DNA of 64,000 bases from Microbacteriaceae bacterium PS02067 (GTDB taxonomy: Bacteria > Actinomycetota > Actinomycetes > Actinomycetales > Microbacteriaceae). The position numbers were made by a program, and so were the translations under genes. The stretch covers positions 1 through 64,000 of the forward strand of contig JASCPG010000001.1 in the NCBI GenBank assembly GCA_029960085.1, given 5' to 3'. Of the stretch, positions 1 to 64,000 are shown piece by piece; the stretch's first letter is position 1; each line of letters begins with the position of its first letter. The notes below the pieces were generated by a model that searched no databases, was not told the origin of the DNA, and saw only the letters and a list, made by a program, of their open reading frames with translations.

Positions 1-64
1 CCCCCCCCCCCCCCCCCCCCGCCCCCCCCGGCGCGGGCGGCCCCCCCCCGCGACGCGCGTCGCG
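1..64. repeat. C-homopolymer tract and 16-bp palindrome
   Basis: The first 48 bases are almost only C (20 in a row at the very edge, then further C runs broken by G). A perfect 16-bp CG-rich palindrome follows at 49-64 (half-site CGCGACGC). No coding frame can be argued for here. The C run may be a real GC-rich spacer or a sequencing or assembly edge effect. Confidence 0.5.
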
Positions 65-137
65 TGACACACGGCGCAACAATGCGCAAAGGCGCCCCGC
101 GACCGGATCCGGTGGTCCGGCGCACGGCGTCATCCGT

Positions 138-143
138 TAGGGT
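138..143 (+). promoter_or_regulatory. candidate -10 box of the FHA gene
   Basis: TAGGGT lies 20 nt before the GTG start at 164, leaving room for the purine-rich ribosome site (gaggagga, about 150-158). No convincing -35 is visible. Inferred from the TANNNT pattern seen across the window. Confidence 0.35.
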
Positions 144-163
144 GGGACGAGGAGGAGGACATC

Positions 164-655
164 GTGGAACACAACGATCGCGACGCGGCACACGGCGGCA
201 TCCGCCGCGGGGCGGATGAGGGCGCCGGCACCGATTCGACGCAGACGTTCGGCCACGACTCCGACCTGTCGTTCATCCCGTTCGGCAGCGACCTCTCCGA
301 GGCCGAGATCGACGCGATCGGCGCTCTGCCGTCGCGCGCCGCGCTGCTGCTGGTGCGTTCGGGCCCCACGGCGGGTGCCCGCTACCTGCTCGACGCGGAC
401 GTCGCGACCATCGGCCGGCATCCCGAGGCCGACATCTTCTTCGACGATGTGACCGTCTCGCGTCGGCATGCTGAGATCACCCGCACCGGCGGCTTCTTCG
501 AACTCGTCGACCAGCGATCCCTCAACGGCAGCTACGTCAACGGAGAGCGTGTCGACCGCGCCGTCCTCGACGACGGCGCCGAGGTGCGCATCGGCAAGTT
601 CCGTCTGAACTTCTTCGTCTCTCCCGCGGATCGCGACGCGGCGGCCGGGTCTTGA
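164..655 (+). CDS. odhI: FHA-domain regulator, OdhI/GarA type
   Basis: A 163-aa cytoplasmic protein. A C-terminal forkhead-associated domain (about residues 60-150) carries the conserved phosphothreonine-binding residues G84-R85, S99, H102, N121-G122 and N126-G127. The N-terminal tail has a Thr-rich stretch D-S-T-Q-T-F (24-29) where OdhI and GarA have the Thr-Thr motif phosphorylated by PknB/PknG-type kinases. In Corynebacterium and Mycobacterium the unphosphorylated protein inhibits 2-oxoglutarate dehydrogenase and alters glutamate metabolism. The two MerR genes that follow match the order garA (Rv1827), Rv1828, Rv1830. GTG start with a good ribosome site; the stop overlaps the next start. 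The tail does not match the ETTS motif exactly, so the phosphosite is an inference. Confidence 0.85.
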   Translation: MEHNDRDAAHGGIRRGADEGAGTDSTQTFGHDSDLSFIPFGSDLSEAEIDAIGALPSRAALLLVRSGPTAGARYLLDADVATIGRHPEADIFFDDVTVSRRHAEITRTGGFFELVDQRSLNGSYVNGERVDRAVLDDGAEVRIGKFRLNFFVSPADRDAAAGS

Positions 656-1332
656 CCCCGGCGGCAGCACCCCGCGGACGCCCGGCGTCCGCGGGTCAGT
701 TGAGTATCGGCCAGGTGATCGCCCGGCTCCTGCCCGACTTCCCCGATCTCAGCGCGAGCAAGCTCCGCTACTTCGAAGATCAGGGGCTCGTCACGCCGCT
801 TCGCACGGAGGCCGGATACCGCAAGTTCTCGCCCGCGGACGTCGCTCGCGTGCGCACGGCGCTGACGCTGCAGCGCGATCACGATTTCAAACTGGCGCGC
901 ATCCGCGAATACCTCGACGCGCACGACGGCGAGCCCGAGGTCGCGCTGCCGGCCTCGATCCTCGAGGCCCCGCGTCGGTATCGCCGCGATGAGCTGCTCG
1001 CCGCTGCCGGCGCGCCCTCGACACTCCTCGACGATGCCGTCAGCGGCGGCGTGATCGCGGCGGGCGAGACCTTCGACGAGCGCGCCCTGACGCTCCTGCG
1101 CGCCCTCGTGGCGCTCGACTCCCACGGCATCCAGCCCCGCCACGTGCGCGGCATGCGCCAGGCCGCCGAACGCGAGGTCGCCCTCGTCGGCAGCGCGCTC
1201 GCCCCGCTCCTGCGGCGGACGGATGCCACGTCACGCGCGAAGGCGCACGACCTCGCGCCCGAACTCCTCCGGCGCCTCGACGAGGTGCGTGCGGCGTTCA
1301 CGATGGCGGCGCTCGACCGCCTCGCGCCGTGA
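652..1332 (+). CDS. ftsR: MerR-family regulator, FtsR type
   Basis: A 226-aa protein with an N-terminal winged-helix MerR domain (about 17-85: SIGQVIARLLPDFP, then SKLRYFEDQGLVTP) and a helical C-terminal dimerisation and effector region. The domain resembles FtsR of Corynebacterium glutamicum (Rv1828 in M. tuberculosis), which activates ftsZ. The TTG start overlaps the FHA stop (TTGA), so the two are probably translationally coupled. The ftsZ gene is also in this window, preceded by a palindrome (31103-31119) that could be its target; that link is inference. Confidence 0.8.
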   Translation: MTPAAAPRGRPASAGQLSIGQVIARLLPDFPDLSASKLRYFEDQGLVTPLRTEAGYRKFSPADVARVRTALTLQRDHDFKLARIREYLDAHDGEPEVALPASILEAPRRYRRDELLAAAGAPSTLLDDAVSGGVIAAGETFDERALTLLRALVALDSHGIQPRHVRGMRQAAEREVALVGSALAPLLRRTDATSRAKAHDLAPELLRRLDEVRAAFTMAALDRLAP

Positions 1333-1432
1333 CGGGGCCGCGACACGCCGAATCGGCATCGCGGATGTCGTTGCCGGTGGGGGCCCCCTCATCTACCGTG
1401 GGAAGCACACTTGAGTTCGGCTGGAGGCGACA

Positions 1433-1978
1433 ATGACCGCGCAAGACGTGCCCGGTGACGCGCAGTTCGGCACCGACTTGCTGTTCACCGACGGTCTGCC
1501 GCAGATGGACGACGAGGTCGGCTACCGCGGCGCCGTTGCCGCCCGTGCCGCCGGCATCACCTACCGCCAGCTGGACTACTGGGCACGCACCGAACTCGTC
1601 GAGCCGACCGTGCGTGGGGCCAACGGGTCCGGATCGCAGCGTCTGTACGGTTTCCGCGACATCCTCGTCCTGAAGCTCGTCAAGCGCCTTCTCGACACCG
1701 GTATCTCGCTGCAGCAGATCCGCACAGCCGTCGACCAACTGCGTGCCGCCGGCATCCGCGACCTCGCCGGGACGACGCTCATGAGCGACGGCGCGTCGGT
1801 CTACCTGTGCACGTCCAACGACGAGGTCATCGACCTCGTGAGCCGCGGACAGGGCGTGTTCGGCATCGCCGTCGGCAAAGTCCTGCATGAGGTGGAGTCG
1901 ACCCTGCTCGACTTCGATCCGCAGGCGCCGGACCCCGTGGACGAGCTCGCCGCGCGGCGGTCGAAGCGGTCGGCGTGA
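1433..1978 (+). CDS. MerR-family transcriptional regulator (Rv1830-like)
   Basis: A 181-aa protein. The MerR-type DNA-binding region (about 38-105) has Y-R-Q-L-D-Y-W-A-R for the recognition helix and the wing L-Y-G-F-R-D-I-L. A C-terminal part of about 75 residues is rich in V, D and L. It matches the second MerR gene of the garA cluster (Rv1830 class). The ATG start has a strong ribosome site (ggctggaggcgaca). The 100-nt gap before it shows a possible -10 (TACCGT near 1393). In mycobacteria a bifunctional nuclease gene (Rv1829) lies between the two MerR genes; none is present here. Confidence 0.8.
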   Translation: MTAQDVPGDAQFGTDLLFTDGLPQMDDEVGYRGAVAARAAGITYRQLDYWARTELVEPTVRGANGSGSQRLYGFRDILVLKLVKRLLDTGISLQQIRTAVDQLRAAGIRDLAGTTLMSDGASVYLCTSNDEVIDLVSRGQGVFGIAVGKVLHEVESTLLDFDPQAPDPVDELAARRSKRSA

Positions 1979-1989
1979 CGACCGCCCCC

Positions 1990-2103
1990 TGATCTCGATA
2001 CACCGACGCTGATCTCGATACACCGACGCTGGGCGCCGGCACTCGATCACCGGTTGTTGTGATCTCGATACACCGGCGCTTTGCGCCGGCACTCGATCAC
2101 CGG
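1990..2103. repeat. direct repeats and imperfect inverted repeat between convergent genes
   Basis: The 20-nt phrase beginning gatctcgatacaccg occurs at 1991, 2011 and 2061. The last copy continues through a GC stem (CCGGCGC / GCGCCGG around TTT, about 2074-2090) into actcgatcaccgg, the approximate complement of its own start; 2031-2053 carries the same second half. The block fills the gap between two convergent stops (1978 and 2110). It may act as a transcription end or be an extragenic palindromic element. Confidence 0.7.
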
Positions 2104-2109
2104 GCGGCG

Positions 2110-2916
2110 TCAGGCGCGCTGTTCGCCGGCGGAGATGCGACCTGTGCGCAGCACGCGGTCGAGCAGCGAATCGAAGTCTGCGGCGAGCTCCTGAGCCGAG
2201 TCGCCCGGCCAGATGTGCAGGGGCTTCGCGGCGCCCTGCGCCTGCTGCAGCGACGTGCGCTCGGGCAGCTGCGGCGACAGCACGAGCGGCCCGAACATGT
2301 CGCGCAGCTCCTTGATGCGGAACTGGTGCTCGATCGACTGCGGGCGCACTCGGTTGACGACGATGCCGAGCGGCTGAAGACGGGGGGAGAGGCCGCGGCG
2401 GATCTCCTCGATCGCGCGGAGCGCGCGGTCGGCGGCGGCGACGGAGAAGAGCCCCGGCTCGGTCACGACGATGACGCGGTCGGAGGCCGCCCACGCGGTG
2501 CGGGTGAGGGCGTTCAACGACGGCGCGCAGTCGATCAGGACGAGGTCGTAGTCGCTCTCGATCGTCGCGAGAGCCTCTTCGAGCTTCCACACGTCGCGCA
2601 CGCTCGGGTGCGGGCCGTCGAAGTTGATGGCGGAAGGGCTCCCGATCATGACGTCGATCGTGCCCGCGTGCACCTTCGCCCAGCCGCTCGAGGTGATCGC
2701 CTGACGGACGACCTTCTCCTTGGGATTGGCCAGGACGTCGGCGACGTTCAGCCGGCCGGCGACCTGAATGTCCATCCCCGTCGACACGTCGGACTGCGGG
2801 TCGAGGTCGACGACGAGCGTCCGCACCCCTCGGGCGAACGCGGCAGAGGCGAGTCCCAGGGTCACGGTCGTCTTGCCGACGCCCCCCTTTAGTGAGGAGA
2901 CGGAGAGTACGTGCAC
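2110..2916 (-). CDS. ParA-family ATPase, orphan
   Basis: A 268-aa cytoplasmic ATPase with a deviant Walker A motif at 9-17 (L-K-G-G-V-G-K-T-T) and the second motif V-D-L-D-P-Q-S-D (about 37-44). The family positions DNA, polar proteins or envelope machines by ATP-dependent dimerisation. No ParB or parS-like partner is next to it, so it need not act in chromosome segregation. GTG start; TAACGT at 2925-2930 (read on the minus strand) lies 8 nt upstream and may be a leaderless promoter. It is divergent from the pyruvate carboxylase gene. Partner and cargo are unknown. Confidence 0.8.
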   Translation of the reverse strand: MHVLSVSSLKGGVGKTTVTLGLASAAFARGVRTLVVDLDPQSDVSTGMDIQVAGRLNVADVLANPKEKVVRQAITSSGWAKVHAGTIDVMIGSPSAINFDGPHPSVRDVWKLEEALATIESDYDLVLIDCAPSLNALTRTAWAASDRVIVVTEPGLFSVAAADRALRAIEEIRRGLSPRLQPLGIVVNRVRPQSIEHQFRIKELRDMFGPLVLSPQLPERTSLQQAQGAAKPLHIWPGDSAQELAADFDSLLDRVLRTGRISAGEQRA

Positions 2917-2938
2917 GAGGCTCTACGTTACCGTCCCC

Positions 2939-2944
2939 TAGGCT
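2939..2944 (+). promoter_or_regulatory. candidate -10 box of pyc
   Basis: TAGGCT at 2939-2944. Transcription would begin near 2951 and give a leader of about 57 nt before the ATG at 3008. This argues against the in-frame GTG at 2945, which would lie at or before the transcript start. Confidence 0.5.
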
Positions 2945-3007
2945 GTGAGCACACTCAGGCACACCGACGCGCGCGGTCGCGCGTCGAACACTCACCGAGA
3001 GGCGAGC

Positions 3008-6000
3008 ATGTTCCGCAAGATCCTGGTCGCGAACCGCGGCGAAATCGCCATCCGCGCCTTCCGTGCGGCCTTCGAACTCGGTGCGCGCACCGTGGCGGTG
3101 TATCCCTACGAAGACCGCTACTCGCTGCACCGTCTGAAGGCCGACGAGGCGTACCAGATCGGCACGACGGGCCAGCCCGTGCGCGCGTACCTGGACGTCG
3201 ATGAGATCATCCGCGTCGCGCTCGAATCCGGCGCGGATGCCATCTACCCCGGCTACGGGTTCCTGTCCGAGAATCCCGCCCTCGCCGCGAAGGCCGCCGA
3301 GCACGGCATCGTCTTCATCGGTCCGCCGTCCCGCGCGCTCGAGATGGCGGGCAACAAGGTCACGGCGAAGGAGCATGCGATCGCCGCGGGGGTGCCCGTG
3401 CTGCGCTCGACACCGGCATCCGACGACGTCGACCTGCTCGTCGCCGCGGCGGATGAGATCGGCTTCCCGATCTTCGTGAAGGCGGTCGCGGGCGGCGGCG
3501 GGCGCGGCATGCGTCGCGTCGACACGAAGGATGCCCTGGCGCCGGCCATCGCGGAGGCGATGCGCGAGGCCGACAGTGCGTTCGGCGACGCGCGCGTGTT
3601 CCTCGAGCAGGCCGTGCAGCGTCCGCGCCATGTCGAGGTGCAGATCCTCGCGGACAAGACCGGCGACACCGTCCACCTTTTCGAGCGGGACTGCTCCGTG
3701 CAGCGGCGCCACCAGAAGGTCATCGAGATCGCCCCGGCACCGAACCTCGACCCGACGGTGGCGGCAGCCCTGCACTCCCACGCGGTCGCGTTCTCGCGCT
3801 CCATCGGCTACGAGAATGCCGGCACCGTGGAGTTCCTGCTGGAGACCGCAGGCCCCCGCACCGGCGAGGTCGTCTTCATCGAGATGAACCCGCGCATCCA
3901 GGTCGAGCACACTGTGACCGAAGAGGTCACCGACGTCGATCTCGTGCAGTCGCAGATGCGGATCGCCGCGGGCGAGACCCTCCAAGACCTCGGCCTGCAG
4001 CAGGAGAACATCCGGCTGCGTGGTGCGGCCCTGCAGTGCCGCATCACGACGGAGGACCCGACGCAGGGCTTCCGCCCCGACACGGGGAAGATCACGACGT
4101 ACCGGTCGCCCGGCGGTGCGGGCATCCGGCTCGACGGCGGAACGACCGCCGCCGGTTCCCAGGTGAGCCCCCACTTCGACTCGATGCTCGCGAAGCTGAC
4201 CTGCCGCGGGCGCGACTTCGCCGCCGCCGTCGTGCGCTCCCGGCGCGCGCTGGCCGAGTTCCGCATCCGCGGCGTCTCGACGAACATCCCCTTCCTGCAG
4301 GCGGTGCTCGATGACCCCGCGTTCGTGGCGGGCGATGTGAGCACGGCGTTCATCGACGAGCGCCCGGAGCTCCTGCGCGGACGCGAGTCGAAGGACCGCG
4401 GCTCGAAGATCATCGCGTGGCTCGCCGACACGACCGTCAACCGCCCGAACGGCGACAACCCGCTCACGGTGGATCCGGCGGCCAAGCTCCCCGCGATCGA
4501 CGTGACGACCGAACCGCAGGCCGGCAGCCGTCAGCGCCTGCGCGACCTCGGTCCGGCAGGGTTCGCGAAGGCCCTCCGCGAGCAGACCTCGCTCGCGGTG
4601 ACGGAGACGACGTTCCGCGACGCGCACCAGTCGCTCCTCGCGACCCGCGTGCGCACGCGCGACCTCGTGACGGTCGCCCCGTACGTGGCGCGCCTCACAC
4701 CCCAGCTGTTCTCGGTCGAGGCATGGGGCGGCGCGACGTACGACGTGGCCTTGCGCTTCCTGGGCGAAGACCCGTGGGAGCGCCTCGACGCGCTCCGCCA
4801 GGCGCTCCCGAACGTCGCCATCCAGATGCTGCTGCGCGGCCGGAACACGGTCGGCTACACGCCGTACCCCACGCAGGTCACCGACGCGTTCGTGCGCGAG
4901 GCCGCGGCATCCGGCGTCGACATCTTCCGCATCTTCGACGCCCTGAACGACGTCTCCCAGATGCGGCCTGCGATCGATGCGGTCCTCGCGACCGGCACCT
5001 CCGTCGCGGAGGTCGCGGTCTGCTACACGGGCGACCTGCTCGACCCGGGGGAGAGCCTCTACACGCTCGACTACTACCTGCGCCTCGCCGAGCAGGTCGT
5101 GGATGCCGGTGCGCACATCCTTGCGATCAAGGACATGGCGGGGCTCCTCCGCCCCGCCGCGGCCGCGAAGCTCGTCTCGGCGCTGCGCGACCGGTTCGAC
5201 GTGCCCGTCCACGTCCACACCCACGACACGGCGGGCGGCCAGCTCGCCACTCTCCTGGCGGCAAGTCACGCCGGAGCCGACGCCGTGGATGCCGCCTCGG
5301 CGCCGATGTCCGGCACGACGAGCCAGCCGTCGCTGTCGGCCGTCGTCGCGGCCCTCGCGCACACCGAGCGCGACACGGGGCTCGACCTGGCATCCGTCGC
5401 GAGTCTCGAGCCGTACTGGGAGGCGGTGCGGCACCTGTACCGCCCGTTCGAGTCGGGCCTGCCGGGCCCCACCGGCAGGGTCTACCACCACGAGATCCCG
5501 GGCGGTCAGCTCTCCAACCTGCGCCAGCAGGCGATCGCCCTCGGCCTCGCCGACGACTTCGAGCTCATCGAGGACATGTACGCCGCGGCGAACGACATCC
5601 TCGGGCGCGTCCCCAAGGTGACGCCCTCGTCGAAGGTCGTCGGAGACCTCGCGCTGCACCTCGCGGCGGTCAAGGCCGACCCGGCCGACTTCGCGGCGAA
5701 CCCGGAGAAGTACGACGTGCCCGACTCGGTCGTCGGTTTCATGGCGGGTGAGCTCGGCGACCTGCCGGGAGGATGGCCGGAGCCGTTCCGCACCAAGGTC
5801 CTGCAGGGGCGTGAGGTGCGCGTCGGCGTCACGGACATCTCGACCGAGGATGCCGCCGCACTCGAGTCCGATTCGACGACGCGCCGCGAGACGCTCAACC
5901 GCCTGCTGTTCCCCGCACCGACGAAGGCGTTCCGCGAGGTGCGCGACACCTACGGAGACCTGAGTCCCCTCGACACCGCCGACTATCTCTACGGGCTCGC

Positions 6001-6415
6001 TCCGGGGACCGAGCACGTCGTCGAGATCGAGCGGGGTGTGCAGCTCTACGTCGGGCTCGAGGCGATCGGTGAAGCCGATGACAAGGGCATGCGCACCGTC
6101 ATGACGACCCTCAACGGCCACCTGCGTCCCGTCTTCGTCCGAGACCGGTCGATCACCGTCGAGGTGCGTCAGGCCGAGAAGGCCGACACCACGAAGCCCG
6201 GCCAGGTCGCCGCGCCGTTCTCGGGCGTCGTGACGCTCAAGACCGCGGTCGGCGACCGGGTTCAGGCCGGTCAGCCCGTGGCATCCATCGAGGCGATGAA
6301 GATGGAGGCGGCGATCACCGCCCCCGTCGACGGGGTCGTCGATCGACTCGCGATCGCCGCCACCTCACCGGTCGAGGCGGGTGACCTTTTGGTCGTCATC
6401 CGCCCCGCCGACTAG
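3008..6415 (+). CDS. pyc: pyruvate carboxylase
   Basis: A single 1135-aa chain that converts pyruvate, bicarbonate and ATP to oxaloacetate, the main anaplerotic reaction in many Actinobacteria. Domains in order: biotin carboxylase with ATP-grasp (about 1-450, starting MFRKILVANRGEIAIRAF, with the glycine-rich AGGGGRGMR), carboxyltransferase (about 530-830, F-R-D-A-H-Q-S near 537-542), a PYC_OADA-type linker, and a C-terminal biotinyl domain whose motif A-M-K-M-E carries the biotinylated lysine K1098. Length is normal for a one-chain pyruvate carboxylase. I chose ATG 3008 because the family N-terminus begins there, a ribosome site precedes it and the likely promoter lies at 2939. Most Ala-Ser pairs in this gene are written GCA TCC. 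Confidence 0.97.
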   Translation: MFRKILVANRGEIAIRAFRAAFELGARTVAVYPYEDRYSLHRLKADEAYQIGTTGQPVRAYLDVDEIIRVALESGADAIYPGYGFLSENPALAAKAAEHGIVFIGPPSRALEMAGNKVTAKEHAIAAGVPVLRSTPASDDVDLLVAAADEIGFPIFVKAVAGGGGRGMRRVDTKDALAPAIAEAMREADSAFGDARVFLEQAVQRPRHVEVQILADKTGDTVHLFERDCSVQRRHQKVIEIAPAPNLDPTVAAALHSHAVAFSRSIGYENAGTVEFLLETAGPRTGEVVFIEMNPRIQVEHTVTEEVTDVDLVQSQMRIAAGETLQDLGLQQENIRLRGAALQCRITTEDPTQGFRPDTGKITTYRSPGGAGIRLDGGTTAAGSQVSPHFDSMLAKLTCRGRDFAAAVVRSRRALAEFRIRGVSTNIPFLQAVLDDPAFVAGDVSTAFIDERPELLRGRESKDRGSKIIAWLADTTVNRPNGDNPLTVDPAAKLPAIDVTTEPQAGSRQRLRDLGPAGFAKALREQTSLAVTETTFRDAHQSLLATRVRTRDLVTVAPYVARLTPQLFSVEAWGGATYDVALRFLGEDPWERLDALRQALPNVAIQMLLRGRNTVGYTPYPTQVTDAFVREAAASGVDIFRIFDALNDVSQMRPAIDAVLATGTSVAEVAVCYTGDLLDPGESLYTLDYYLRLAEQVVDAGAHILAIKDMAGLLRPAAAAKLVSALRDRFDVPVHVHTHDTAGGQLATLLAASHAGADAVDAASAPMSGTTSQPSLSAVVAALAHTERDTGLDLASVASLEPYWEAVRHLYRPFESGLPGPTGRVYHHEIPGGQLSNLRQQAIALGLADDFELIEDMYAAANDILGRVPKVTPSSKVVGDLALHLAAVKADPADFAANPEKYDVPDSVVGFMAGELGDLPGGWPEPFRTKVLQGREVRVGVTDISTEDAAALESDSTTRRETLNRLLFPAPTKAFREVRDTYGDLSPLDTADYLYGLAPGTEHVVEIERGVQLYVGLEAIGEADDKGMRTVMTTLNGHLRPVFVRDRSITVEVRQAEKADTTKPGQVAAPFSGVVTLKTAVGDRVQAGQPVASIEAMKMEAAITAPVDGVVDRLAIAATSPVEAGDLLVVIRPAD

Positions 6416-6462
6416 CCTGGAGGGCGCGGACCGGGTCCGCGGACAAGCTGGGAGAGTGCAAC

Positions 6463-7749
6463 GTGGCGTCTGATCGCAACGAAAAAGCGGCGGGCGAAGC
6501 CGACAACGGCGTCCTCGCGACCACTGGGGGTATCGACTCGACCGGGCTCGGCCTCGCCGGCGCCCCCACGGCGCAGGTCGATGTGACCCTGCCGGTGGCA
6601 GACGACGACGACTTCGTCGACGACGACGTCACGGTCGATGAGACCGTCGTCGCGGTGCCGGTCGCCACCGAGCCGACGGTCGCCGCAGCCACCACCATCG
6701 CCGTCACCGTGGCCGACGACGAGCTCGAGCACGCGGAGCGGGTGCGCCCGCGCACCTCGGAGATCACCCTCCAGTCGCGCCGTCTCGGCGACTTCGAGGC
6801 CGATCGCGAAAGCGCCGACCTCCTCACGGCCGACCGGCTGCTCGACCCCGCTCGAATCGTGCGCCCCGAGCCCGAGGGGCCATGGCAGCACTTCGTCTAC
6901 GCGATCTCCGGCCACCGCATCAACCTCGGCGACGGCAAGCGGGCGCGTGCGCGCAAGGAGCTCGACCGCCGCATCGCCGCACCCCTCTCGGGCGGGGCGA
7001 AGTTCGTGCCGGTGCTCTCCCGCAAGGGCGGCGTCGGCAAGACCACCATCACGACGCTTCTCGGCATGGCCCTCGCCGACTCGCGCGAAGACCGCGTGAT
7101 CGCCGTCGACGCGAACCCCGACCGCGGCACGCTCGCCGAGCGGATCGGCCGCACGAGCGACAAGACCGTCCGCGACCTCGTCCGGGCGAGCGCCGAGGTG
7201 CGCGGCTTCAACGACATTTCCCAGATCGTCGGGCGCGATCAGACGCGTCTCGACGTCATCGCGTCCGATGCCGACCCGCACGTGTCGGAGGCGTTCAGCG
7301 ACACCGACTACGAGGACGTCGCGAAGGTCGCCGCGCACTTCTACTCGGTCGTGCTGACCGATACGGGCACCGGCATCGTCCACTCCGTGATGGCCGCCAC
7401 GCTCGATCGGGCGGACACCCTCGTCGTCGTCACGGGCCTCAGCGTCGACGAGGCCCGCCTCGCGTCCGAGACCCTCACGTGGCTCGACGCGAACGGCTAC
7501 GCGGACCTCGTGCGCAACGCCGTGGTCGTGCTCAACACCTCACGCCCCGGGGCGCCCCTCGTGCGCGCCGCCGAACTCGAGGCGCACTTCCGCACTCGGG
7601 TGCGGTCGGTCGTCCGGATGCCCTACGACCCGCACATCGCCTCGGGGAGTGCGATCTCCTTCCGCGACCTGCAGCCCGCGACGCGCGAGGCCGCGCGGGA
7701 ACTGGCCGCGATCGTCGTCGAAGGCCTTCGCGCGCAGGCCGCCGCCTGA
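6463..7749 (+). CDS. MinD/ParA-like ATPase with acidic N-terminal tail
   Basis: A 428-aa protein. The first ~120 residues are acidic and low in complexity, with runs of D, V and T (about 40-90). After a basic segment (around 160) the ATPase domain begins, with deviant Walker [11 protein letters not shown] at 186-195 and V-D-A-N-P-D-R-G-T at about 210. This build (disordered tail plus MinD-type domain) resembles the ATPases found near type VII secretion genes, but no such genes are in view. GTG start with gggagag upstream. The stop overlaps the deformylase start by one base (TGATG), so the two are probably co-translated. Function unassigned. Confidence 0.75.
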
Positions 7750-8240
7750 TGGCGGTCCGTCCGATCCGGGTCTTCGGCGACCCGGTTCTCCGTGCCGTCT
7801 GCGCTCCGATCGAAGTGGTCGACGACGGCATCCGTGCCCTCGTGCAGGACCTCGTCGACACCGTCGAGCTGCCCGGCCGCGCCGGCGTCGCCGCCCCGCA
7901 GATCGGGGTCGGGGTCCGCGCGTTCAGCTACAACATCGACGGCGACATCGGCTATGTGCTGAACCCCGTGCTCGTCGAGGTGCGCGGTGAACCGCAGCCG
8001 GTGGGCGAGGGATGCCTGTCCGTCCCCGGACTCTGGCACGACGCCCTCCGCTACCCGTGGGCGCGCGTCGTCGGCACGGATCTCGACGGGCGCGAGATCG
8101 TCCTCGAAGGCGAGGGCCTCCTCGCGCAGGCCCTGCAGCACGAGACCGACCACCTCGACGGCATGCTGTATCTGTCCCGACTCACCGCCGAGGACCGCAA
8201 GACCGCGATGCGCGAGATCCGCGAGAGCTCCTGGTTCTGA
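7749..8240 (+). CDS. def: peptide deformylase
   Basis: A 163-aa metalloenzyme that removes the formyl group from the N-terminal methionine of new proteins. All three family motifs are visible: G-V-A-A-P-Q-I-G (motif I), E-G-C-L-S (motif II, with the metal-binding Cys) and Q-H-E-T-D-H (motif III, with two metal-binding His and the catalytic Glu). The start overlaps the upstream ATPase stop by one base. It faces the acyl-CoA ligase gene, 36 nt away. Length is normal for a short actinobacterial deformylase. Confidence 0.95.
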
Positions 8241-8276
8241 GGCGCCCTCGCGGCCCTCGCGGCACGCTCCGGCCGA

Positions 8277-10112
8277 TCAGCCGAGCGGCACGTTCGTGGT
8301 CGTGACGGGCACCGTGTAGAGATCCTCGATGTCCTTCGCGAAGTCGCCCAGGATCACGTTGCGCTTGATGCTCATCTTCGGCGTCAGGTGTCCGCTCGCC
8401 TCGGTCCACTCCGTGTCGAGGATCGTGAACTTGCGGATCGACTCGGCGCGCGACACGCGCTTGTTCGCGATGTCGACCGCGCGCTGGACCTCCTCGCGGA
8501 CCTTCGGGTTCTTCGCGGCATCCGCCAGCGACATGTCTCCGGGGAGGCCGTTGTTCGCAAGCCATGCGGGGAGCATCTCGGGGTCGAGGGTCACCAGCGC
8601 CGAGATGAACGGCTTCTGGTCGCCGACGACGACGACCTGACCGACGATCGGGTTGGCGCGGATAGGGTCCTCGAGTGCGGCCGGAGCGACGTTCTTGCCA
8701 CCGGCGGTGACGATGATCTCCTTCTTGCGGCCGGTGATCGTGAGGAAGCCCTCGGCGTCGAAGGAGCCGAGGTCGCCCGTCAGGAACCAGTCGCCGTCGA
8801 AGGCGGCAGCCGTCGCCTCGGGGTTGCGCCAGTACTCCTTGAAGACGTTGATGCCGCGCACCTCGATCTCGCCGTCCTCGGCGAGCCGGACGCCGACGCC
8901 CGGGAGGACGGGGCCGACCGTCCCGATCTTCGACTTCTTCGCGAGGTTGACCGTCGCGGGCGCTGTGGTCTCGGTGAGACCGTACCCCTCGAGGATCGTC
9001 ACGCCGAGGCTGTGGAAGAAGTGGCCGAGGCGGGGGCCGAGCGGCGCCGAGCCCGAGACGGCGTAGGTGACCCGCCCGCCCATCGCGGCGCGGAGCTTCG
9101 AATAGACGAGCTTGTCGAACAGGGCGAACTTGATCCGCGTGCCGAGCGGGACCTTCTTGCCCTCTTGCAGCAGCGTCGAATGCTGGATGGCCGTGTGCGC
9201 GGCGGCGCGGAAGATCTTGCCCTTGCCGCCGGCCTCCGCCTTCTGCTCGGCCGAGTTGTACACCTTCTCGAAGACGCGCGGCACGGCGAGGAGGAACGTG
9301 GGTTGGAACGAGCCGAGCGCGGGGAGGAGCTGCGTCGTGTCGGGCTGGTGGCCGGTCTTCACGCCGGCGTGGATGTCGAGGATCGAGATGAAGCGCGCGA
9401 AGACGTGTGCCGTCGTGATGAACAGCAGCGTCGAAGCGCCGGGTGTGTTGACGACCTCTTCGAGCGACTTCGCGGAGTTGCGGGAGAGCTCGACGAAGTT
9501 GCTGTGCGTGAGGACGCAGCCCTTCGGGCGACCGGTCGATCCCGATGTGTAGATGAGGGTCGCGATGTCGGAGCCGACGGCGAGGTTCCGCCGACGCTCG
9601 ATCTCGTCGTCGGAGACGTCGGTGCCGCCTGCGCGGAGTGTGTCGAGGGCGCCGGATGCCATCGTCCAGGCGTCGCGGATGAGCGGCACCTCGGCGCGGA
9701 TCTCGTCGACCCGGGCGGCGTGCTCCGCAGTTTCGGACAGCACCGCGATCGCGCCCGAGTCGGAGAGGATCCAGCTGATCTGGGCGGCGGAGCTCGTCTC
9801 GTAGACGGGGACCATGACCGCGCCCGCGAAGAACAGGGCGAAATCGACGAGCGTCCACTCGTACGTCGTGCGGGCGATGAAGGCGACCTTGTCGCCGGGC
9901 TCGATACCGGCGGCGACGAACCCCTTGGCGAGGGCGATGACGTCGCGCTGGAAGGCGGCGGCGGTGATGTCGCGCCACCCGTCGCCCTCGGGGACGGAGA
10001 ACAGCGCAAGGGACGGGGTGGCCTTCACCCGCTCGACGAGCAGGTCGGTGATGTTGGCGTTCGGATCGGCGGGAACGATCGCGGGGACTTCGAACTGGAC
10101 GGCGGCGCTCAT
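8277..10112 (-). CDS. long-chain fatty acid-CoA ligase (AMP-forming), FadD15-like
   Basis: A 611-aa acyl-activating enzyme that makes acyl-AMP, then acyl-CoA, from a fatty acid, ATP and CoA. The AMP-binding loop Y-T-S-G-S-T-G-R-P-K-G is at 188-198, followed by E-G-Y-G-L-T-E-T (A5-type motif) and, near the C-terminus, T-G-D-L and G-R-K-K-E-I. Size and motif order fit the bacterial long-chain class (FadD15 of mycobacteria). I chose ATG 10112 because GAAGGAG lies 9 nt upstream; longer in-frame starts would run past the likely promoter (10163-10168). Substrate chain length cannot be read from sequence. Confidence 0.9.
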   Translation of the reverse strand: MSAAVQFEVPAIVPADPNANITDLLVERVKATPSLALFSVPEGDGWRDITAAAFQRDVIALAKGFVAAGIEPGDKVAFIARTTYEWTLVDFALFFAGAVMVPVYETSSAAQISWILSDSGAIAVLSETAEHAARVDEIRAEVPLIRDAWTMASGALDTLRAGGTDVSDDEIERRRNLAVGSDIATLIYTSGSTGRPKGCVLTHSNFVELSRNSAKSLEEVVNTPGASTLLFITTAHVFARFISILDIHAGVKTGHQPDTTQLLPALGSFQPTFLLAVPRVFEKVYNSAEQKAEAGGKGKIFRAAAHTAIQHSTLLQEGKKVPLGTRIKFALFDKLVYSKLRAAMGGRVTYAVSGSAPLGPRLGHFFHSLGVTILEGYGLTETTAPATVNLAKKSKIGTVGPVLPGVGVRLAEDGEIEVRGINVFKEYWRNPEATAAAFDGDWFLTGDLGSFDAEGFLTITGRKKEIIVTAGGKNVAPAALEDPIRANPIVGQVVVVGDQKPFISALVTLDPEMLPAWLANNGLPGDMSLADAAKNPKVREEVQRAVDIANKRVSRAESIRKFTILDTEWTEASGHLTPKMSIKRNVILGDFAKDIEDLYTVPVTTTNVPLG

Positions 10113-10162
10113 GGGCGGCAACTCCTTCGGTACCGGGTGGCGTCGGGTGACGGCTGGGATCG

Positions 10163-10168
10163 AGTCTA
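10163..10168 (-). promoter_or_regulatory. candidate -10 box of the acyl-CoA ligase gene
   Basis: TAGACT on the minus strand, 50 nt upstream of the ATG at 10112. It is divergent from the glucokinase promoter about 90 bp away. No clear -35. Confidence 0.4.
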
Positions 10169-10239
10169 ACCTTACGTGGCACTCAGTCCCACTGGCGCCG
10201 TTGCCGCACTTATGCCCGGCTGGGTGCACCGCGTGGGAC

Positions 10240-10259
10240 TGTGGAGTCCACACTAGACT
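10240..10259 (+). promoter_or_regulatory. palindromic operator candidate and -10 box of the glucokinase gene
   Basis: TGTGGA-G-TCCACA (10240-10252) is a perfect 6-bp inverted repeat around one base. It sits directly before TAGACT (10254-10259), a good -10. A repressor bound here would block the promoter. The regulator is not identifiable from sequence. Confidence 0.45.
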
Positions 10260-10311
10260 CTCGGGTGCCGTGCCGCCCCTCCTTCAGTCGCGCGCGGGAG
10301 AGAGGAACGCT

Positions 10312-11250
10312 GTGCTCAACGTCGGTATCGACATCGGTGGCACGAAGATCGCCGGCGGTGTGGTCGCCGATGACGGGCGCATCGTCGAGCGCCTGCGCGT
10401 GAGCACACCCGCCGATACGGGTGCGCTCGCGCAGGCTGTCGCCGACATGGTCGGTGAACTGGCGGCGCGCCACGACGTGCACGCCGTCGGCGTCGCGGCC
10501 GCGGGATACATCGACCGTACGCGCTCCGTCATGCTCCACGCCCCGAACATCGACTGGCACGACGCGCCGCTTCGGGAGGAGTTCGAATCGCGCATCGGGC
10601 GATCGGTCACGCTCGAGAACGACGCCAACGCCGCCGGGTGGGGCGAATACCGCTTCGGAGCAGGGCAGGGGGCGACCGACATGGTCATGCTCACTCTCGG
10701 CACGGGTGTCGGCGGGGCCGTCGTCGGCGACGGGCAGCTGCTCATCGGCGCGAACGGCAGCGCGGCCGAACTCGGCCACGTCCGGTTCGTGCGCGGCGGT
10801 CGTCCGTGCGGCTGCGGACAGTCCGGATGCCTCGAGCAGTACGCCTCCGGCCGCGCGCTCCAGCGTGAGATCGCGGATATCATCGACGCCGGCGAGATCG
10901 GCGCACGTCTCGCGGCCCATCGCGGGGCATCCGGCATCGTCGCAGGGCGCGACCTCGCGAACCTCCTCGACGACGGCGATGTCGGCGCGCTCGAGGCGAT
11001 CCGTCGCGTCGCCACGGCGCTCGGCGAGGCGTGCGGTGCGTTCCAGGCGGTGCTCGATCCCGAGCTGTACGTCATCGGCGGGGGAGTCGCCGACCTCGGC
11101 GAGCGGCTGCTCGAGCCGACCCGCATCGCGTACGAGACCTCGCTCCCCGGGTTCGGCGAGCGCCCGACGGCGCGCTTCGTGGCGGCGTCGCTCGGCAACG
11201 ACGCGGGCCTCGTCGGCGTGGCCGACCTCGCCGGGCTGCGTAGCCGCTGA
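10312..11250 (+). CDS. glk: ROK-family glucokinase
   Basis: A 312-aa sugar kinase that phosphorylates glucose (or a related hexose) with ATP. It has the N-terminal phosphate loop D-I-G-G-T-K (7-12), E-N-D-A-N-A-A with the catalytic Asp104, H156 and the ROK zinc motif C-G-C-G-Q-S-G-C-L-E (166-175). There is no N-terminal DNA-binding domain, so it is an enzyme rather than a ROK repressor. I chose GTG 10312, next to the ribosome site gggagagagg and directly before the family's V-G-I-D-I-G-G start. The acyltransferase gene follows after 14-17 nt, probably in one transcript. Confidence 0.9.
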   Translation: MLNVGIDIGGTKIAGGVVADDGRIVERLRVSTPADTGALAQAVADMVGELAARHDVHAVGVAAAGYIDRTRSVMLHAPNIDWHDAPLREEFESRIGRSVTLENDANAAGWGEYRFGAGQGATDMVMLTLGTGVGGAVVGDGQLLIGANGSAAELGHVRFVRGGRPCGCGQSGCLEQYASGRALQREIADIIDAGEIGARLAAHRGASGIVAGRDLANLLDDGDVGALEAIRRVATALGEACGAFQAVLDPELYVIGGGVADLGERLLEPTRIAYETSLPGFGERPTARFVAASLGNDAGLVGVADLAGLRSR

Positions 11251-11267
11251 GACCCGAGGAGCGCGTG

Positions 11268-11948
11268 ATGTTCTACTGGTTCATGAAGTACATCGTGATC
11301 GGCCCGATCGTGAAGGCCGTGTTCCGGCCGTGGATCGTGGGCCGCACGAACATCCCCTCCTCGGGCGCGGCGATCATCGCCAGCAATCACCTGTCGGTCA
11401 GCGACTCCATCTTCCTACCGCTCATGATCGACCGACCGATGAGCTTCCTCGCGAAGAGCGACTACTTCACGGGCAAGGGCCTCAAGGGGTGGGCGACGCG
11501 CGTGTTCATGAAGGGCACGGGGCAGATCCCGATCGACCGCACGGGCGGCAAGGCATCCGAAGACTCCCTCAACACGGGACTGCAGGTGCTCGGGCGGGGC
11601 GACCTTCTCGGGATCTACCCCGAAGGGACCCGCAGCCCCGACGGCAAGCTCTACCGTGGGCGCACGGGGCTCGCCCGCATGGCCCTCGAGGCGCGCGTGC
11701 CGGTCGTGCCCGTCGTCATGGTCGACACCGGCGAGATCATGCCGATCGGACGTTCCATCCCGCGGATCGGCCGCGTCGGCATGGTGATCGGCGAACCGCT
11801 CGACTTCTCGCGGTTCGCCGGGATGGAGTCCGACAGATACGTCTTGCGCTCCGTCACCGACGAGATCATGGTCGCCCTGCAGCGGCTCGGCGAGCAGGAA
11901 TACGACGACGTGTACGCCTCGAGCGTCAAGGATCGCCGGCCTGCCTGA
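11268..11948 (+). CDS. 1-acyl-sn-glycerol-3-phosphate acyltransferase (PlsC family)
   Basis: A 226-aa membrane-associated acyltransferase that adds a second acyl chain to lysophosphatidate or a related lipid. The catalytic N-H-L-S-V-S-D (HX4D) is near residue 45 and the substrate motif E-G-T-R-S-P-D-G near 122. A hydrophobic, aromatic N-terminus suggests membrane contact. A GTG lies one codon upstream (11265); I prefer the ATG at 11268 because AGGA is about 8 nt away. The Rv2182c homologue in mycobacteria lies in the same neighbourhood as aroG and pknL. The exact lipid acceptor is open. Confidence 0.85.
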   Translation: MFYWFMKYIVIGPIVKAVFRPWIVGRTNIPSSGAAIIASNHLSVSDSIFLPLMIDRPMSFLAKSDYFTGKGLKGWATRVFMKGTGQIPIDRTGGKASEDSLNTGLQVLGRGDLLGIYPEGTRSPDGKLYRGRTGLARMALEARVPVVPVVMVDTGEIMPIGRSIPRIGRVGMVIGEPLDFSRFAGMESDRYVLRSVTDEIMVALQRLGEQEYDDVYASSVKDRRPA

Positions 11949-11988
11949 GGCCCCTGTCACAGCGGCATCCCGCCCCGATCCGCGCCAG

Positions 11989-11994
11989 TAGACT
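11989..11994 (+). promoter_or_regulatory. leaderless promoter -10 of aroG
   Basis: TAGACT ends 6 nt before the ATG at 12001, which places the expected transcript start on or next to the A of the start codon. No ribosome site fits between. Confidence 0.6.
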
Positions 11995-12000
11995 GGCCGA

Positions 12001-13338
12001 ATGCCCTCCCTGCACGCGAATCTCGATCACTGGCGCACGCTCCCGATCAAGCAACAGCCGACCTGGACCGACCTCGACGCCGTCGCCGCGGTGTCCGCCG
12101 AGATCGCCACGCTCCCGCCGCTCGTGTTCGCGGGCGAGGTCGACAACCTCCGCGACCGGCTCGCGAAGGCCGCCGCCGGAGAGGCGTTCCTGCTGCAGGG
12201 CGGCGACTGCGCCGAGACTTTCGCGGGTGCGACGGCCGAGCAGATCCGCAACCGCATCAAGACGGTGCTGCAGATGGCCGTCGTCCTGACCTACGGCGCG
12301 TCCATGCCGGTCGTGAAGATGGGGCGGATGGCGGGTCAGTTCGCCAAGCCCCGTTCGAGCGACACCGAGACGCGCGGCGAGGTCACCCTGCCCGCCTACC
12401 GTGGCGACATCGTCAACGGGTACGACTTCACCGAGGCGTCGCGCACGGCCGACCCGCAGCGGCTGCTGAAGGGCTACCACACTGCGGCATCCACCATCAA
12501 TCTCATCCGTGCGTTCACGCAGGGCGGTTTCGCGGACCTCCGCGAAGTGCACTCGTGGAACCGCGGCTTCGCGCAGAACCCGGCCAACCAGCAGTACGAG
12601 CGCCTCGCGACCGAGATCGATCGGGCCATCAAGTTCATGGAGGCGGCGGGCGCCGACTTCGACTCGCTCCGCGGCGTCGAGTTCTACACGGGCCACGAGG
12701 GCCTGCTGATGGACTACGAGCGGCCGATGACCCGCATCGACTCGCGCACGCAGACGCCGTACAACACGTCGGCGCATTTCCTGTGGATCGGTGAGCGCAC
12801 GCGCGAGCTCGACGGCGCGCACGTCGACTACTTCTCCAAGATCCGGAACCCCATCGGGGTGAAGCTCGGGCCGTCGACGTCGCCCGAGACCGCGATCGAG
12901 CTCATCGAGAAGCTCGACCCCGAACGCGAGCCCGGGCGTCTGACGTTCATCACGCGGATGGGCGCCGGCAAGATCCGCGACGCGCTGCCGCCGCTGCTCG
13001 AAGCCGTGAAGGCGACGGGCGCGACCCCGCTGTGGGTGACCGACCCCATGCACGGCAACGGCATCACGACGCCGACCGGGTACAAGACGCGTCGCTTCGA
13101 CGACGTCGTGGACGAGGTGCGCGGCTTCTTCGAGGCGCACCGTGCCGTCGGGACCTTCCCCGGAGGCATCCACGTCGAATTGACCGGTGACGACGTGACC
13201 GAGTGCCTGGGCGGCTCGGAGCAGATCGACGAGGCGACCCTCGCGACCCGCTACGAGAGCCTGTGCGACCCGCGCCTGAACCACATGCAGTCGCTGGAAC
13301 TCGCCTTCCTCGTCGCCGAAGAGCTCGAGAAGCTCTGA
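12001..13338 (+). CDS. aroG: class II 3-deoxy-7-phosphoheptulonate (DAHP) synthase
   Basis: A 445-aa enzyme joining phosphoenolpyruvate and erythrose 4-phosphate in the first step of the shikimate pathway. It is of the plant-like class II, as in M. tuberculosis aroG (Rv2178c). Family signatures include L-Q-G-G-D-C-A-E-T-F (about 64-73), K-M-G-R-M-A-G-Q-F-A-K-P-R-S (about 103-116), Y-T-G-H-E-G-L (about 229) and W-V-T-D-P-M-H-G-N (about 345). Full length. It lies close to the PASTA kinase and ids genes, as pknL, Rv2175c and idsA2 do in mycobacteria. Likely transcribed alone from a leaderless promoter. Confidence 0.96.
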   Translation: MPSLHANLDHWRTLPIKQQPTWTDLDAVAAVSAEIATLPPLVFAGEVDNLRDRLAKAAAGEAFLLQGGDCAETFAGATAEQIRNRIKTVLQMAVVLTYGASMPVVKMGRMAGQFAKPRSSDTETRGEVTLPAYRGDIVNGYDFTEASRTADPQRLLKGYHTAASTINLIRAFTQGGFADLREVHSWNRGFAQNPANQQYERLATEIDRAIKFMEAAGADFDSLRGVEFYTGHEGLLMDYERPMTRIDSRTQTPYNTSAHFLWIGERTRELDGAHVDYFSKIRNPIGVKLGPSTSPETAIELIEKLDPEREPGRLTFITRMGAGKIRDALPPLLEAVKATGATPLWVTDPMHGNGITTPTGYKTRRFDDVVDEVRGFFEAHRAVGTFPGGIHVELTGDDVTECLGGSEQIDEATLATRYESLCDPRLNHMQSLELAFLVAEELEKL

Positions 13339-13453
13339 CGCTCGCGCGGCCGACCCGCTCTTGCCCGCCGGCCTGCGCGGTTCGTCCACCGCTCGGTTCG
13401 TCGGCCGCCCGGTCCGTCGGCCGCCGGCCCGTCCCGCGTCCGTCTGTCTCGAA

Positions 13454-13524
13454 AGCAGGGCGAACCGCCCCCGCGGCGGTATCTCGGCCTCGCTGAAGCC
13501 GATCCGCCCTGCTCTCGGAACGCG
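13454..13524. repeat. ~70-bp inverted-repeat element, copy 1
   Basis: AGCAGGGCG at 13454-13462 pairs with CGCCCTGCT at 13505-13513, enclosing a CG-rich interior; ctcggaacgcg follows. The same layout recurs at 13713-13783. Confidence 0.6.
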
Positions 13525-13712
13525 GAGCACCAGCATCGCCGACCGTCCGCGGTGACCGGGCTCGCCCACCCAGGCAGTGACTCGCCTCGCCGGACGCACC
13601 CGCCGCTGGGAGCGCCCTCGTCGACGCGGCGCACCCCCGCCGGGCGCATCCTCCGCTGCCAAGGTTCACCCGGCGCCGGACGAGGCCGGTACGGGCCTCA
13701 ACGCGCTGCGGA

Positions 13713-13783
13713 GGCAGGGCGAGCCGCACCTTCCGCGGCGAGTCGGCGCGGCTGAGGCCGATTCGCCCTGCTTTCGGAACGCG
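13713..13783. repeat. ~70-bp inverted-repeat element, copy 2
   Basis: GGCAGGGCG at 13713-13721 pairs with CGCCCTGCT at 13764-13772, followed by ttcggaacgcg. It shares arms, order and tail with copy 1, but the interior has diverged. Confidence 0.6.
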
Positions 13784-13860
13784 CGAAGGCTCGCGCGGGG
13801 CGGTTGGTGGTGTTCGCGGCGAGGCTCCCAGCCGCGGGAGGGGCGGCAGCGAGGGCGCGG

Positions 13861-13929
13861 GCTGGGTCGGCCCTACGGCTGGGTCGGCCCTGCGGCTGGG
13901 TCGGGCCCTACGGCTGGATCGGGCCTGCG
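13861..13929. repeat. tandem array of four 17-18-bp units
   Basis: Units start at 13861, 13878, 13895 and 13913 and follow gctgggtcgg(g)ccctacg, with alternating ctacg and ctgcg ends. A fifth, degraded unit runs into the kinase stop codon at 13936-13938. Copy number could vary by slippage. Confidence 0.75.
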
Positions 13930-13935
13930 GCGGGG

Positions 13936-15900
13936 TCAGCCCTGCAGGAAGCAGAGGATCGGCGTCAGCGTGATGGTCGCGCCGCGCGGGGCCGTGCCGG
14001 TCGGGCTGTAGCTCTCGACGCAGTAGATGTCCCAGTACTTGCCGCCGAGCGGGATGTCGGCGTCGTTGATGCCGGCGTTCACCTTGAAGCCGTCGGCCTG
14101 CAGCGCGGTGACGGCCTTGCGGATCGTCGAGCCGGTCACGTTCTTGACCGCCACCGGCTCCGGGCCCTTCGAGACGACGAGCGTCACGGTGTCGCCCGGG
14201 CGGAAGGGGCCGCCACCGTCGCGGTCCGCGACACGGATGACATCGCCCGCGTCGACGTCCGCGCTGAACTCCTCGGTCGAAGCGACCGTGAGCTCGACCG
14301 CCTTGAGCGTGCTCGTGGCCTCAGCGAGGCGCCGCCCGACGACGTCGGGGAACGGCCCGGCAGACACCTCGAACGAGACCGTCGAGGTCTCGAGCGCACG
14401 GCAGCCGTCGGTGCAGGGGATCGCCTCGCCACCACCCGGGGGAGTGATCGAGGCCGACACCACGGTGCCCACGGGCGAGTCCGTGAACAGGCGCGAGGGG
14501 TCTCCGGATGCCGTGATGAACAGCTCCTCGAGGCTCTGCGTCACCTCGTCGAGGGTCTTTCCCCCCAGTGCGCCGATGTCGTGCGGCTGAGGTCCGAGGG
14601 AGATCACGACCGTGACGGAGGCGTTCTTGTCGACGCGTGTGCCGGCGGCGGGATCCGTCGCGATCGTCTGCCCTGTGGGCACGTCGCGGCTGAATTCCTC
14701 GCCCGGCACCGCCACGAGGGACCACTCCTGGAGGATCGCGGTGGCCTCCGCGATGCTCTTCCCCTCGACATCGGGCACGGCGACCATCGAGCCCGGGCCC
14801 GAGCCGAACCACCAGCCCGCGCCTCCCGCGGCACCGGCCAGCAGCAGCACGAGGACGAGGAGCCACGCGCCCCTGCCGGCATTCCGCCGGGCACGGCGAC
14901 GCAGTCGCGTGGCGTTGTCGACGTCGTCGGTGACGGTCGGGGCGGTGAAGCTCCCCGGGAGCACCTTCGTCACTTCGCCGGAATCGATGCCGTCGTCGAT
15001 GATCGCGGCGCGCACCGTGCTCGTCGTGGGCGTCCGCACGACGTGCGGGAACACGCCGAGATCCTTCTCGATCTCGCGCAGCCGGTCGAGCATCTCCCGT
15101 GCGTCGGTGGGTCGCTCGTCGGGGGAGCGCTCGGTCGCCCACATGACGAGCTCGTCGAGCTGTTCGGGGATGGCGGGGTTCTTCGCGCTCGGCCGCGGCA
15201 CCGAGTCGGTGGCGTGCTGGTACGCGATCTGCATGGGCTGCTCGCCCTTGTACGGCTGCTCGCCGACGAGCATCTCGTAGAGCATGATGCCGAGCGCGTA
15301 GATGTCGCTGCGGGCGTCGGCGGTGCCGCGGGTGACGAGTTCGGGGGCAAGGTATGCGATCGTGCCCATGAGCATCTGACCGCTCGCCGTGTTCGCCGTC
15401 GTCGCCCGTGCGAGGCCGAAATCACCGATCTTGATGCGCCCGTCCTCGGCGAGGAGCACGTTCTCGGGCTTCACGTCGCGGTGGACGATCCCGGCGCGGT
15501 GCGCGGCCGCGAGGCCGGACAGCACGGCATCCATGATCGTGATCGTCTGCGGGATCGACAGCCGCTTCTGTTCGCGCAGGAGGTCGCGCAGCGTGATGCC
15601 GGGCAGGTACTCCATGACGAGATAGGCCATCTCGCCGTCCTGACCCTGGTCGAAGACGTTGACCACGTGCGGGTCGGCGAGGCGCGCGGCGGCGCGGGCC
15701 TCCTGGATGAACCGACCCTGGAAGACCGTGTCGTCCGAGAGGTGCCCGTGCATGACCTTCAGCGCCACGCGACGCTCGAGGCGCAGGTCGGTCGCGACGT
15801 ACACGGTCGCCATTCCGCCGCGGGCGATGCGAGCACGCACCCGGTACCGGCCGTCGACCAGACGGCCGATCAGCGGGTCGGTCTGCTGGCTCGTGCTCAC
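13936..15900 (-). CDS. pknL: membrane Ser/Thr protein kinase with PASTA domains
   Basis: A 654-aa receptor kinase. The cytoplasmic kinase domain (about 18-285) has the glycine loop A-R-G-G-M-A-T-V, Lys48, H-R-D-V-K-P-E-N (140-147), D-F-G (160-162), a Thr-rich activation loop (167-171) and A-P-E (185-187). A juxtamembrane linker and one transmembrane helix (about 345-365) follow. Outside are about four PASTA repeats (starting near 373, 443, 520 and 590), which bind muropeptides or lipid II in this family. The divergent Rv2175c-like gene and nearby aroG and ids genes match the mycobacterial pknL locus. The symbol rests on locus, since mycobacterial PknL itself lacks PASTA domains. GTG start 6 nt from a -10 box. 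Confidence 0.85.
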   Translation of the reverse strand: MSTSQQTDPLIGRLVDGRYRVRARIARGGMATVYVATDLRLERRVALKVMHGHLSDDTVFQGRFIQEARAAARLADPHVVNVFDQGQDGEMAYLVMEYLPGITLRDLLREQKRLSIPQTITIMDAVLSGLAAAHRAGIVHRDVKPENVLLAEDGRIKIGDFGLARATTANTASGQMLMGTIAYLAPELVTRGTADARSDIYALGIMLYEMLVGEQPYKGEQPMQIAYQHATDSVPRPSAKNPAIPEQLDELVMWATERSPDERPTDAREMLDRLREIEKDLGVFPHVVRTPTTSTVRAAIIDDGIDSGEVTKVLPGSFTAPTVTDDVDNATRLRRRARRNAGRGAWLLVLVLLLAGAAGGAGWWFGSGPGSMVAVPDVEGKSIAEATAILQEWSLVAVPGEEFSRDVPTGQTIATDPAAGTRVDKNASVTVVISLGPQPHDIGALGGKTLDEVTQSLEELFITASGDPSRLFTDSPVGTVVSASITPPGGGEAIPCTDGCRALETSTVSFEVSAGPFPDVVGRRLAEATSTLKAVELTVASTEEFSADVDAGDVIRVADRDGGGPFRPGDTVTLVVSKGPEPVAVKNVTGSTIRKAVTALQADGFKVNAGINDADIPLGGKYWDIYCVESYSPTGTAPRGATITLTPILCFLQG

Positions 15901-15906
15901 CCTGTG

Positions 15907-15912
15907 ATTCTA
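15907..15912 (-). promoter_or_regulatory. leaderless promoter -10 of the PASTA kinase gene
   Basis: On the minus strand TAGAAT ends 6 nt before the GTG at 15900. It is close to the TATAAT consensus. Confidence 0.6.
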
Positions 15913-15985
15913 GGGAGCGGATGCTGAAAGCCCCGGGAACGCCTCACCCTGCGCGGTCGTTGGTGCTGACCGCCGCCAGGGGTGG

Positions 15986-15991
15986 GATAGT
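15986..15991 (+). promoter_or_regulatory. candidate -10 of the Rv2175c-like gene
   Basis: GATAGT ends 6 nt before the GTG at 15998. The intervening ggaggg could equally be a ribosome site, so leaderless status is uncertain. The kinase promoter on the other strand is about 75 bp away. Confidence 0.4.
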
Positions 15992-15997
15992 GGAGGG

Positions 15998-16348
15998 GTG
16001 ACCGACGTTCCCGCCACGCCCGCCACTGTCTCGTGGCTCACCATGCCCGAACTCGTCGAGGCTCTGGGCGAGCCGCTGGGGCGGATCCGCCGCCTCCTCG
16101 ACGACCACCACCTCGTCGGCAGCAAGCGGCACGGCGCGTTCGCGGTGCCCGACGTCTTCCTCGTCGACGGCGCGCCGCTGGCCTCGCTGCGCGGCACGAT
16201 CATCGTGCTGCAGGACGCGGGTTTCACCGACGACGAGCTCATCGACTGGCTCCTCGCCGAGGAGGAGTCGATCGGACTCGCCCCCATCGAGGCGCTGCGC
16301 CGGGGGCGCAAGAGCGAGGTCCGTCGCGTCGCCCAGTCGCTCGCCTGA
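15998..16348 (+). CDS. small DNA-binding protein, Rv2175c-like
   Basis: A 116-aa cytoplasmic protein with a winged helix-turn-helix-like N-terminal half (W-L-T-M-P-E-L-V-E-A-L-G, then R-R-L-L-D-D-H) and an acidic helical C-terminal half (D-D-E-L-I-D-W-L-L-A-E-E-E). In M. tuberculosis the homologue Rv2175c binds DNA and is phosphorylated by the neighbouring kinase PknL, which abolishes binding. The divergent arrangement with the kinase is kept here. A Thr-rich N-terminus (V-P-A-T-P-A-T-V) could hold the phosphosite; that is inference. Confidence 0.8.
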   Translation: MTDVPATPATVSWLTMPELVEALGEPLGRIRRLLDDHHLVGSKRHGAFAVPDVFLVDGAPLASLRGTIIVLQDAGFTDDELIDWLLAEEESIGLAPIEALRRGRKSEVRRVAQSLA

Positions 16349-16376
16349 TCGGCGTCAGACCGGCGTCAGCCCCTCG

Positions 16377-17465
16377 TCAGGATGCGCGCGCGGTCGCATC
16401 GCGTGCGAGGTCGCGGAGCATCCCGACGGCATGGGTGTCCAGCGGCGCCCCGCGCAGGGCGCGGTCGGCCTCGCCGGCGTAGGCCGAGATGAGCGCTTCG
16501 ACGCGGTCGAGGGCGCCGGTGTCGCGGATCGTCTCCTGCAGGGAGGCGACCTGCGCGGCGTCGAGCCCGGGGTCGCCGAGCATCTCGTCGAACAGACGGC
16601 GCGCGCCCGGCGCGAGCGCGGTGCGGGTGTAGGCGACGAGCACCGTGCGCTTGCCTTCGCGCAGGTCGTCTCCCGAGGGCTTGCCGGTCACGGCGGCGTC
16701 GCCGAAGACTCCGAGCACATCGTCGCGGAGTTGGAACGCGAGCCCGAGGGGATGCCCGAACGCCGCGAGGGCCGCGAGCTGCGCGTCATCCGCTCCCGCG
16801 AGCGTCGCACCCAGGAGCAGCGGATGCTGGATGGAGTAGCGCGCCGACTTCAGCGACGCGACGCGCAGCGCCCGGTCGGCGTGTTCGGCGTCGGGAGCGG
16901 TGACGAACGAGGCCTCTTCGGCGATGTCGAGGTACTGGCCGATCGTGACCTCGCGTCGCATGAGCGCGAACGTCGCGCGTGCGGGGGCGGCGTGCGCGGC
17001 ATCCCGCAGACCCTCTTCGAGCAGGTCGTCGCTCCAGGCGACGAGGAGATCGCCGAGGAGGATCGCCGCGGAGCGTCCGAACGTCTCGGCGCGGCCTGAC
17101 CAGCCGGATGCCCCGTGGTGCGCCTCGAGTGCGCGGTGAGCGGCGGGGCGACCGCGCCGGGTGTCGGAGTTGTCGATCAGATCGTCGTGCACGAGCGCGG
17201 CGGCGTGGAACACCTCGAGGGCCGCGGCCGCCGAGATCACCGCGGTTCCGGGGTCCCCGTCGCCCGTGCGCCGCCCGGCGACGGACTGCCAACCCGTGAG
17301 GCAGAAGCGTGCGCGCAGTCGCTTGCCGCCGTCGAGCACGGATGCCGCGGCGTGAACGAAATCGAGGGCGTCCGCTCCCGCATCGCGCGTTTCGGCGACG
17401 CGGTCTGCGACGAAGCTCTCCAGTCGCTGGGAAACTGCTTCGATCGGCGACGGGGAAGGGTCCAC
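16377..17465 (-). CDS. idsA: polyprenyl (geranylgeranyl-type) diphosphate synthase
   Basis: A 362-aa trans-prenyltransferase that extends allylic diphosphates with isopentenyl diphosphate. The first aspartate motif is D-D-L-I-D (about 95-99, followed by N-S-D-T-R-R-G-R). The second is present as F-Q-L-R-D-D-V-L-G (about 242). Product length depends on residues before the first motif (H-A-A-A-L-V-H) and cannot be read with confidence. C20 to C50 products feed carotenoid, menaquinone or undecaprenyl-type lipids. Mycobacterial idsA2 lies at the same locus. GTG start with a leaderless-type promoter. Convergent with the Rv2175c-like gene, 28 nt apart. Confidence 0.88.
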   Translation of the reverse strand: MDPSPSPIEAVSQRLESFVADRVAETRDAGADALDFVHAAASVLDGGKRLRARFCLTGWQSVAGRRTGDGDPGTAVISAAAALEVFHAAALVHDDLIDNSDTRRGRPAAHRALEAHHGASGWSGRAETFGRSAAILLGDLLVAWSDDLLEEGLRDAAHAAPARATFALMRREVTIGQYLDIAEEASFVTAPDAEHADRALRVASLKSARYSIQHPLLLGATLAGADDAQLAALAAFGHPLGLAFQLRDDVLGVFGDAAVTGKPSGDDLREGKRTVLVAYTRTALAPGARRLFDEMLGDPGLDAAQVASLQETIRDTGALDRVEALISAYAGEADRALRGAPLDTHAVGMLRDLARDATARAS

Positions 17466-17471
17466 GGGCCT

Positions 17472-17477
17472 AGCCTA
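17472..17477 (-). promoter_or_regulatory. leaderless promoter -10 of idsA
   Basis: On the minus strand TAGGCT ends 6 nt before the GTG at 17465. Confidence 0.55.
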
Positions 17478-17494
17478 GTTCGACGGGGCACGCG

Positions 17495-17500
17495 TAGTAT
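17495..17500 (+). promoter_or_regulatory. candidate -10 of the DUF3040 gene
   Basis: TAGTAT lies 31 nt before the ATG at 17532, giving a leader of about 25 nt that contains the ribosome site gaaggggg. Confidence 0.5.
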
Positions 17501-17531
17501 CGAGTGCAGATACCCGCCCGAAGGGGGACGC

Positions 17532-17918
17532 ATGCCGCTGTCAGAACAGGAGCAGCGCCTGCTCGATGAGATGGAACGCCATCTCATGAGCAAGGACACC
17601 GACGTGGTCAGTGCTGACCGCGAAGGACGCGCGCTCAGCTACCGCAACATCGTGTACGGCGTCGTACTCGTGCTCGTCGGGCTCGGCGGGCTCATCTTCG
17701 GTGTGTCGAGCGGCATCATCGCGGTGGGCGTCGTCGCTTTCGTCGTCATGCTCGGCGGCGTCATCCTCGCCGTCACCCCGACGCGCACGGGCACCGCGAC
17801 CGCGCGGCCCGCCGCCGGCGGCAACGGCGGCAGCCGCAAGCCGACCCCCGAATCGTCCTCGAGCTTCATGGACCGCATGAACGACCGCTGGGACCGCCGA
17901 CAGGGGCCCGAGAGCTGA
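17532..17918 (+). CDS. DUF3040 membrane protein
   Basis: A 128-aa protein. The first ~20 residues carry the DUF3040 signature P-L-S-E-Q-E-Q-R-L-L-D-E-M-E. Two hydrophobic segments (about 42-60 and 64-83) are separated by a short turn, and a polar Gly/Ser/Arg tail follows. Homologues (for example Rv2169c) lie just before mraZ in many Actinobacteria, suggesting a link to envelope growth, but the function is unknown. A strong terminator follows, so it is transcribed apart from the dcw genes. Confidence 0.85.
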   Translation: MPLSEQEQRLLDEMERHLMSKDTDVVSADREGRALSYRNIVYGVVLVLVGLGGLIFGVSSGIIAVGVVAFVVMLGGVILAVTPTRTGTATARPAAGGNGGSRKPTPESSSSFMDRMNDRWDRRQGPES

Positions 17919-17955
17919 TCGCCATCCACTGACGCGTCCGCACGGACGCCGCCGA

Positions 17956-17985
17956 AAGCACCGACCTCCGGGTCGGTGCTTTTTT
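17956..17985 (+). terminator. rho-independent terminator
   Basis: A perfect 11-bp stem (AAGCACCGACC / GGTCGGTGCTT) with a 4-nt loop is followed by T residues. It is the clearest intrinsic terminator in the window and closes the DUF3040 transcript before the dcw cluster. Confidence 0.9.
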
Positions 17986-18110
17986 CGTGCCCGCGCGGCG
18001 CCGGGGCCGTCGCGCGCGAGGGCGGCGCACGGGCGCCCGCGGATGCCCCATACGCGGCCCGCGGGGAGGAGGGGAGTGCCAGGGGAGGATTTGGCCCGGA
18101 ATGTGATGGT

Positions 18111-18140
18111 GAAGTGGAGAGAAGTGGAGTAAAGTGGGGC
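18111..18140 (+). promoter_or_regulatory. MraZ box: three 10-bp direct repeats
   Basis: gaagtggaga, gaagtggagt and aaagtggggc stand head to tail. They give three GTGGRG cores spaced by 4 nt (10-bp period), the layout known for MraZ binding sites. TAAAGT at 18130-18135 could be the -10 of the same promoter, so MraZ would block it. The ATG of mraZ follows 40 nt later. Confidence 0.85.
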
Positions 18141-18179
18141 GCACCTGGGACGGGGCCGAACGCGAGGGGGTGGTAGTGG

Positions 18180-18611
18180 ATGCTGCTGGGCACCTACACC
18201 CCCAAGCTCGACGACAAGGGCCGCGTGATCCTGCCGGCGAAGTTCCGCACCGACCTCGGTGACGGCGTCGTCGTCACGCGTGGTCAGGAGCGGTGCCTCT
18301 ACGTCTTCAGCACGAAGGAGTTCGAGCGCGTCTACGAGAAGATCCGCGAAGCGCCGCTGACCAACAAGCAGGCCCGCGACTTCCAGCGCATGTTCCTCTC
18401 CGGCGCGAGCGACGAGAAGCCCGACAGCCAGAGCCGCATCACGATCCCTCCGCACCTGCGCACGTACGCGAGCCTCGACCGCGAGCTCGTCGTCACCGGT
18501 GTCGGCGCCCATGCCGAGATCTGGGACGCCGAGGCGTGGAACGCGTACGCCGACGGCAACGAGGACAGCTACTCCGACATGGAGCAGGAGGTGATCCCGG
18601 GCCTCTTCTGA
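18180..18611 (+). CDS. mraZ: transcriptional regulator MraZ
   Basis: A 143-aa protein with two SpoVT-AbrB-like repeats. The first contains [13 protein letters not shown] (about 11-23) and the second [13 protein letters not shown] (about 81-93). MraZ forms large rings and represses its own dcw operon by binding repeats like those at 18111-18140. ATG start; a weak ribosome site (aggggg) lies about 10 nt upstream. Confidence 0.97.
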
Positions 18612-18639
18612 TCCGTGGCCGCGACTCCCAGCCGCACGC

Positions 18640-18664
18640 CCTGGCACACTTCCCCGGTGCCAGG
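18640..18664 (+). promoter_or_regulatory. inverted repeat between mraZ and rsmH
   Basis: CCTGGCAC and GTGCCAGG form an 8-bp perfect stem with a 9-nt loop in the 98-nt gap between mraZ and rsmH. No T-run follows, so it is not a standard terminator. It could stabilise the transcript end or tune read-through. Confidence 0.4.
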
Positions 18665-18709
18665 TCAGGCGGATGGGGATCACGACTCCGGATCACCCGC
18701 CCCGACATC

Positions 18710-19669
18710 ATGAGCCACTCCGACATCCACACCCCCGTCCTGCTCGAGCGCTGCGTCGAGCTGCTCGCCCCCGCACTCACGCGGCCGGGTGCGGTGCTCG
18801 TGGATGCCACCGAAGGGATGGGCGGCCACTCCGAGGCGCTCCTGGAGCGCTTCCCCGACGTGCACCTCATCGGGCTCGACCGCGACACCGACGCCCTTCG
18901 GATCGCGGGGGAGCGGCTCGCCCGGTTCGGAGATCGCGTCACGCTCGTGCACACCGTCTACGACGGGATCGCGGAGGCGGTGGCATCCGTCGGCGCGTCC
19001 CGCATCGACGGTGTCCTGTTCGACCTCGGGGTCTCGTCGCTCCAGCTCGACGAGGCGGAGCGCGGCTTCGCCTACTCCCAGGACGCGCCGCTCGACATGC
19101 GGATGGATCAGTCGGCGGGGACGACCGCCGCCGACATCGTGGCGACCTACGGCGAGGGCGACCTGCGCCGCATCTTCGAGCGCTACGGCGAGGAGAAGCT
19201 CGCCGGCCGCTATGCGCGCGCGATCATCGCGGCACGTGCGGAGGCGCCGATCCTCCGTTCCGGCGAACTCGTCGACATCCTGATCGCCGCCACCCCCGTC
19301 GCCGTGCAGCGCGAGGGGCGCGGTCACCCCGCGAAGCGCGTCTTCCAGGCGCTGCGCATCGAGGTCAACGCCGAGCTCGCCGTGCTCGATCGGGCGCTCC
19401 CGGCCGCGATGGGCCTCCTTCGCGTCGGCGGCCGCATCGTCGTCATGAGCTATCAGTCGCTCGAGGACCGGCTCGTCAAGCGCGTGTTCGCGGATGCCTC
19501 GTCCTCCACGGCACCGGCGGGACTCCCCGTGGAACTGCCCGAGCACGCCCCGCGGTTCCGGCTGCTGGTCAAGGGCGCCGAACTGGCATCCGACGAAGAG
19601 CGGGAGATCAACCCCCGTGCGACCCCCGTGCGCCTGCGTGCGGCCGAACGAGTGGTGGAGGCGGCATGA
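18710..19669 (+). CDS. rsmH: 16S rRNA (cytosine-1402 N4)-methyltransferase
   Basis: A 319-aa S-adenosylmethionine-dependent enzyme (formerly MraW). The N-terminus H-T-P-V-L-L-E-R-C, the SAM site [10 protein letters not shown] (about 29-38), [11 protein letters not shown] and the C-terminal [14 protein letters not shown] are all present. I chose ATG 18710 because the family sequence begins there. The stop overlaps the next start (ATGA). Confidence 0.96.
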
Positions 19670-20271
19670 GCACTCCCGCGATGAGCGCGATCGACCTGCT
19701 CGAGGACCTCCCGTCCCTTCCGCCGCGCGACGGTGCCGACCGGCGACTGCGCGCGCTCGATCGCCCCGCGAGCCGTCGGCGTCCGCGACTCCTCTACGGG
19801 ATCATCGCCGTCGCCGGCGCGGTCCTCATCGGGGCGGTGCAGATGGGACTGTCGATCCTCACGACGCAGAGCTCCTACGAGCTGTCCGCGCTCACGCAGC
19901 AGCAACGTACCCTCGACTACCAGAAGCAGGTGCTCACCGACTCGATCGCGGGGCTCAGCTCGCCGCAGTACCTCGCGGCGAACGCGGCGGCCCTCGGCAT
20001 GGTCACGGGGCAGCAGCCCACCTTCCTGCGTCTCAGCGACAATGCCGTCATCGGTACCGCGGCAGGCAACAACGGCGCGAGCGCCGTCAACGCCCTCACG
20101 CAGGCGGCGGTCGCGAACGGACTCGTCGCAGGTACCCCGCTCGTGAACGATCCCACCGCGAGCCTCACCGCCGGTGCGACCGTCGCCGACGAAGCCATCG
20201 CCGCATCGGCCGCGGAAACCTCGACACCCCCCGCGATCGCCGACGGTCTGCCGACTCCCACCACACACTGA
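19666..20271 (+). CDS. ftsL: FtsL-like divisome protein
   Basis: A 201-aa bitopic protein in the position of ftsL. It has a basic cytoplasmic tail (R/P-rich, 26-41), one transmembrane helix (about 43-65), then a short coiled-coil-like stretch (about 70-97, with Q, L and D repeats) and a long low-complexity Ala/Thr/Asn/Gly tail. FtsL normally joins FtsB and FtsQ to activate FtsWI. Family assignment rests on position and topology rather than sequence. The tail beyond about residue 120 is longer than in classic FtsL. It overlaps rsmH by 4 nt. Confidence 0.75.
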
Positions 20272-20275
20272 ATCC

Positions 20276-22090
20276 ATGACGACACGAGTCACCCGCAGTC
20301 AGCGCCGCCGCACCGTCGTCGCGCTGGGCGTCGTCCTCCTCGTGCTGTCGCTGTTCGTCGTCCGTCTCTTCGACATCCAGGTCGTGAACGCCGCCGAGCA
20401 CGTCGCCGAGTCCCAGAAGCTCGCCACGGGCGCCAAGCAGACCCTGTACGGAGCGCGCGGCGAGATCGTCGACACCAACGGCACGGTCCTGGCTTCCAGC
20501 ACGACGCGGTACGACGTGCAGATCGACCCGACGCTCGCCGTCAAGGGGATCCCGAAGGTCGGGGACGACGGCAAGACGGTGAAGGATGCCGACGACAAGC
20601 CCGTGCTGGTGCCGTGGCCCGAGCTCGCGGACCGCATCGCCGCGGTCACCGGCCAGTCCTCGGCGGACGTGCAGAAGATTGTCGCGGACGCGCTCGCGAA
20701 GGACGCCTCCTCGCAGTACGCGACCATCAAGAGGTACGTGTCGACGGAGGAGTACCGGGCTCTCGCAGATCTCAAGCTGCCGTTCCTCTACTACGACAAG
20801 CACCCGGCACGGACCTACCCCGACGGCGCGGTCGCGGGGAACATCGTCGGGTTCACCGGTTCCGGCGGGGAACCGCTCGAGGGCATCGAATCGCTTCAGG
20901 ACCAGTGCCTGGCTTCCGAGGAGGGCTCGGTCACCTACCAGAAGGGCGCCGACGGCGTCATCATCCCCGGCACGGAGAAGACGACTGCCGCGGTCGACGG
21001 CGGCACGGTCAAGCTCACGATCGACGCCGACCTGCAGTGGTACCTGCAGCAGCTCATCTCGGAGGAGACCGCCCACTACCAGGCCGACTGGGGCGGAATC
21101 ATCGTCATGGAGGTGAAGACCGGCAAGATCCGCGCGATCGCCGAGACGAAGACCGTCGACCCCAACGATCCCGGTGCCTCCGCGACCGACGATCGCGGGT
21201 CGCGACTGCTCCGCGTCTCGTACGAGCCCGGCTCGACCTTCAAGCCGGTGACGGCCGCCACCGCGATCGAACAGGCGGGACTCACGCCCACCTCGTCGGT
21301 GCTCACGCCCGACCGGATGCAGTTCCCGAACGGCGCCGTGATCAACGATTCCGAGAACCACCCGACGGAGAACCTCACTCTCACCGGCGGCCTCGTGCAG
21401 TCCTCGAACGTCGCGATGTCGCAGTTCGGCTCACTCGTCTCGCCCGAGGTGCGCCAGCAGTATCTCGAGAAGTTCGGCGTCGGAGGCGGCGACGCGCTCG
21501 GATGGTCGGGTGCGCCGAAGGCGGGCTTCTCGTCAGACGCCAAGAACTGGGACAACCAGACCTACTACACGACGACCTTCGGTCAAGCCTTCACGGTCAC
21601 CCCGACCCAGGTCGTGAGCGTCTTCCAGACGATCGCGAACGGCGGCGTGCGGCTCCCGGCGCAACTCGTCGAGTCCTGCACGAAGGCGGACGGCACCGTC
21701 GTGACGCCGACCGAACCCGACCCGGTGCAGGTCATCCAGCCGCAGACGGCGTCGGAGGTCTCGCAGATGCTCGAGAACGTGTACGCGCAGGGCACCCTGG
21801 CATCCGACATCAACATCCCCGGGTACCGGCTGGGCGTCAAGACCGGCACGGCGCAGGTCCCCGACGGGAAGGGCGGCTACAAGGACGGGCTCTACATCAC
21901 CTCGCTCGTCGGGTTCGCTCCCGCCGAGGATCCGCAGTACGTTGTTCTGACGCTGTTCGACGAGCCGAAGACGAACCGGATGTCCTCCGCGAACCGGTCG
22001 GTCTTCAAGAAGGCGATGATGCAGGTGCTCACGCACTACCGCGTCATGCCGTCGAACCAGGCGACCCCCCTGCTCCCCGTCACCCAGTGA
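20276..22090 (+). CDS. ftsI: penicillin-binding protein, divisome transpeptidase FtsI (class B)
   Basis: A 604-aa septal peptidoglycan cross-linking enzyme. One N-terminal transmembrane helix (about 12-32) is followed by the pedestal domain and the transpeptidase domain with S-T-F-K (320-323, acyl-enzyme Ser320), S-S-N (376-378) and K-T-G-T (522-525). No C-terminal PASTA domain is present. The start lies 4 nt after the ftsL stop. murF follows after 30 nt; a murE gene usually lies between these two. Confidence 0.95.
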   Translation: MTTRVTRSQRRRTVVALGVVLLVLSLFVVRLFDIQVVNAAEHVAESQKLATGAKQTLYGARGEIVDTNGTVLASSTTRYDVQIDPTLAVKGIPKVGDDGKTVKDADDKPVLVPWPELADRIAAVTGQSSADVQKIVADALAKDASSQYATIKRYVSTEEYRALADLKLPFLYYDKHPARTYPDGAVAGNIVGFTGSGGEPLEGIESLQDQCLASEEGSVTYQKGADGVIIPGTEKTTAAVDGGTVKLTIDADLQWYLQQLISEETAHYQADWGGIIVMEVKTGKIRAIAETKTVDPNDPGASATDDRGSRLLRVSYEPGSTFKPVTAATAIEQAGLTPTSSVLTPDRMQFPNGAVINDSENHPTENLTLTGGLVQSSNVAMSQFGSLVSPEVRQQYLEKFGVGGGDALGWSGAPKAGFSSDAKNWDNQTYYTTTFGQAFTVTPTQVVSVFQTIANGGVRLPAQLVESCTKADGTVVTPTEPDPVQVIQPQTASEVSQMLENVYAQGTLASDINIPGYRLGVKTGTAQVPDGKGGYKDGLYITSLVGFAPAEDPQYVVLTLFDEPKTNRMSSANRSVFKKAMMQVLTHYRVMPSNQATPLLPVTQ

Positions 22091-22120
22091 CGCGCTCCCG
22101 CGCGTGAGGAAACCTCCCAC

Positions 22121-23533
22121 ATGATCCGGATCTCCCTGGCCGACCTCGCGGACACCGTCGGAGCAACCCTCTCCCCGGCGGGCACCGATACTCCCGACAC
22201 GATCGTGTCGGGCGCGGTCGACACCGACTCCCGCCTCATCGGACCGGGCGACATCTTCGTCGCCAAGCCGGGTGAGACGACCGACGGCCATCTGTTCGTC
22301 GGCGCCGCCGCGGATGCCGGTGCCGCGCTGGCGATCGTCGATCACCCCGTCGACGCGCCGATCAGCCAGATCATCGTCCCGGACGTCGTCCGCTCGCTCG
22401 CGGACCTCGCCCGCACCGTCGTCGGGCGCGTCCGTGCGAGCGGCGGCCTCAGAGTTGTCGGGATCACGGGCTCGAACGGCAAGACGACGACCAAGAACAT
22501 GCTCGCGCGCATCCTCGAGGGCGAAGGCGAGACGGTCGCGCCGCGGAACTCCTTCAACAACGACGTTGGCGCGCCGCTGACGATGCTCCGCGTGACCGAG
22601 GGCACGCGGTTCCTCGTCAGCGAGTTCGGGGCCGACCACGCCGGCATGATCGCCCGGCTGGCGGGGCTCGTGACCCCCGACGTCGGCGCCGTCCTCATGG
22701 TCGGGCTCGCCCACGCGGGCGGTTTCGGCGGCATCGAGGCGACGCAGCGCGCGAAGACCGAGCTCGTCGAAGCCATCCGTCCGGGCGGCGTCGCCGTCCT
22801 GAACGCCGACGATGCCCGCGTCGCCGCGATGGCGAGCGTCGCCGAGGCACGGGGCGTCGCGGTGCGCTGGTTCGGGCGTGGCGCGAACGCCGAGGTCCGT
22901 GCGGAGGACGTCGAGGTCACGGCCGCCGGGACGACCTGCACGGTCGTCGTGGGGGAGGAGCGGATGCCGCTGCGCCTGCGCGTCCTCGGCGAGCACCACG
23001 TGATGAACGCCCTCGCGGCGATCGCTGTCGCGCGCGAGCTCGGCGTCGACCCCGCCGTCGCGATCACGCGGCTCGAGACGCTCGAGATCGCCGAACGGTG
23101 GCGCATGCAGCCGCTCGGCTCCGACCGTATCCGCATCATCAACGACGCCTACAACGCGAGCCCCGACTCCATGGCTGCGGCGCTACGCACCCTCGCGCAG
23201 ATCACCGAGCCCGGTCAGCGCAAGGTCGCCGTGCTCGGCGCCATGAGCGAGCTCGGTGAAGCGGCCGGCGAAGAGCACGACCGGGTGGGCCTGCAGGCGG
23301 TGCGGCTGCGGATCGAGCGCATCGTCGTCGTCGGGCGCGATGCCCGCAGACTGTATCTCGCGGCGATCGGGGAGGGCTCTTGGGACGGCGAGGCCGTCTT
23401 CTTCGAGACTGCCGATGAGGCGTATGACTACCTCCTGACGGAGCTCCGCGACGGCGACCGCGTGCTCGTGAAGTCGTCCAACTCGGCGGGTCTGCGTCAT
23501 CTGGGCGATCGTCTGGGAGAATCCTTCTCGTGA
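22121..23533 (+). CDS. murF: UDP-N-acetylmuramoyl-tripeptide-D-alanyl-D-alanine ligase
   Basis: A 470-aa Mur ligase that adds D-Ala-D-Ala to the UDP-MurNAc-tripeptide. The ATP loop is G-S-N-G-K-T-T-T (117-124). The central and C-terminal domains include N-D-A-Y-N-A-S-P-D-S-M, diagnostic for MurF rather than MurE. The stop overlaps the GTG start of mraY (GTGA). It is the only tripeptide-stage ligase in the cluster. Confidence 0.95.
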   Translation: MIRISLADLADTVGATLSPAGTDTPDTIVSGAVDTDSRLIGPGDIFVAKPGETTDGHLFVGAAADAGAALAIVDHPVDAPISQIIVPDVVRSLADLARTVVGRVRASGGLRVVGITGSNGKTTTKNMLARILEGEGETVAPRNSFNNDVGAPLTMLRVTEGTRFLVSEFGADHAGMIARLAGLVTPDVGAVLMVGLAHAGGFGGIEATQRAKTELVEAIRPGGVAVLNADDARVAAMASVAEARGVAVRWFGRGANAEVRAEDVEVTAAGTTCTVVVGEERMPLRLRVLGEHHVMNALAAIAVARELGVDPAVAITRLETLEIAERWRMQPLGSDRIRIINDAYNASPDSMAAALRTLAQITEPGQRKVAVLGAMSELGEAAGEEHDRVGLQAVRLRIERIVVVGRDARRLYLAAIGEGSWDGEAVFFETADEAYDYLLTELRDGDRVLVKSSNSAGLRHLGDRLGESFS

Positions 23534-24639
23534 GATCTCTGCTGACGGCCGCGACGATCTCGCTCGCGTTCACGCTCTTCCTGACCCCGCTGTTCATCCG
23601 ACTGTTCAAGAAGATCGGGTGGGGACAGGTCATCCGCACGCCCGAGAACGCCCACAACCCGTCGCACCAGACGAAGCGCGGGACGCCCACGATGGGCGGC
23701 GTGATCTTCATCACGGGATCGATCGTGGGGTACTTGGTCGGAACGCTCACCGGCGGCGCTCCGCCGACGATCTCCGGTCTGCTCGTCATCTGGCTGATGG
23801 TCGGGCTCGGCCTCGTCGGGTTCATCGACGACTACATGAAGGTGCGGCAGCAGCGAAGCCTGGGACTGTCCGGCTGGCGCAAGGTCGCCGGTCAGATCAT
23901 CGTGGCGGTGCCTTTCGGCATCCTTGCGCTCAACTTCCCGAACAGCACCGACCAGACCCCGGCTTCGCCCTTCATCTCGTTCTTCCGCGACATCCCGATG
24001 CTGTCGTTCCTCGCCCTCGGAACCGTGCTCGGCTGGATCGTCTACCTCGTCTGGGTGTCGTTCATGTCGGTCGCGTGGTCGAACTCGACCAACGTGACCG
24101 ATGGTCTCGACGGACTCGCGACCGGCGCCGGGATCTTCACGATCTCCGCGTACAGCCTCGTCACGTTCTGGCAGTTCCAGCAGCGGTGTGCCTCGGATGC
24201 CCTCGTGACGGCCTATCAGGGGGCCTGCTACACGACCCGTGATCCGATGGACCTCACGATCATCGCCGCCTCGTTCGTCGGTGCTCTCGTCGGGTTCCTC
24301 TGGTGGAACGCGCCGAAGGCGAAGATCTTCATGGGCGATGTGGGCTCGATGTCGATCGGCGGCGTCATCGCCGCGATGGCGATCCTCTCGCGGACAGAGC
24401 TCCTCTCGGTCATCCTCGCCGGTGTCTTCATCATCGGCCCCGGTTCGGTCATCCTGCAGCGGTACTACTTCAAGCTCACGGGCGGCAAGCGGCTCTTCCT
24501 CATGAGCCCGTTCCACCACCACCTCGAGATGCGCGGGTGGCCCGAGATCACGATCGTCGTGCGTATGTGGATCATCGCGGGGATGCTCGCCGTCATGGGC
24601 GTCGGGCTCTTCTACGCGGCATGGCTGGCGGCGCTGTGA
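23530..24639 (+). CDS. mraY: phospho-N-acetylmuramoyl-pentapeptide transferase
   Basis: A 369-aa polytopic membrane enzyme with about ten helices that makes lipid I from UDP-MurNAc-pentapeptide and undecaprenyl phosphate. Family motifs: T-P-T-M-G-G (about 55), F-I-D-D-Y-M-K (about 97-103), N-V-T-D-G-L-D-G-L-A (about 188) and F-H-H-H-L-E near the C-terminus. The GTG start overlaps the murF stop and the end overlaps the murD start. Confidence 0.97.
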   Translation: MRSLLTAATISLAFTLFLTPLFIRLFKKIGWGQVIRTPENAHNPSHQTKRGTPTMGGVIFITGSIVGYLVGTLTGGAPPTISGLLVIWLMVGLGLVGFIDDYMKVRQQRSLGLSGWRKVAGQIIVAVPFGILALNFPNSTDQTPASPFISFFRDIPMLSFLALGTVLGWIVYLVWVSFMSVAWSNSTNVTDGLDGLATGAGIFTISAYSLVTFWQFQQRCASDALVTAYQGACYTTRDPMDLTIIAASFVGALVGFLWWNAPKAKIFMGDVGSMSIGGVIAAMAILSRTELLSVILAGVFIIGPGSVILQRYYFKLTGGKRLFLMSPFHHHLEMRGWPEITIVVRMWIIAGMLAVMGVGLFYAAWLAAL

Positions 24640-26144
24640 CCGGGGACGCCCCGCGCGACCTCGACAGCCTGCGCAGTTGGCACTCCGACTGGCGGGGACT
24701 GCGGGTGGCCGTGCTGGGCCTGTCGATGACGGGCTTCTCCGTCGCCGACACCCTCGCCGAACTCGGCGCCGAGGTCCTCGTGCTGACCGAGAAGGCCGAC
24801 GAGGAGTACGCCCGTCTCGTGCCCGTGATCGGCGCGCGCCTGTGGACGGGCGCTCTCGACGCGGTGCCGCAGGAGCTCGTCGACTTCGCACCGGAGGTCG
24901 TCATCGCCTCCCCGGGCTTCCCCCCGCACCACCCCGTCATCGCGTGGACCCAGCGGTCCGGCACCCCGCTGTGGGGCGACATCGAACTGGCCTGGCGCGT
25001 GCGCGACAAGGTGCTGCGCGAGGACGGCACACCCGCCGACTGGGTGCTCATCACCGGAACGAACGGCAAGACGACGACCACCCAGCTCACCGCCGCGATG
25101 CTCGTCGCGGGGGGCCTCCGCGCCGCGCCCGTCGGAAACATCGGCGTGCCCGTGCTCGACGCCGTGCGCGACCCCGCGGGATTCGACGTGCTGGTCGTGG
25201 AGCTCTCGAGCCACCAGCTCTGGTACCTCTCGCTGGCGGATGCCGACGTCGCGCCATCGCCCCATGCGAGCGTCTGCCTGAACCTCGCCGATGACCACCT
25301 CGAATGGCACGGCTCTTTCGCCGGCTACCGCGACGCGAAGGCGGTCGTGTACCGCAGCACCCGCGTCGCCTGCGTCTACAACAAGAGCGACCTCGCCACC
25401 CGCGAGATGGTCGAGGACGCCGACGTCGTCGAAGGATGCCGCGCGATCGGCTTCGACCTCGGCGTGCCGGGGCCGAGCGATGTCGGCGTGGTCGACGGCA
25501 TCCTCGTCGATCGGGCGTTCCTCGACGACAGGCATCGCAGCGCGCTGGAGCTCGCCACCGTCGCCGACCTCGCCGCTCGTGGCCTTGCGGCACCGCACAT
25601 CGTCGCCAACATCCTCGCGGCATCCGCACTCGCCCGTTCTCTCGATGTCGAACCGGCCGCGATCCGCGACGCCCTGGCGCGGTTCCGGCTCGATCCGCAC
25701 CGGATCGAGGTCGTCGCCGTCGCGGGCGGCGTCACCTGGGTCGACGACTCGAAGGCCACGAACCCGCATGCGGCCGCCTCGTCGCTCGCCGCGTTCCCCG
25801 GCGCGGTCTGGGTCGTGGGCGGCCTTCTCAAGGGCGTCGACATCTCCGACCTCGTGGCGGCGCGCGGAGGCGGCGTGAAGGCCGCGATCGTGATCGGCGT
25901 CGAGCGGGGAGACATCACCGACGCGTTCGCACGACACGCGCCCGCCATTCCCCTGTTCGAGGTCGACGACGCTCAGACTGAAGACGTCATGGCCCGAGCC
26001 GTCGAACTGGCGGCGGGGATCGCCCGTGACGGAGACGTGGTCCTCCTCGCTCCGGCAGCGGCATCCTTCGATCAGTTCGCGTCCTACGCCGACCGCGGCA
26101 CCCGCTTCGCGAGGGCCGTGCACGACAGGTACGGCCCGCAGTAG
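24636..26144 (+). CDS. murD: UDP-N-acetylmuramoyl-L-alanine-D-glutamate ligase
   Basis: A 502-aa Mur ligase adding D-Glu. It has an N-terminal Rossmann-type domain (V-A-V-L-G-L-S-M-T-G), the ATP loop G-T-N-G-K-T-T-T-T (141-149), the central H-L-E-W-H-G-S and the C-terminal D-D-S-K-A-T-N-P-H-A. I prefer GTG 24636, which overlaps the mraY stop as GTGA like other joints in this operon; ATG 24621 would add five residues. Confidence 0.95.
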   Translation: MTGDAPRDLDSLRSWHSDWRGLRVAVLGLSMTGFSVADTLAELGAEVLVLTEKADEEYARLVPVIGARLWTGALDAVPQELVDFAPEVVIASPGFPPHHPVIAWTQRSGTPLWGDIELAWRVRDKVLREDGTPADWVLITGTNGKTTTTQLTAAMLVAGGLRAAPVGNIGVPVLDAVRDPAGFDVLVVELSSHQLWYLSLADADVAPSPHASVCLNLADDHLEWHGSFAGYRDAKAVVYRSTRVACVYNKSDLATREMVEDADVVEGCRAIGFDLGVPGPSDVGVVDGILVDRAFLDDRHRSALELATVADLAARGLAAPHIVANILAASALARSLDVEPAAIRDALARFRLDPHRIEVVAVAGGVTWVDDSKATNPHAAASSLAAFPGAVWVVGGLLKGVDISDLVAARGGGVKAAIVIGVERGDITDAFARHAPAIPLFEVDDAQTEDVMARAVELAAGIARDGDVVLLAPAAASFDQFASYADRGTRFARAVHDRYGPQ

Positions 26145-26163
26145 CCGACGGAAAGGGGAGCCG

Positions 26164-27414
26164 GTGGCGACGATCACGACGCCGGGAACCCGTCCTGCGA
26201 CTCCCGATGAGCCCGCCGGAGGCACTCCGCGCCGCGGGTTCGCCGCGCGGGTCTCGCTCGGCCGCGTGTTCACCCCGGTGCCGAGCGAGTTCCTGCTGAT
26301 CGCGTCCACGGCGCTCATCCTCACGGGCTTCGGTCTCGTGATGGTGCTGTCCGCGACGATGGCCGATTCGCTCGCGAAGGGCGAGAGCCCGTTCGAGGTC
26401 GTGCTCAAGCAGGCGGCGTTCGCGATCGTGGGCATCCCGCTGATGTTCCTGCTCAGCAGATTCCCGGTCACGTTCTGGAAGAAGATCGCGTGGCCCGCGC
26501 TCATCTTCACCGTCGGGTTCCAGCTGCTCGTCTTCGTGCCCGGGGTCGGTGTGGCCAACGACGGAAACCGCAACTGGATCCAGGTCGGCGGCTTCCAGAT
26601 GCAGCCGTCCGAGTTCCTGAAGCTGAGCCTCGCGCTGTGGCTCGGATACGTGCTCTATCGCAAGCGGACGCTCCTCGGCTCGTGGAAGCACGTGTTCATC
26701 CCGGTCGTCCCCGTCGGCGGTCTCGTGATCGGTCTCGTCGCCGTGGGCAGCCACGACCTCGGCACGGGCCTCATCCTCATGGCGATCCTCCTCGGGTGCC
26801 TCTTCTTCTCCGGGGTGAAGCTGCGCCTCTTCCTCGTGCCGCTCCTCCTCGTGGTCGGTGCGGCCGCGTTCTTCGCCGTGACGAGCCCGAACCGCATGGC
26901 GCGCATCATGAGCAGCCTCACGAACTTCGACTCGACCGCGTGCTACAACGCGACGAGCGGTGACTGCTGGCAGGCCGTGCACGGCGTCTGGGGTCTCGCG
27001 AACGGGGGCGTCTTCGGTCTCGGACTCGGCAACTCGCGCGAGAAGTACGGCTGGCTTCCGGCGCAGGCGAACGACTACATCTTCGCGATCCTCGGCGAGG
27101 AGCTGGGACTCGTCGGATGCCTCACGGTGCTCGTCCTGTTCACGCTCTTCGCGGTCGGTGCCTTCCACGTCATCCGGAAGACCCACGACCCGTTCGTCCG
27201 CATCGTCTCGGGTGGGATCACGGTGTGGATCGTCGGGCAGGCCATCGTCAACATCGGCGTCGTCCTTCGGATCCTCCCCGTCCTCGGCGTGCCGCTGCCG
27301 TTCATCTCGCAGGGTGGCACGTCGCTCCTGTCCGTGCTGATCGCGTGCGGTGTGCTGCTCTCGTTCGCCCGCACGCTGCCGGTGCGCTCAGCGCCCGCGA
27401 CCGTCGAGCGGTAA
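26164..27414 (+). CDS. ftsW: SEDS-family peptidoglycan polymerase FtsW
   Basis: A 416-aa membrane protein with about ten helices that polymerises lipid II at the septum together with FtsI. The SEDS family is recognised from V-L-S-A-T-M, G-V-G-V-A-N-D-G-N-R-N-W-I, Q-P-S-E-F-L-K and the C-terminal P-F-I-S-Q-G-G-T-S-L. The cytoplasmic N-terminus is Pro/Thr-rich. GTG start with the ribosome site aaaggggag. Its position between murD and murG in the dcw cluster marks it as FtsW rather than RodA. Confidence 0.95.
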   Translation: MATITTPGTRPATPDEPAGGTPRRGFAARVSLGRVFTPVPSEFLLIASTALILTGFGLVMVLSATMADSLAKGESPFEVVLKQAAFAIVGIPLMFLLSRFPVTFWKKIAWPALIFTVGFQLLVFVPGVGVANDGNRNWIQVGGFQMQPSEFLKLSLALWLGYVLYRKRTLLGSWKHVFIPVVPVGGLVIGLVAVGSHDLGTGLILMAILLGCLFFSGVKLRLFLVPLLLVVGAAAFFAVTSPNRMARIMSSLTNFDSTACYNATSGDCWQAVHGVWGLANGGVFGLGLGNSREKYGWLPAQANDYIFAILGEELGLVGCLTVLVLFTLFAVGAFHVIRKTHDPFVRIVSGGITVWIVGQAIVNIGVVLRILPVLGVPLPFISQGGTSLLSVLIACGVLLSFARTLPVRSAPATVER

Positions 27415-27417
27415 CCT
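27412..27417 (+). promoter_or_regulatory. possible internal leaderless promoter of murG
   Basis: TAACCT begins in the ftsW stop codon (TAA) and ends 7 nt before the murG GTG at 27425. No ribosome site fits the gap. Confidence 0.45.
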
Positions 27418-27424
27418 CTATCCG

Positions 27425-28513
27425 GTGACGATCCACCCCACCTACCTCCTGGCCGGAGGGGGAACCGCCGGCCACGTCAACCCGCTCCTCGCCGTCGCGG
27501 ACGGACTGCGGGCGCGTGACCACGAGGCATCCGTGCTCGTGCTGGGCACGAAAGAGGGTCTCGAGGCCCGACTCGTTCCGGAGCGCGGCTACGAACTGCT
27601 CGTCGTCGACAAGGTCCCCTTCCCCCGCCGCCCGAACGGCGCGGCCGTGCGATTCCCGGTCGCGTGGCAGCGCGCCGTCGCCCAGGTGCGCACGCACATC
27701 CGCGAGCGCGGAGTGGACGTCGTCGTGGGCTTCGGTGGCTACGCCTCGGCCCCCGCGTACATCGCGGCGCGGCGCGAGGGCATCCCGTACGTCGTGCACG
27801 AGGCGAACGCCAAGCCGGGTCTTGCGAACATCCTGGGTGCCCGACGGGCCTCGGCGGTCGGCACGACCTTCGCGGGGACGCCGCTGCGCCGCTCGGAGGT
27901 GGTGGGCATGCCGCTGCGCCCCGAACTGCTCTCGCTGGACCGGGGAGCCACACGTGCTGAGGCGGCCGCGTACTTCGGGCTCGACACCGAACGGCCCGTC
28001 CTGCTCGTCTTCGGCGGCTCCCTCGGGGCGCGCCGACTCAATGAGGCGTTCGGACAGGCATGGCCCGAGGTGACCGCTGCAGGGTGGCAGCTGCTGCATG
28101 CCGTCGGAGAGCGCGCCGAGCTCGTCGACCCCGGTGCCGACGGCTATCGCGTCGTGCCGTATCTCGATCGGATGGATCTCGCCCTGGCCCTCGCCGATCT
28201 CGTGGTCTCGCGCGCGGGGGCGGCCACCGTCAGCGAACTCACGGCGCTCGGCATCCCTGCGGTGTACGTGCCGTATGCCGTCGGCAACGGGGAGCAGGCT
28301 CTCAACGCCGCCTCGGTCGTCGCGGTGGGCGCCGCGCGCCTCATCCCCGATGCCGAGTTCACCGCGGAACGCGTGCGGACCGAGATCGTGCCTCTGCTGA
28401 CGGATGCCGAGGCGCTCTCGGTGCTCCGCGATGCGGCCGGCGAAGCCTCCGTCGGTGCCCGCAGCGGCACCGAAGGTGTCATCGCCCAGATCGACCGCGC
28501 GCTCCGACGCTGA
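27425..28513 (+). CDS. murG: UDP-N-acetylglucosamine-lipid I N-acetylglucosaminyltransferase
   Basis: A 362-aa peripheral membrane GT-B glycosyltransferase that turns lipid I into lipid II. It has the N-terminal glycine motif A-G-G-G-T-A-G-H-V-N-P (8-18), the second G-F-G-G-Y-A-S-A-P, the mid motif V-F-G-G-S-L-G-A-R and the donor site S-R-A-G-A-A-T-V-S-E-L. GTG start 10 nt after ftsW. murC follows after 82 nt, with its own promoter. Confidence 0.96.
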   Translation: MTIHPTYLLAGGGTAGHVNPLLAVADGLRARDHEASVLVLGTKEGLEARLVPERGYELLVVDKVPFPRRPNGAAVRFPVAWQRAVAQVRTHIRERGVDVVVGFGGYASAPAYIAARREGIPYVVHEANAKPGLANILGARRASAVGTTFAGTPLRRSEVVGMPLRPELLSLDRGATRAEAAAYFGLDTERPVLLVFGGSLGARRLNEAFGQAWPEVTAAGWQLLHAVGERAELVDPGADGYRVVPYLDRMDLALALADLVVSRAGAATVSELTALGIPAVYVPYAVGNGEQALNAASVVAVGAARLIPDAEFTAERVRTEIVPLLTDAEALSVLRDAAGEASVGARSGTEGVIAQIDRALRR

Positions 28514-28580
28514 GGCGCACGTCCCGTCGCCGACGCTGGATGGTCCGCGCGCCGTGGGGCTCCCGTCCAGGGCGCCGACC

Positions 28581-28586
28581 TAGACT
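28581..28586 (+). promoter_or_regulatory. candidate promoter -10 of murC
   Basis: TAGACT ends 9 nt before the murC ATG at 28596. It lies in one of the few real gaps inside the dcw cluster (28514-28595) and probably starts a murC-ftsQ transcript. Confidence 0.5.
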
Positions 28587-28595
28587 TGACGGGCC

Positions 28596-30008
28596 ATGAT
28601 TCGACCCGATCTCAGCCTTCCCCTGCCCGACGACATCACCGCCGCGCACTTCATCGGCATCGGAGGGTCGGGCATGTCCGGACTCGCCGGGATGTTCCTC
28701 GACCGCGGCATCCGCGTCTCGGGGTCGGACCGCTCCGACAGCGCAGCGCTCCAGGCGCTCGCGGCCCGGGGCGCCGACGTCCACGTCGGTCACGACGCTG
28801 CGAACCTGCCCGCCGACGCGGACACCGTCATCCACACCGGCGCGATCTGGCCGGAGAATCCCGAGTTCCTCCTCGCGAAGGAGCGCGGCCTCCACGTCAT
28901 CCACCGCTCGCAGGCGCTCCACTGGCTCATCGGCGGGCGCCGTCTCGTGAGCGTCGCGGGCGCCCACGGCAAGACGACGTCGACCGGCATGATCGTCACC
29001 GCGCTGCGCGCCCTGGCCGAGAACCCGACGTTCGTCAACGGCGGAGTGATCGCCGACCTCGGTGTCTCGAGCGGCACGGGGTCGGACGAGCTCTTCGTCA
29101 TCGAGGCGGACGAGTCCGACGGCACGTTCCTGCTGTACGACACGGCGATCGCGCTCATCACGAACGTCGACCCCGATCACCTCGATCACTGGGGGACACG
29201 GGATGCCTTCTACGACGCCTTCGTCCGCTTCGGCGACGAGGCGCGCGAGGCCGTCGTGATCAGCTCCGACGACCCCGGCGCCCGGCGCGTCTCGGAGTCG
29301 CTGCGCCACCCCCGCATCGTCACGTTCGGCGAGGATGCGGCCGCCGACGTGCGCGTCACGGACATCGTCACGGACGGCCCCGTCTCGTTCGCGCTCACCT
29401 ACGCGGGGGAGACCCGCACTGCCCACCTCGCCGTCCCCGGCGCCCACAACGCGATCAACGCGGCCGGCGCCGTCGCGGTGCTCACGACGCTCGGCCACGG
29501 CTTCGAAGAATCCCTCCGCGCCGTCGAGGCATTCGGCGGCACGGTGCGCCGGTTCGAGCTGCACGGCGTCGAGCGGGGCGTCAGCGTGTACGACGACTAC
29601 GCGCACCACCCGACCGAGGTCGCCGCCGCCCTCGCCGCCGCACGCACGGTCGTGGGGGACGGGCGACTCATCGCCATCCAGCAGCCGCACACGTACTCGC
29701 GTACGCAGGCGATGTACCGCGAGTTCGCCGAGGTGCTCGAGCAGTTCGCCGACCACACCGTGATGCTCGACGTCTACGGCGCCCGCGAGGACCCGGTGCC
29801 GGGCGTCACGGGAGCACTCGTCAGCGGCGCCTTCGCCGACCCGTCGCACGTGCACTTCGTGGCGGACTGGCAGGAGGCGGCCGACTACACGGCATCCGTC
29901 GCCCGCGCGGGCGACTACGTCATCACGCTCGGCTGCGGCGACGTCTACCGCATCATCCCGCAGGTGCTGCGCGCGCTGTCGGGCACGGCGCCCGGAGACG
30001 GGGCCTAG
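28596..30008 (+). CDS. murC: UDP-N-acetylmuramate-L-alanine ligase
   Basis: A 470-aa Mur ligase adding L-Ala to UDP-MurNAc. It has the N-terminal [11 protein letters not shown] (about 18-28), the ATP loop A-H-G-K-T-T-S (123-129), E-A-D-E-S-D and the C-terminal D-D-Y-A-H-H-P-T-E. It ends 3 nt before ftsQ. Confidence 0.96.
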
Positions 30009-30011
30009 CCG

Positions 30012-31016
30012 ATGCGGCGTCCGTCTCCGCTGCCGACCGCGACCGGTGCGACCGGTGCGCGGGACGCCGCCGATGCGGCGTCGGCGGAGGTCGACGCCGA
30101 GGCCGTCGCGCCGCCGGTCAGCTATCCGAACCCCCTCGCGCGGACGTCCGCTCCCGCCGACGCCTCGCGCCTCACGGAAGACAGGGCAGCGCCGGATGCC
30201 TCCGTGGCGGCACAGGACGCCCCCGAAGTCCAACCCGCCGACGAGCCGGACGGCGTCGGTGTGCGGGACGTCTGGGCGGCGGCCCGTGCGCGGCGGAAGG
30301 CCCTGCGTGCGGAGGTGCGCCGATTCACGGTGCGCCAGCGGCGTCGGCGCATAGTCTGGCTGACCGTCATCGGTGCGCTCGTGCTCCTCGTCCTGGGATC
30401 GATCGGTGCGGCCTACAGCCCCCTCTTCGCGGTCGAGAAGATCAGCGTCGTCGGGACGAGTTCGCTGAACCCGGCCGATGTCGAGACGGCACTCGCGGGT
30501 CAGCTCGGAACCCCCCTCCCACGCGTCGATCCGTCCGCCGTGAAGGCCGCCCTCGTCGCGTTCCCGCTGGTCGAGTCGTACACGCTCGAGGCGCGTCCGC
30601 CGCACGAGCTCGTCGTCCGCATCGTCGAGCGCACACCGATCGGCTCGGTGGAATCGCCCGCGGGCTACACGCTCGTGGATGCCGCGGGCGTCGCCCTCTC
30701 GACGACGCCCACGGCGCCCGCGGGGCATCCCGTCATCACCGCGACCGGCGGGATCGGCTCGCCCGCGTTCGACGCGATCGGCACGGTGTTCCGCTCGCTC
30801 CCCGACGACATCCGCGCACAGGTCACGGCGATGTCGGCGACCACCGCGAACGACGTCACGCTGACCCTCGGGGGGACGGGCACCTCGGTCGTCTGGGGCA
30901 ACGCCGACCAGTCGGCGAAGAAGGCCGAAGTGCTCGCCTCGGCGATGGCCGCGCGGCCTCCCGAGCACGTCTACACGTATGACGTGTCGTCGCCCGGCGC
31001 GGTCGTCATCCGCTGA
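30012..31016 (+). CDS. ftsQ: cell division protein FtsQ
   Basis: A 334-aa bitopic protein. A long cytoplasmic Ala/Pro/Asp-rich region (1-95) and a basic stretch (R-Q-R-R-R-R) precede one transmembrane helix (about 116-136). The extracytoplasmic POTRA domain (V-E-K-I-S-V-V-G-T-S-S-L-N) and an FtsQ/DivIB-type domain follow. FtsQ links FtsL and FtsB to the early divisome. Length is normal for Actinobacteria. Confidence 0.9.
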   Translation: MRRPSPLPTATGATGARDAADAASAEVDAEAVAPPVSYPNPLARTSAPADASRLTEDRAAPDASVAAQDAPEVQPADEPDGVGVRDVWAAARARRKALRAEVRRFTVRQRRRRIVWLTVIGALVLLVLGSIGAAYSPLFAVEKISVVGTSSLNPADVETALAGQLGTPLPRVDPSAVKAALVAFPLVESYTLEARPPHELVVRIVERTPIGSVESPAGYTLVDAAGVALSTTPTAPAGHPVITATGGIGSPAFDAIGTVFRSLPDDIRAQVTAMSATTANDVTLTLGGTGTSVVWGNADQSAKKAEVLASAMAARPPEHVYTYDVSSPGAVVIR

Positions 31017-31077
31017 TTGCGCGACACGCCCGCCGTGGTCCCGACCCGTGCCGAGGTGGCACGTACTTTCAATCCAG

Positions 31078-31132
31078 GAAATGCATACTCGGCATTTCTT
31101 TAAACCTCAACTTGAGGTTCAAGGTTTAGACA
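31078..31132 (+). promoter_or_regulatory. ftsZ promoter region with palindromic operators
   Basis: This stretch is strikingly A+T-rich for the window. It has an imperfect hairpin GAAATGC / GCATTTC (31078-31084, 31092-31098). A perfect 8-bp palindrome AACCTCAA-C-TTGAGGTT (31103-31119) lies inside a wider pair TAAACCT / AGGTTTA (31101-31107, 31122-31128). TAGACA at 31127-31132 may be the -10. Dyads ahead of a -10 are typical of MerR-family targets, and FtsR of C. glutamicum controls ftsZ. That FtsR binds here is inference. Confidence 0.65.
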
Positions 31133-31163
31133 GTTTCGGGTTCGGGACAAGATGGAGGCCGGC

Positions 31164-32318
31164 ATGAGCCAGAACCAGAACTACCTCGCGGTGATCAAGG
31201 TCGTGGGTGTGGGCGGCGGCGGCGTGAACGCCGTCAATCGGATGATCGAGCTCGGGCTGCGGGGCGTCGAGTTCATCGCCGTCAACACCGACGCGCAGGC
31301 GCTCCTCATGAGCGACGCCGACGTGAAGCTCGACGTGGGCCGCGAGCTCACGCGCGGACTTGGTGCAGGCGCCGATCCCGAGGTCGGACGCCGTGCCGCG
31401 GAGGACCACGCCGAGGAGATCGAAGAGGCGCTCGCGGGTGCCGACATGGTCTTCGTGACGGCCGGTGAGGGCGGCGGCACGGGCACCGGTGGTGCACCCG
31501 TCGTCGCACGGATCGCGAAGTCGATCGGCGCCCTCACGATCGGTGTCGTCACGCGTCCCTTCTCGTTCGAGGGTCGCCGGCGTCAGAGCCAGGCCGAGGC
31601 GGGTGTCAACAAGCTCAAGGAAGAGGTCGACACGCTCATCGTGGTGCCGAACGACCGGCTTCTCGAGATCAGCGACCGCGGCATCTCGATGATCGAGGCC
31701 TTCGCGACAGCCGACCAGGTGCTCCTCGCCGGTGTGCAGGGCATCACCGACCTCATCACGACCCCGGGCCTCATCAACCTCGACTTCGCCGACGTCAAGT
31801 CGGTCATGCAGGGGGCGGGTTCCGCGCTCATGGGCATCGGTTCCGCACGCGGGGCGGACCGCGCGATCAAGGCGGCCGAGCTCGCCGTCGAATCGCCGCT
31901 GCTCGAGGCATCCATCGAAGGCGCGCACGGCGTGCTGCTGTCGATCCAGGGCGGCTCGAACCTCGGCATCTTCGAGATCAACGACGCTGCGCAGCTCGTC
32001 AAGGAGGCCGCGCACCCCGAGGCCAACATCATCTTCGGAACGGTGATCGACGACACGCTCGGCGACGAGGTGCGCGTCACGGTCATCGCCGCCGGATTCG
32101 ACGGAGGTGAGCCGCAGGCGCGGATCGAGCCCATGACGGCTCAGCGTCCGGTCGCCACTCCGGTCGTGCCCTCGGTACCCGCCGACGAGGCCGCGCGCGA
32201 GGCCCGCGAAGCGGCGGATGCCGATGAGCGGGAGACCGTCTCGGTGGTGTCGGTCACCGAGTCCTACGACTCGGTGTACGGCGCCGACGATCTGGACATC
32301 CCCGACTTCCTGAAGTGA
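31164..32318 (+). CDS. ftsZ: cell division GTPase FtsZ
   Basis: A 384-aa tubulin homologue that forms the Z-ring. The GTP signature G-G-G-T-G-T-G-G is at 103-110, with G-V-G-G-G-G near 15-20 and the T7-loop N-L-D-F-A-D. After a ~50-residue acidic linker, the conserved C-terminal peptide [10 protein letters not shown] is intact (binding site for SepF and FtsW in Actinobacteria). I chose ATG 31164 because GGAGG stands 5 nt upstream and the protein then begins in the usual way; the ATG at 31152 would overlap that site. Confidence 0.98.
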
Positions 32319-33037
32319 GCGGCGCCGCGACAGGCTCGGACGCGAGCATCGCGCCGGGCCTGGCGGCGCGGCTCGCGCAGCTCGACGCGCGGGTGGCGGA
32401 TGCGGCGCGCGCCGCCGGGCGCGATCCGGCGGAGCTGACGCGGATCGTCGTGACGAAGTTCCACCCTGCCGAACTCGTCGCGCAGCTGCACGCCCTGGGC
32501 GTAAGGGACGTGGGGGAGAACCGTCAGCAGGAGCTCACGGCCAAGCGCGCCGAGCTGCCGGACCTCTGCCCGCTCGCCTGGCACTTCATCGGCCAGGTGC
32601 AGACCAAGAAGGCACGTGCGGTGCGCCTGGCATCCGACGTCGTGCATTCGGTCGATCGTGATCGGCTCGCGGATGCCCTGCACGCGGCCGACCCCGAGGG
32701 CGTCCCGCTCGAGGTGCTCCTGCAGGTGAACCTCACCGACGACCCCGGGCGCGGCGGTGCCGCACCGGCAGAGATCGAACGCCTCGCCGAGCACGTCGCC
32801 GATGCCTGCCCGTCACTGCGCGTGCGCGGGGTGATGGCGGTCGCTCCGCTCAACGGTGCGCCGGCAGGGGCCTTCGCGCGATTGAACGACGCATCGCGAG
32901 CCGTCCGTTCCGTCGTGCCCGACGCGACGTGGATCTCCGCGGGCATGTCGAGCGACTTCGCCGAAGCCATCGCCGCGGGTGCGACACACCTGCGGATCGG
33001 TACGGCAATCACGGGCCCGCGGCCCGAGCGCGGATAA
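32315..33037 (+). CDS. YggS/PLPBP-family pyridoxal phosphate-binding protein
   Basis: A 240-aa single-domain TIM-barrel protein. The PLP lysine is in V-T-K-F-H-P (about 46), followed by G-E-N-R-Q-Q-E and [11 protein letters not shown]. The family keeps vitamin B6 levels in balance rather than catalysing a known reaction. The GTG start overlaps the ftsZ stop (GTGA), so the two are coupled. In mycobacteria a YfiH/PgeF-type gene lies between ftsZ and yggS; here it is absent. Confidence 0.92.
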
Positions 33038-33069
33038 CCTTCACAACAGACGAGCAAACGGAGGATGCG

Positions 33070-33537
33070 ATGTCGAACCCCCTCAAGAAGACCATGGTGT
33101 ACTTGGGCCTCGCCGACGAGGAAGAGGTCTACGACGAGCCGGTCGCGGAGGCGCCCGCGCGTCGTGAGCGCAGCACCGAGCGCAGTGTGGAGAAGGCGGC
33201 GCCCGTGACGCCCCTGCACCGCCCTGCCGTCGTGCGTCAGCCCACCGCCGGCGCCGTCAGCGAGATCCTGACGGTCCACCCCAAGCAGTACCGCGACGCG
33301 CAGCTGATCGCCGAGAACTTCCGTGACGGCATTCCCGTCATCATCAACCTCTCGCAGATGAGCGATGCCGACGCGCGTCGTCTCGTGGACTTCGCGAGTG
33401 GCCTGTCTCTGGGCCTGTACGGACGCATCGAGCGGGTCACGAGCAAGGTCTTCCTGCTCTCGCCCGAGAATGTCGCGATCTCGGGCGACGGCACGCTGGC
33501 GCCGGCCGATCCCGAGGCGGCGCCCTTCACGCAGTAG
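33070..33537 (+). CDS. sepF: cell division protein SepF
   Basis: A 155-aa membrane anchor and bundler of FtsZ. It has an N-terminal amphipathic helix ([14 protein letters not shown]), an acidic and basic linker (20-60) and the SepF core (about 66-145: [24 protein letters not shown]). In Actinobacteria SepF is the main Z-ring anchor, since FtsA is absent. A strong GGAGG site precedes the ATG. Confidence 0.95.
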
Positions 33538-33539
33538 TC

Positions 33540-33842
33540 GTGGAGATCGTGCGGCTGACGGCGAGTATCGTCAGCTTCCTGCTCGCCATCTACTCTCTGA
33601 TCCTCCTCGCGCGCCTCGTGCTGGAGTTCATCCCGATGTTCAATCGGGAGTGGCGCCCGCGCGGGTTCGCACTCGTGCTCGCCGAGCTGGTCTTCACGGT
33701 GACCGATCCGCCCATCCGGCTGTTCCGACGCCTCATCCCGCCGCTGCGCATCGGACCGGTGGCCCTCGACGTCGGCCTGACGCTGACGTTCCTCATCGTC
33801 CTCGTCCTCTCGTCGATCGCCAACGCGATTGCTCGTTCGTAA
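33540..33842 (+). CDS. YggT-family membrane protein
   Basis: A 100-aa protein with two hydrophobic helices (about 7-28 and 72-96) and the family's segment R-L-V-L-E-F-I-P-M. YggT proteins sit next to sepF and divIVA in many Gram-positive genomes; the role is not established but is linked to envelope growth. GTG start 2 nt after the sepF stop. Confidence 0.85.
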   Translation: MEIVRLTASIVSFLLAIYSLILLARLVLEFIPMFNREWRPRGFALVLAELVFTVTDPPIRLFRRLIPPLRIGPVALDVGLTLTFLIVLVLSSIANAIARS

Positions 33843-33851
33843 CACCCTTCT

Positions 33852-33879
33852 CGCACGTCACAGGCGTGCGGACTATGCT
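33852..33879 (+). promoter_or_regulatory. divIVA promoter region with small dyad
   Basis: CGCACG (33852-33857) and CGTGCG (33865-33870) form a 6-bp dyad, followed by TATGCT (33874-33879), a good -10. The divIVA ATG is 75 nt further on. The leader holds a strong ribosome site (aaagaggtaa) but no obvious riboswitch. Confidence 0.45.
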
Positions 33880-33953
33880 GTTTCAGACCGATCCGCTTCG
33901 CGGCGGATCGCCCCTGATCGGCCCGCGTCGACAGCCCCGAAAGAGGTAACACC

Positions 33954-34568
33954 ATGGCTTTGACCCCCGAAGACGTCGTCACCAAGCAGTTCCAGCACGT
34001 CCGCTTCAAGGAGGGCTTCGACCCCGACGAGGTCGACGACTTCCTCGACGAGATCGTCGTGGAGTGGCGCAAGACGATCGCCGAGAACGACGAGCTGAAG
34101 GCGCGCGTCGCCGAGCTCGAGGCCGGCGCCGGGGCAGCTCCCGTCGCCGCCGTCGCGGCTCCGGAGCCCGAGCCGGTCGTCGAGGCCGTCGTCGAAGAGG
34201 TCCCCGCTCCGGCCCCCGCGCCCGTCGAGGCCGCCGCTCCGATCGGTGGTGCCGCGGCATCCGCCGGCATCATCGAGCTGGCCCAGCGCCTGCACGACGA
34301 GCACGTCGCCGAGGGCCAGGCTCAGCGCGACAAGCTGATCTCCGAGGCACAGGCCCACGCTGCCGCGATCGTCGCCGAGGCCGAGGCCAAGGGGCGCGAC
34401 GAGATGGCCCGCCTCGACAGCGAGCGCGCGACCCTCGAGACCCGCATCAGCGAGCTGCGTGACTTCGAGCGCAACTACCGCCAGCAGCTCCGCGGCTTCA
34501 TCGAAGAGAAGCTCCGCGACCTCGACGTCACGGGCGCGACCTCCGGTACGCCCGTCTCGGCGTCCTGA
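33954..34568 (+). CDS. divIVA: DivIVA-domain polar growth protein (Wag31 type)
   Basis: A 204-aa coiled-coil protein. The N-terminal DivIVA domain (L-T-P-E-D-V-V-T-K-Q-F, then F-D-P-D-E-V-D-D-F-L-D-E) binds curved membrane. An Ala/Pro/Glu-rich linker (about 58-100) and a long coiled coil (about 103-190) follow. In Actinobacteria the homologue (Wag31) marks the poles and directs cell wall growth. The linker varies in composition between species. Confidence 0.95.
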   Translation: MALTPEDVVTKQFQHVRFKEGFDPDEVDDFLDEIVVEWRKTIAENDELKARVAELEAGAGAAPVAAVAAPEPEPVVEAVVEEVPAPAPAPVEAAAPIGGAAASAGIIELAQRLHDEHVAEGQAQRDKLISEAQAHAAAIVAEAEAKGRDEMARLDSERATLETRISELRDFERNYRQQLRGFIEEKLRDLDVTGATSGTPVSAS

Positions 34569-34576
34569 CCAGGCCG

Positions 34577-35146
34577 GTGCGCGGCACGTCGACACTGCGT
34601 CCTCAGACGGCCGGCATCCTCATCGCGATCCTCGCGGTGGCGGTGCTGGCCGTCGACCAGTTCACGAAGCTCCTCGCCCTGCAGAATCTGCCGTATCAGG
34701 AGGCCGTGCCCGTCTGGGGCGATGTCCTGAAGCTGTACCTGACCCGCAACTCCGGCGCGGCGTTCTCGCTCGGTGAGAACGTCACGTGGGTGTTCACGAT
34801 CGTCCTGGCCGCCGCGGCGGTGTTCGTCGTGGTGCTGGCGGTGCGTGGCATCCGGGCCCGGTGGTGGGCGATCGTGCTGGGGCTCCTCCTCGGCGGCATC
34901 CTCGGGAATCTCACCGACCGGCTCGTCCGCGACCCCGGCTTCGCCGTCGGCCACGTCGTCGACTTCATCTACACCCCGTGGATGATGCCCGCGATCTACA
35001 ACGTCGCCGACATCTTCATCGTCACGATGATGATCAGCGTCGCGCTGCTCATCCTGCGGGGAGTGCGACTCGACGGCTCGCGGCTGAAGGATGCCGAGGC
35101 CGCGACCGACACCGACGAGGCTCTGCCTGCCTCCGACGCAGACTGA
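34577..35146 (+). CDS. lspA: lipoprotein signal peptidase
   Basis: A 189-aa aspartic protease with four transmembrane helices that cuts signal peptides of prolipoproteins. Motifs: N-S-G-A-A-F-S (about 57), the first catalytic Asp in G-N-L-T-D-R and the second in N-V-A-D-I-F. It would process the lipoproteins encoded at 37896, 48943 and 62964. GTG start 8 nt after divIVA; the stop overlaps the next start by one base. Confidence 0.95.
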
Positions 35147-36063
35147 TGCCGTCCCGCACTGTTCCGGTCCCGGACGGGCTCGACGGCGTCCGCGTGGATG
35201 CCGCGCTCGCGAAGCTCCTCGGTTTCTCACGGACCTTCGCCGCCGAGGTCGCGGAGGCCGGCGGCGTGCGGCTCGACGGTCGCACCCTCGGCAAGAGCGA
35301 CAAGCTCCGTGCCGAGGGATGGCTCGAGGTCGAATGGGAGGACCGGCGCGCCCCCGAGGTCGTCCCGATCGCCGTGCCCGATCTCGGCATCGTCTACGAC
35401 GACGATGACATCGTCGTCGTCGACAAGCCCGCCGGTGTCGCGGCGCACCCGTCGATCGGATGGGAAGGCCCGACGGTGCTCGGCGCCCTCGCCGCCGCGG
35501 GGTATCGGATCGCCACGACCGGCGCTGCCGAACGGCAGGGCGTCGTCCACCGGCTCGACGTCGGCACGAGCGGTCTCATGGTGGTCGCGAAGTCGGAGCG
35601 TGCGTACACCGCACTGAAGCGCGCGTTCAAGGAGCGCGAGGTCGAGAAGATCTACCACGCCGTCGTGCAGGGACACCCCGATCCGCTCGCGGGAACGATC
35701 GACGCGCCGATCGGCCGGCATCCCTCGCACTCGTGGAAGTTCGCCGTCGTTCCGGATGGCAAGGACTCGATCACCCACTACGAGACGATCGAGGCGTTCC
35801 CTTCGGCGTCCCTCCTCGAGATCCACCTCGAGACCGGGCGCACCCACCAGATCCGCGTGCACATGGCCGCGCACCGGCATCCCTGTGTCGGCGACCCGCT
35901 GTACGGCGCAGACCCGACCCTGTCGGCGCGACTCGGGCTGACGCGGCAATGGCTCCACGCGCGTGAGCTGTCGTTTGCGCATCCCGTGACGACTGAGTGG
36001 GTCACGTTCACGAGCGACTACCCGGCCGACCTCGCGCGCGCCCTCGAGGTGCTGCGCGGCTGA
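35146..36063 (+). CDS. RluD-family pseudouridine synthase
   Basis: A 305-aa RNA-modifying enzyme. An N-terminal S4 RNA-binding domain (about 10-70) is followed by the catalytic domain with [10 protein letters not shown] (about 131, catalytic Asp), then [10 protein letters not shown]. The target is probably 23S rRNA, by analogy with RluD; the exact site is not readable. The start overlaps the lspA stop (TGATG), a linkage seen in many bacteria. Confidence 0.93.
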
Positions 36064-36112
36064 GCGCCGCTCCCGCGGGGCGCACATGCCGTCCGCGGTA
36101 CGGGCACCACCC

Positions 36113-36118
36113 TAGCCT
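36113..36118 (+). promoter_or_regulatory. candidate -10 of the second acyl-CoA ligase gene
   Basis: TAGCCT ends 6 nt before the ATG at 36125. The gap ggaggg could also be a ribosome site for a longer transcript. Confidence 0.4.
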
Positions 36119-36124
36119 GGAGGG

Positions 36125-37834
36125 ATGACCGCTCTCGCCGCGCGCCCCTGGCTCTCCTCCTATGCCGACGGTGTCCCCGCGGAGATCGAGCCGGTCACCC
36201 AGACCCTCGTCGACATGCTCGATGACGCCGTATCGCGGTATCCGAAGCACACGGCGCTGGAGTTCTTCGGCGCCGAGACCCGCTACGCGCGTCTGGGGGA
36301 GGATGTCGCGCGGGCCGCGGAGGGACTCCGGCGCCTCGGCGTGTCGCACGGCGACCGTGTCGCCCTCATCCTCCCGAACTGCCCGCAGCACGTGGTCGCC
36401 TTCTACGCGGCACAGCGCCTGGGAGCGATCGTCGTGGAGCACAACCCGCGCTACACGGCGCCGGAGCTGCGCCACCTGTTCGAAGTGCATCACGCGACCG
36501 TCGCGATCGTGTGGGATGCCGTCGCCGATACGGTCGCGGAGTTCCCGTCCGACATCCGCCCCGCACACGTCGTCTCCGTGACGATGACGGATGCCATGCC
36601 CCGCCGCACCCGGATGATGCTGCGACTGCCGCTCCCTCGTGCACGACGCTCTCGGGCGGCCCTCACGCAGCGGCCGGCGGCGCGGGGGATCGTGCCGTGG
36701 TCCCGACTCCTCACGCATCGTCCGGTGTCCCGCAAGGTGGCGCGCCCCGTCCTCGACGACATCGCCGTCCTGCAGTTCACGAGCGGCACGACCGGGCGCC
36801 CGAAGGCGGCGGTCCTCACGCATCGGAACCTCCGCTCGAATGCGGCCCAGTCGGTCGCGTGGGTACCGGATCTCCGCCCCGGCGATGAGGTCTTCTACGC
36901 CGTGCTGCCCCTCTTCCACGCCTACGGGCTCACGCTCTGCCTCACGACGGCGCTCTCCATCGGCGCACGCCTTGTGCTGTTCCCGACGTTCGACGTGTCG
37001 CTCACCCTCACGGCGATGAGGCGGACGCCGCCGACGTTCCTCCCCGCCGTGCCGCCCATCTACGACGCGCTCGCCCGTGCGACCTCCCGCGCGGGGCTGA
37101 CGCTGACAACCCTCCGCAATGCCATCTCGGGCGCGATGGCCCTCCCCGCCGCGACCGTGGCACGGTGGGAGGAGGCCACCGGGGGCATCCTCGTCGAGGG
37201 CTACGGGATGACGGAGTCGTCCCCGATCAGCCTCGGGAACCCGATGGGTCCGCGTCGGCGGACCGGCACCGTCGGCATCCCGTTCCCGAGCACGGAGATC
37301 CGCGTCGTCGACCCGGAGGACCCGACCGTCGACCGCGCGCCCGGCGAGAGCGGCGAGCTGCTCGTGCGGGGACCGCAGGTCTTCCGTGGCTACTGGAACC
37401 AGCCCGACGAGACCGCCCGGACCCTCCTCGAGGGAGGGTGGCTGCGCACGGGCGACATCGTGGTGGCGGATGCCGACGGGTTCGTCACCGTCGTCGACCG
37501 CCTCAAGGAGCTCATCATCACGGGCGGCTTCAACATCGCGCCGAGCGAAGTGGAGGATGCGCTGCTGCGCGATCCCGACATCGTCGACGCGGCGGTCGTC
37601 GGCATCCCGCGCCCCGACGGCGGCGAGGCGGTGACCGCGGCGGTCGTGATGCGCGAGGGCGCGACCTTCGATGCGGACGCCATCCGCACCCGCCTGCGCG
37701 AGCACCTCACGGCCTACAAGGTGCCGCGCGCGATCGTGCCCTTCGACACCCTGCCCCGTTCGATGGTGGGCAAGGTGCTGCGCCGCGAGGTGCGCGACGA
37801 GATCATGCGCCGCCGCCGCCCCGATATCGCCTGA
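36125..37834 (+). CDS. AMP-dependent acyl-CoA ligase, long-chain type
   Basis: A 569-aa acyl-activating enzyme. The AMP-binding loop is F-T-S-G-T-T-G-R-P-K-A (about 219-229), followed by E-G-Y-G-M-T-E-S-S-P and, near the C-terminus, R-T-G-D-I and the hinge L-K-E-L-I. A conserved lysine stands near the end (M-V-G-K-V-L-R-R-E). It belongs to the long-chain ligases of the FadD type and differs clearly from the 8.3-kb ligase in length and motifs. A basic, Arg-rich stretch (about 160-185) is unusual. Substrate unknown. Probably a single-gene transcript. Confidence 0.9.
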   Translation: MTALAARPWLSSYADGVPAEIEPVTQTLVDMLDDAVSRYPKHTALEFFGAETRYARLGEDVARAAEGLRRLGVSHGDRVALILPNCPQHVVAFYAAQRLGAIVVEHNPRYTAPELRHLFEVHHATVAIVWDAVADTVAEFPSDIRPAHVVSVTMTDAMPRRTRMMLRLPLPRARRSRAALTQRPAARGIVPWSRLLTHRPVSRKVARPVLDDIAVLQFTSGTTGRPKAAVLTHRNLRSNAAQSVAWVPDLRPGDEVFYAVLPLFHAYGLTLCLTTALSIGARLVLFPTFDVSLTLTAMRRTPPTFLPAVPPIYDALARATSRAGLTLTTLRNAISGAMALPAATVARWEEATGGILVEGYGMTESSPISLGNPMGPRRRTGTVGIPFPSTEIRVVDPEDPTVDRAPGESGELLVRGPQVFRGYWNQPDETARTLLEGGWLRTGDIVVADADGFVTVVDRLKELIITGGFNIAPSEVEDALLRDPDIVDAAVVGIPRPDGGEAVTAAVVMREGATFDADAIRTRLREHLTAYKVPRAIVPFDTLPRSMVGKVLRREVRDEIMRRRRPDIA

Positions 37835-37883
37835 CCCCCCGCGTCGGTGCCTTGGACCGGTCCGGAACGCTCCCCGCGCGCGC

Positions 37884-37889
37884 CATGAT
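37884..37889 (+). promoter_or_regulatory. possible -10 of the polysaccharide deacetylase gene
   Basis: CATGAT ends 6 nt before the ATG at 37896, with ggaggg between. It repeats the spacing seen at other genes, but the box is weak. Confidence 0.3.
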
Positions 37890-37895
37890 GGAGGG

Positions 37896-38786
37896 ATGGA
37901 TTCCCCCGTCCTCGCGACCCGTCGCGCGGTGCTCGCGGGAGCCGGCGTGCTCGCGCTCGCGGGCCTGGCCGCCTGCGCACCGCTCTCCCGCCCGCACGCG
38001 GGACAGGAGAGCGCCAGCCCCGGCCCTTCCTCGTCCCACGGATCGCCCACACCGTCCGCGGCGCCGACGCCCACTCCGACGCCTACCGTCGATCCCGCCG
38101 CCGTCGCCGCCCGCTACGCCGGCGCCGCGCCGACGGCGTTCGGGCTCGACCTCCCCGGCATCCGGCAGACCATCGCACCCGCCGCGGCGCTGCGCGTCGC
38201 GCTGACGTTCGACGCGTGCGGCGGCCGCCGCGGCTCCCGCGTCGACGCGCGACTGGTCGACACGCTCCGCCGCGAAGGGGTGCCGGCGACGCTGTTCCTC
38301 AACTCGCGCTGGATCGACGCGAACCCGGCGCTCGCCGCCGACCTCGCCGCCGATCCCCTCTTCGTGATCGGCAACCACGGCACGCGCCACGTGCCGCTGT
38401 CGGTGACCGGACGTGAGGCGTACGGGATCGCCGGCACCGCATCGGCGCAGGAGGCGGTCGACGAGGTGTGGCAGAACCACGTCCGCCTCAGCGAACTGCT
38501 GGGCGCCCCACCGCGGTTGTTCCGCCCCGGGACGGCGTTCTACGATGACATCGGCCTCGCGATCGTGCGGGATCTCGGCGTGCAGCCGATCGGGTTCGCC
38601 GTCAACGGCGACGGGGGAGCGACCTTCCCGGCGCGCACCGTGCGGCGAGAGATCGGTCAGGCGGCGGGCGGTTCGATCGTCATCGCGCACATGAACCAGC
38701 CGGGCTCCGGCACGGCGGAGGGCATCGAGGGTGCGATCGCGGATCTTCGCGCCCGCGGCGCCGCGTTCGTCCACGTCGACGGCTGA
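37896..38786 (+). CDS. polysaccharide deacetylase-family lipoprotein (NodB domain)
   Basis: A 296-aa exported protein. The signal peptide has twin arginine-like T-R-R-A-V-L-A-G and ends in a lipobox L-A-A-C (Cys27), so it is probably a membrane-anchored lipoprotein. A Ser/Pro/Thr linker (35-65) precedes a NodB-like domain with L-T-F-D-A-C-G-G (metal and catalytic Asp) and N-H-G-T-R-H (metal His). It likely removes acetyl groups from peptidoglycan or another surface glycan. The metal-binding Asp usual in the T-F-D-D motif is replaced by Ala-Cys, a common variant. Substrate unproven. Confidence 0.85.
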   Translation: MDSPVLATRRAVLAGAGVLALAGLAACAPLSRPHAGQESASPGPSSSHGSPTPSAAPTPTPTPTVDPAAVAARYAGAAPTAFGLDLPGIRQTIAPAAALRVALTFDACGGRRGSRVDARLVDTLRREGVPATLFLNSRWIDANPALAADLAADPLFVIGNHGTRHVPLSVTGREAYGIAGTASAQEAVDEVWQNHVRLSELLGAPPRLFRPGTAFYDDIGLAIVRDLGVQPIGFAVNGDGGATFPARTVRREIGQAAGGSIVIAHMNQPGSGTAEGIEGAIADLRARGAAFVHVDG

Positions 38787-38812
38787 CCGCCGACGGCGTC
38801 GGACCCCCGACG

Positions 38813-38818
38813 TAGACT
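38813..38818 (+). promoter_or_regulatory. leaderless promoter -10 of dnaE
   Basis: TAGACT ends 6 nt before the GTG at 38825, with no ribosome site between. Confidence 0.6.
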
Positions 38819-38824
38819 CGTCGG

Positions 38825-41800
38825 GTGGCATCCGACTCCTTCGTTCACCTGCACGTGCACAGCGAGTACTCGATGCTCGACGGCGCCGCGAAGATCGGCG
38901 CGATGACCCAGGCGGCGGCCGAATACGGCATGCCGGCGATCGCCGTGACCGACCACGGCAACACCTTCGCGGCGTTCGAGTTCTACAACGCCGCCAACAA
39001 CGCCGGGGTCAAGCCCATCATCGGTCTCGAGGCCTACGTCACCCCCGGCACCCATCGCAGCGACAAGTCGCGCGTGCAGTGGGGCACGGCCGACCAGCGC
39101 AGCGACGACGTGTCCGGCTCGGGCGCGTACACCCACATGACCCTGTGGAGCCAGACGACGCAGGGCATGCACAATCTGTTCCGGCTGAGCTCCCGCTCGA
39201 GCATGGAGGGCTACTACTTCAAGCCCCGCATGGACCGCGAACTCCTGCAGACCTACGGCAAAGGCCTCATCGCGACGACCGGGTGTCCCTCCGGCGAAGT
39301 GCAGACGCGCCTGCGACTCGGTCAGTACGACGCTGCCCGCGCCGCGGCGGCGGAGTTCCAGGACATCTTCGGCAAGGAGAACTACTTCGCCGAGATCATG
39401 GACCACGGCCTGTCCATCGAGCGCCGTGTCATGACGGATCTCCTCCGTATCGCGAAGGACCTCGACATCCCGCTCGTCGCGACGAACGACTCGCACTACA
39501 CGCACCAGCACGAGGCGGATGCCCACGCCGCGCTCCTGTGCGTGCAGTCCGGGTCGACGCTCGACGACCCGAACCGCTTCAAGTTCGACGGCGACGGCTA
39601 CTACATCAAGACCGCCGCGGAGATGCGGCAGCTCTTCCGGGATCACCCGGACGCATGCGACAACACGCTGCTCATCGCCGAGCGGTGCGAGATCGAGTTC
39701 GACACCGCCGCGAACTACATGCCCCGCTTCCCCGTTCCCGACGGGGAGACCGAGGACAGCTGGCTCATCAAAGAGGTCGAGAACGGTCTGCACTACCGCT
39801 ACCCGGGCGGTATCCCCGACAAGGTCCGGAAGCAGGCTGAATACGAGACCGGCATCATCCTGCAGATGGGGTTCCCCGGCTACTTCCTCGTGGTCGCCGA
39901 CTTCATCAACTGGGCGAAGGACAACGGCATCCGCGTCGGTCCCGGTCGTGGCTCCGGCGCCGGCTCTATGGTCGCCTACGCGATGAAGATCACCGACCTC
40001 GACCCGCTCGAGCACGGTCTCATCTTCGAGCGGTTCCTGAACCCCGACCGCGTCTCGATGCCCGACTTCGACGTCGACTTCGACGACCGTCGCCGCGGTG
40101 AGGTGATCGAGTACGTCACGGAGAAGTACGGCTCAGAGCGGGTCGCCCAGATCGTGACTTACGGCACCATCAAGTCGAAGCAGGCGCTGAAGGACGCCGG
40201 CCGCGTGCTCGGGTTCCCCTTCAGCATGGGGGAGAGGCTCACCAAGGCCATGCCGCCCGCCGTCATGGGCAAGGACATGGAGCTCGGCGGCATGTTCGAC
40301 CCCGAGCACAAGCGGTTCAAGGAGGCGAGCGAGTTCCGCGCCCTCATCGAGAGCGACCCGGAAGCGAAGACGGTCTTCGACCGCGCGCTCGGGCTCGAGG
40401 GCCTCAAACGTCAGTGGGGCGTCCACGCCGCCGGCGTCATCATGTCGTCCGAGCCGCTGCTCGACATCATCCCGATCATGCGCCGCGAGCAGGACGGGCA
40501 GATCGTCACCCAGTTCGACTACCCGTCGTGCGAGTCGCTCGGTCTCATCAAGATGGACTTCCTGGGGCTCCGGAACCTCACGATCATCTCCGACGCGCTC
40601 GAGAACATCCGCATGAACCGCGGCGAGGACCTCGACCTCGAGCATCTCGCCCTCGACGACCGCGCCGCGTACGACCTGCTGACCCGGGGCGACACGCTCG
40701 GCGTCTTCCAGCTCGACGGCGGTCCGATGCGTGCGCTGCTGCGCCTCATGAAGCCGGACAACTTCGAGGACATCTCCGCCGTCATCGCGCTGTACCGGCC
40801 CGGTCCCATGGGCGCGAACTCGCACACCAACTACGCGCTGCGCAAGAACGGCCTGCAGCCGATCACTCCGATCCACCCCGAACTCGAAGAGCCGCTGCGC
40901 GACATCCTCGACACGACCTACGGCCTGATCATCTATCAGGAGCAGGTCATGGCGATCGCGCAGAAAGTGGCCGGGTTCTCTCTCGGCCAGGCCGACATCC
41001 TCCGCCGCGCGATGGGCAAGAAGAAGAAGTCCGAGCTCGACAAGCAGTACGAGGGGTTCTCGGGCGGCATGGCCGAGCGAGGGTACGGCGAAGGCGCCGT
41101 CACGGCGCTGTGGGACATCCTGCTGCCGTTCTCCGACTACGCCTTCAACAAGGCGCACTCCGCCGCCTACGGCCTCGTGTCGTACTGGACGGCGTACCTC
41201 AAGGCGCATTACCCCGCCGAGTACATGGCCGCCCTCCTCACGAGCGTCGGCGACTCGAAGGACAAGATGGCGGTGTACCTCAACGAGTGCCGCCGGATGG
41301 GCATCCGGGTGCTGCCGCCGGATGTCAGCGAGTCGATCCGCTACTTCGCGGCCGTCGGCGAGGACATCCGCTTCGGGCTCGGCGCGGTCCGCAACGTCGG
41401 CGCGAACGTCGTCGACGGCATCGTCAGTGCGCGCGAGGATGCCCCGTACACGTCCTTCCACGGGTTCCTCGACACGGTGCCGGCGCACGTCGCCAACAAG
41501 CGCACCGTCGAATCGCTCATCAAGGCGGGCGCGTTCGACTCGATGGGGGACACCCGTCGGGCGCTGCTGGAGGTCCACGAGGACGCCGTGGAAGCCGCCA
41601 TCGGGCGCAAGCGCAACGAGGCGCAGGGCGCGATCGGGTTCGACTTCGACAGTCTGTACGACGCGGCCGAGGAGGCGATGCCGGCGAAGGTTCCCGCGCG
41701 TCCGGAGTGGACGAAGAAGGACAAACTCGCCTTCGAACGCGAGATGCTGGGGCTCTACGTCTCCGACCACCCGCTCGCGGGCCTCGAGATCCCTCTCGCG

Positions 41801-42343
41801 AAGCATGCATCCACGAGCATCCACGACCTTCTCGCCGACGAGGACGTCTCCGACGGCGACATCGTCACGGTGGCGGGGCTCGTCACGAGCGTGCAGCACC
41901 GCGTCGCGAAGCAGAGCGGCAACCCGTACGGCATGATCACCGTCGAGGACTTCGACGGCGAGGTCACCGTCATGTTCATGGGCAAGACGTACACCGAGTT
42001 CCAGTCGATGCTCGTCGCCGACTCGATCCTCGTCGTGCGAGGCCGCGTGTCGCGACGGGACGACGGCCTGAACCTCCACGGCCAATCCGCGTTCGTGCCC
42101 GATCTCGGCAACGTGGAGGCATCCGGTCCCCTCGTGCTGCTCATGCCCGAGCATCGGGCCACCGAGGCGACGGTGGAAGAGCTTGCACGGGTCTTCTCCC
42201 GCCACCCGGGCGGCACCGAGATCACGCTGAAACTGCATCGTGGCGGAACGGCGAAGGTGTTCGAGGTGCCCGCGCGAGTGGGGATCTCGGTCGATCTCTA
42301 CGGCGAGCTGAAGGGGCTGCTCGGGCCGCAGTGCCTCGGGTGA
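38825..42343 (+). CDS. dnaE: DNA polymerase III alpha subunit
   Basis: The 1172-aa replicative polymerase. Domains: N-terminal PHP domain (F-V-H-L-H-V-H-S-E-Y-S at 5-15), the C-family palm with P-D-F-D-V-D-F-D (about 415-422, catalytic Asp residues), fingers, helix-hairpin-helix region and an OB-fold (about 1010-1090, I-V-T-V-A-G-L-V). Size fits actinobacterial DnaE1. The PHP metal residues look intact, which in Actinobacteria means the subunit can also proofread. GTG start, directly after a leaderless-type -10. Confidence 0.97.
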   Translation: MASDSFVHLHVHSEYSMLDGAAKIGAMTQAAAEYGMPAIAVTDHGNTFAAFEFYNAANNAGVKPIIGLEAYVTPGTHRSDKSRVQWGTADQRSDDVSGSGAYTHMTLWSQTTQGMHNLFRLSSRSSMEGYYFKPRMDRELLQTYGKGLIATTGCPSGEVQTRLRLGQYDAARAAAAEFQDIFGKENYFAEIMDHGLSIERRVMTDLLRIAKDLDIPLVATNDSHYTHQHEADAHAALLCVQSGSTLDDPNRFKFDGDGYYIKTAAEMRQLFRDHPDACDNTLLIAERCEIEFDTAANYMPRFPVPDGETEDSWLIKEVENGLHYRYPGGIPDKVRKQAEYETGIILQMGFPGYFLVVADFINWAKDNGIRVGPGRGSGAGSMVAYAMKITDLDPLEHGLIFERFLNPDRVSMPDFDVDFDDRRRGEVIEYVTEKYGSERVAQIVTYGTIKSKQALKDAGRVLGFPFSMGERLTKAMPPAVMGKDMELGGMFDPEHKRFKEASEFRALIESDPEAKTVFDRALGLEGLKRQWGVHAAGVIMSSEPLLDIIPIMRREQDGQIVTQFDYPSCESLGLIKMDFLGLRNLTIISDALENIRMNRGEDLDLEHLALDDRAAYDLLTRGDTLGVFQLDGGPMRALLRLMKPDNFEDISAVIALYRPGPMGANSHTNYALRKNGLQPITPIHPELEEPLRDILDTTYGLIIYQEQVMAIAQKVAGFSLGQADILRRAMGKKKKSELDKQYEGFSGGMAERGYGEGAVTALWDILLPFSDYAFNKAHSAAYGLVSYWTAYLKAHYPAEYMAALLTSVGDSKDKMAVYLNECRRMGIRVLPPDVSESIRYFAAVGEDIRFGLGAVRNVGANVVDGIVSAREDAPYTSFHGFLDTVPAHVANKRTVESLIKAGAFDSMGDTRRALLEVHEDAVEAAIGRKRNEAQGAIGFDFDSLYDAAEEAMPAKVPARPEWTKKDKLAFEREMLGLYVSDHPLAGLEIPLAKHASTSIHDLLADEDVSDGDIVTVAGLVTSVQHRVAKQSGNPYGMITVEDFDGEVTVMFMGKTYTEFQSMLVADSILVVRGRVSRRDDGLNLHGQSAFVPDLGNVEASGPLVLLMPEHRATEATVEELARVFSRHPGGTEITLKLHRGGTAKVFEVPARVGISVDLYGELKGLLGPQCLG

Positions 42344-42400
42344 ACCAAAGGTCGAGTGGGTAGGATCTCAACCGACAACCCCGTCGTGGAAGGACCGATC

Positions 42401-43447
42401 GTGACCGACGAGAAGAACGCACCCCAGCCGGAAGACGTCACCGAACCGCCCGTCGAAGGCGCGCCCACAGAGCGCGAGGTTCCCGCAGAATCCGTCGATC
42501 CCGACGTGTCCTACGACTCCCTCGCCGACGCGTTCACTGCCATCACCGACGGTCCGGATGCCGTGGACGAGACCGCTCCGCCGCAGTACGGCGTCGGCCC
42601 CTTCTCCGTGCGCGAGGTCGCCCTCGGGGGGATCTGGCTCGTCGCGTTCGTCGTATCCTTCTTCCCGGTCTACAGCGGGATCCTCTCCGGATCGGTCTGG
42701 ACGTCCGGCATCGACTGGGTGCTGACGATCGGTGTCCCCACGATCGCGGTGTTCCTCGTCGGCCTTCGCCGCCTGTCTCCGCAGGGCATCCGCAGGGTCG
42801 GTTCGCTCGGCATCGATCAGTTCGCCTCCGTCGCGTTCTCCGTCGCGACGATCGTGTGGCTCGGCATCCTCTGGGCATCGTTCGTCAACCTCGCGACCCG
42901 TCAGATCTTCCTCGCGAGCTGGGTCGTCTGGGTCGAATTCATTCTCATGTTCGCAGGCGTTCTGCTGACGGTGTTCGCACCGCTGTTCCCGACGATCGGC
43001 GAGGACTTCCGTCACCGCACCACCGTTCCCGCCCACCGCTTCGCGAGCCCCGCCCGGCCCGTCGTCGAGCGCCCGCACACGCCGCGTCCCGCGCCGAGCC
43101 CGGCACCGGAGGCCGTGCCGCAGGCGGCGGCATCCTCCTCCTCCTCCTCCTCCGAGCAGGCGTTCGGGGCTGCAGTCGACGGACCGCTCGCGACCGAGAC
43201 GAGCGAGGTCGAGCCGATCGTCGACGAGGTCGTCACCACAACTGCCGCTGCTCCGGCGTCGCAGGCGTTCTGGGCGCTCGCTCCCGTGGAGCGCACCGTC
43301 GTCGACGAGACGGGTGCACCGATCTTCACGATCGGCCCCTCGGCCTGGGCCCTCGTGATCGAAGACCGCGGCGAGAGCTTCGTCGTGCGTCACGATGACG
43401 GCCGCATCGGCTACCTGACAGACGTGTCCGGCGTCACGCGCGGCTGA
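42401..43447 (+). CDS. hypothetical four-helix membrane protein
   Basis: A 348-aa protein of unknown function. An acidic N-terminal tail (1-60) precedes four transmembrane helices (about 74-96, 103-125, 143-166 and 170-195). A linker rich in Pro, Ala and Ser (about 200-260) includes seven serines in a row, encoded by TCC repeats at 43133-43153. A small C-terminal domain (about 285-345) ends G-Y-L-T-D-V-S-G-V. I chose GTG 42401 because GGAAGGA lies 8 nt upstream; GTG 42356 is an in-frame alternative. TAGGAT at 42361-42366 may be the promoter. The neighbours dnaE and hisD give no clue to its role. Confidence 0.75.
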   Translation: MTDEKNAPQPEDVTEPPVEGAPTEREVPAESVDPDVSYDSLADAFTAITDGPDAVDETAPPQYGVGPFSVREVALGGIWLVAFVVSFFPVYSGILSGSVWTSGIDWVLTIGVPTIAVFLVGLRRLSPQGIRRVGSLGIDQFASVAFSVATIVWLGILWASFVNLATRQIFLASWVVWVEFILMFAGVLLTVFAPLFPTIGEDFRHRTTVPAHRFASPARPVVERPHTPRPAPSPAPEAVPQAAASSSSSSSEQAFGAAVDGPLATETSEVEPIVDEVVTTTAAAPASQAFWALAPVERTVVDETGAPIFTIGPSAWALVIEDRGESFVVRHDDGRIGYLTDVSGVTRG

Positions 43448-43465
43448 CCGGCTGTGCCGCTCGGA

Positions 43466-43471
43466 TAATCT
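43466..43471 (+). promoter_or_regulatory. leaderless promoter -10 of hisD
   Basis: TAATCT (or GATAAT, 43464-43469) ends 6-8 nt before the ATG at 43478. Confidence 0.55.
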
Positions 43472-43477
43472 GGACGG

Positions 43478-44788
43478 ATGCTCCGCACGATCGACCTCCG
43501 AGGTCGCGCCCTCACCACGGCTGACCTTCTCGCCGCCGTCCCGCGTGCCCAGGCGGCGCGCGCCGAGGCACTGCAGGCGGCGGCCGACATCGTCGCCGAC
43601 GTCCGCACGCGCGGCGAGGCTGCCCTGCGCGAACAGGCCGCGCGTTTCGATCACGTCAGCGATCACCCGATCCGGGTGCCGCAGGCGCACCTCGACGAGG
43701 CCCTCGAGGGCATGGACCCGGGTGTTCGCGCCGCGATCGAAGAGGCGATCCGCCGCGTGCGCGTCGCGTCGGCGGCGCAGGTTCCCGCTACGGTCGTGAC
43801 CGACGTCGCGCCCGGTGCCCGTGTCGAGCAGCGCTGGCAGCCGGTGCGGCGGGCGGGGGTCTACGTTCCCGGAGGCAAGGCCGCGTACCCGTCGAGTGTC
43901 GTCATGAACGTCGTCCCGGCGCAGGTGGCCGGTGTCGCAGACGTGGCGCTCGCGTCGCCCGCGCAAGCGGAGTTCGACGGGCGCGTCGATCCCGATGTCC
44001 TCGCGACGGCGAAGCTCCTCGGCGTGACGGAGGTCTACGCGATGGGCGGCGCGGGAGCCGTCGGCGCCTACGCGTTCGGTGTCGACAGCCTCGGCCTCGA
44101 TCCGGTCGACGTGATCACAGGCCCCGGCAACAACTTCGTCGCGTCGGCGAAGCGCGTCGTCGCCGGCATCGTCGGCACCGACTCGGAGGCCGGCGCGACC
44201 GAGATCCTCATCGTCGCCGACGAGAATGCCGATCCGGCTCTCGTCGCGGTCGACCTCATCAGTCAGGCGGAGCACGACGAGCAGGCATCCACGGTGCTCG
44301 TGACGTGGTCGCAAGAGCTCGCCGACGCGGTGCGCGTCGAGGTGGCAGCACGCGTCGACGCGACGCGCAACGCCGCCCGGGCGCGCGCCGCACTGGAGGG
44401 CACACAGTCCGCGATCGTCCTCGTCGACGACCGCGCCGGCGCCGTCGCGTTCAGCAACGCCTACGCGCCCGAGCACCTCGAGCTGCACCTCGTCGACCCG
44501 CAGCCGGCGGAATACGTGAACGCCGGAGCGGTCTTCGTCGGGGCGTTCTCACCCGTGAGCCTCGGCGACTACCTCGCCGGCAGCAACCACGTCCTCCCGA
44601 CCGGCGGCCAGGCGCGCTACGCCGCAGGACTGTCGGCGTCGACCTTCCTCCGTCCCCAGCAGGTGATCACCTACGATCGCGGAGCGCTGCAGACGGTCGC
44701 GGACGGCATCGTCGCGCTGGCGGATGCCGAGGGGCTCCCCGCGCACGGCGAGGCCGTCACCGCTCGATTCGCAGGCACGGAGGCCTAG
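43478..44788 (+). CDS. hisD: histidinol dehydrogenase
   Basis: A 436-aa NAD-dependent zinc enzyme catalysing the last two steps of histidine synthesis. Family signatures: Y-V-P-G-G-K-A-A-Y-P-S-S-V (about 128-140), A-M-G-G-A-G-A-V (about 189), G-P-G-N (about 212) and Q-A-E-H-D-E-Q-A (about 266, catalytic Glu-His pair). Full length. No other his genes are nearby. nrdR starts on the very next base, so the two share a transcript. Confidence 0.97.
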   Translation: MLRTIDLRGRALTTADLLAAVPRAQAARAEALQAAADIVADVRTRGEAALREQAARFDHVSDHPIRVPQAHLDEALEGMDPGVRAAIEEAIRRVRVASAAQVPATVVTDVAPGARVEQRWQPVRRAGVYVPGGKAAYPSSVVMNVVPAQVAGVADVALASPAQAEFDGRVDPDVLATAKLLGVTEVYAMGGAGAVGAYAFGVDSLGLDPVDVITGPGNNFVASAKRVVAGIVGTDSEAGATEILIVADENADPALVAVDLISQAEHDEQASTVLVTWSQELADAVRVEVAARVDATRNAARARAALEGTQSAIVLVDDRAGAVAFSNAYAPEHLELHLVDPQPAEYVNAGAVFVGAFSPVSLGDYLAGSNHVLPTGGQARYAAGLSASTFLRPQQVITYDRGALQTVADGIVALADAEGLPAHGEAVTARFAGTEA

Positions 44789-45256
44789 ATGCACTGCCCG
44801 TTCTGCCGCCACCCCGACTCCCGCGTCATCGATTCCCGCACGAGCGATGACGGACTCAGCATCCGTCGCCGCAGGCAGTGCCCCGAGTGTGGGGGGCGGT
44901 TCTCGACGATCGAGACGGCGAGCCTCGGCGTCATCAAGCGCTCGGGCGTCATCGAGCCGTTCAGTCGCGAGAAGGTCGTCTCGGGCGTGCGCAAAGCCTG
45001 TCAGGGACGCCCGGTGACCGAGGCCGACCTGGCTCTGCTCGCGCAGACCGTCGAGGAGGCCGTGCGCCAGACCGGTGCCTCACAGGTCGACACCAACGAG
45101 ATCGGCCTCGCGATCCTCGAGCCTCTCCGCGATCTCGACGAGGTCGCCTACCTGCGCTTCGCGAGCGTCTACCAGGCGTTCGACTCCCTGGACGACTTCG
45201 AGGCATCCATCGCGCGCCTGCGCGCCGATCACGCGCGCGCGGAGCGATCCGAGTAG
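44789..45256 (+). CDS. nrdR: transcriptional repressor NrdR
   Basis: A 155-aa repressor of ribonucleotide reductase genes. An N-terminal zinc ribbon (M-H-C-P-F-C, then C-P-E-C, four Cys) is followed by an ATP-cone domain (about 48-136) that senses ATP and dATP. The sequence [10 protein letters not shown] is characteristic. No nrd genes are in the window. It starts directly after the hisD stop. Confidence 0.97.
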
Positions 45257-45296
45257 TTCCGGCCCGCGCGGATGCGGTGCGGAGTGCGCGGCGCCC

Positions 45297-45302
45297 TAGG
45301 CT
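45297..45302 (+). promoter_or_regulatory. leaderless promoter -10 of pyrD
   Basis: TAGGCT ends 7 nt before the ATG at 45310 (4 nt before the in-frame GTG at 45307). Confidence 0.55.
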
Positions 45303-45309
45303 GAACGTG

Positions 45310-46335
45310 ATGTATCCCTTCATCTTCCGCACGTTCTTCGCGCGCATGGATCCCGAGCGGGCCCACCACCTCGTCATCCCCGTGATCCGGGCGATCGGTG
45401 TCTGGCCGATCGCCCCCATCGCCCGGGCTCTGACGAAGCCCGACCCGCGTCTTCGCACCGAGGCTCTCGGCCTGGTCTTCGACTCCCCGTTCGGCGTCGC
45501 CGCGGGCTTCGACAAGAACGCCGTCATGAGCGAAGGGCTCCACGCGCTCGGCTTCGGGCATGTCGAAATCGGCACCGTCACGGCGATCGCGCAGGAGGGG
45601 AACCCTCGGCCACGGCTCTTCCGCCTCGTGGAGGACCGCGCGCTCATCAACCGGATGGGCTTCAACAACGCCGGAGCCGCCGCCGCCGCGGAGCGACTGC
45701 GACGCTCACGCCGCCGTCCGCGACGGGCGATCCTCGGCGCCAACATCGGCAAGAGTCGCGTCGTCGACGTGGAGGCGGCGACGGATGACTACGTCGCGAG
45801 CACCCGCGCCATCGCGCCCGTCGCCGACTACCTGGTCGTCAACGTCTCCTCCCCGAACACACCGGGTCTGCGCGGGCTCCAGGCCGTCGAGACGCTGCGC
45901 CCGCTGCTGGAAGCAGTGCGGGATGCCGCGGGTGAGACACCCCTGCTCGTGAAAATCGCTCCCGACCTGCCCGATGACGAGATCGAGACGATCGCCCGAC
46001 TCGCCGTCGATCTGGGGCTCGCCGGACTCGTCGCGACCAACACGACGATCGCGCGGGAGCCGCTCAGTGCGGACCCTGCCGTCGTCGAGGCGATGGGAGC
46101 GGGCGGACTGTCCGGTGCGCCGCTGCGCCGACGCTCACTCGAGGTGCTGCGGACGGTCCGTGCGGTCGTGCCGGCGGAGTTCTGCGTGATCTCGGCCGGG
46201 GGAGTGGAGACGGCAGACGACGTGCGCGAACGCCTTGCGGCGGGCGCCGACCTCGTCCAGGGCTACACGGCGTTCATCTACCGCGGCCCGTTGTGGGCAC
46301 GCCAGATCAACCGGGGCCTCGCGAAGGCGCTCTGA
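45310..46335 (+). CDS. pyrD: quinone-dependent dihydroorotate dehydrogenase (class 2)
   Basis: A 341-aa FMN enzyme of pyrimidine synthesis. The N-terminal helices (M-Y-P-F-I-F-R-T-F-F-A-R-M-D-P-E) attach it to the membrane and mark class 2. Core motifs: G-F-D-K-N-A (about 60), I-N-R-M-G-F-N-N, N-V-S-S-P-N-T-P-G-L-R (catalytic Ser) and A-T-N-T-T. It hands electrons to menaquinone, which the bcc-aa3 chain encoded here re-oxidises. ATG 45310 is preferred over GTG 45307 from promoter spacing. Confidence 0.95.
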   Translation: MYPFIFRTFFARMDPERAHHLVIPVIRAIGVWPIAPIARALTKPDPRLRTEALGLVFDSPFGVAAGFDKNAVMSEGLHALGFGHVEIGTVTAIAQEGNPRPRLFRLVEDRALINRMGFNNAGAAAAAERLRRSRRRPRRAILGANIGKSRVVDVEAATDDYVASTRAIAPVADYLVVNVSSPNTPGLRGLQAVETLRPLLEAVRDAAGETPLLVKIAPDLPDDEIETIARLAVDLGLAGLVATNTTIAREPLSADPAVVEAMGAGGLSGAPLRRRSLEVLRTVRAVVPAEFCVISAGGVETADDVRERLAAGADLVQGYTAFIYRGPLWARQINRGLAKAL

Positions 46336-46359
46336 ACGACCCGTTCAGAACGGCCCGGC

Positions 46360-46914
46360 TCAGGACGGGTACTCGCCGCGCTTGACCTGCGGCTTCGGCA
46401 GGCGCATGAAACGCATCTGGACCGACCGCATCGCGGCGTACCAGCCGAGGCCCTTCTCGGTGCGATCGCCCCACTTCTTCTTCGCGAGACGCTTGATCCG
46501 CGCGCTCGTGATGATCATGTCGCCGAGGGTGAAGAGGATGAACACCCACAGGGCAAGGTACGCGTAGAACTGCAGAGCCGTGTTCTGTACGACGGCGACG
46601 AGGATCACGAGGACCATGAGCGGCATCAGCAGCTCGCCCAGGTGCCATCCCGCGTCGACCCAGTCGCGCACGAACCTGCGCTGCGGCCCCTTGTCGCGAA
46701 CGGGCAGATACTTCTCGTCGCCGTTGGCCATGCCGACGCGCGCCTTGTTCCGCTGCTCGGCGAGGTTCGCCTTCGCGCGGGCCCGTGCCTCCTTCGTGTC
46801 GGGCACGAGGGGGCGCTTTCGGGCGGCCTCCTGCTCGGCACGCGACGGCGTGGGACGGTGCTTGCCCGGGCCGGCGTCGGGTTCGGTGTCGGGGGCGGGC
46901 GGAGTCTTGGCCAC
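46360..46914 (-). CDS. DUF3043 membrane protein
   Basis: A 184-aa protein. The charged N-terminal half (Pro, Lys and Arg rich) includes the DUF3043 signature R-P-L-V-P-D-T-K-E-A-R (about 35-45). Two transmembrane helices (about 97-115 and 119-138) and a basic C-terminal tail follow. It is common in Actinobacteria, with unknown function. GTG 46914 has gagga upstream; ATG 46978 would give a longer form. Divergent from the dipeptidase gene. Confidence 0.8.
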   Translation of the reverse strand: MAKTPPAPDTEPDAGPGKHRPTPSRAEQEAARKRPLVPDTKEARARAKANLAEQRNKARVGMANGDEKYLPVRDKGPQRRFVRDWVDAGWHLGELLMPLMVLVILVAVVQNTALQFYAYLALWVFILFTLGDMIITSARIKRLAKKKWGDRTEKGLGWYAAMRSVQMRFMRLPKPQVKRGEYPS

Positions 46915-46962
46915 GGGTGGGGTCCTCGGTATCGGTGCTGCGGGAGCGCGAAGCGCGCCACC

Positions 46963-46968
46963 TAAGAT
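46963..46968 (+). promoter_or_regulatory. leaderless promoter -10 of the M20 dipeptidase gene
   Basis: TAAGAT ends 7 nt before the ATG at 46976. On the opposite strand TAATCT overlaps the same sequence and may serve the DUF3043 gene, so the two promoters cannot easily fire together. Confidence 0.55.
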
Positions 46969-46975
46969 TACCCGC

Positions 46976-48370
46976 ATGACCTCCGAGACTTCCCGCTCCG
47001 CATCCGTCCGCGACGCCGCCGAGGCAGCGGTGCCCGCCGCACTCGCAGATCTCGGGGATCTCGTCCGCATCCGGTCGATCGCGTTCCCGGGGTTCGAGCG
47101 CGCCGAGGTCGAGCGCAGTGCCGCCGCGGTGAAGTCCCTCCTCGACGACCTCGGGATCTTCGACAGCGTCGAGGTCAAGACGGCTGTGATCCCCGAGACG
47201 GGGGCGGAGGGGATGCCCGCCGTCCTCGCGTCGCGCGCGGCGCGGAACGGCCGGCCCACGATCCTCCTGTACGCGCACCACGACGTGCAGCCCGTCGGGG
47301 ACGAGTCGCTGTGGGAGTCGGCGCCGTTCGAACCCACGGTTCGTGGCGGGCGCCTCTACGGCCGCGGAGCCGCCGATGACAAGGCCGGGGTCATGGCGCA
47401 CGTCGGCGCCCTCCGCGCGCTGGTGGAGGCGGTCGGACCCGACTTCGACCTCGGCGTGAACCTCTTCATCGAGGGTGAGGAGGAAGCCGGCTCGGCGTCC
47501 TTCGCCGCCTTCCTCGCGGAGAACGCCGATGCGCTGCGCGCCGACGTCATCGTCGTCGCCGATTCGGGCAACTGGGATGCCACGACCCCCGCCCTCACCG
47601 TCTCGCTCCGTGGCAACGCACGCTTCACGATGCGGGTGAAGACGCTCGAGCACGCCTCGCATTCGGGCATGTTCGGGGGAGCTGTCCCCGATGCGATGCT
47701 CGCGACCGTCAAGCTCCTCGCGACGCTGTGGGACGACGACGGGTCGGTCGCCGTCGCCGGTGTGACCGAGCGCGATGCCGAGACGCCCGACTACAGCGAG
47801 GCGACCCTCCGCGACGAGGCGGGCCTTCCCTCCGGGGTGAGCCCGATCGGCCGAGGTACGATCCTCAGCCGCATCTGGAACAAGCCGTCGCTCACCGTCA
47901 CGGGGATCGACGCGCCGAGCGTGAAGAACGCCTCGAACACGCTCTCGCCCGAGGTCTCGGTCGTCATCAGCATGCGCGTCGCGCCGGGACAGGATGCCCG
48001 CGCCGCCTACGACGCCCTCGAGACGCACCTGCGCGCCCACGCCCCCTTCGGCGCGGAACTGACCTTCACCGACATCGACTGCGGCGACGCGTTCCTCGTC
48101 GACACGAGCGGAACCGCCGTCTCGCTCGCCCGCGGGGCGCTCGAGGCGGGGTACGGCGTCCCGCCCGTCGACATCGGCGTCGGGGGGTCGATCCCCTTCA
48201 TCGCCGACCTCGTGCGCGAGTTCCCCGCCGCCCAGATCCTGGTCACGGGAGTCGAAGACCCGCACGCGCGGGCGCACAGCCCGAATGAGTCGCTCCACCT
48301 CGACACGTTCCGGCACGCGCTCGTGTCCGAAGCCCTCCTGCTCGAGAGCCTCGACGCCTCGGAGATCTGA
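46976..48370 (+). CDS. M20-family metallodipeptidase
   Basis: A 464-aa zinc peptidase. Metal and catalytic motifs: Y-A-H-H-D-V-Q-P (about 98-105), G-R-G-A-A-D-D-K (about 127-134), E-G-E-E-E-A-G-S (about 162, catalytic Glu) and a late H in S-P-N-E-S-L-H. A dimerisation (lid) domain lies at about 215-360. It probably hydrolyses dipeptides; related enzymes act on Cys-Gly or beta-Ala dipeptides, and the substrate cannot be chosen here. Confidence 0.9.
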   Translation: MTSETSRSASVRDAAEAAVPAALADLGDLVRIRSIAFPGFERAEVERSAAAVKSLLDDLGIFDSVEVKTAVIPETGAEGMPAVLASRAARNGRPTILLYAHHDVQPVGDESLWESAPFEPTVRGGRLYGRGAADDKAGVMAHVGALRALVEAVGPDFDLGVNLFIEGEEEAGSASFAAFLAENADALRADVIVVADSGNWDATTPALTVSLRGNARFTMRVKTLEHASHSGMFGGAVPDAMLATVKLLATLWDDDGSVAVAGVTERDAETPDYSEATLRDEAGLPSGVSPIGRGTILSRIWNKPSLTVTGIDAPSVKNASNTLSPEVSVVISMRVAPGQDARAAYDALETHLRAHAPFGAELTFTDIDCGDAFLVDTSGTAVSLARGALEAGYGVPPVDIGVGGSIPFIADLVREFPAAQILVTGVEDPHARAHSPNESLHLDTFRHALVSEALLLESLDASEI

Positions 48371-48392
48371 GCCGGCGCGCCCCAAGGCGGCG

Positions 48393-48398
48393 TAGAAT
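48393..48398 (+). promoter_or_regulatory. candidate -10 of erpA
   Basis: TAGAAT, 48 nt before the ATG at 48447. The leader contains aactccgggag-like sequence just before the gene. Confidence 0.45.
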
Positions 48399-48446
48399 CG
48401 AGGCATCCAGCCGGATGACACCGGCCCGACACTCCGGGAGTACCCC

Positions 48447-48815
48447 ATGACCGACACCGCACTCACGACCGACACCGCCGCCGAGAAGGCTCACGGCGTG
48501 GGCCTCACCGACGCCGCTGCGGCGAAGGTCAAGAGTCTCCTCGACCAGGAGGGTCGCGACGACCTGCGCCTGCGTGTCGCCGTGCAGCCGGGCGGATGCT
48601 CGGGGCTCATCTACCAGCTCTACTTCGACGAGCGCTTCCTCGACGGCGACCAGGCGGTCGACTTCGACGGTGTCGAGGTCATCGTCGACGACATGTCGGT
48701 CCCGTACCTCGACGGCGCGACGATCGACTTCAAGGACACGATCTCCGAGCAGGGGTTCACTATCGACAACCCCAACGCGGCGGGCAGCTGCGCCTGCGGC
48801 GACAGCTTCCACTGA
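48447..48815 (+). CDS. erpA: iron-sulfur cluster insertion protein, A-type
   Basis: A 122-aa HesB/IscA-family carrier of Fe-S clusters. All three cluster-binding cysteines are present: G-G-C-S-G-L near the middle and S-C-A-C-G-D at the C-terminus. It may supply clusters to the Rieske protein encoded at 55 kb. The gene lies between the dipeptidase and cytochrome oxidase genes, as in other Actinobacteria. Confidence 0.93.
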   Translation: MTDTALTTDTAAEKAHGVGLTDAAAAKVKSLLDQEGRDDLRLRVAVQPGGCSGLIYQLYFDERFLDGDQAVDFDGVEVIVDDMSVPYLDGATIDFKDTISEQGFTIDNPNAAGSCACGDSFH

Positions 48816-48898
48816 ACGACGCCGGTCGCGGGCGGAAAACCCCTCCGATAGTGACGGACATCCTGGGCGGATGGCCTGAATCGGGTGGGAGGTTGCCC

Positions 48899-48904
48899 TA
48901 GACT
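48899..48904 (+). promoter_or_regulatory. candidate -10 of the ctaCDF operon
   Basis: TAGACT, 38 nt before the GTG at 48943; the leader of about 32 nt carries the ribosome site gaaaggtg. Confidence 0.5.
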
Positions 48905-48942
48905 GAACGGTGTTCGACCTTCATGACCCCGAAAGGTGCACC

Positions 48943-49839
48943 GTGCGCGTCACACGCCGCCTCCGCCTCGCCGCCATCCCGCTCGGGATCGTCACGGCGG
49001 TCGCCCTCGCGGGCTGCACGACGGCTCAGCTGAACGGGTTCCTGCCCGGCTTCACCGATGACGGCACCCAGGCCACCAACCGCACCGAGATGGTGTCGGG
49101 TCTGTGGGTCAACTCGTGGATCGTCCTGCTCGCCGTCGGCGTGATCACCTGGGCCCTGATGGGCTGGGCGGCCATCGCCTACCGTCGCCGCAAGGGCCAG
49201 ACCGGCCTTCCCGTGCAGCTGCGCTACAACATGCCGATCGAGATCTTCTACACGGTCGTGCCCCTCATCCTCGTGCTGGGCTTCTTCGCCTTCACGGCAC
49301 GCGACCAGACGACGCTCGAGACCCAGTACGACGAGCCCGACGCCTGCATCACCGCGATCGGCAAGCAGTGGGCGTGGGACTTCCAGTACGCCCAGCAGGA
49401 CTGCGACGACGCGTCCGACGCCGTCTGGACGATGGGCGTGCAGGCGCAGACGGACGCCAAGGGCGACATCACCAGCGAGCTGCCCACGCTCTACCTGCCG
49501 GTCGACAAGAAGGTGAAGATCAAGCTCACCTCGCGTGACGTGATCCACTCCTTCTGGATCATCGACTTCCTGTACAAGAAGGACATGTACATCGGCAAGG
49601 ACAACTACTGGTCGTTCACGCCGACGCGCGTCGGCGAGTACGACGGCAAGTGCGCCGAGCTGTGCGGCCAGTACCACTCGATGATGCTCTTCAAGGTGAA
49701 GGTCGTCGAGCAGGCCGAGTACGACGCGTACCTCGACGGCCTGCGCGACGCCGGCCAGACGGGCGACATCAACGACGCCTACGACCGCCTGCAGAACCTG
49801 CCCGGCACGGGCGCCTCCGAGTCCAAGGGAGACCACTGA
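48943..49839 (+). CDS. ctaC: cytochrome c oxidase subunit II
   Basis: A 298-aa lipoprotein subunit of the aa3 oxidase. Signal peptide with lipobox L-A-G-C; two transmembrane helices (about 55-80 and 100-120); an extracytoplasmic cupredoxin domain with the dinuclear copper motif [12 protein letters not shown]. No fused cytochrome c domain, as expected where the diheme QcrC passes electrons directly. GTG start with gaaaggtg upstream. The stop overlaps the ctaD start by one base. Confidence 0.96.
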
Positions 49840-51602
49840 TGGCGACGACCCTTCCGCTGCAGGGTGAGGCACCGCAACGCCCCACCACCCTCCCGCCGCG
49901 CCAGGCCGCTCTCATGAGCACCTCCCGTGTGGCCGAAAAGGGCAACATCATCGTCAAGTGGATCACCTCCACCGACCACAAGACGATCGGGTACATGTAC
50001 CTCATCGCGTCGGTGCTGTTCTTCCTCCTCGGCGGCGTGATGGCGCTGATCATCCGTGCCGAGCTGTTCGAGCCGGGCATGCAGATCGTGCCGACCAAGG
50101 ACCAGTACAACCAGCTGTTCACGATGCACGGCACTATCATGCTGCTGATGTTCGCGACACCGCTGTTCGCCGGCTTCGCCAATGCGATCCTCCCGCTGCA
50201 GATCGGCGCGCCCGACGTCGCATTCCCGCGTCTGAACGCCTTCGCGCTGTGGCTGTTCATCTTCGGCTCGGTCATCGCCGTGGCCGGCTTCCTCACGCCG
50301 CAGGGCGCGGCCGCGTTCGGATGGTTCGCCTATCAGCCGCTGGCCGGTGCGAGCTTCTCACCCGGAGCAGGCGGCAACCTGTGGATGCTCGGCCTCGGCA
50401 TGAGCGGTTTCGGCACGATCCTCGGTGCGGTCAACTTCATCACGACCATCATCACGATGCGCGCCCCGGGCATGACGATGTGGCGCATGCCGATCTTCAC
50501 CTGGAACACCCTGGTGACGAGCATCCTGATCCTCATGGCGTTCCCGGTGCTCGCCGCGGCGATCCTCGCCGCCGCCGCCGACCGCGTGCTCGGTGCGCAC
50601 ATCTACGACCCGGCCAACGGCGGTGTGCTCCTGTGGCAGCACCTGTTCTGGTTCTTCGGCCACCCCGAGGTCTACATCATCGCGTTGCCGTTCTTCGGCA
50701 TCGTCTCGGAGATCTTCCCGGTCTTCAGCCGCAAGCCGATCTTCGGCTACAAGACCCTCGTCTACGCGACCATCGCGATCGCGGCGCTGTCGGTGTCGGT
50801 GTGGGCGCACCACATGTACGTCACGGGTGCCGTCCTGCTGCCGTTCTTCTCCCTGATGACGATGCTCATCGCCGTGCCGACGGGTGTGAAGATCTTCAAC
50901 TGGATCGGCACGATGTGGCGAGGGTCGGTGACCTTCGAGACCCCGATGCTGTTCTCGCTCGGCTTCCTCGTGTCCTTCGTCTTCGGTGGGCTCACCGGCG
51001 TGATCCTGGCGTCGCCCCCGCTCGACTTCGCCATCTCCGACACCTACTTCGTCGTCGCGCACTTCCACTACGTGGTGTTCGGCACGGTCGTGTTCGCGAT
51101 GTTCGCCGGGTTCTACTTCTGGTGGCCGAAGTGGACGGGTCGGATGCTCAACGAGCGCCTGGGCGTCGTGCACTTCTGGTTGCTGTTCATCGGCTTCCAC
51201 ATGACGTTCCTCATCCAGCACTGGCTGGGTGTCGAGGGTATGGTGCGTCGCTACGCGGACTACTCGGCGGCCGACGGCTTCACGTGGCAGAACCAGGTCT
51301 CGACGGTCGGGGCCATGATCCTCGGCGCCTCGATGATCCCGTTCTTCCTGAACGTCTGGATCACGTCGCGCACAGCGCCGAAGGTGACCGTCAACGACCC
51401 GTGGGGCTACGGCGGATCGCTCGAGTGGGCGACCAGCTGCCCGCCGCCGCGCCACAACTTCACCTCGATCCCGCGCATCCGCAGCGAGCGGCCGGCGTTC
51501 GACCTGAACCACCCCGAGGCCGCGCTGCCTGTGGGTGTGGGTCCGGCGAAGGATGCTCCCGACGCCCCGGTCGTCGATCTGGCCGATGGAGAGGTCAAGT
51601 AA
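49839..51602 (+). CDS. ctaD: cytochrome c oxidase subunit I
   Basis: A 587-aa, 12-helix subunit holding heme a, heme a3 and CuB. The catalytic site motif W-F-F-G-H-P-E-V-Y (His-Tyr pair) and later H-H-M-Y and H-F-H-Y-V are present, as is the proton-channel sequence [11 protein letters not shown]. Reduces oxygen to water and pumps protons. The start overlaps ctaC; ctaF begins on the next base. Confidence 0.98.
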
Positions 51603-52037
51603 GTGAAGACCAACGTCAACCTGTGGTGGATCCTCGCCGCGTTCTTCCTGCTGGTGTTCGCCGTCTACACCGGCTGGAACATCATCGCCCACCCCGATCG
51701 TGCGTGGTTCCACGCGATCGAGTGGGCCGGGACGACAGCCCTGCTGTTCTCCTTCTTCATGAGCGCCATGGTCGGCTTCTACGTCGGGCGTGTGCACCGC
51801 GCGCAGGGCGGCGAGCTGCCCGAGGACACCCTCACGGCCGACATCGATGACGCCGACCCCGAGATCGGCGAGTTCAGCCCCTGGTCGTGGTGGCCCCTCG
51901 TGCTCGCCTTCTCGGCGGCACTGTTCATCCTCGGTCTGGCCGTCGGACAGTTCCTGCTGCCGATCGGATTCGGTGTGTTCGTCGTCGCGATCGTCGGCTG
52001 GGTCTACGAGTACTACCGCGGGTACTTCGCGCGCTGA
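51603..52037 (+). CDS. ctaF: actinobacterial cytochrome c oxidase subunit IV
   Basis: A 144-aa membrane protein with four helices (about 6-25, 36-58, 92-112 and 117-137). The start M-K-T-N-V-N-L-W-W-I-L is typical of the actinobacterial CtaF family, needed for assembly of the aa3 oxidase. GTG start directly after the ctaD stop. Confidence 0.93.
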   Translation: MKTNVNLWWILAAFFLLVFAVYTGWNIIAHPDRAWFHAIEWAGTTALLFSFFMSAMVGFYVGRVHRAQGGELPEDTLTADIDDADPEIGEFSPWSWWPLVLAFSAALFILGLAVGQFLLPIGFGVFVVAIVGWVYEYYRGYFAR

Positions 52038-52054
52038 GCGGATCTCGCCTCATC

Positions 52055-52358
52055 ATGGCTCTGTCACTGCAGGGCGATGCTGACGGGTCCCGGTGACCGC
52101 TGGCTGCTGTGCAGCGACGGCATCAGCGACTATCTGCCGGAGGACGCGATCACCGAAGTCCTCGGCAACTCGGACACGGTGGCGGCAGCGACGCGGCTCG
52201 TCGACCTGGCCATCGGCGCGGGCTCGCGTGACAACGTCACCGCGGTGGTCGCCGACGTCATCGAAAGCCCGGCGGGCCGCGTGGAACGGCACACCGATGT
52301 CCGCTTCTGGGGATCCGCGGAGGCACGCTTCTCAGAAGGCACCGACCTCGCGGGCTGA
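52055..52358 (+). pseudogene. PP2C-type protein phosphatase, decayed C-terminal remnant
   Basis: The frame starting at 52077 encodes about 93 residues that match only the end of a PP2C phosphatase: G-D-R-W-L-L-C-S-D-G-I-S-D-Y, then G-S-R-D-N-V-T-A-V-V-A-D-V. The preceding frame (52055) reads A-L-S-L-Q-G-D-A-D, which resembles the segment normally just upstream, and then stops. The two frames meet at GATGCTGAC (52076-52084), consistent with a small deletion or frameshift. The catalytic N-terminal two thirds (metal Asp motifs) are missing. Codon use matches the neighbours. An active 93-aa product is unlikely. Confidence 0.75.
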
Positions 52359-52392
52359 TCCGGGCTCGTAGCCGCACGAGCTCCCATCCGCT

Positions 52393-52818
52393 CTACTTCG
52401 GCGTGCGGACGTACATCACGAGCGGATCGAAGATGCGGGGGAGCGCGCCGTCGGCCCCGTCGACGGGAAGGCCTTCCCGCGCCCAGTACTCGAACCCGCC
52501 GATCATCTCGCGCACCGAATAGCCCAGTCTCGCGAACTCGACGGCGCCCTTCGCGCCGGCGTTGCACCCCGGGCTCCAGCAGTACACGACGACCGGGACC
52601 GCGGGGTCGATCTCGTTCGCCGCACGCGCGGCGATCTCGCGGTACGGCATGTGTACGGCGCCCTGCGCGTGTCCCTGGGCCCAGGCATCCGCGCTGCGGA
52701 CGTCGACGAGGGTGAGCGGTTCCCCGGCCTTCAGCGCCGCGTAGACATCGGAGGCGTCGGTTTCGTGGAGGAGCTTCGCGGAGAAGTATCCCAGGGCGTC
52801 ATACGTGGTATCCGTCAT
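52393..52818 (-). CDS. rhodanese-domain protein
   Basis: A 141-aa single-domain protein. V-D-V-R-S-A-D-A-W-A-Q-G-H (about 38-50) and the active loop V-V-Y-C-W-S-P-G-C-N-A (about 77-87, catalytic Cys) identify the sulfurtransferase fold. It may transfer sulfur or handle cyanide or thiols; the loop sequence does not fix the substrate. It is transcribed away from qcrB, with a hairpin between them. Confidence 0.88.
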   Translation of the reverse strand: MTDTTYDALGYFSAKLLHETDASDVYAALKAGEPLTLVDVRSADAWAQGHAQGAVHMPYREIAARAANEIDPAVPVVVYCWSPGCNAGAKGAVEFARLGYSVREMIGGFEYWAREGLPVDGADGALPRIFDPLVMYVRTPK

Positions 52819-52841
52819 GCTTCGACGCTACGCCGAAGACG

Positions 52842-52883
52842 AAAGCGGCGAGGCCGACCATTCGGTCAGACCTCGCCGCTTTT
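52842..52883 (-). terminator. hairpin after qcrB
   Basis: AAAGCGGCGAGG (52842-52853) pairs with CCTCGCCGCTTT (52871-52882), a 12-bp perfect stem with a 17-nt loop. It lies 21 nt past the qcrB stop. The T-run is short on both strands, so efficiency is uncertain. Confidence 0.75.
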
Positions 52884-52903
52884 CAGCCAAGCTCAGGCGG
52901 AGC

Positions 52904-54601
52904 TCAGTGGCCCTTGCCGTCTTCGATCGCGGACGTCTCGTCGGCGTCGGCCGCAACGGCATGGTGGGTGTGCGCCTCAGCGGCATCCACTTCCGCCTGG
53001 GTGATGGGGACGAGCCGGTCCTCGAAGAACCAGCGCGACAGCGAAGCGCGCAGGTTCTCGTGCCACGGGATGCGGCCCTGATCGTTGGGGCGCACGACGA
53101 GCGGTGCGTTCGTCTCGTAGTCGACCAGCTTGACGCGCTCGTACGCGTCGACGGGCTGGTGGACCTCGATGTACTCGCCGCCCGGGAGACGGACGATGCG
53201 ACCGGACTCGTAGCCGTGCAGCGCGATCTCGTGGTCCTTCTTCTGGAGCGCGATCGCGATGCGCTTCGCGATGAAGTATCCGAGGATCGGCCCGATGAAC
53301 AGCAGCGCCTGCAGCGTGTGGATGACGCCTTCCATCGTGAGGTGGAAGTGCGTGGCGATGATGTCCGAGGACGCCGCCGCCCACAGCACCGCGTAGAAGA
53401 TGACGCCGGCCACGCCGATCGCGGTGCGCGTCGCCGCCTGACGGGGACGCTGAGCGATGTGGTGCTCGCGCTTGTCACCCGTGATCCACGCCTCGATGAA
53501 GGGGTAGATGAGGACCAGCAGGATGAACAGGCCGAGGACCGCCATCGGGATGAGGATGTTGAACGACCAGGTGCGGTCCCACAGGACGAACTCGAGGTGC
53601 GGCGGCACGAGACGAAGCGCGCCGTCGGCGAAGCCGATGTACCAGTCGGGCTGCGTGCCGGCGGAGACCGGTGAGGGGTCGTAGGGGCCGTAGTTCCAGA
53701 TCGGGTTGATCGTGAAGAAGGTCGCGATCAGCACGATGAGGCCGAACGTGATGAAGAAGAAGCCGCCCATCTTGGACATGTAGACCGGCATCATCGGGTA
53801 GCCCACGACGTTGTCGTTCGAGCGGCCGGGGCCGGCGAACTGCGTGTGCTTGTTGACGATCATCAGCATGAGGTGCACGGCCAGCAGTGCGATGAGTATC
53901 GCCGGCAGCAGGAGGATGTGCAGCGTGTACAGGCGTCCGACGATCTGCGTGCCGGGGAACTCGCCGCCGAACAGGAGGAACGAGGTCCATGTGCCGATCA
54001 GGGGGAGACCCTTGATCATGCCGTCGATGATGCGGAGGCCGTTGCCCGAGAGCAGGTCGTCGGGGAGCGAGTACCCCGTGAAGCCTTCGGCCATCGCGAG
54101 GATGAACAGGACGAACCCGATCACCCAGTTGAGCTCGCGCGGCTTGCGGAACGCGCCGGTGAAGAACACGCGGAGCATGTGCACGCCGATACCGGCGACG
54201 AACACGAGCGCGGCCCAGTGGTGGATCTGCCGGACGAGCAGACCGCCGCGGATGTCGAACGACAGGCGCAGGGTCGAGTCGAGTGCAGCCGACATCTCCA
54301 CACCGCGCAACGGCAGGAAGGCGCCCGCGTAGTGGGTCGGGACCATGGATGCCTGGAAGAAGAACGTCAGGAAGGTGCCCGACAGCAGCACCGCGACGAA
54401 GCTCCACAGGGCGATCTCACCGAGCATGAACGACCAGTGGTCGGGGAAGATCTTGCGGCCGAGCTCCTTCACGAAGCCCGAGATGCTCGTGCGCTCGTCG
54501 ATGTAGTTCGCGGCGCCCGCGACGAAGCGGCCGCCGAGCGGCTTCTCGTTCGTCTCAGCGCTGGTCCCGGTGCGGGTCTCAGTGGCGGTCGCGGTGCTCA
54601 A
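52904..54601 (-). CDS. qcrB: cytochrome b subunit of the bcc complex
   Basis: A 565-aa subunit, longer than mitochondrial cytochrome b as usual in Actinobacteria. It carries about nine helices with the heme-binding His pairs (H-H-W-A-A near 115 and H-I-L-L-L, H-L-M-L-M), the quinol site P-D-W-Y (P-E-W-Y-equivalent) and a long cytoplasmic C-terminal tail with acid and His residues. The TTG start overlaps the qcrA stop (TTGA), a rare but clear case. Terminal gene of ctaE-qcrCAB. Confidence 0.95.
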   Translation of the reverse strand: MSTATATETRTGTSAETNEKPLGGRFVAGAANYIDERTSISGFVKELGRKIFPDHWSFMLGEIALWSFVAVLLSGTFLTFFFQASMVPTHYAGAFLPLRGVEMSAALDSTLRLSFDIRGGLLVRQIHHWAALVFVAGIGVHMLRVFFTGAFRKPRELNWVIGFVLFILAMAEGFTGYSLPDDLLSGNGLRIIDGMIKGLPLIGTWTSFLLFGGEFPGTQIVGRLYTLHILLLPAILIALLAVHLMLMIVNKHTQFAGPGRSNDNVVGYPMMPVYMSKMGGFFFITFGLIVLIATFFTINPIWNYGPYDPSPVSAGTQPDWYIGFADGALRLVPPHLEFVLWDRTWSFNILIPMAVLGLFILLVLIYPFIEAWITGDKREHHIAQRPRQAATRTAIGVAGVIFYAVLWAAASSDIIATHFHLTMEGVIHTLQALLFIGPILGYFIAKRIAIALQKKDHEIALHGYESGRIVRLPGGEYIEVHQPVDAYERVKLVDYETNAPLVVRPNDQGRIPWHENLRASLSRWFFEDRLVPITQAEVDAAEAHTHHAVAADADETSAIEDGKGH

Positions 54602-55689
54602 TGGCGCTCCCAGAAGCTCGGGCCGACGGGTTCGTGGAAGTCGCTCTGCGCGACGAGATAGCCCTCGCCGTCCACGGTGATGGGCAGCTGCGGCAGCGGA
54701 CGCGCCGCGGGGCCGAAGATGACGGCAGCGTGGTTGGCGACGTCGAACTGCGACTGGTGGCACGGGCACAGCAGGTGGTGCGTCTGCTGCTCGTAGAGGG
54801 CCACGGGGCATCCGACGTGGGTGCAGACCTTGGAGTACGCCACGATGCCGTTGTAGGACCAGTCCTTGCGGTCCTCCTGCTCGTGCAGCTGCTCGGGGAG
54901 CAGGCGCATCAGCAGCACGATGGCCTTCGCCTTCTGCTCGAGGTAACCGTCGGTGTGGCCGAGGTCCTTGAGCGATTCCGGGATGACGTGCACCGCCGAG
55001 CCGAGGGTGAGGTCGGCGGCGCGGATGGGCTCGCCGGACGGGTCGTGCGCGAGTCGCTCGCCCTTCTTCCACATCGTGTGGCTGAGCAGCGCGACCGGAT
55101 CGCCGGCCATCTGCTGTTCCGGAGTGCCGTTCGGGTTGCTTTCGGGCGCGAGGCCGCGGAAGAGCGTGATGCCGGGGAGGATCGAGGCGACGAGCGCCGC
55201 GATGAGTGAGCCACGGATCGCGGTGCGGCGACCGAAGCCCGACTCCTCGTTGGCGTCACGGAACGCCTGGACGGCCGCTTCGCGCGTCGTGTCGCGCCCG
55301 CGCGTCGCGTGCCGGGGCTCGACGAACTCCTTGTCGCTCATGATGGCCTTCGACCAGTGGATCGCACCGATGCCGATGGCCAGCAGCGCGAGGGCGATGC
55401 CGAGACCGATGAAGAGGTTGTTGTGGCGGATGGCCACCATCGAACCGCTCTCGATGGGGAACAGCATGTAGGCGGCGATGGCCCAGATGCTGCCCGCGAG
55501 GGAGAGGTAGAACAGCGTGTAGACCGTGCGGACGGCGCGCTTCATGGCGGCCGGGTCCTTGTCGGTGATGCGCTCCCGGTGCGGCGGCAGACCCGGGTTC
55601 TCCACGGGGTCGGGAACCGCGACGGCGAGCCCGGGGGAGGGCTTCCATGAAGCCCTCTCGTGCTCGAGCGCGTCTTCCTCGTGTGCCAT
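54598..55689 (-). CDS. qcrA: Rieske iron-sulfur subunit of the bcc complex
   Basis: A 363-aa protein with three N-terminal helices (about 50-72, 83-105 and 155-175), typical of actinobacterial QcrA rather than the single helix elsewhere. The C-terminal Rieske domain has C-T-H-V-G-C-P and C-P-C-H-Q-S-Q-F-D, giving two Cys and two His for the 2Fe-2S cluster. ATG start; it lies 46 nt after qcrC and overlaps qcrB. Confidence 0.96.
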   Translation of the reverse strand: MAHEEDALEHERASWKPSPGLAVAVPDPVENPGLPPHRERITDKDPAAMKRAVRTVYTLFYLSLAGSIWAIAAYMLFPIESGSMVAIRHNNLFIGLGIALALLAIGIGAIHWSKAIMSDKEFVEPRHATRGRDTTREAAVQAFRDANEESGFGRRTAIRGSLIAALVASILPGITLFRGLAPESNPNGTPEQQMAGDPVALLSHTMWKKGERLAHDPSGEPIRAADLTLGSAVHVIPESLKDLGHTDGYLEQKAKAIVLLMRLLPEQLHEQEDRKDWSYNGIVAYSKVCTHVGCPVALYEQQTHHLLCPCHQSQFDVANHAAVIFGPAARPLPQLPITVDGEGYLVAQSDFHEPVGPSFWERH

Positions 55690-55735
55690 GTCTCGTCCGT
55701 TCCCTACGTCAGAGCGTGAAATCTTGTATGTCCGG

Positions 55736-56536
55736 TCAGTTCGACTTCGCCGTGATCCACACGGTGAGACCGATCAGGGTCCCGATGCCGAAGATCCAGA
55801 TGAACAGGCCCTCGGAGACCGGTCCGAGCGAACCGAGGGACCAGCCGCCGGGGGAGTCGTTCTCCTGCAGGTAGAGCAGTGCGGAGATGACGTCGCGCTT
55901 CTCCTCCTCGGTGAGGGTCATGTTGTTGAACACGGGCATGTTCTGCGGTCCCGTGACCATCGCGGCGTACATGTTGAGCGCACTCGTGTGCGTCAGTGCG
56001 GGGGCGTACTTACCCTCGGTGAGCGCGCCACCGGCCGCGGCCACGTTGTGGCACATGGCGCAGTTGGTGCGGAACAGCTCTGCGCCGTTGGCGACGTCGC
56101 CCTTCCCGTCGAGGACGTCCTCGGACGGGAAGCTCGGGCCGGGAGAGGTCGACTGGATCCACTTGCCGATCGCCGCGATCTGGTCGTCCGTGAACTGCAC
56201 GGGCTTCTGCGGCGCCTGCGGACCCTGCATCTGCAGCGGCATCCGACCGGTCGACATCTGGAAGTGGACGGCCAGCTCACCGACACCGTAGAGCGAAGGA
56301 CCGTCAGCGCTGCCCTCGAGGTTCATGCCGTGGCACGTCGCGCAGTTCGCCTGGAAGAGCTTCTTGCCGTCATCGACGGTCAGCGTCGACGCGGTGGACG
56401 TCGGCTCGGTCGCAGCCATCGCCGCAGAGGCGCCGGCATACACACCGCCGGTGACGAGCAGGCCGATCCCGATGAGAGCCGCGGCTGCCCACTTGCTGCG
56501 GCGGCCGGACTTCTGGCGCGGGTTCTTCGATGACAT
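55736..56536 (-). CDS. qcrC: diheme cytochrome c subunit of the bcc complex
   Basis: A 266-aa protein with a basic N-terminus, a signal-anchor helix (about 16-40), two c-type heme motifs C-A-T-C-H and C-A-M-C-H, and a C-terminal helix (about 240-262). The fused diheme subunit passes electrons straight to CtaC. I chose ATG 56536. A GTG at 56560 overlaps the ctaE stop (GTGA), would add eight residues and has equal claim by operon logic. Confidence 0.94.
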   Translation of the reverse strand: MSSKNPRQKSGRRSKWAAAALIGIGLLVTGGVYAGASAAMAATEPTSTASTLTVDDGKKLFQANCATCHGMNLEGSADGPSLYGVGELAVHFQMSTGRMPLQMQGPQAPQKPVQFTDDQIAAIGKWIQSTSPGPSFPSEDVLDGKGDVANGAELFRTNCAMCHNVAAAGGALTEGKYAPALTHTSALNMYAAMVTGPQNMPVFNNMTLTEEEKRDVISALLYLQENDSPGGWSLGSLGPVSEGLFIWIFGIGTLIGLTVWITAKSN

Positions 56537-56556
56537 GGAAGGGATCAGCTCCGCTC

Positions 56557-57192
56557 TCACTTGACGATGTAGATGACGAAGAACAGGACGATCCAGACGA
56601 CGTCGACGAAGTGCCAGTAGTACGACACGACGATGGCCGACGTCATCTCCTTGCGGCCGAAGTTCTTGACCGCATAGGCGCGGCCGACGACGAGGAGGAA
56701 GGCGACGAGGCCGCCGGTGACGTGGAGGGCGTGGAAGCCCGTGGTCAGGTAAAACGCCGACGCGTAGGAGTTGGCGGTGATCGGGAGCCCCTCGGCGACG
56801 AGCGTGGCGTACTCCCAGACCTGCCCGGAGACGAAGACGGCACCCATGATGAAGGAAAGGACGAACCACTCCGCCATGCCCCACTGGCGGAACTGCCAGA
56901 TCGAGCCCCTGCGGTACGGCTGGAACCGCTCGGCGGCGAAGACGCCGGCCTGTGCAGTGAACGACGACAGCACGAGGATCGCCGTGTTGACCGCAGCGAA
57001 GGTCACGTTCAGAGTGGGCGTCGACTCGGCCCACAGCTCGGGCGAGGCGTTGCGCAGCGTGAAGTAGATCGCGAACAGGCCTGCGAAGAACATGACCTCG
57101 CTGCCCAGCCACACGATGGTGCCGACAGCCACCGGATCCGGCCGTTTCACGGATCGCAAGGCTTGGGTGTAGTTCGCAGGCGTGGTCGTCAC
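56557..57192 (-). CDS. ctaE: cytochrome c oxidase subunit III
   Basis: A 211-aa subunit with five helices, typical of short bacterial subunit III. Recognised from [13 protein letters not shown], the [11 protein letters not shown] segment and [10 protein letters not shown]. First gene of ctaE-qcrCAB. GTG start; the promoter is probably leaderless. Confidence 0.96.
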
Positions 57193-57198
57193 GCACCC

Positions 57199-57204
57199 AT
57201 TATG
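57199..57204 (-). promoter_or_regulatory. leaderless promoter -10 of ctaE-qcrCAB
   Basis: On the minus strand CATAAT (five of six matches to TATAAT) ends 6 nt before the GTG at 57192. This would drive the whole bcc operon. Confidence 0.6.
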
Positions 57205-57318
57205 GCGGATTCGGCGCTCGGTTTTCGCATCACTGAAGGTGCGTCCGGGCTCCGCCCGACTTTCGGGGGCATCGGAATGCGCTTCGAACGGGCCGCGAGT
57301 GTCCTGACAGTCTGCCGA

Positions 57319-57324
57319 TAGGAT
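57319..57324 (+). promoter_or_regulatory. candidate -10 of trpD
   Basis: TAGGAT ends 8 nt before the ATG at 57333. Confidence 0.5.
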
Positions 57325-57332
57325 CGTGCATC

Positions 57333-58385
57333 ATGGCGGAGCTCTACTCATGGCCGGAGATCCTCACGGCCGTTCTCGATCGTCGCGATCTCAGCGTGTC
57401 CGAATCCACGTGGGCGATGCGGAAGGTGATGAGCGGCGCGGCGACGCCGTCTCAACTCGGTGGGTTCCTGCTCGCCCTGCGCGCGAAGGGCGAGACGGTC
57501 GATGAGATCGTCGGATTCCGCGACGCGATCCTGGAGGCTGCGCTCCCCCTTCCCGTGCCGGCTGAGGTGCTCGACATCGTGGGCACCGGTGGCGACCGAT
57601 TCGGGACGGTCAACATCTCGACGATGTCGGCGATCGTGGCCGCAGCCACCGGCATCCCCGTCGTCAAGCACGGAAACCGCGCGGCGAGTTCGGCCTCCGG
57701 CTCCTCCGACGTTCTGGGTGCTCTCGGGATCGATCTGACCCTTTCGCCCGAGCGCGTCTCGGAGGTACTCGGAGAGGTGGGGATCACGTTCGCGTTCGCG
57801 TCCGCGTTCCACCCGGGCTTCCGACACGCGGGGCCGACGCGCGCAGAACTCGGCGTGCCGACGGTCTTCAACATCCTCGGTCCGCTGTGCAACCCGGCGC
57901 GCGCCGAGGCGAACGCCGTCGGTGTCGCGAACCTCGACCGGGTGCCGCTCATCACGGGCGTCTTCCAGACGCGAGGCGCCACCGCACTCGTGTTCCGAGG
58001 TGACGACGGTCTCGACGAGCTCACGACCACCGGTCACAGCCGGCTGTGGGAGATCAGCCGCGGAGACATCCACGAACACGACCTCGACCCCCGCGACCTG
58101 GGACTGCCGCTCGCCGACATCGGCGACCTGCTCGGCGGCGATGCCGCCCACAACGCCGAGGTCGTGCGGCGCGTGCTCGCCGGTGAGGCGGGCGCCGTCC
58201 GTGACATCGTGCTACTCAATGCGGCGGCCGGCATCGTGTCGTACGAGCTGTTCCGGGATGCCGCACAGGTGCAGCGACCGATCGTCGAGCGGCTGTCGGA
58301 TGCCATGGCTCGCGCCGGCGCGGCGATCGACGACGGCGCAGCCCAGGCTGTCCTCGACCGGTGGGTCCTCGCGACGCAGCGGTGA
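57333..58385 (+). CDS. trpD: anthranilate phosphoribosyltransferase
   Basis: A 350-aa enzyme of tryptophan synthesis. The phosphoribosyl pyrophosphate site G-T-G-G-D (about 85-89) is followed by N-I-S-T-M, K-H-G-N-R-A-A-S-S and G-P-L-C-N-P. Full length. Placement next to ctaE is conserved in Actinobacteria (Rv2192c beside Rv2193). No other trp genes are close, so the pathway is split. Confidence 0.95.
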   Translation: MAELYSWPEILTAVLDRRDLSVSESTWAMRKVMSGAATPSQLGGFLLALRAKGETVDEIVGFRDAILEAALPLPVPAEVLDIVGTGGDRFGTVNISTMSAIVAAATGIPVVKHGNRAASSASGSSDVLGALGIDLTLSPERVSEVLGEVGITFAFASAFHPGFRHAGPTRAELGVPTVFNILGPLCNPARAEANAVGVANLDRVPLITGVFQTRGATALVFRGDDGLDELTTTGHSRLWEISRGDIHEHDLDPRDLGLPLADIGDLLGGDAAHNAEVVRRVLAGEAGAVRDIVLLNAAAGIVSYELFRDAAQVQRPIVERLSDAMARAGAAIDDGAAQAVLDRWVLATQR

Positions 58386-58485
58386 CCTGAAGGTCGGGAT
58401 TAAGTCCGGTCCGGCCGCTGGTGCATCCCCGGTGCGCCCGATACCGTGAAAAACCATCCCGGCCCCCCAGAAAGGACCGCCCCTC

Positions 58486-58977
58486 ATGTCCGACCAAGCC
58501 GTCACCGTCGACACCGTCGAGCCCCCTCAGAAGAAGGTCGGCATCGTCAAGTTCGCCGGCATCATCGGCATTCTGGGCGGTATCGCCCTGATCGTCGTGG
58601 GAGTCGCCGTGTGGGTGATGGTCTCGAGCCAGCTCCGCGCCGAGAACATCACCGTCCCCGATGACGCGATGGCCTTCCAGGGCCAGACCGTTGCGGGGCC
58701 GTTCACCGCCTACGTGCAGGCCGACATCATCCAGCACCACGCGCTCGAGGCGTCGGGTGGCAAGACGTACGCCGAGCTCGACCGCGAAGACCCGGTGCGC
58801 GCCACGATGATGAACGCGTCGTTCCTGCGGGCGTCGCTGTTCACCTCCGTGGTCTCGTTCGGCGTCGCCGCGTTCGCGATCGGCGTCGGCATCCTCGTCA
58901 TCCTCTTCGGCCTGGCGCTCAACCGCCTCGCGTCGGTCCCCGTCGTCGTTCGCCGCTCGACGGTCTCGAACACCTGA
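58486..58977 (+). CDS. small two-segment membrane protein of unknown function
   Basis: A 163-aa protein. A polar N-terminus, a helix at about 23-48, an outside loop of about 65 residues (H-H-A-L-E-A-S-G-G-K-T-Y-A-E) and a second hydrophobic region (about 113-147), then a short basic tail. Close relatives in Microbacteriaceae are often labelled with a doubtful dioxygenase name; nothing here supports that. Ribosome site agaaagga. A strong hairpin follows, so it is probably a single-gene transcript. Confidence 0.75.
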   Translation: MSDQAVTVDTVEPPQKKVGIVKFAGIIGILGGIALIVVGVAVWVMVSSQLRAENITVPDDAMAFQGQTVAGPFTAYVQADIIQHHALEASGGKTYAELDREDPVRATMMNASFLRASLFTSVVSFGVAAFAIGVGILVILFGLALNRLASVPVVVRRSTVSNT

Positions 58978-58982
58978 CCCGT

Positions 58983-59020
58983 CGAAGGGGCCCGCATCAC
59001 GGTGCGGGCCCCTTCGTCAT
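58983..59020 (+). terminator. hairpin terminator after the small membrane protein gene
   Basis: A perfect 14-bp stem CGAAGGGGCCCGCA / TGCGGGCCCCTTCG (58983-58996, 59003-59016) with a 6-nt loop, followed by tcattt. The T-run is modest but the stem is very strong. Confidence 0.8.
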
Positions 59021-59034
59021 TTCCGGAAGGCGCC

Positions 59035-60045
59035 ATGGACCCCGTCGCCGCACTCACCGAGATCGCCGTGCTGCTCGAGCGCGAACGCGCCTCGCGATAC
59101 CGCTCGAAAGCCTTCCGCACCGCCGCCGCCGCGATCGACGGCCGCGACCGCGCCGAACTCGAGGATGCCGCTGCCCTGCGCCGCATCCCGGGTATCGGCG
59201 ATTCGTCGTTCGCGGTGATTCAGGAAGCTCTCTCCGGGAGGGTCCCGCACTACCTCGCCGAACTGCGTGAACGCTACGCGCCTGCCGTCTCGACACTGCG
59301 CGCGAGCATCCGCGGCGATCTGCACTGCCACTCGGACTGGTCGGACGGCACGACGCCGATCGAAGAGATGGCGGCCGCCGCGCGTGCGCTCGGGCACGAG
59401 TATCTGGCCCTCACGGATCACTCGCCGCGACTGCGGGTCGCGAACGGACTGTCCGCGGAACGACTGCGCGAGCAGGTCGGCGTCGCGCGGGGGCTGAGCG
59501 GAGACGGCTTCACACTCCTGACCGGCATCGAGGTCGACATCCTCGACGATGGCGCGCTCGACCAGGAGGACTCGCTCCTCGACGAGCTCGACGTCGTCGT
59601 GGCATCCGTCCATTCGAAACTGCGGATGGAGGTGCGCGCGATGACGCGGCGCCTCGTCGCCGCAGCCACGGACCCGCGTGTCGACGTGCTCGGGCACGTG
59701 ACGGGGCGGCTCATCACGGGGGAGCGCGGCACGCGTCCGCCGTCGGAGTTCGATGCGCACGCCGTGTTCGCCGCCTGCGCTGCGAGCGGGGTGGCGGTCG
59801 AGATCAACTCGCGCCCCGAGCGTGAGGATCCGCCCGACGAGCTGATCGCCCTCGCGCTGCAGGCGGGATGCCTGTTCGCGATCGACTCCGACGCGCATGC
59901 GCCCGGTCAGCTCGGACTCATCGACGAGGGCGCAGCCCGGGCGGAGCGGGCCGGTGTTCCGCCCGAGCGGATCGTGACGACGTGGCCGCTCGCGCGCCTG
60001 CGTGAGTGGACCGCCCGCGACCGGGCACCACACCCCGGCCATTGA
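59035..60045 (+). CDS. PHP-domain phosphoesterase with N-terminal helix-hairpin-helix (PolX-related)
   Basis: A 336-aa protein. The N-terminal ~85 residues resemble the helical 8-kDa and helix-hairpin-helix part of DNA polymerase X (I-P-G-I-G-D-S at 51-57). A PHP domain follows with D-L-H-C-H-S-D-W-S-D-G (95-105), A-L-T-D-H-S and D-S-D-A-H near the end, all metal ligands. The polymerase palm of PolX is absent. The likely activity is a metal-dependent nuclease or phosphatase on DNA ends; that is inference. ATG 59035 has ggaagg upstream. The stop codon falls inside the first unit of the repeat array. Confidence 0.8.
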   Translation: MDPVAALTEIAVLLERERASRYRSKAFRTAAAAIDGRDRAELEDAAALRRIPGIGDSSFAVIQEALSGRVPHYLAELRERYAPAVSTLRASIRGDLHCHSDWSDGTTPIEEMAAAARALGHEYLALTDHSPRLRVANGLSAERLREQVGVARGLSGDGFTLLTGIEVDILDDGALDQEDSLLDELDVVVASVHSKLRMEVRAMTRRLVAAATDPRVDVLGHVTGRLITGERGTRPPSEFDAHAVFAACAASGVAVEINSRPEREDPPDELIALALQAGCLFAIDSDAHAPGQLGLIDEGAARAERAGVPPERIVTTWPLARLREWTARDRAPHPGH

Positions 60046-60713
60046 GCGAGCCGGCCCGCCGCGCGACAGGCGTTTCCCCCCGCTTCGCTCGGTCAACGGC
60101 CGGGGGGACCCACCCTCCGGTCGTTGAGCGAGCCGCTCCGCGGCGAGTCGAAACGCGCCCCTACGCCATGTCGTTTCCACTCGCTTCGCTCGGTCAACGG
60201 CCGAGGGCACCCACCCTCCGGTCGTTGAGCGAGCCGCTCCGCGGCGAGTCGAAGCGTGCCCCTGCGCCAGGTCGTTTCCACTCGCTTCGCTCGGTCAACG
60301 GCCGGGGGCAGCCATCCTCCGGTCGTTGAGCGAGCCGCTTCGCGGCGAGTCGAAGCGCGCGACGCGCGACAGTCGTTTCCACTCGCTTCGCTCGGTCAAC
60401 GACCGGGGGCACCCACCCTCCGGTCGTTGAGCGAGCCGCTCCGCGGCGAGTCGAAACGTGCCCCTAAGCCACAGTCGTTTCCACTCGCTTCGCTCGGTCA
60501 ACGACCGGGGGCACCCACCCACCGGTCGTTGAGCGAGCCGCGCAGCGGCGAGTCGAAACGTGCCCCTAAGCCACAGTCGTTTCCACTCGCTTCGCTCGGT
60601 CAACGACCGGGGGGAGGCATCTTCCGGTCGTTGAGCGAGCCGCGCAGCGGAGAGTCGAAACGCCGCGCGACAGGCGTTTCCACTCGCTTCGCTCGGTCAA
60701 CGACCGGGGTGGT
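60041..60713. repeat. array of seven ~101-bp inverted-repeat units
   Basis: Units begin at about 60041 (degraded), 60119, 60220, 60321, 60422, 60524 and 60626, with a regular 101-102-bp period. Each unit has one arm ggtcgttgagcgagcc...gagtcgaaacg and the near-complement cgtttccactcgcttcgctcggtcaacgaccg, so each can fold on itself or with its neighbours. The inner spacers vary. The array fills the whole gap between the convergent PHP and exonuclease genes; no gene is in it. Confidence 0.9.
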
Positions 60714-60720
60714 ATCGGGG

Positions 60721-61638
60721 TCAGGCGCGGGCGGCGATCGCCGTGGCGGCGCGGTCGAGTGGGGTGCCGAGGTTCCATGCGGCGGCGATCGCCTCAAGGC
60801 CGGCAGGGTCTGGGATGCGCAGACGGGCATCCACCGCAGGCACCGGAAGGCCGCGGACGACCTCGACGACACGTGATGCGACGGCCAGGTAGTCGGTCGC
60901 GGCGACGATCTTCGCCCGGACGCCTGCTGTCATCCCCTCACCGCGTTCGGCGGCGGAGGCGATCGCGGCGAGGTCGCCGTGGGCAGCGAGCAGGCTCGCG
61001 GCCGTCTTCTCGCCGATGCCGGCGACGCCCGGCAGCCCGTCTGAGGCATCGCCGCGGAGCACCGCGAAGTCGGCGTACTGCGCGGGGAGGATGCCGTACT
61101 TCGATACGACGGCGGCTTCGTCGAGCACATCGAGATTGCTCATGCCTCGTCCCGTGTAGATGACCCGAACACCGCGCGCGTCGTCGACCAACTGGAAGAG
61201 GTCTCGATCGCCGGTGATGACATCCACCGCGATCTCGGCCTGGGAGGCGTAGCTCGCGATGACGTCGTCGGCCTCGTGAGCGGCGATCCCGACGACGGGG
61301 ATGCCGAGCGCGTCGAGTTCTGCGCGGATCACGGGGATCTGGATCTCGAGTGGATCGGGTACCTCTTCGACGTCGGGTCCCGTCTCGATGATCTCCGCGA
61401 CACGGTGCGCCTTGTAGCTCGGAATGAGGTCGACGCGCCACTGCGGCCGCCAGTCGTCGTCCCAGCAGGCGATGACGTGGGTGGGCTCGTAGGTCGTGAC
61501 GAGTTTCGCGATCATGTCGAGCAGCCCACGCGCGGCGTTGACGGGGCGACCGTCGGGAGCCTTCACCGTGTCGGGCACGCCGTAGAAGGCACGGAAGTAG
61601 AGGGAGGCCGTGTCGAGCAGCATCAGGCGATCGGTCAC
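60721..61638 (-). CDS. 5'-3' exonuclease (DNA polymerase I N-terminal type)
   Basis: A 305-aa stand-alone flap nuclease. N-terminal M-L-L-D-T-A-S-L-Y-F-R-A-F-Y-G, the metal-binding Asp residues in H-E-A-D-D-V-I-A and T-G-D-R-D-L-F-Q-L, and the helix-3-turn-helix G-L-P-G-V-A-G-I-G-E-K-T-A are all present. No polymerase domain is attached. It probably removes RNA primers or flaps beside PolA. GTG 61638 with agga upstream. The 3' end borders the repeat array. Confidence 0.93.
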   Translation of the reverse strand: MTDRLMLLDTASLYFRAFYGVPDTVKAPDGRPVNAARGLLDMIAKLVTTYEPTHVIACWDDDWRPQWRVDLIPSYKAHRVAEIIETGPDVEEVPDPLEIQIPVIRAELDALGIPVVGIAAHEADDVIASYASQAEIAVDVITGDRDLFQLVDDARGVRVIYTGRGMSNLDVLDEAAVVSKYGILPAQYADFAVLRGDASDGLPGVAGIGEKTAASLLAAHGDLAAIASAAERGEGMTAGVRAKIVAATDYLAVASRVVEVVRGLPVPAVDARLRIPDPAGLEAIAAAWNLGTPLDRAATAIAARA

Positions 61639-61663
61639 GACGTCATCCTGCCACGCGGGGCGG

Positions 61664-62443
61664 TCAGCAGCCCGGGCCGGACGGGTTTTCCTGGCAGGTG
61701 CGGGCGACGAGTGCAGTGCGTGCTTCGAGGATCTCGATGCTGCTGGCGGTGGTGGGGATGGTGAGGCGTCCGTCGATCGGGATCCATCCGGCACCGAAGG
61801 AGTAGGCCGCGGCGTACCGCACGGAGGCGCGTGCGGTGTAGGTGCCGCGGGCGGTGTAGGCGTGGCTGGTGCTGGTGGCGCTGAACTGGGGGAGCCCGAG
61901 TGCTTCCCACGTCGCGCCGCCAGTGGTCGAGGTGAGGACGACGCCGTCGCCGTAGTCGAAGACGACCTCGACGGGGGCGAAATGGACCGAGACGGGTACG
62001 TCGAAGAGCATGCCGTCGGCGGTGTGCGCCTGCACAGAGGCGACGAAGTTCATCGGGAGTCCTGCGACGCCGACACCGTCGGGCTGGTCCAGGAGTTCGA
62101 CGGATGCCGGCGCGAAGGACGCGACGTCGTCGATCGTCGGACGCAACTCCACGGGCACGGACTCCGGGGCCACGCAGTACCGGTCGTCATTGAACGGGCA
62201 CTCCACGGCGATCGGACCGCCGCCGTTCGGGTTGTAGCGCGGACCGGCATCGACCGGCGCGCTGCCACCGCGGGGTTTCGATGGACCCGATCCGCCTCCG
62301 GGTTTCGTTGCGCCGATCTCGACGGTGGAGCCGTCGGTCGAGGCGCTAGTGCAGGAGCCGAGCACCCAGTTGCACGACCGATCCGTGGTCAGTGGCGCGA
62401 CAGCCGCGCTGAGGACGATTGCGGCGAGAACTAGGATCCGCAT
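61664..62443 (-). CDS. secreted protein with PKD-like domain
   Basis: A 259-aa exported protein of unknown function. Signal peptide (1-20, V-L-A-A-I-V-L-S-A-A-V-A), then a Gly/Pro/Ser-rich region (about 42-70), several Cys, and a PKD-like beta-sandwich (about 150-215: V-V-F-D-Y-G-D-G, S-H-A-Y-T-A-R-G-T-Y-T-A-R). PKD domains usually serve in adhesion or carbohydrate contact. The start lies inside the end of the upstream lipoprotein gene (13-bp overlap), so the two are almost certainly made together. Ribosome site not strong (ctagga). Confidence 0.75.
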   Translation of the reverse strand: MRILVLAAIVLSAAVAPLTTDRSCNWVLGSCTSASTDGSTVEIGATKPGGGSGPSKPRGGSAPVDAGPRYNPNGGGPIAVECPFNDDRYCVAPESVPVELRPTIDDVASFAPASVELLDQPDGVGVAGLPMNFVASVQAHTADGMLFDVPVSVHFAPVEVVFDYGDGVVLTSTTGGATWEALGLPQFSATSTSHAYTARGTYTARASVRYAAAYSFGAGWIPIDGRLTIPTTASSIEILEARTALVARTCQENPSGPGC

Positions 62444-62964
62444 GCGTGCTGTCCCTCGGCGCCCTCGATCAACGAGATCTTGAACGTTCCTAGCGACGCG
62501 ACCAGCGTCACTCGGAGGCTTTGGCGAGGCGGCCTGTCCGCACTGACTTGAGAGGCCCCCGAGCGGTCGGTTACGTCGAGCTTGCTCACGTCGATGCAAG
62601 CGAACATCGACGCCGTGCCGGTGCTATCCGTCCACTTGTCGGGTTCGGTTGCAACCACTGTGGCAGTCCCCGACATGGTGTAGCCGTCGGCGTGATAGGC
62701 GGAGAGTCGTTTGCGTTCATAGTCGTTCTGTTCGCCTGTCGTCAGCGCAAACAGGGGCTCAAACGACTCGGGTTCGCTGACCACGATCCGATTGTTCGCG
62801 TTCACGTACGCATTGATCGTCGCCTCCGCCGCCGCGAACGCCTCCTCCTCCGATGCGAACCCCGTCGGGGTCGGCGAGGGCGCGGGCCCTGGCGCACACG
62901 CGGCGAGTCCGACAACGATGAGCAGCGTCGCGCCAAGACCGGTCCACCGCGCAGCGAGAGTCAT
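62431..62964 (-). CDS. lipoprotein of unknown function
   Basis: A 177-aa protein with signal peptide and lipobox L-A-A-C (Cys24), then a Pro/Thr/Ser linker and a soluble domain starting E-E-E-A-F-A-A-A-E-A-T-I-N-A-Y (about 40-54). Helical start plus later beta strands (T-M-S-G-T-A-T-V-V-A-T) resemble small SnoaL/NTF2-like accessory lipoproteins. It is translationally coupled to the PKD-like protein downstream. Function not known; the pair probably acts at the cell surface. Confidence 0.75.
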   Translation of the reverse strand: MTLAARWTGLGATLLIVVGLAACAPGPAPSPTPTGFASEEEAFAAAEATINAYVNANNRIVVSEPESFEPLFALTTGEQNDYERKRLSAYHADGYTMSGTATVVATEPDKWTDSTGTASMFACIDVSKLDVTDRSGASQVSADRPPRQSLRVTLVASLGTFKISLIEGAEGQHACGS

Positions 62965-63020
62965 GCCGCCCACCGTAGTCAGAGGCGCCTGCGGTCCGCA
63001 CGGACTGTCCACAGGATGCG

Positions 63021-63026
63021 TAGGCT
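63021..63026 (+). promoter_or_regulatory. leaderless promoter -10 of the SEC-C protein gene
   Basis: TAGGCT ends 7 nt before the ATG at 63034. Confidence 0.55.
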
Positions 63027-63033
63027 CGAAGGC

Positions 63034-63468
63034 ATGTCTTTCGGAGCCGCCGCGGCGCGCGGGCGCACGCTGCCCGAGGATGCGCGCTGCCCGTGCGGCG
63101 GCGGCGCGTTCGGCGCATGCTGCGGGCCGATCCTCGCGGGAGCCACGGCGCCGACGGCCGAGAGGCTCATGCGTTCGCGGTTCACCGCGTTCGCCGTGGG
63201 CGACGCCGCCCATCTCCGCGCGACGTGGCATCCGGCGACGGCACCGGATCGGCTCGACCTCGACGATGAACTCCGGTGGGAGCGACTGGACGTCATCGGA
63301 ACGACCGGCGGCGAGCCGGGGGCGGCGCGGGGCACGGTCGAGTTCCGTGCTCATTGGCGTTCGAACGACGGCCGGCAGGCCGGGGAGCTCCGCGAGACGA
63401 GCCGGTTCCGAACGATCGCGGGGCGTTGGCTCTACGTCGACGGCGACGTCGATCCCGACGGGGCGTAG
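63034..63468 (+). CDS. YchJ-family (UPF0225) protein with SEC-C zinc motif
   Basis: A 144-aa protein. The N-terminal SEC-C-like zinc motif C-P-C-G...C-C-G-P (19-33) is followed by an NTF2-like domain with the family's L-M-R-S-R-F-T-A-F (about 46-54) and the late F-R-A-H-W. Function unknown. ATG 63034 is chosen from promoter spacing; ATG 63016 would add six residues. Confidence 0.85.
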   Translation: MSFGAAAARGRTLPEDARCPCGGGAFGACCGPILAGATAPTAERLMRSRFTAFAVGDAAHLRATWHPATAPDRLDLDDELRWERLDVIGTTGGEPGAARGTVEFRAHWRSNDGRQAGELRETSRFRTIAGRWLYVDGDVDPDGA

Positions 63469-63471
63469 CGT
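63466..63471 (+). promoter_or_regulatory. possible leaderless promoter -10 of the cation efflux gene
   Basis: TAGCGT overlaps the stop codon of the SEC-C protein gene and ends 6 nt before the ATG at 63478. Confidence 0.35.
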
Positions 63472-63477
63472 TCTCCC

Positions 63478-64000
63478 ATGCCCACGCGTCCGGCACGTCC
63501 CGACACCGGTGAGCAGCCGCCGGAGTCCCTCGCGACGGTGCTCATCGCCCTCGGCGCGAACCTGCTCGTCGCGATGGCGAAGACGATCGCCGCTGCGCTC
63601 AGCGGCGCGGCCTCCATGGTCGCCGAAGCGGCGCACTCGTGGGCGGATACCGGCAACGAGGTCTTCCTCTACATCGCGGCACGGCGCAGCACGAAGCAGG
63701 CGGACGCCTCGCATCCCGTCGGCTACGGCCGCGAGGCATACGTCTGGTCGCTGTTCGCCGCCTTCGGACTGTTCGTCATCGGCGCGGGCGTCTCGATCAT
63801 GCACGGCATCCAGGAACTGCTCGACCCGGAACCGGCGACGCGTTTCGAGATCTCGTACGTCGTCCTCGCCGTCGCGTTCGTCCTCGAGGGCGTGTCGTTC
63901 CTGCAGGCGCTGCGTCAATCGCGACGGCAGGCGGCGCAATCCCAGCGTGACGTGCTCGACCACGTCATGCGCACGTCCGACCCGACGCTGCGGGCCGTCT
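63478..64000 (+). CDS. cation diffusion facilitator transporter, N-terminal part
   Basis: The gene runs off the window; 174 residues are visible. Four hydrophobic segments (about 18-36, 40-55, 84-106 and 119-140) and the family's A-H-S-W-A-D-T-G-N (about 59-67, metal-site Asp) are seen. CDF proteins export zinc, iron, manganese or cobalt by proton exchange. The metal cannot be chosen from the visible part. Confidence 0.85.
   Translation, partial: MPTRPARPDTGEQPPESLATVLIALGANLLVAMAKTIAAALSGAASMVAEAAHSWADTGNEVFLYIAARRSTKQADASHPVGYGREAYVWSLFAAFGLFVIGAGVSIMHGIQELLDPEPATRFEISYVVLAVAFVLEGVSFLQALRQSRRQAAQSQRDVLDHVMRTSDPTLRAV

Follow-up and report, generated by a model that had tools for sequence, protein, structure and literature searches.

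The closest described systems to the word analysed here are Chi, the DNA uptake words and the HIP1-type palindromes. Chi words (E. coli RecBCD, GCTGGTGG; B. subtilis AddAB; others) are short, asymmetric, over-represented genome-wide and active in one orientation. Chi is polarized in E. coli, and polarity served as a criterion in a Chi search (PMC8022716); one-mismatch forms of E. coli Chi are reported to be over-represented as well (+1.47; PMC1939737). Uptake words, known as DUS in the Neisseriaceae and USS in the Pasteurellaceae, are dense, lie on both strands, differ between species and occur as inverted pairs at positions that are not fixed; uptake is reported to be orientation-independent, and even spacing has been described for these words too (PMC1939737). 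HIP1-type palindromes of cyanobacteria are extremely frequent, with 5648 copies of GGCGATCGCC in Synechocystis (PMC1939737). For AdnAB, the corresponding enzyme class of Actinobacteria including mycobacteria, a 2016 paper described regulation by any Chi as unknown (PMC4824097), and one of 2026 described as unclear the way in which steps analogous to Chi recognition are handled (PMC13309787).

Here we describe a word, GGCATCC/GGATGCC, for which the best explanation, at a probability of a little under 60%, is that it is a Chi-like recombination hotspot word read by AdnAB. In a literature search with five whole-word forms, and with CGGCATCCG anywhere in the text, no publication on an AdnAB Chi or on the GGCATCC word was found among the matches listed, with most subscription journals outside the scope.

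A seven-base word rather than a codon preference

The window, meaning the whole stretch of DNA analysed, is 64,000 nt long. A sequence-only reading had proposed that the hexamer GCATCC/GGATGC is favoured across it. The observation holds, more strongly than first described: this is the top hexamer (153 copies against 104 under a maximal-order model, z 7.3; GCATCC 82 times, GGATGC 71 times), and the example sites given, at 3416, 4907, 5390 and 6281, are all present. The true unit is one base longer: 115 of the 153 hexamers fall within the 7-mer GGCATCC/GGATGCC, a density of 1.8 per kb. Its copies in the window include the following, where pyc is the name given to the gene called at 3008-6412 in that earlier reading.

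197, 417, 1126, 1751, 3415, 4121, 4906, 5389, 6280, ... 63805, + strand: GGCATCC, 64 copies
1221, 3235, 3529, 5101, 5287, 5848, ... 62102, − strand: GGATGCC (GGCATCC on the − strand), 51 copies
3415..3421, + strand: GGCATCC as G GCA TCC (Ala-Ser) in pyc, site 3416 above
4906..4912, + strand: GGCATCC in pyc, site 4907 above
5389..5395, + strand: GGCATCC in pyc, site 5390 above
6280..6286, + strand: GGCATCC in pyc, site 6281 above
11964..11970, + strand: GGCATCC outside all called genes
18041..18047, − strand: GGATGCC outside all called genes
48402..48408, + strand: GGCATCC outside all called genes, opening the window's sole gap above 2.8 kb (4.3 kb, to 52684)

There are 5877 copies of the 7-mer in the 3.03-Mb Microbacterium genome to which the window belongs (G000), or about one per 500 bases. 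In 789 kb of this genome, 1576 copies stand against 225 expected under an order 2 model (7.0-fold) and 311 under order 3, and enrichment is 5-9-fold across models of order 1 to 3. Thus, like Chi, GGCATCC is a short, asymmetric word over-represented genome-wide; unlike Chi, it is far denser (1.9 per kb versus one per 5 kb in E. coli; PMC8022716). It resembles HIP1 in its extreme frequency, but it is an asymmetric 7-mer and not a palindrome. All seven positions matter, as judged from the 21 one-mismatch forms, which lie near expectation at 0.44-1.86-fold (lowest TGCATCC 0.44 and GGGATCC 0.54). This distinguishes the word from E. coli Chi and from DUS and USS, whose one-mismatch forms are enriched. 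A longer word was rejected: the flanks contribute little, with C preferred before and G or A after.

Could codon usage, a codon-pair effect or a mutation bias account for the excess? One reading frame, GGC ATC C (Gly-Ile; 164 copies in a 430-kb sample of G000), is built of common codons and lies nearest to expectation, at 1.3-1.5-fold. Genes in the same sample hold 764 copies versus 187 ± 10 in 60 synonymous shuffles (4.1-fold), however, and the word is still 3.2-fold over expectation when neighbour context is kept; in the G GCA TCC frame, the excess is 22-fold over synonymous shuffles and 8-fold with context. Outside called genes there are 82 copies versus 11.3 expected, a 7-fold excess. The codon-pair effect that had been listed as a possible cause is therefore rejected. 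Directed mutation of the Vsr type is excluded as well because no one-mismatch partner is emptied. Since a transposon island of the same genome lacks a clear excess and the word varies among species of the genus (both described below), explanations of this class are very improbable. Orientations in genes are equal (376 versus 388 in the 430 kb), several frames are used, and the excess extends outside called genes, which argues for selection on a DNA word and not on codons, as had been suspected.

Two other parts of the sequence-only reading need to be narrowed. Among Ala-Ser pairs in the genes called here, GCA TCC is used more than any other spelling, but for just 32 of 160, a mild preference. 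Likewise, GAT GCC, with 50 of 181 Asp-Ala pairs, comes after GAC GCG (57) and GAC GCC (52). In contrast, the claim that spacers also carry copies holds. The word stands out from Markov and codon-shuffled backgrounds, at 7-fold with a trinucleotide model and 4-fold with synonymous shuffles.

Orientation, spacing and acquired DNA

In G000, avoidance between copies extends to ~700 bp and affects those in the same orientation but not opposite ones: at 30-720 bp, same-orientation pairs occur at 0.43-0.84 of expectation and opposite pairs at 0.84-1.11. Among neighbours at least 60 bp apart, opposite and same-orientation pairs number 441 and 310 (p 2e-6; island L014 left out), and 365 and 263 in a second G000 sample (p 5e-5). 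The fraction of opposite pairs at 60-960 bp is 0.558, a value that none of 61 other abundant 7-mers reaches (next highest 0.530, for an overlapping word; median 0.485). Pooling 33 adnAB loci from other GGCATCC species with 7 stretches gave 296 same and 493 opposite pairs at 240-720 bp, although these loci are orthologous and not independent. The effect is weak or absent in G034 (253 same, 283 opposite at 240-720 bp), in 10 named dcw loci (83/95) and in small samples from species with other words. The avoidance seen only between same-orientation copies in G000 suggests that recognition probably takes place on a single strand at a time, and one active orientation would be a further likeness to Chi.

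Strand counts are balanced over 21 chunks of G000 (heterogeneity p 0.996; chunk counts, origin not located), and in G034 all but one of 20 chunks lie between 8/12 and 17/9, the exception being 29/9. The word thus lacks the leading-strand polarity of E. coli Chi. Polarity is a detection criterion there and is not required by the mechanism; nevertheless, because it is lacking, we compare the word to Chi in the way it works but do not class it as one. The balance also bears on a role in chromosome organisation, in which the reader would be a nucleoid or segregation protein (FtsK/KOPS, SMC or partition). Thousands of copies genome-wide would suit such a role, as strand-specific even spacing would suit a tracking motor. 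But KOPS and other segregation words have an origin-to-terminus polarity, which the chunk counts for GGCATCC do not show, and a 17-kb phage enriched in the word (below) would have no need of it. We consider this role improbable.

Site positions turn over between species; conserved sites were looked for, and in 16 of 19 relatives control 7-mers are better preserved than the sites of G000. Close pairs are often inverted: 44 of 88 neighbour pairs within 26 bp have the arrangement GGATGCC..GGCATCC, 12 of the 44 outside called genes. These features bring in a DNA uptake word of the DUS/USS type, for which a competence surface receptor would prefer DNA carrying the word, and biased uptake with recombination would build it up, with dialects. 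Density, equal orientations, copies in and outside genes, turnover, dialects and inverted pairs all fit; a ComEC family match is found in 58 of 59 genus genomes (the lone miss is 77% complete), and natural DNA uptake has been reported in two freshwater Microbacteriaceae (PMC11577799). The fine structure fits less well. Uptake is reported not to depend on orientation, and one-mismatch forms of uptake words to be strongly over-represented (PMC1939737), whereas spacing in G000 is orientation-dependent and the one-mismatch forms of GGCATCC are not in excess. Hence, the uptake-like signal that the sequence-only reading had suggested matches in its numbers but less well in its details, and it is the leading alternative, if an unlikely one.

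Foreign DNA provides a further comparison. The 20-kb transposon island of G000 has 6 copies versus 4.9 expected, in contrast to the 7.0-fold excess in 789 kb of the genome. As with Chi, one acquired island is poorer in the word. Three 17-kb phages of one lineage, none with annotated recombination genes, have observed/expected counts of 24/3.6, 22/3.7 and 19/3.6 (5.3-6.7-fold), an excess comparable with that of Chi in recombinase-less lambdoids (PMC3784561). Most larger phages have a smaller excess; Blett, which has its own exonuclease and a RecT-like protein, is at 4.9-fold, Min1, with no annotated recombinase, at 1.2-fold, and a small Arthrobacter phage has 0/3.3. Against codon shuffles, the contrast between phages is small: 2.0-2.5-fold for the 17-kb phages, 1.7-fold for Blett and Elva, 1.4-fold for Goodman and 1.3-fold for Albedo. 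Phages were scored for GGCATCC whatever the dialect of the host, including M. foliorum, host of the 17-kb phages, and the host of Min1. Enrichment in this one phage lineage would be a likeness to Chi and a difference from DUS and USS.

Species dialects and AdnA residue 75

The word differs among Microbacterium species, and these dialects have ATCC in common: GCCATCC in G032 and G038, CGCATCC in G035 and G054, AGCATCC in G050. The density of AGCATCC in G050 is 618 per Mb versus 589 in the GGCATCC species G041, and G050 stands out mainly by the absence of GGCATCC. The NGGATCC dialect of G043 and G057 contains the palindrome GGATCC, unlike GGCATCC itself. The word is weak in G051, and none was found in the 44% complete genome G039. 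Several dialects within a single genus are a difference from Chi.

Enzymes of the type III, type IIL or BREX-like kind typically recognise asymmetric words that combine a constant with a variable part, as these dialects do. The word could belong to a methylation or restriction system, its frequency maintained through host methylation and a use for the resulting mark. Genomes usually avoid restriction words, however, whereas this one is in severalfold excess, and the 17-kb phages show enrichment rather than depletion, which leaves this explanation with a low probability, about level with that of a chromosome-organising word or just above it.

Which enzyme could read the word on DNA ends? RecBCD is rejected, as the RecC family is absent from all 59 genus genomes. 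PF12705 is present in 59 of 59, and AdnA and AdnB matches were found in all 41 loci read. The G000 adnAB pair has UvrD domains, with a PDDEXK domain in AdnA, and AdnB is cut off by the contig end; the best solved relatives are the AdnA chains 7sjr, 6ppj and 9np6. The putative reader would thus be, as for Chi, a UvrD-type helicase-nuclease acting on DNA ends, but of the AdnAB class instead of RecBCD or AddAB.

All 34 GGCATCC species, with ~50% identity between their two main clades, have Thr75 in AdnA, and it is changed in all five other-dialect species with AdnA read, which represent three lineages:

AdnA residue 75, Ser: G032 and G038, dialect GCCATCC
AdnA residue 75, Ser: G050, dialect AGCATCC
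AdnA residue 75, Arg: G035 and G054, dialect CGCATCC

The comparison leaves out the deviating genomes G004, G029, G033, G043 and G057. In G038, Thr75 is the sole change at an AdnA position invariant in GGCATCC species. No such position was found among 1164 invariant positions in nine neighbouring genes or among 375 in AdnB. G039 and G051 keep Thr75. The chance of the association is 0.003 under equal rates, in the same data that suggested Thr75, and with unequal rates it may be up to ten times higher, which is a guess. Rates are indeed uneven. A general excess of AdnA changes in dialect species was discarded as evidence because overlap with the positions changed in the CGCATCC pair is about as high in GGCATCC species of the other clade (17-18 versus 6.6-6.9 expected; dialect species 13-21 versus 5.3-6.9), and we therefore rely on Thr75 alone. 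Mapping Thr75 onto AddB by sequence was also tried, and AddB was absent among 45 profile matches. Separately, changes cluster at AdnA 120-165 in G054, G050, G035 and G039 (p 0.003-0.08) and not in G032 or G038; this is not used as evidence. For an uptake word, the Thr75 association would need to be a coincidence, and ComEC is also present in genomes with other words.

How AdnAB may use the word

A Chi-like cause acting through AdnAB was absent from the causes listed in the sequence-only reading. As we picture it, AdnAB would enter a broken or linear DNA end and read one strand during unwinding. On meeting GGCATCC in the right orientation, it would pause and turn from a destroyer of DNA into a promoter of recombination. 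Selection would then maintain about one site per kb per orientation across the chromosome, at positions that need not be fixed. AdnA would be the subunit that reads the word, with Thr75 the best candidate residue, and changes in AdnA would alter which word is read, so that species dialects arise with ATCC in common. The word, its density and turnover, the orientation-specific spacing in G000, the dialects, the presence of AdnAB, the absence of RecC and the Thr75 association are observed; we infer that AdnAB reads the word, that its activity changes there and that Thr75 has a role.

A broader proposal, held more tentatively, at close to even odds, is that AdnAB of Actinobacteria, including mycobacteria, is Chi-regulated; that Microbacterium has an NNCATCC-like Chi word; and that changes in the AdnA scanner around Thr75 switched the word several times within the genus, each switch rewriting thousands of sites. 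Dialects would then single out a cell's own DNA for repair and leave foreign DNA to be destroyed.

What would this mean for AdnAB and the Microbacteriaceae? First, the question of AdnAB regulation gains a concrete word, a natural set of variants between species, a residue that may read it and some support from phages, all of which can be tested on linear DNA. Second, switching Chi dialects in one genus, if true, would let one follow a hotspot word evolving together with its reader. Third, if the Chi-like reading is true, the word would provide a means of protecting linear DNA in Microbacteriaceae engineering.

Abundance and turnover of the word

The sequence-only reading had singled out the hexamer GCATCC/GGATGC, and this is indeed the top hexamer in the window (153 copies vs 104 expected). 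In a 430-kb sample of the window's own genome (G000; 3.03 Mb, with Microbacterium as its closest named FtsZ relatives), the best 7-mer is GGCATCC/GGATGCC, with 849 copies vs 174 expected at order 3 and 124 at order 2; the 21 one-mismatch forms of GGCATCC stand at 0.44–1.86 of expectation. Genome-wide there are 2941 + 2936 copies, compared with 142 + 129 for the reversed word, a control that is rare because its sequence contains TA. Over 789 kb, the excess is 8.7-, 7.0-, 5.1-, 2.3- and 1.3-fold against Markov backgrounds of orders 1 to 5, and is low at high orders because these absorb the word itself. CCTGCAG (240 vs 87 expected) and the 10-mer CGCGATCGCG (80 copies) are likewise frequent in the 430-kb sample.

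Could codon usage generate the word? The 393 G000 genes called with a simple script contain 764 copies. Shuffling synonymous codons within each gene 60 times gives 187 ± 10 (maximum 208), and shuffling with the neighbouring bases preserved gives 238 ± 12. The frame already pointed out, G GCA TCC, is in 22-fold excess (8-fold with context), G GAT GCC in 7-fold excess (5-fold), and GGC ATC C in merely 1.5-fold excess (1.3-fold). As had also been proposed, both strands are favoured in genes (sense 376, antisense 388) and the excess extends beyond them: 82 copies lie outside called genes vs 11.3 expected, although part of this DNA may be genes missed by the simple caller. The shuffles and the copies outside called genes rule out a codon effect as the cause.

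Individual copies turn over. In alignments to 19 relatives, window copies are conserved in 3–31% of cases vs 13–27% for control 7-mers, and the word is less conserved than controls in 16 of the 19. Several relatives have 23–33 copies vs 40–44 in the window, and others have fewer. There is no clear excess (6 copies vs 4.9 expected) in a 20-kb island of the same genome, 10 of whose called genes were searched:

L014, G000 contig C95, 1–20000: TnsA-like endonuclease, Mu/rve transposase, TniB, FtsK-like, Mom-like, ResIII, DNA methylase

Dialects in the genus, and counts in family and order

Among 150 genomes of the family, GGCATCC reaches up to 7364 copies (G115). In 83 genomes from other families of the order, the top density is about 680 per Mb vs 1942 in G000. 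Counts across 59 genus genomes range from 697 (in a 44%-complete genome) to 6796, and several GGCATCC-poor genomes have another word.

Related words by genome
GCCATCC: G032, 3546 copies; G038, 3158; next highest of 59, 1191
CGCATCC: G035, 5668; G054, 4726; then G004, possibly mixed, 2899
AGCATCC: G033, 2485 (alongside GGCATCC); G050, 2101
NGGATCC: CGGATCC in G057, 178 vs 34 expected in 80 kb (5.2-fold); in G043, 93 vs 34 in 83 kb (2.7-fold)

AGCATCC is nearly as frequent in several GGCATCC species as in G050 (for example, 1728 in G042). No clear word was seen in the 20–40 kb searched of each of G039, G040 and G002. CGGATCC is also 2.7-fold enriched in stretch L035 (SZAS-4), as in G043; the NGGATCC dialect includes the palindrome GGATCC, a change in word symmetry.

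Spacing, orientation and phages

Same-orientation copies in G000 repel each other to about 700 bp (0.43–0.84 of expectation at 30–720 bp, about 1.0 farther apart), whereas opposite ones do not (0.84–1.11 at 30–720 bp, with an excess of 1.63 at 8–30 bp). GGATGCC precedes GGCATCC in 44 of 88 neighbour pairs at most 26 bp apart, and opposite neighbours outnumber same ones in both G000 samples (441/310 and 365/263). At 60–960 bp, the opposite-pair fraction of the word, 0.558, exceeds that of every other 7-mer in a set of 62 abundant ones (median 0.485); by nearest neighbour the word ranks second, after CGACGTC. Pooled adnAB loci from 33 other GGCATCC species and seven stretches give 296 same and 493 opposite pairs (240–720 bp), with a p value that is too small because these loci are orthologous. 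The signal is weak in G034 (253 same, 283 opposite, 240–720 bp). Neither the ten named dcw loci (83/95) nor the small samples from other dialects show it. We take the repulsion to mean that function depends on orientation and that selection maintains one or more copies in every interval of each strand. The word has no replication polarity. One chunk of 20, at the start of the one-contig genome G034 (L138, 1–20000), is strongly strand-imbalanced (29 to 9; p 0.0017 before correction).

Thirteen Microbacterium phage records, 12 of them M. foliorum phages, were chosen from several hundred (234 / 230 matches). The word reaches 6.7-, 5.9- and 5.3-fold excess (24, 22 and 19 copies) in three related 17-kb phages that lack any annotated recombinase or exonuclease, and 1.0–2.3-fold in nine larger phages with such genes, except Blett (4.9); temperate phage Min1 has 1.2-fold and an Arthrobacter phage of similar build 0 copies vs 3.3 expected. 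Codon shuffles of 8 of 14 records reduce the contrast between 17-kb phages (23 vs 9.2, 22 vs 10.2 and 19 vs 9.7 expected) and larger ones (Blett 26 vs 15.6, Elva 15 vs 8.8, Goodman 21 vs 14.9, Albedo 19 vs 15.1); the Arthrobacter phage gives 0 vs 2.4. An excerpt of PMC3784561 describes Chi as over-represented at host density in recombinase-less lambdoid phages, and over-represented too in those with a recombinase but without a RecBCD inhibitor; this could explain Blett.

Other words also stand out in the phages. ACATGTC, a strong phage-specific repeat, occurs 19–21 times vs 0.7–0.8 expected in the 17-kb phages LemonPepper, PoRanda and Douggie (L228, L230, L231). In Albedo, Elva, Bachaco and Skylord (L225, L226, L227, L238), GAGCTC-containing or CGCCGGC 7-mers reach 2.7–4.4-fold and CGGATCC is scarce (0.0–0.4-fold). 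Apart from the phages, NZ_CP072877.1 (L229), recorded as a plasmid, is probably a chromosome piece, since rsmH, cell-division genes and a match to FtsZ lie on it.

AdnAB as the predicted reader

What might read the word? The RecC family was found in 0 of 59 genus genomes and, among 14 controls, in E. coli alone, and PF12705 was found in 59 of 59. AdnA and AdnB matches occur in all 41 loci read; G011, G027 and G049 have an additional long PF12705 match or AdnAB-like pair beside the main one. The genome's own adnAB genes encode UvrD domains, with a PDDEXK domain in AdnA; the contig ends inside AdnB. The best solved-chain matches of AdnA are 7sjr/6ppj/9np6, from mycobacterial AdnAB. In the AdnA tree, GGCATCC species fall on either side of the midpoint root, and G032+G038 (GCCATCC) and G035+G054 (CGCATCC) are fully supported pairs.

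AdnAB is the only candidate reader analysed, and its AdnA subunit has a residue that tracks the dialect. The 34 GGCATCC species share 253 invariant AdnA positions. Only one of these, Thr75, differs in every one of the five species that use another xxCATCC word and whose AdnA was read (S, S, S, R, R). The solved chain likewise has Thr at the aligned position, and Thr75 lies shortly before helicase motif Ib in the N-terminal motor domain. No such position was found among 1164 invariant ones in nine neighbouring genes or 375 in AdnB, where one is changed in four of five. The chance of the Thr75 pattern is 0.003 assuming equal rates, which in fact are unequal, and Thr75 is unchanged in G039 and G051. 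Chi-binding mutants of B. subtilis AddB include F68A and F210A, according to an excerpt of PMC4824097.

The main rival reading is that GGCATCC is a DNA uptake word, which the nearly universal ComEC would suit. The likeness to Chi lies in density, orientation-dependent spacing in G000 and the lack of excess in the island, and is less clear in phages; unlike E. coli Chi, GGCATCC has no replication polarity. Given this difference, we do not class it as Chi. We favour, at a probability of roughly 0.6, a Chi-like word with AdnAB as its predicted reader. The phage codon shuffles and the modest AGCATCC count in G050 slightly lower our confidence both in this reading and in a more tentative one, nearly an even bet: AdnAB may be Chi-regulated, and changes in the Thr75 region of AdnA may have switched the word several times within one genus, producing its dialects.
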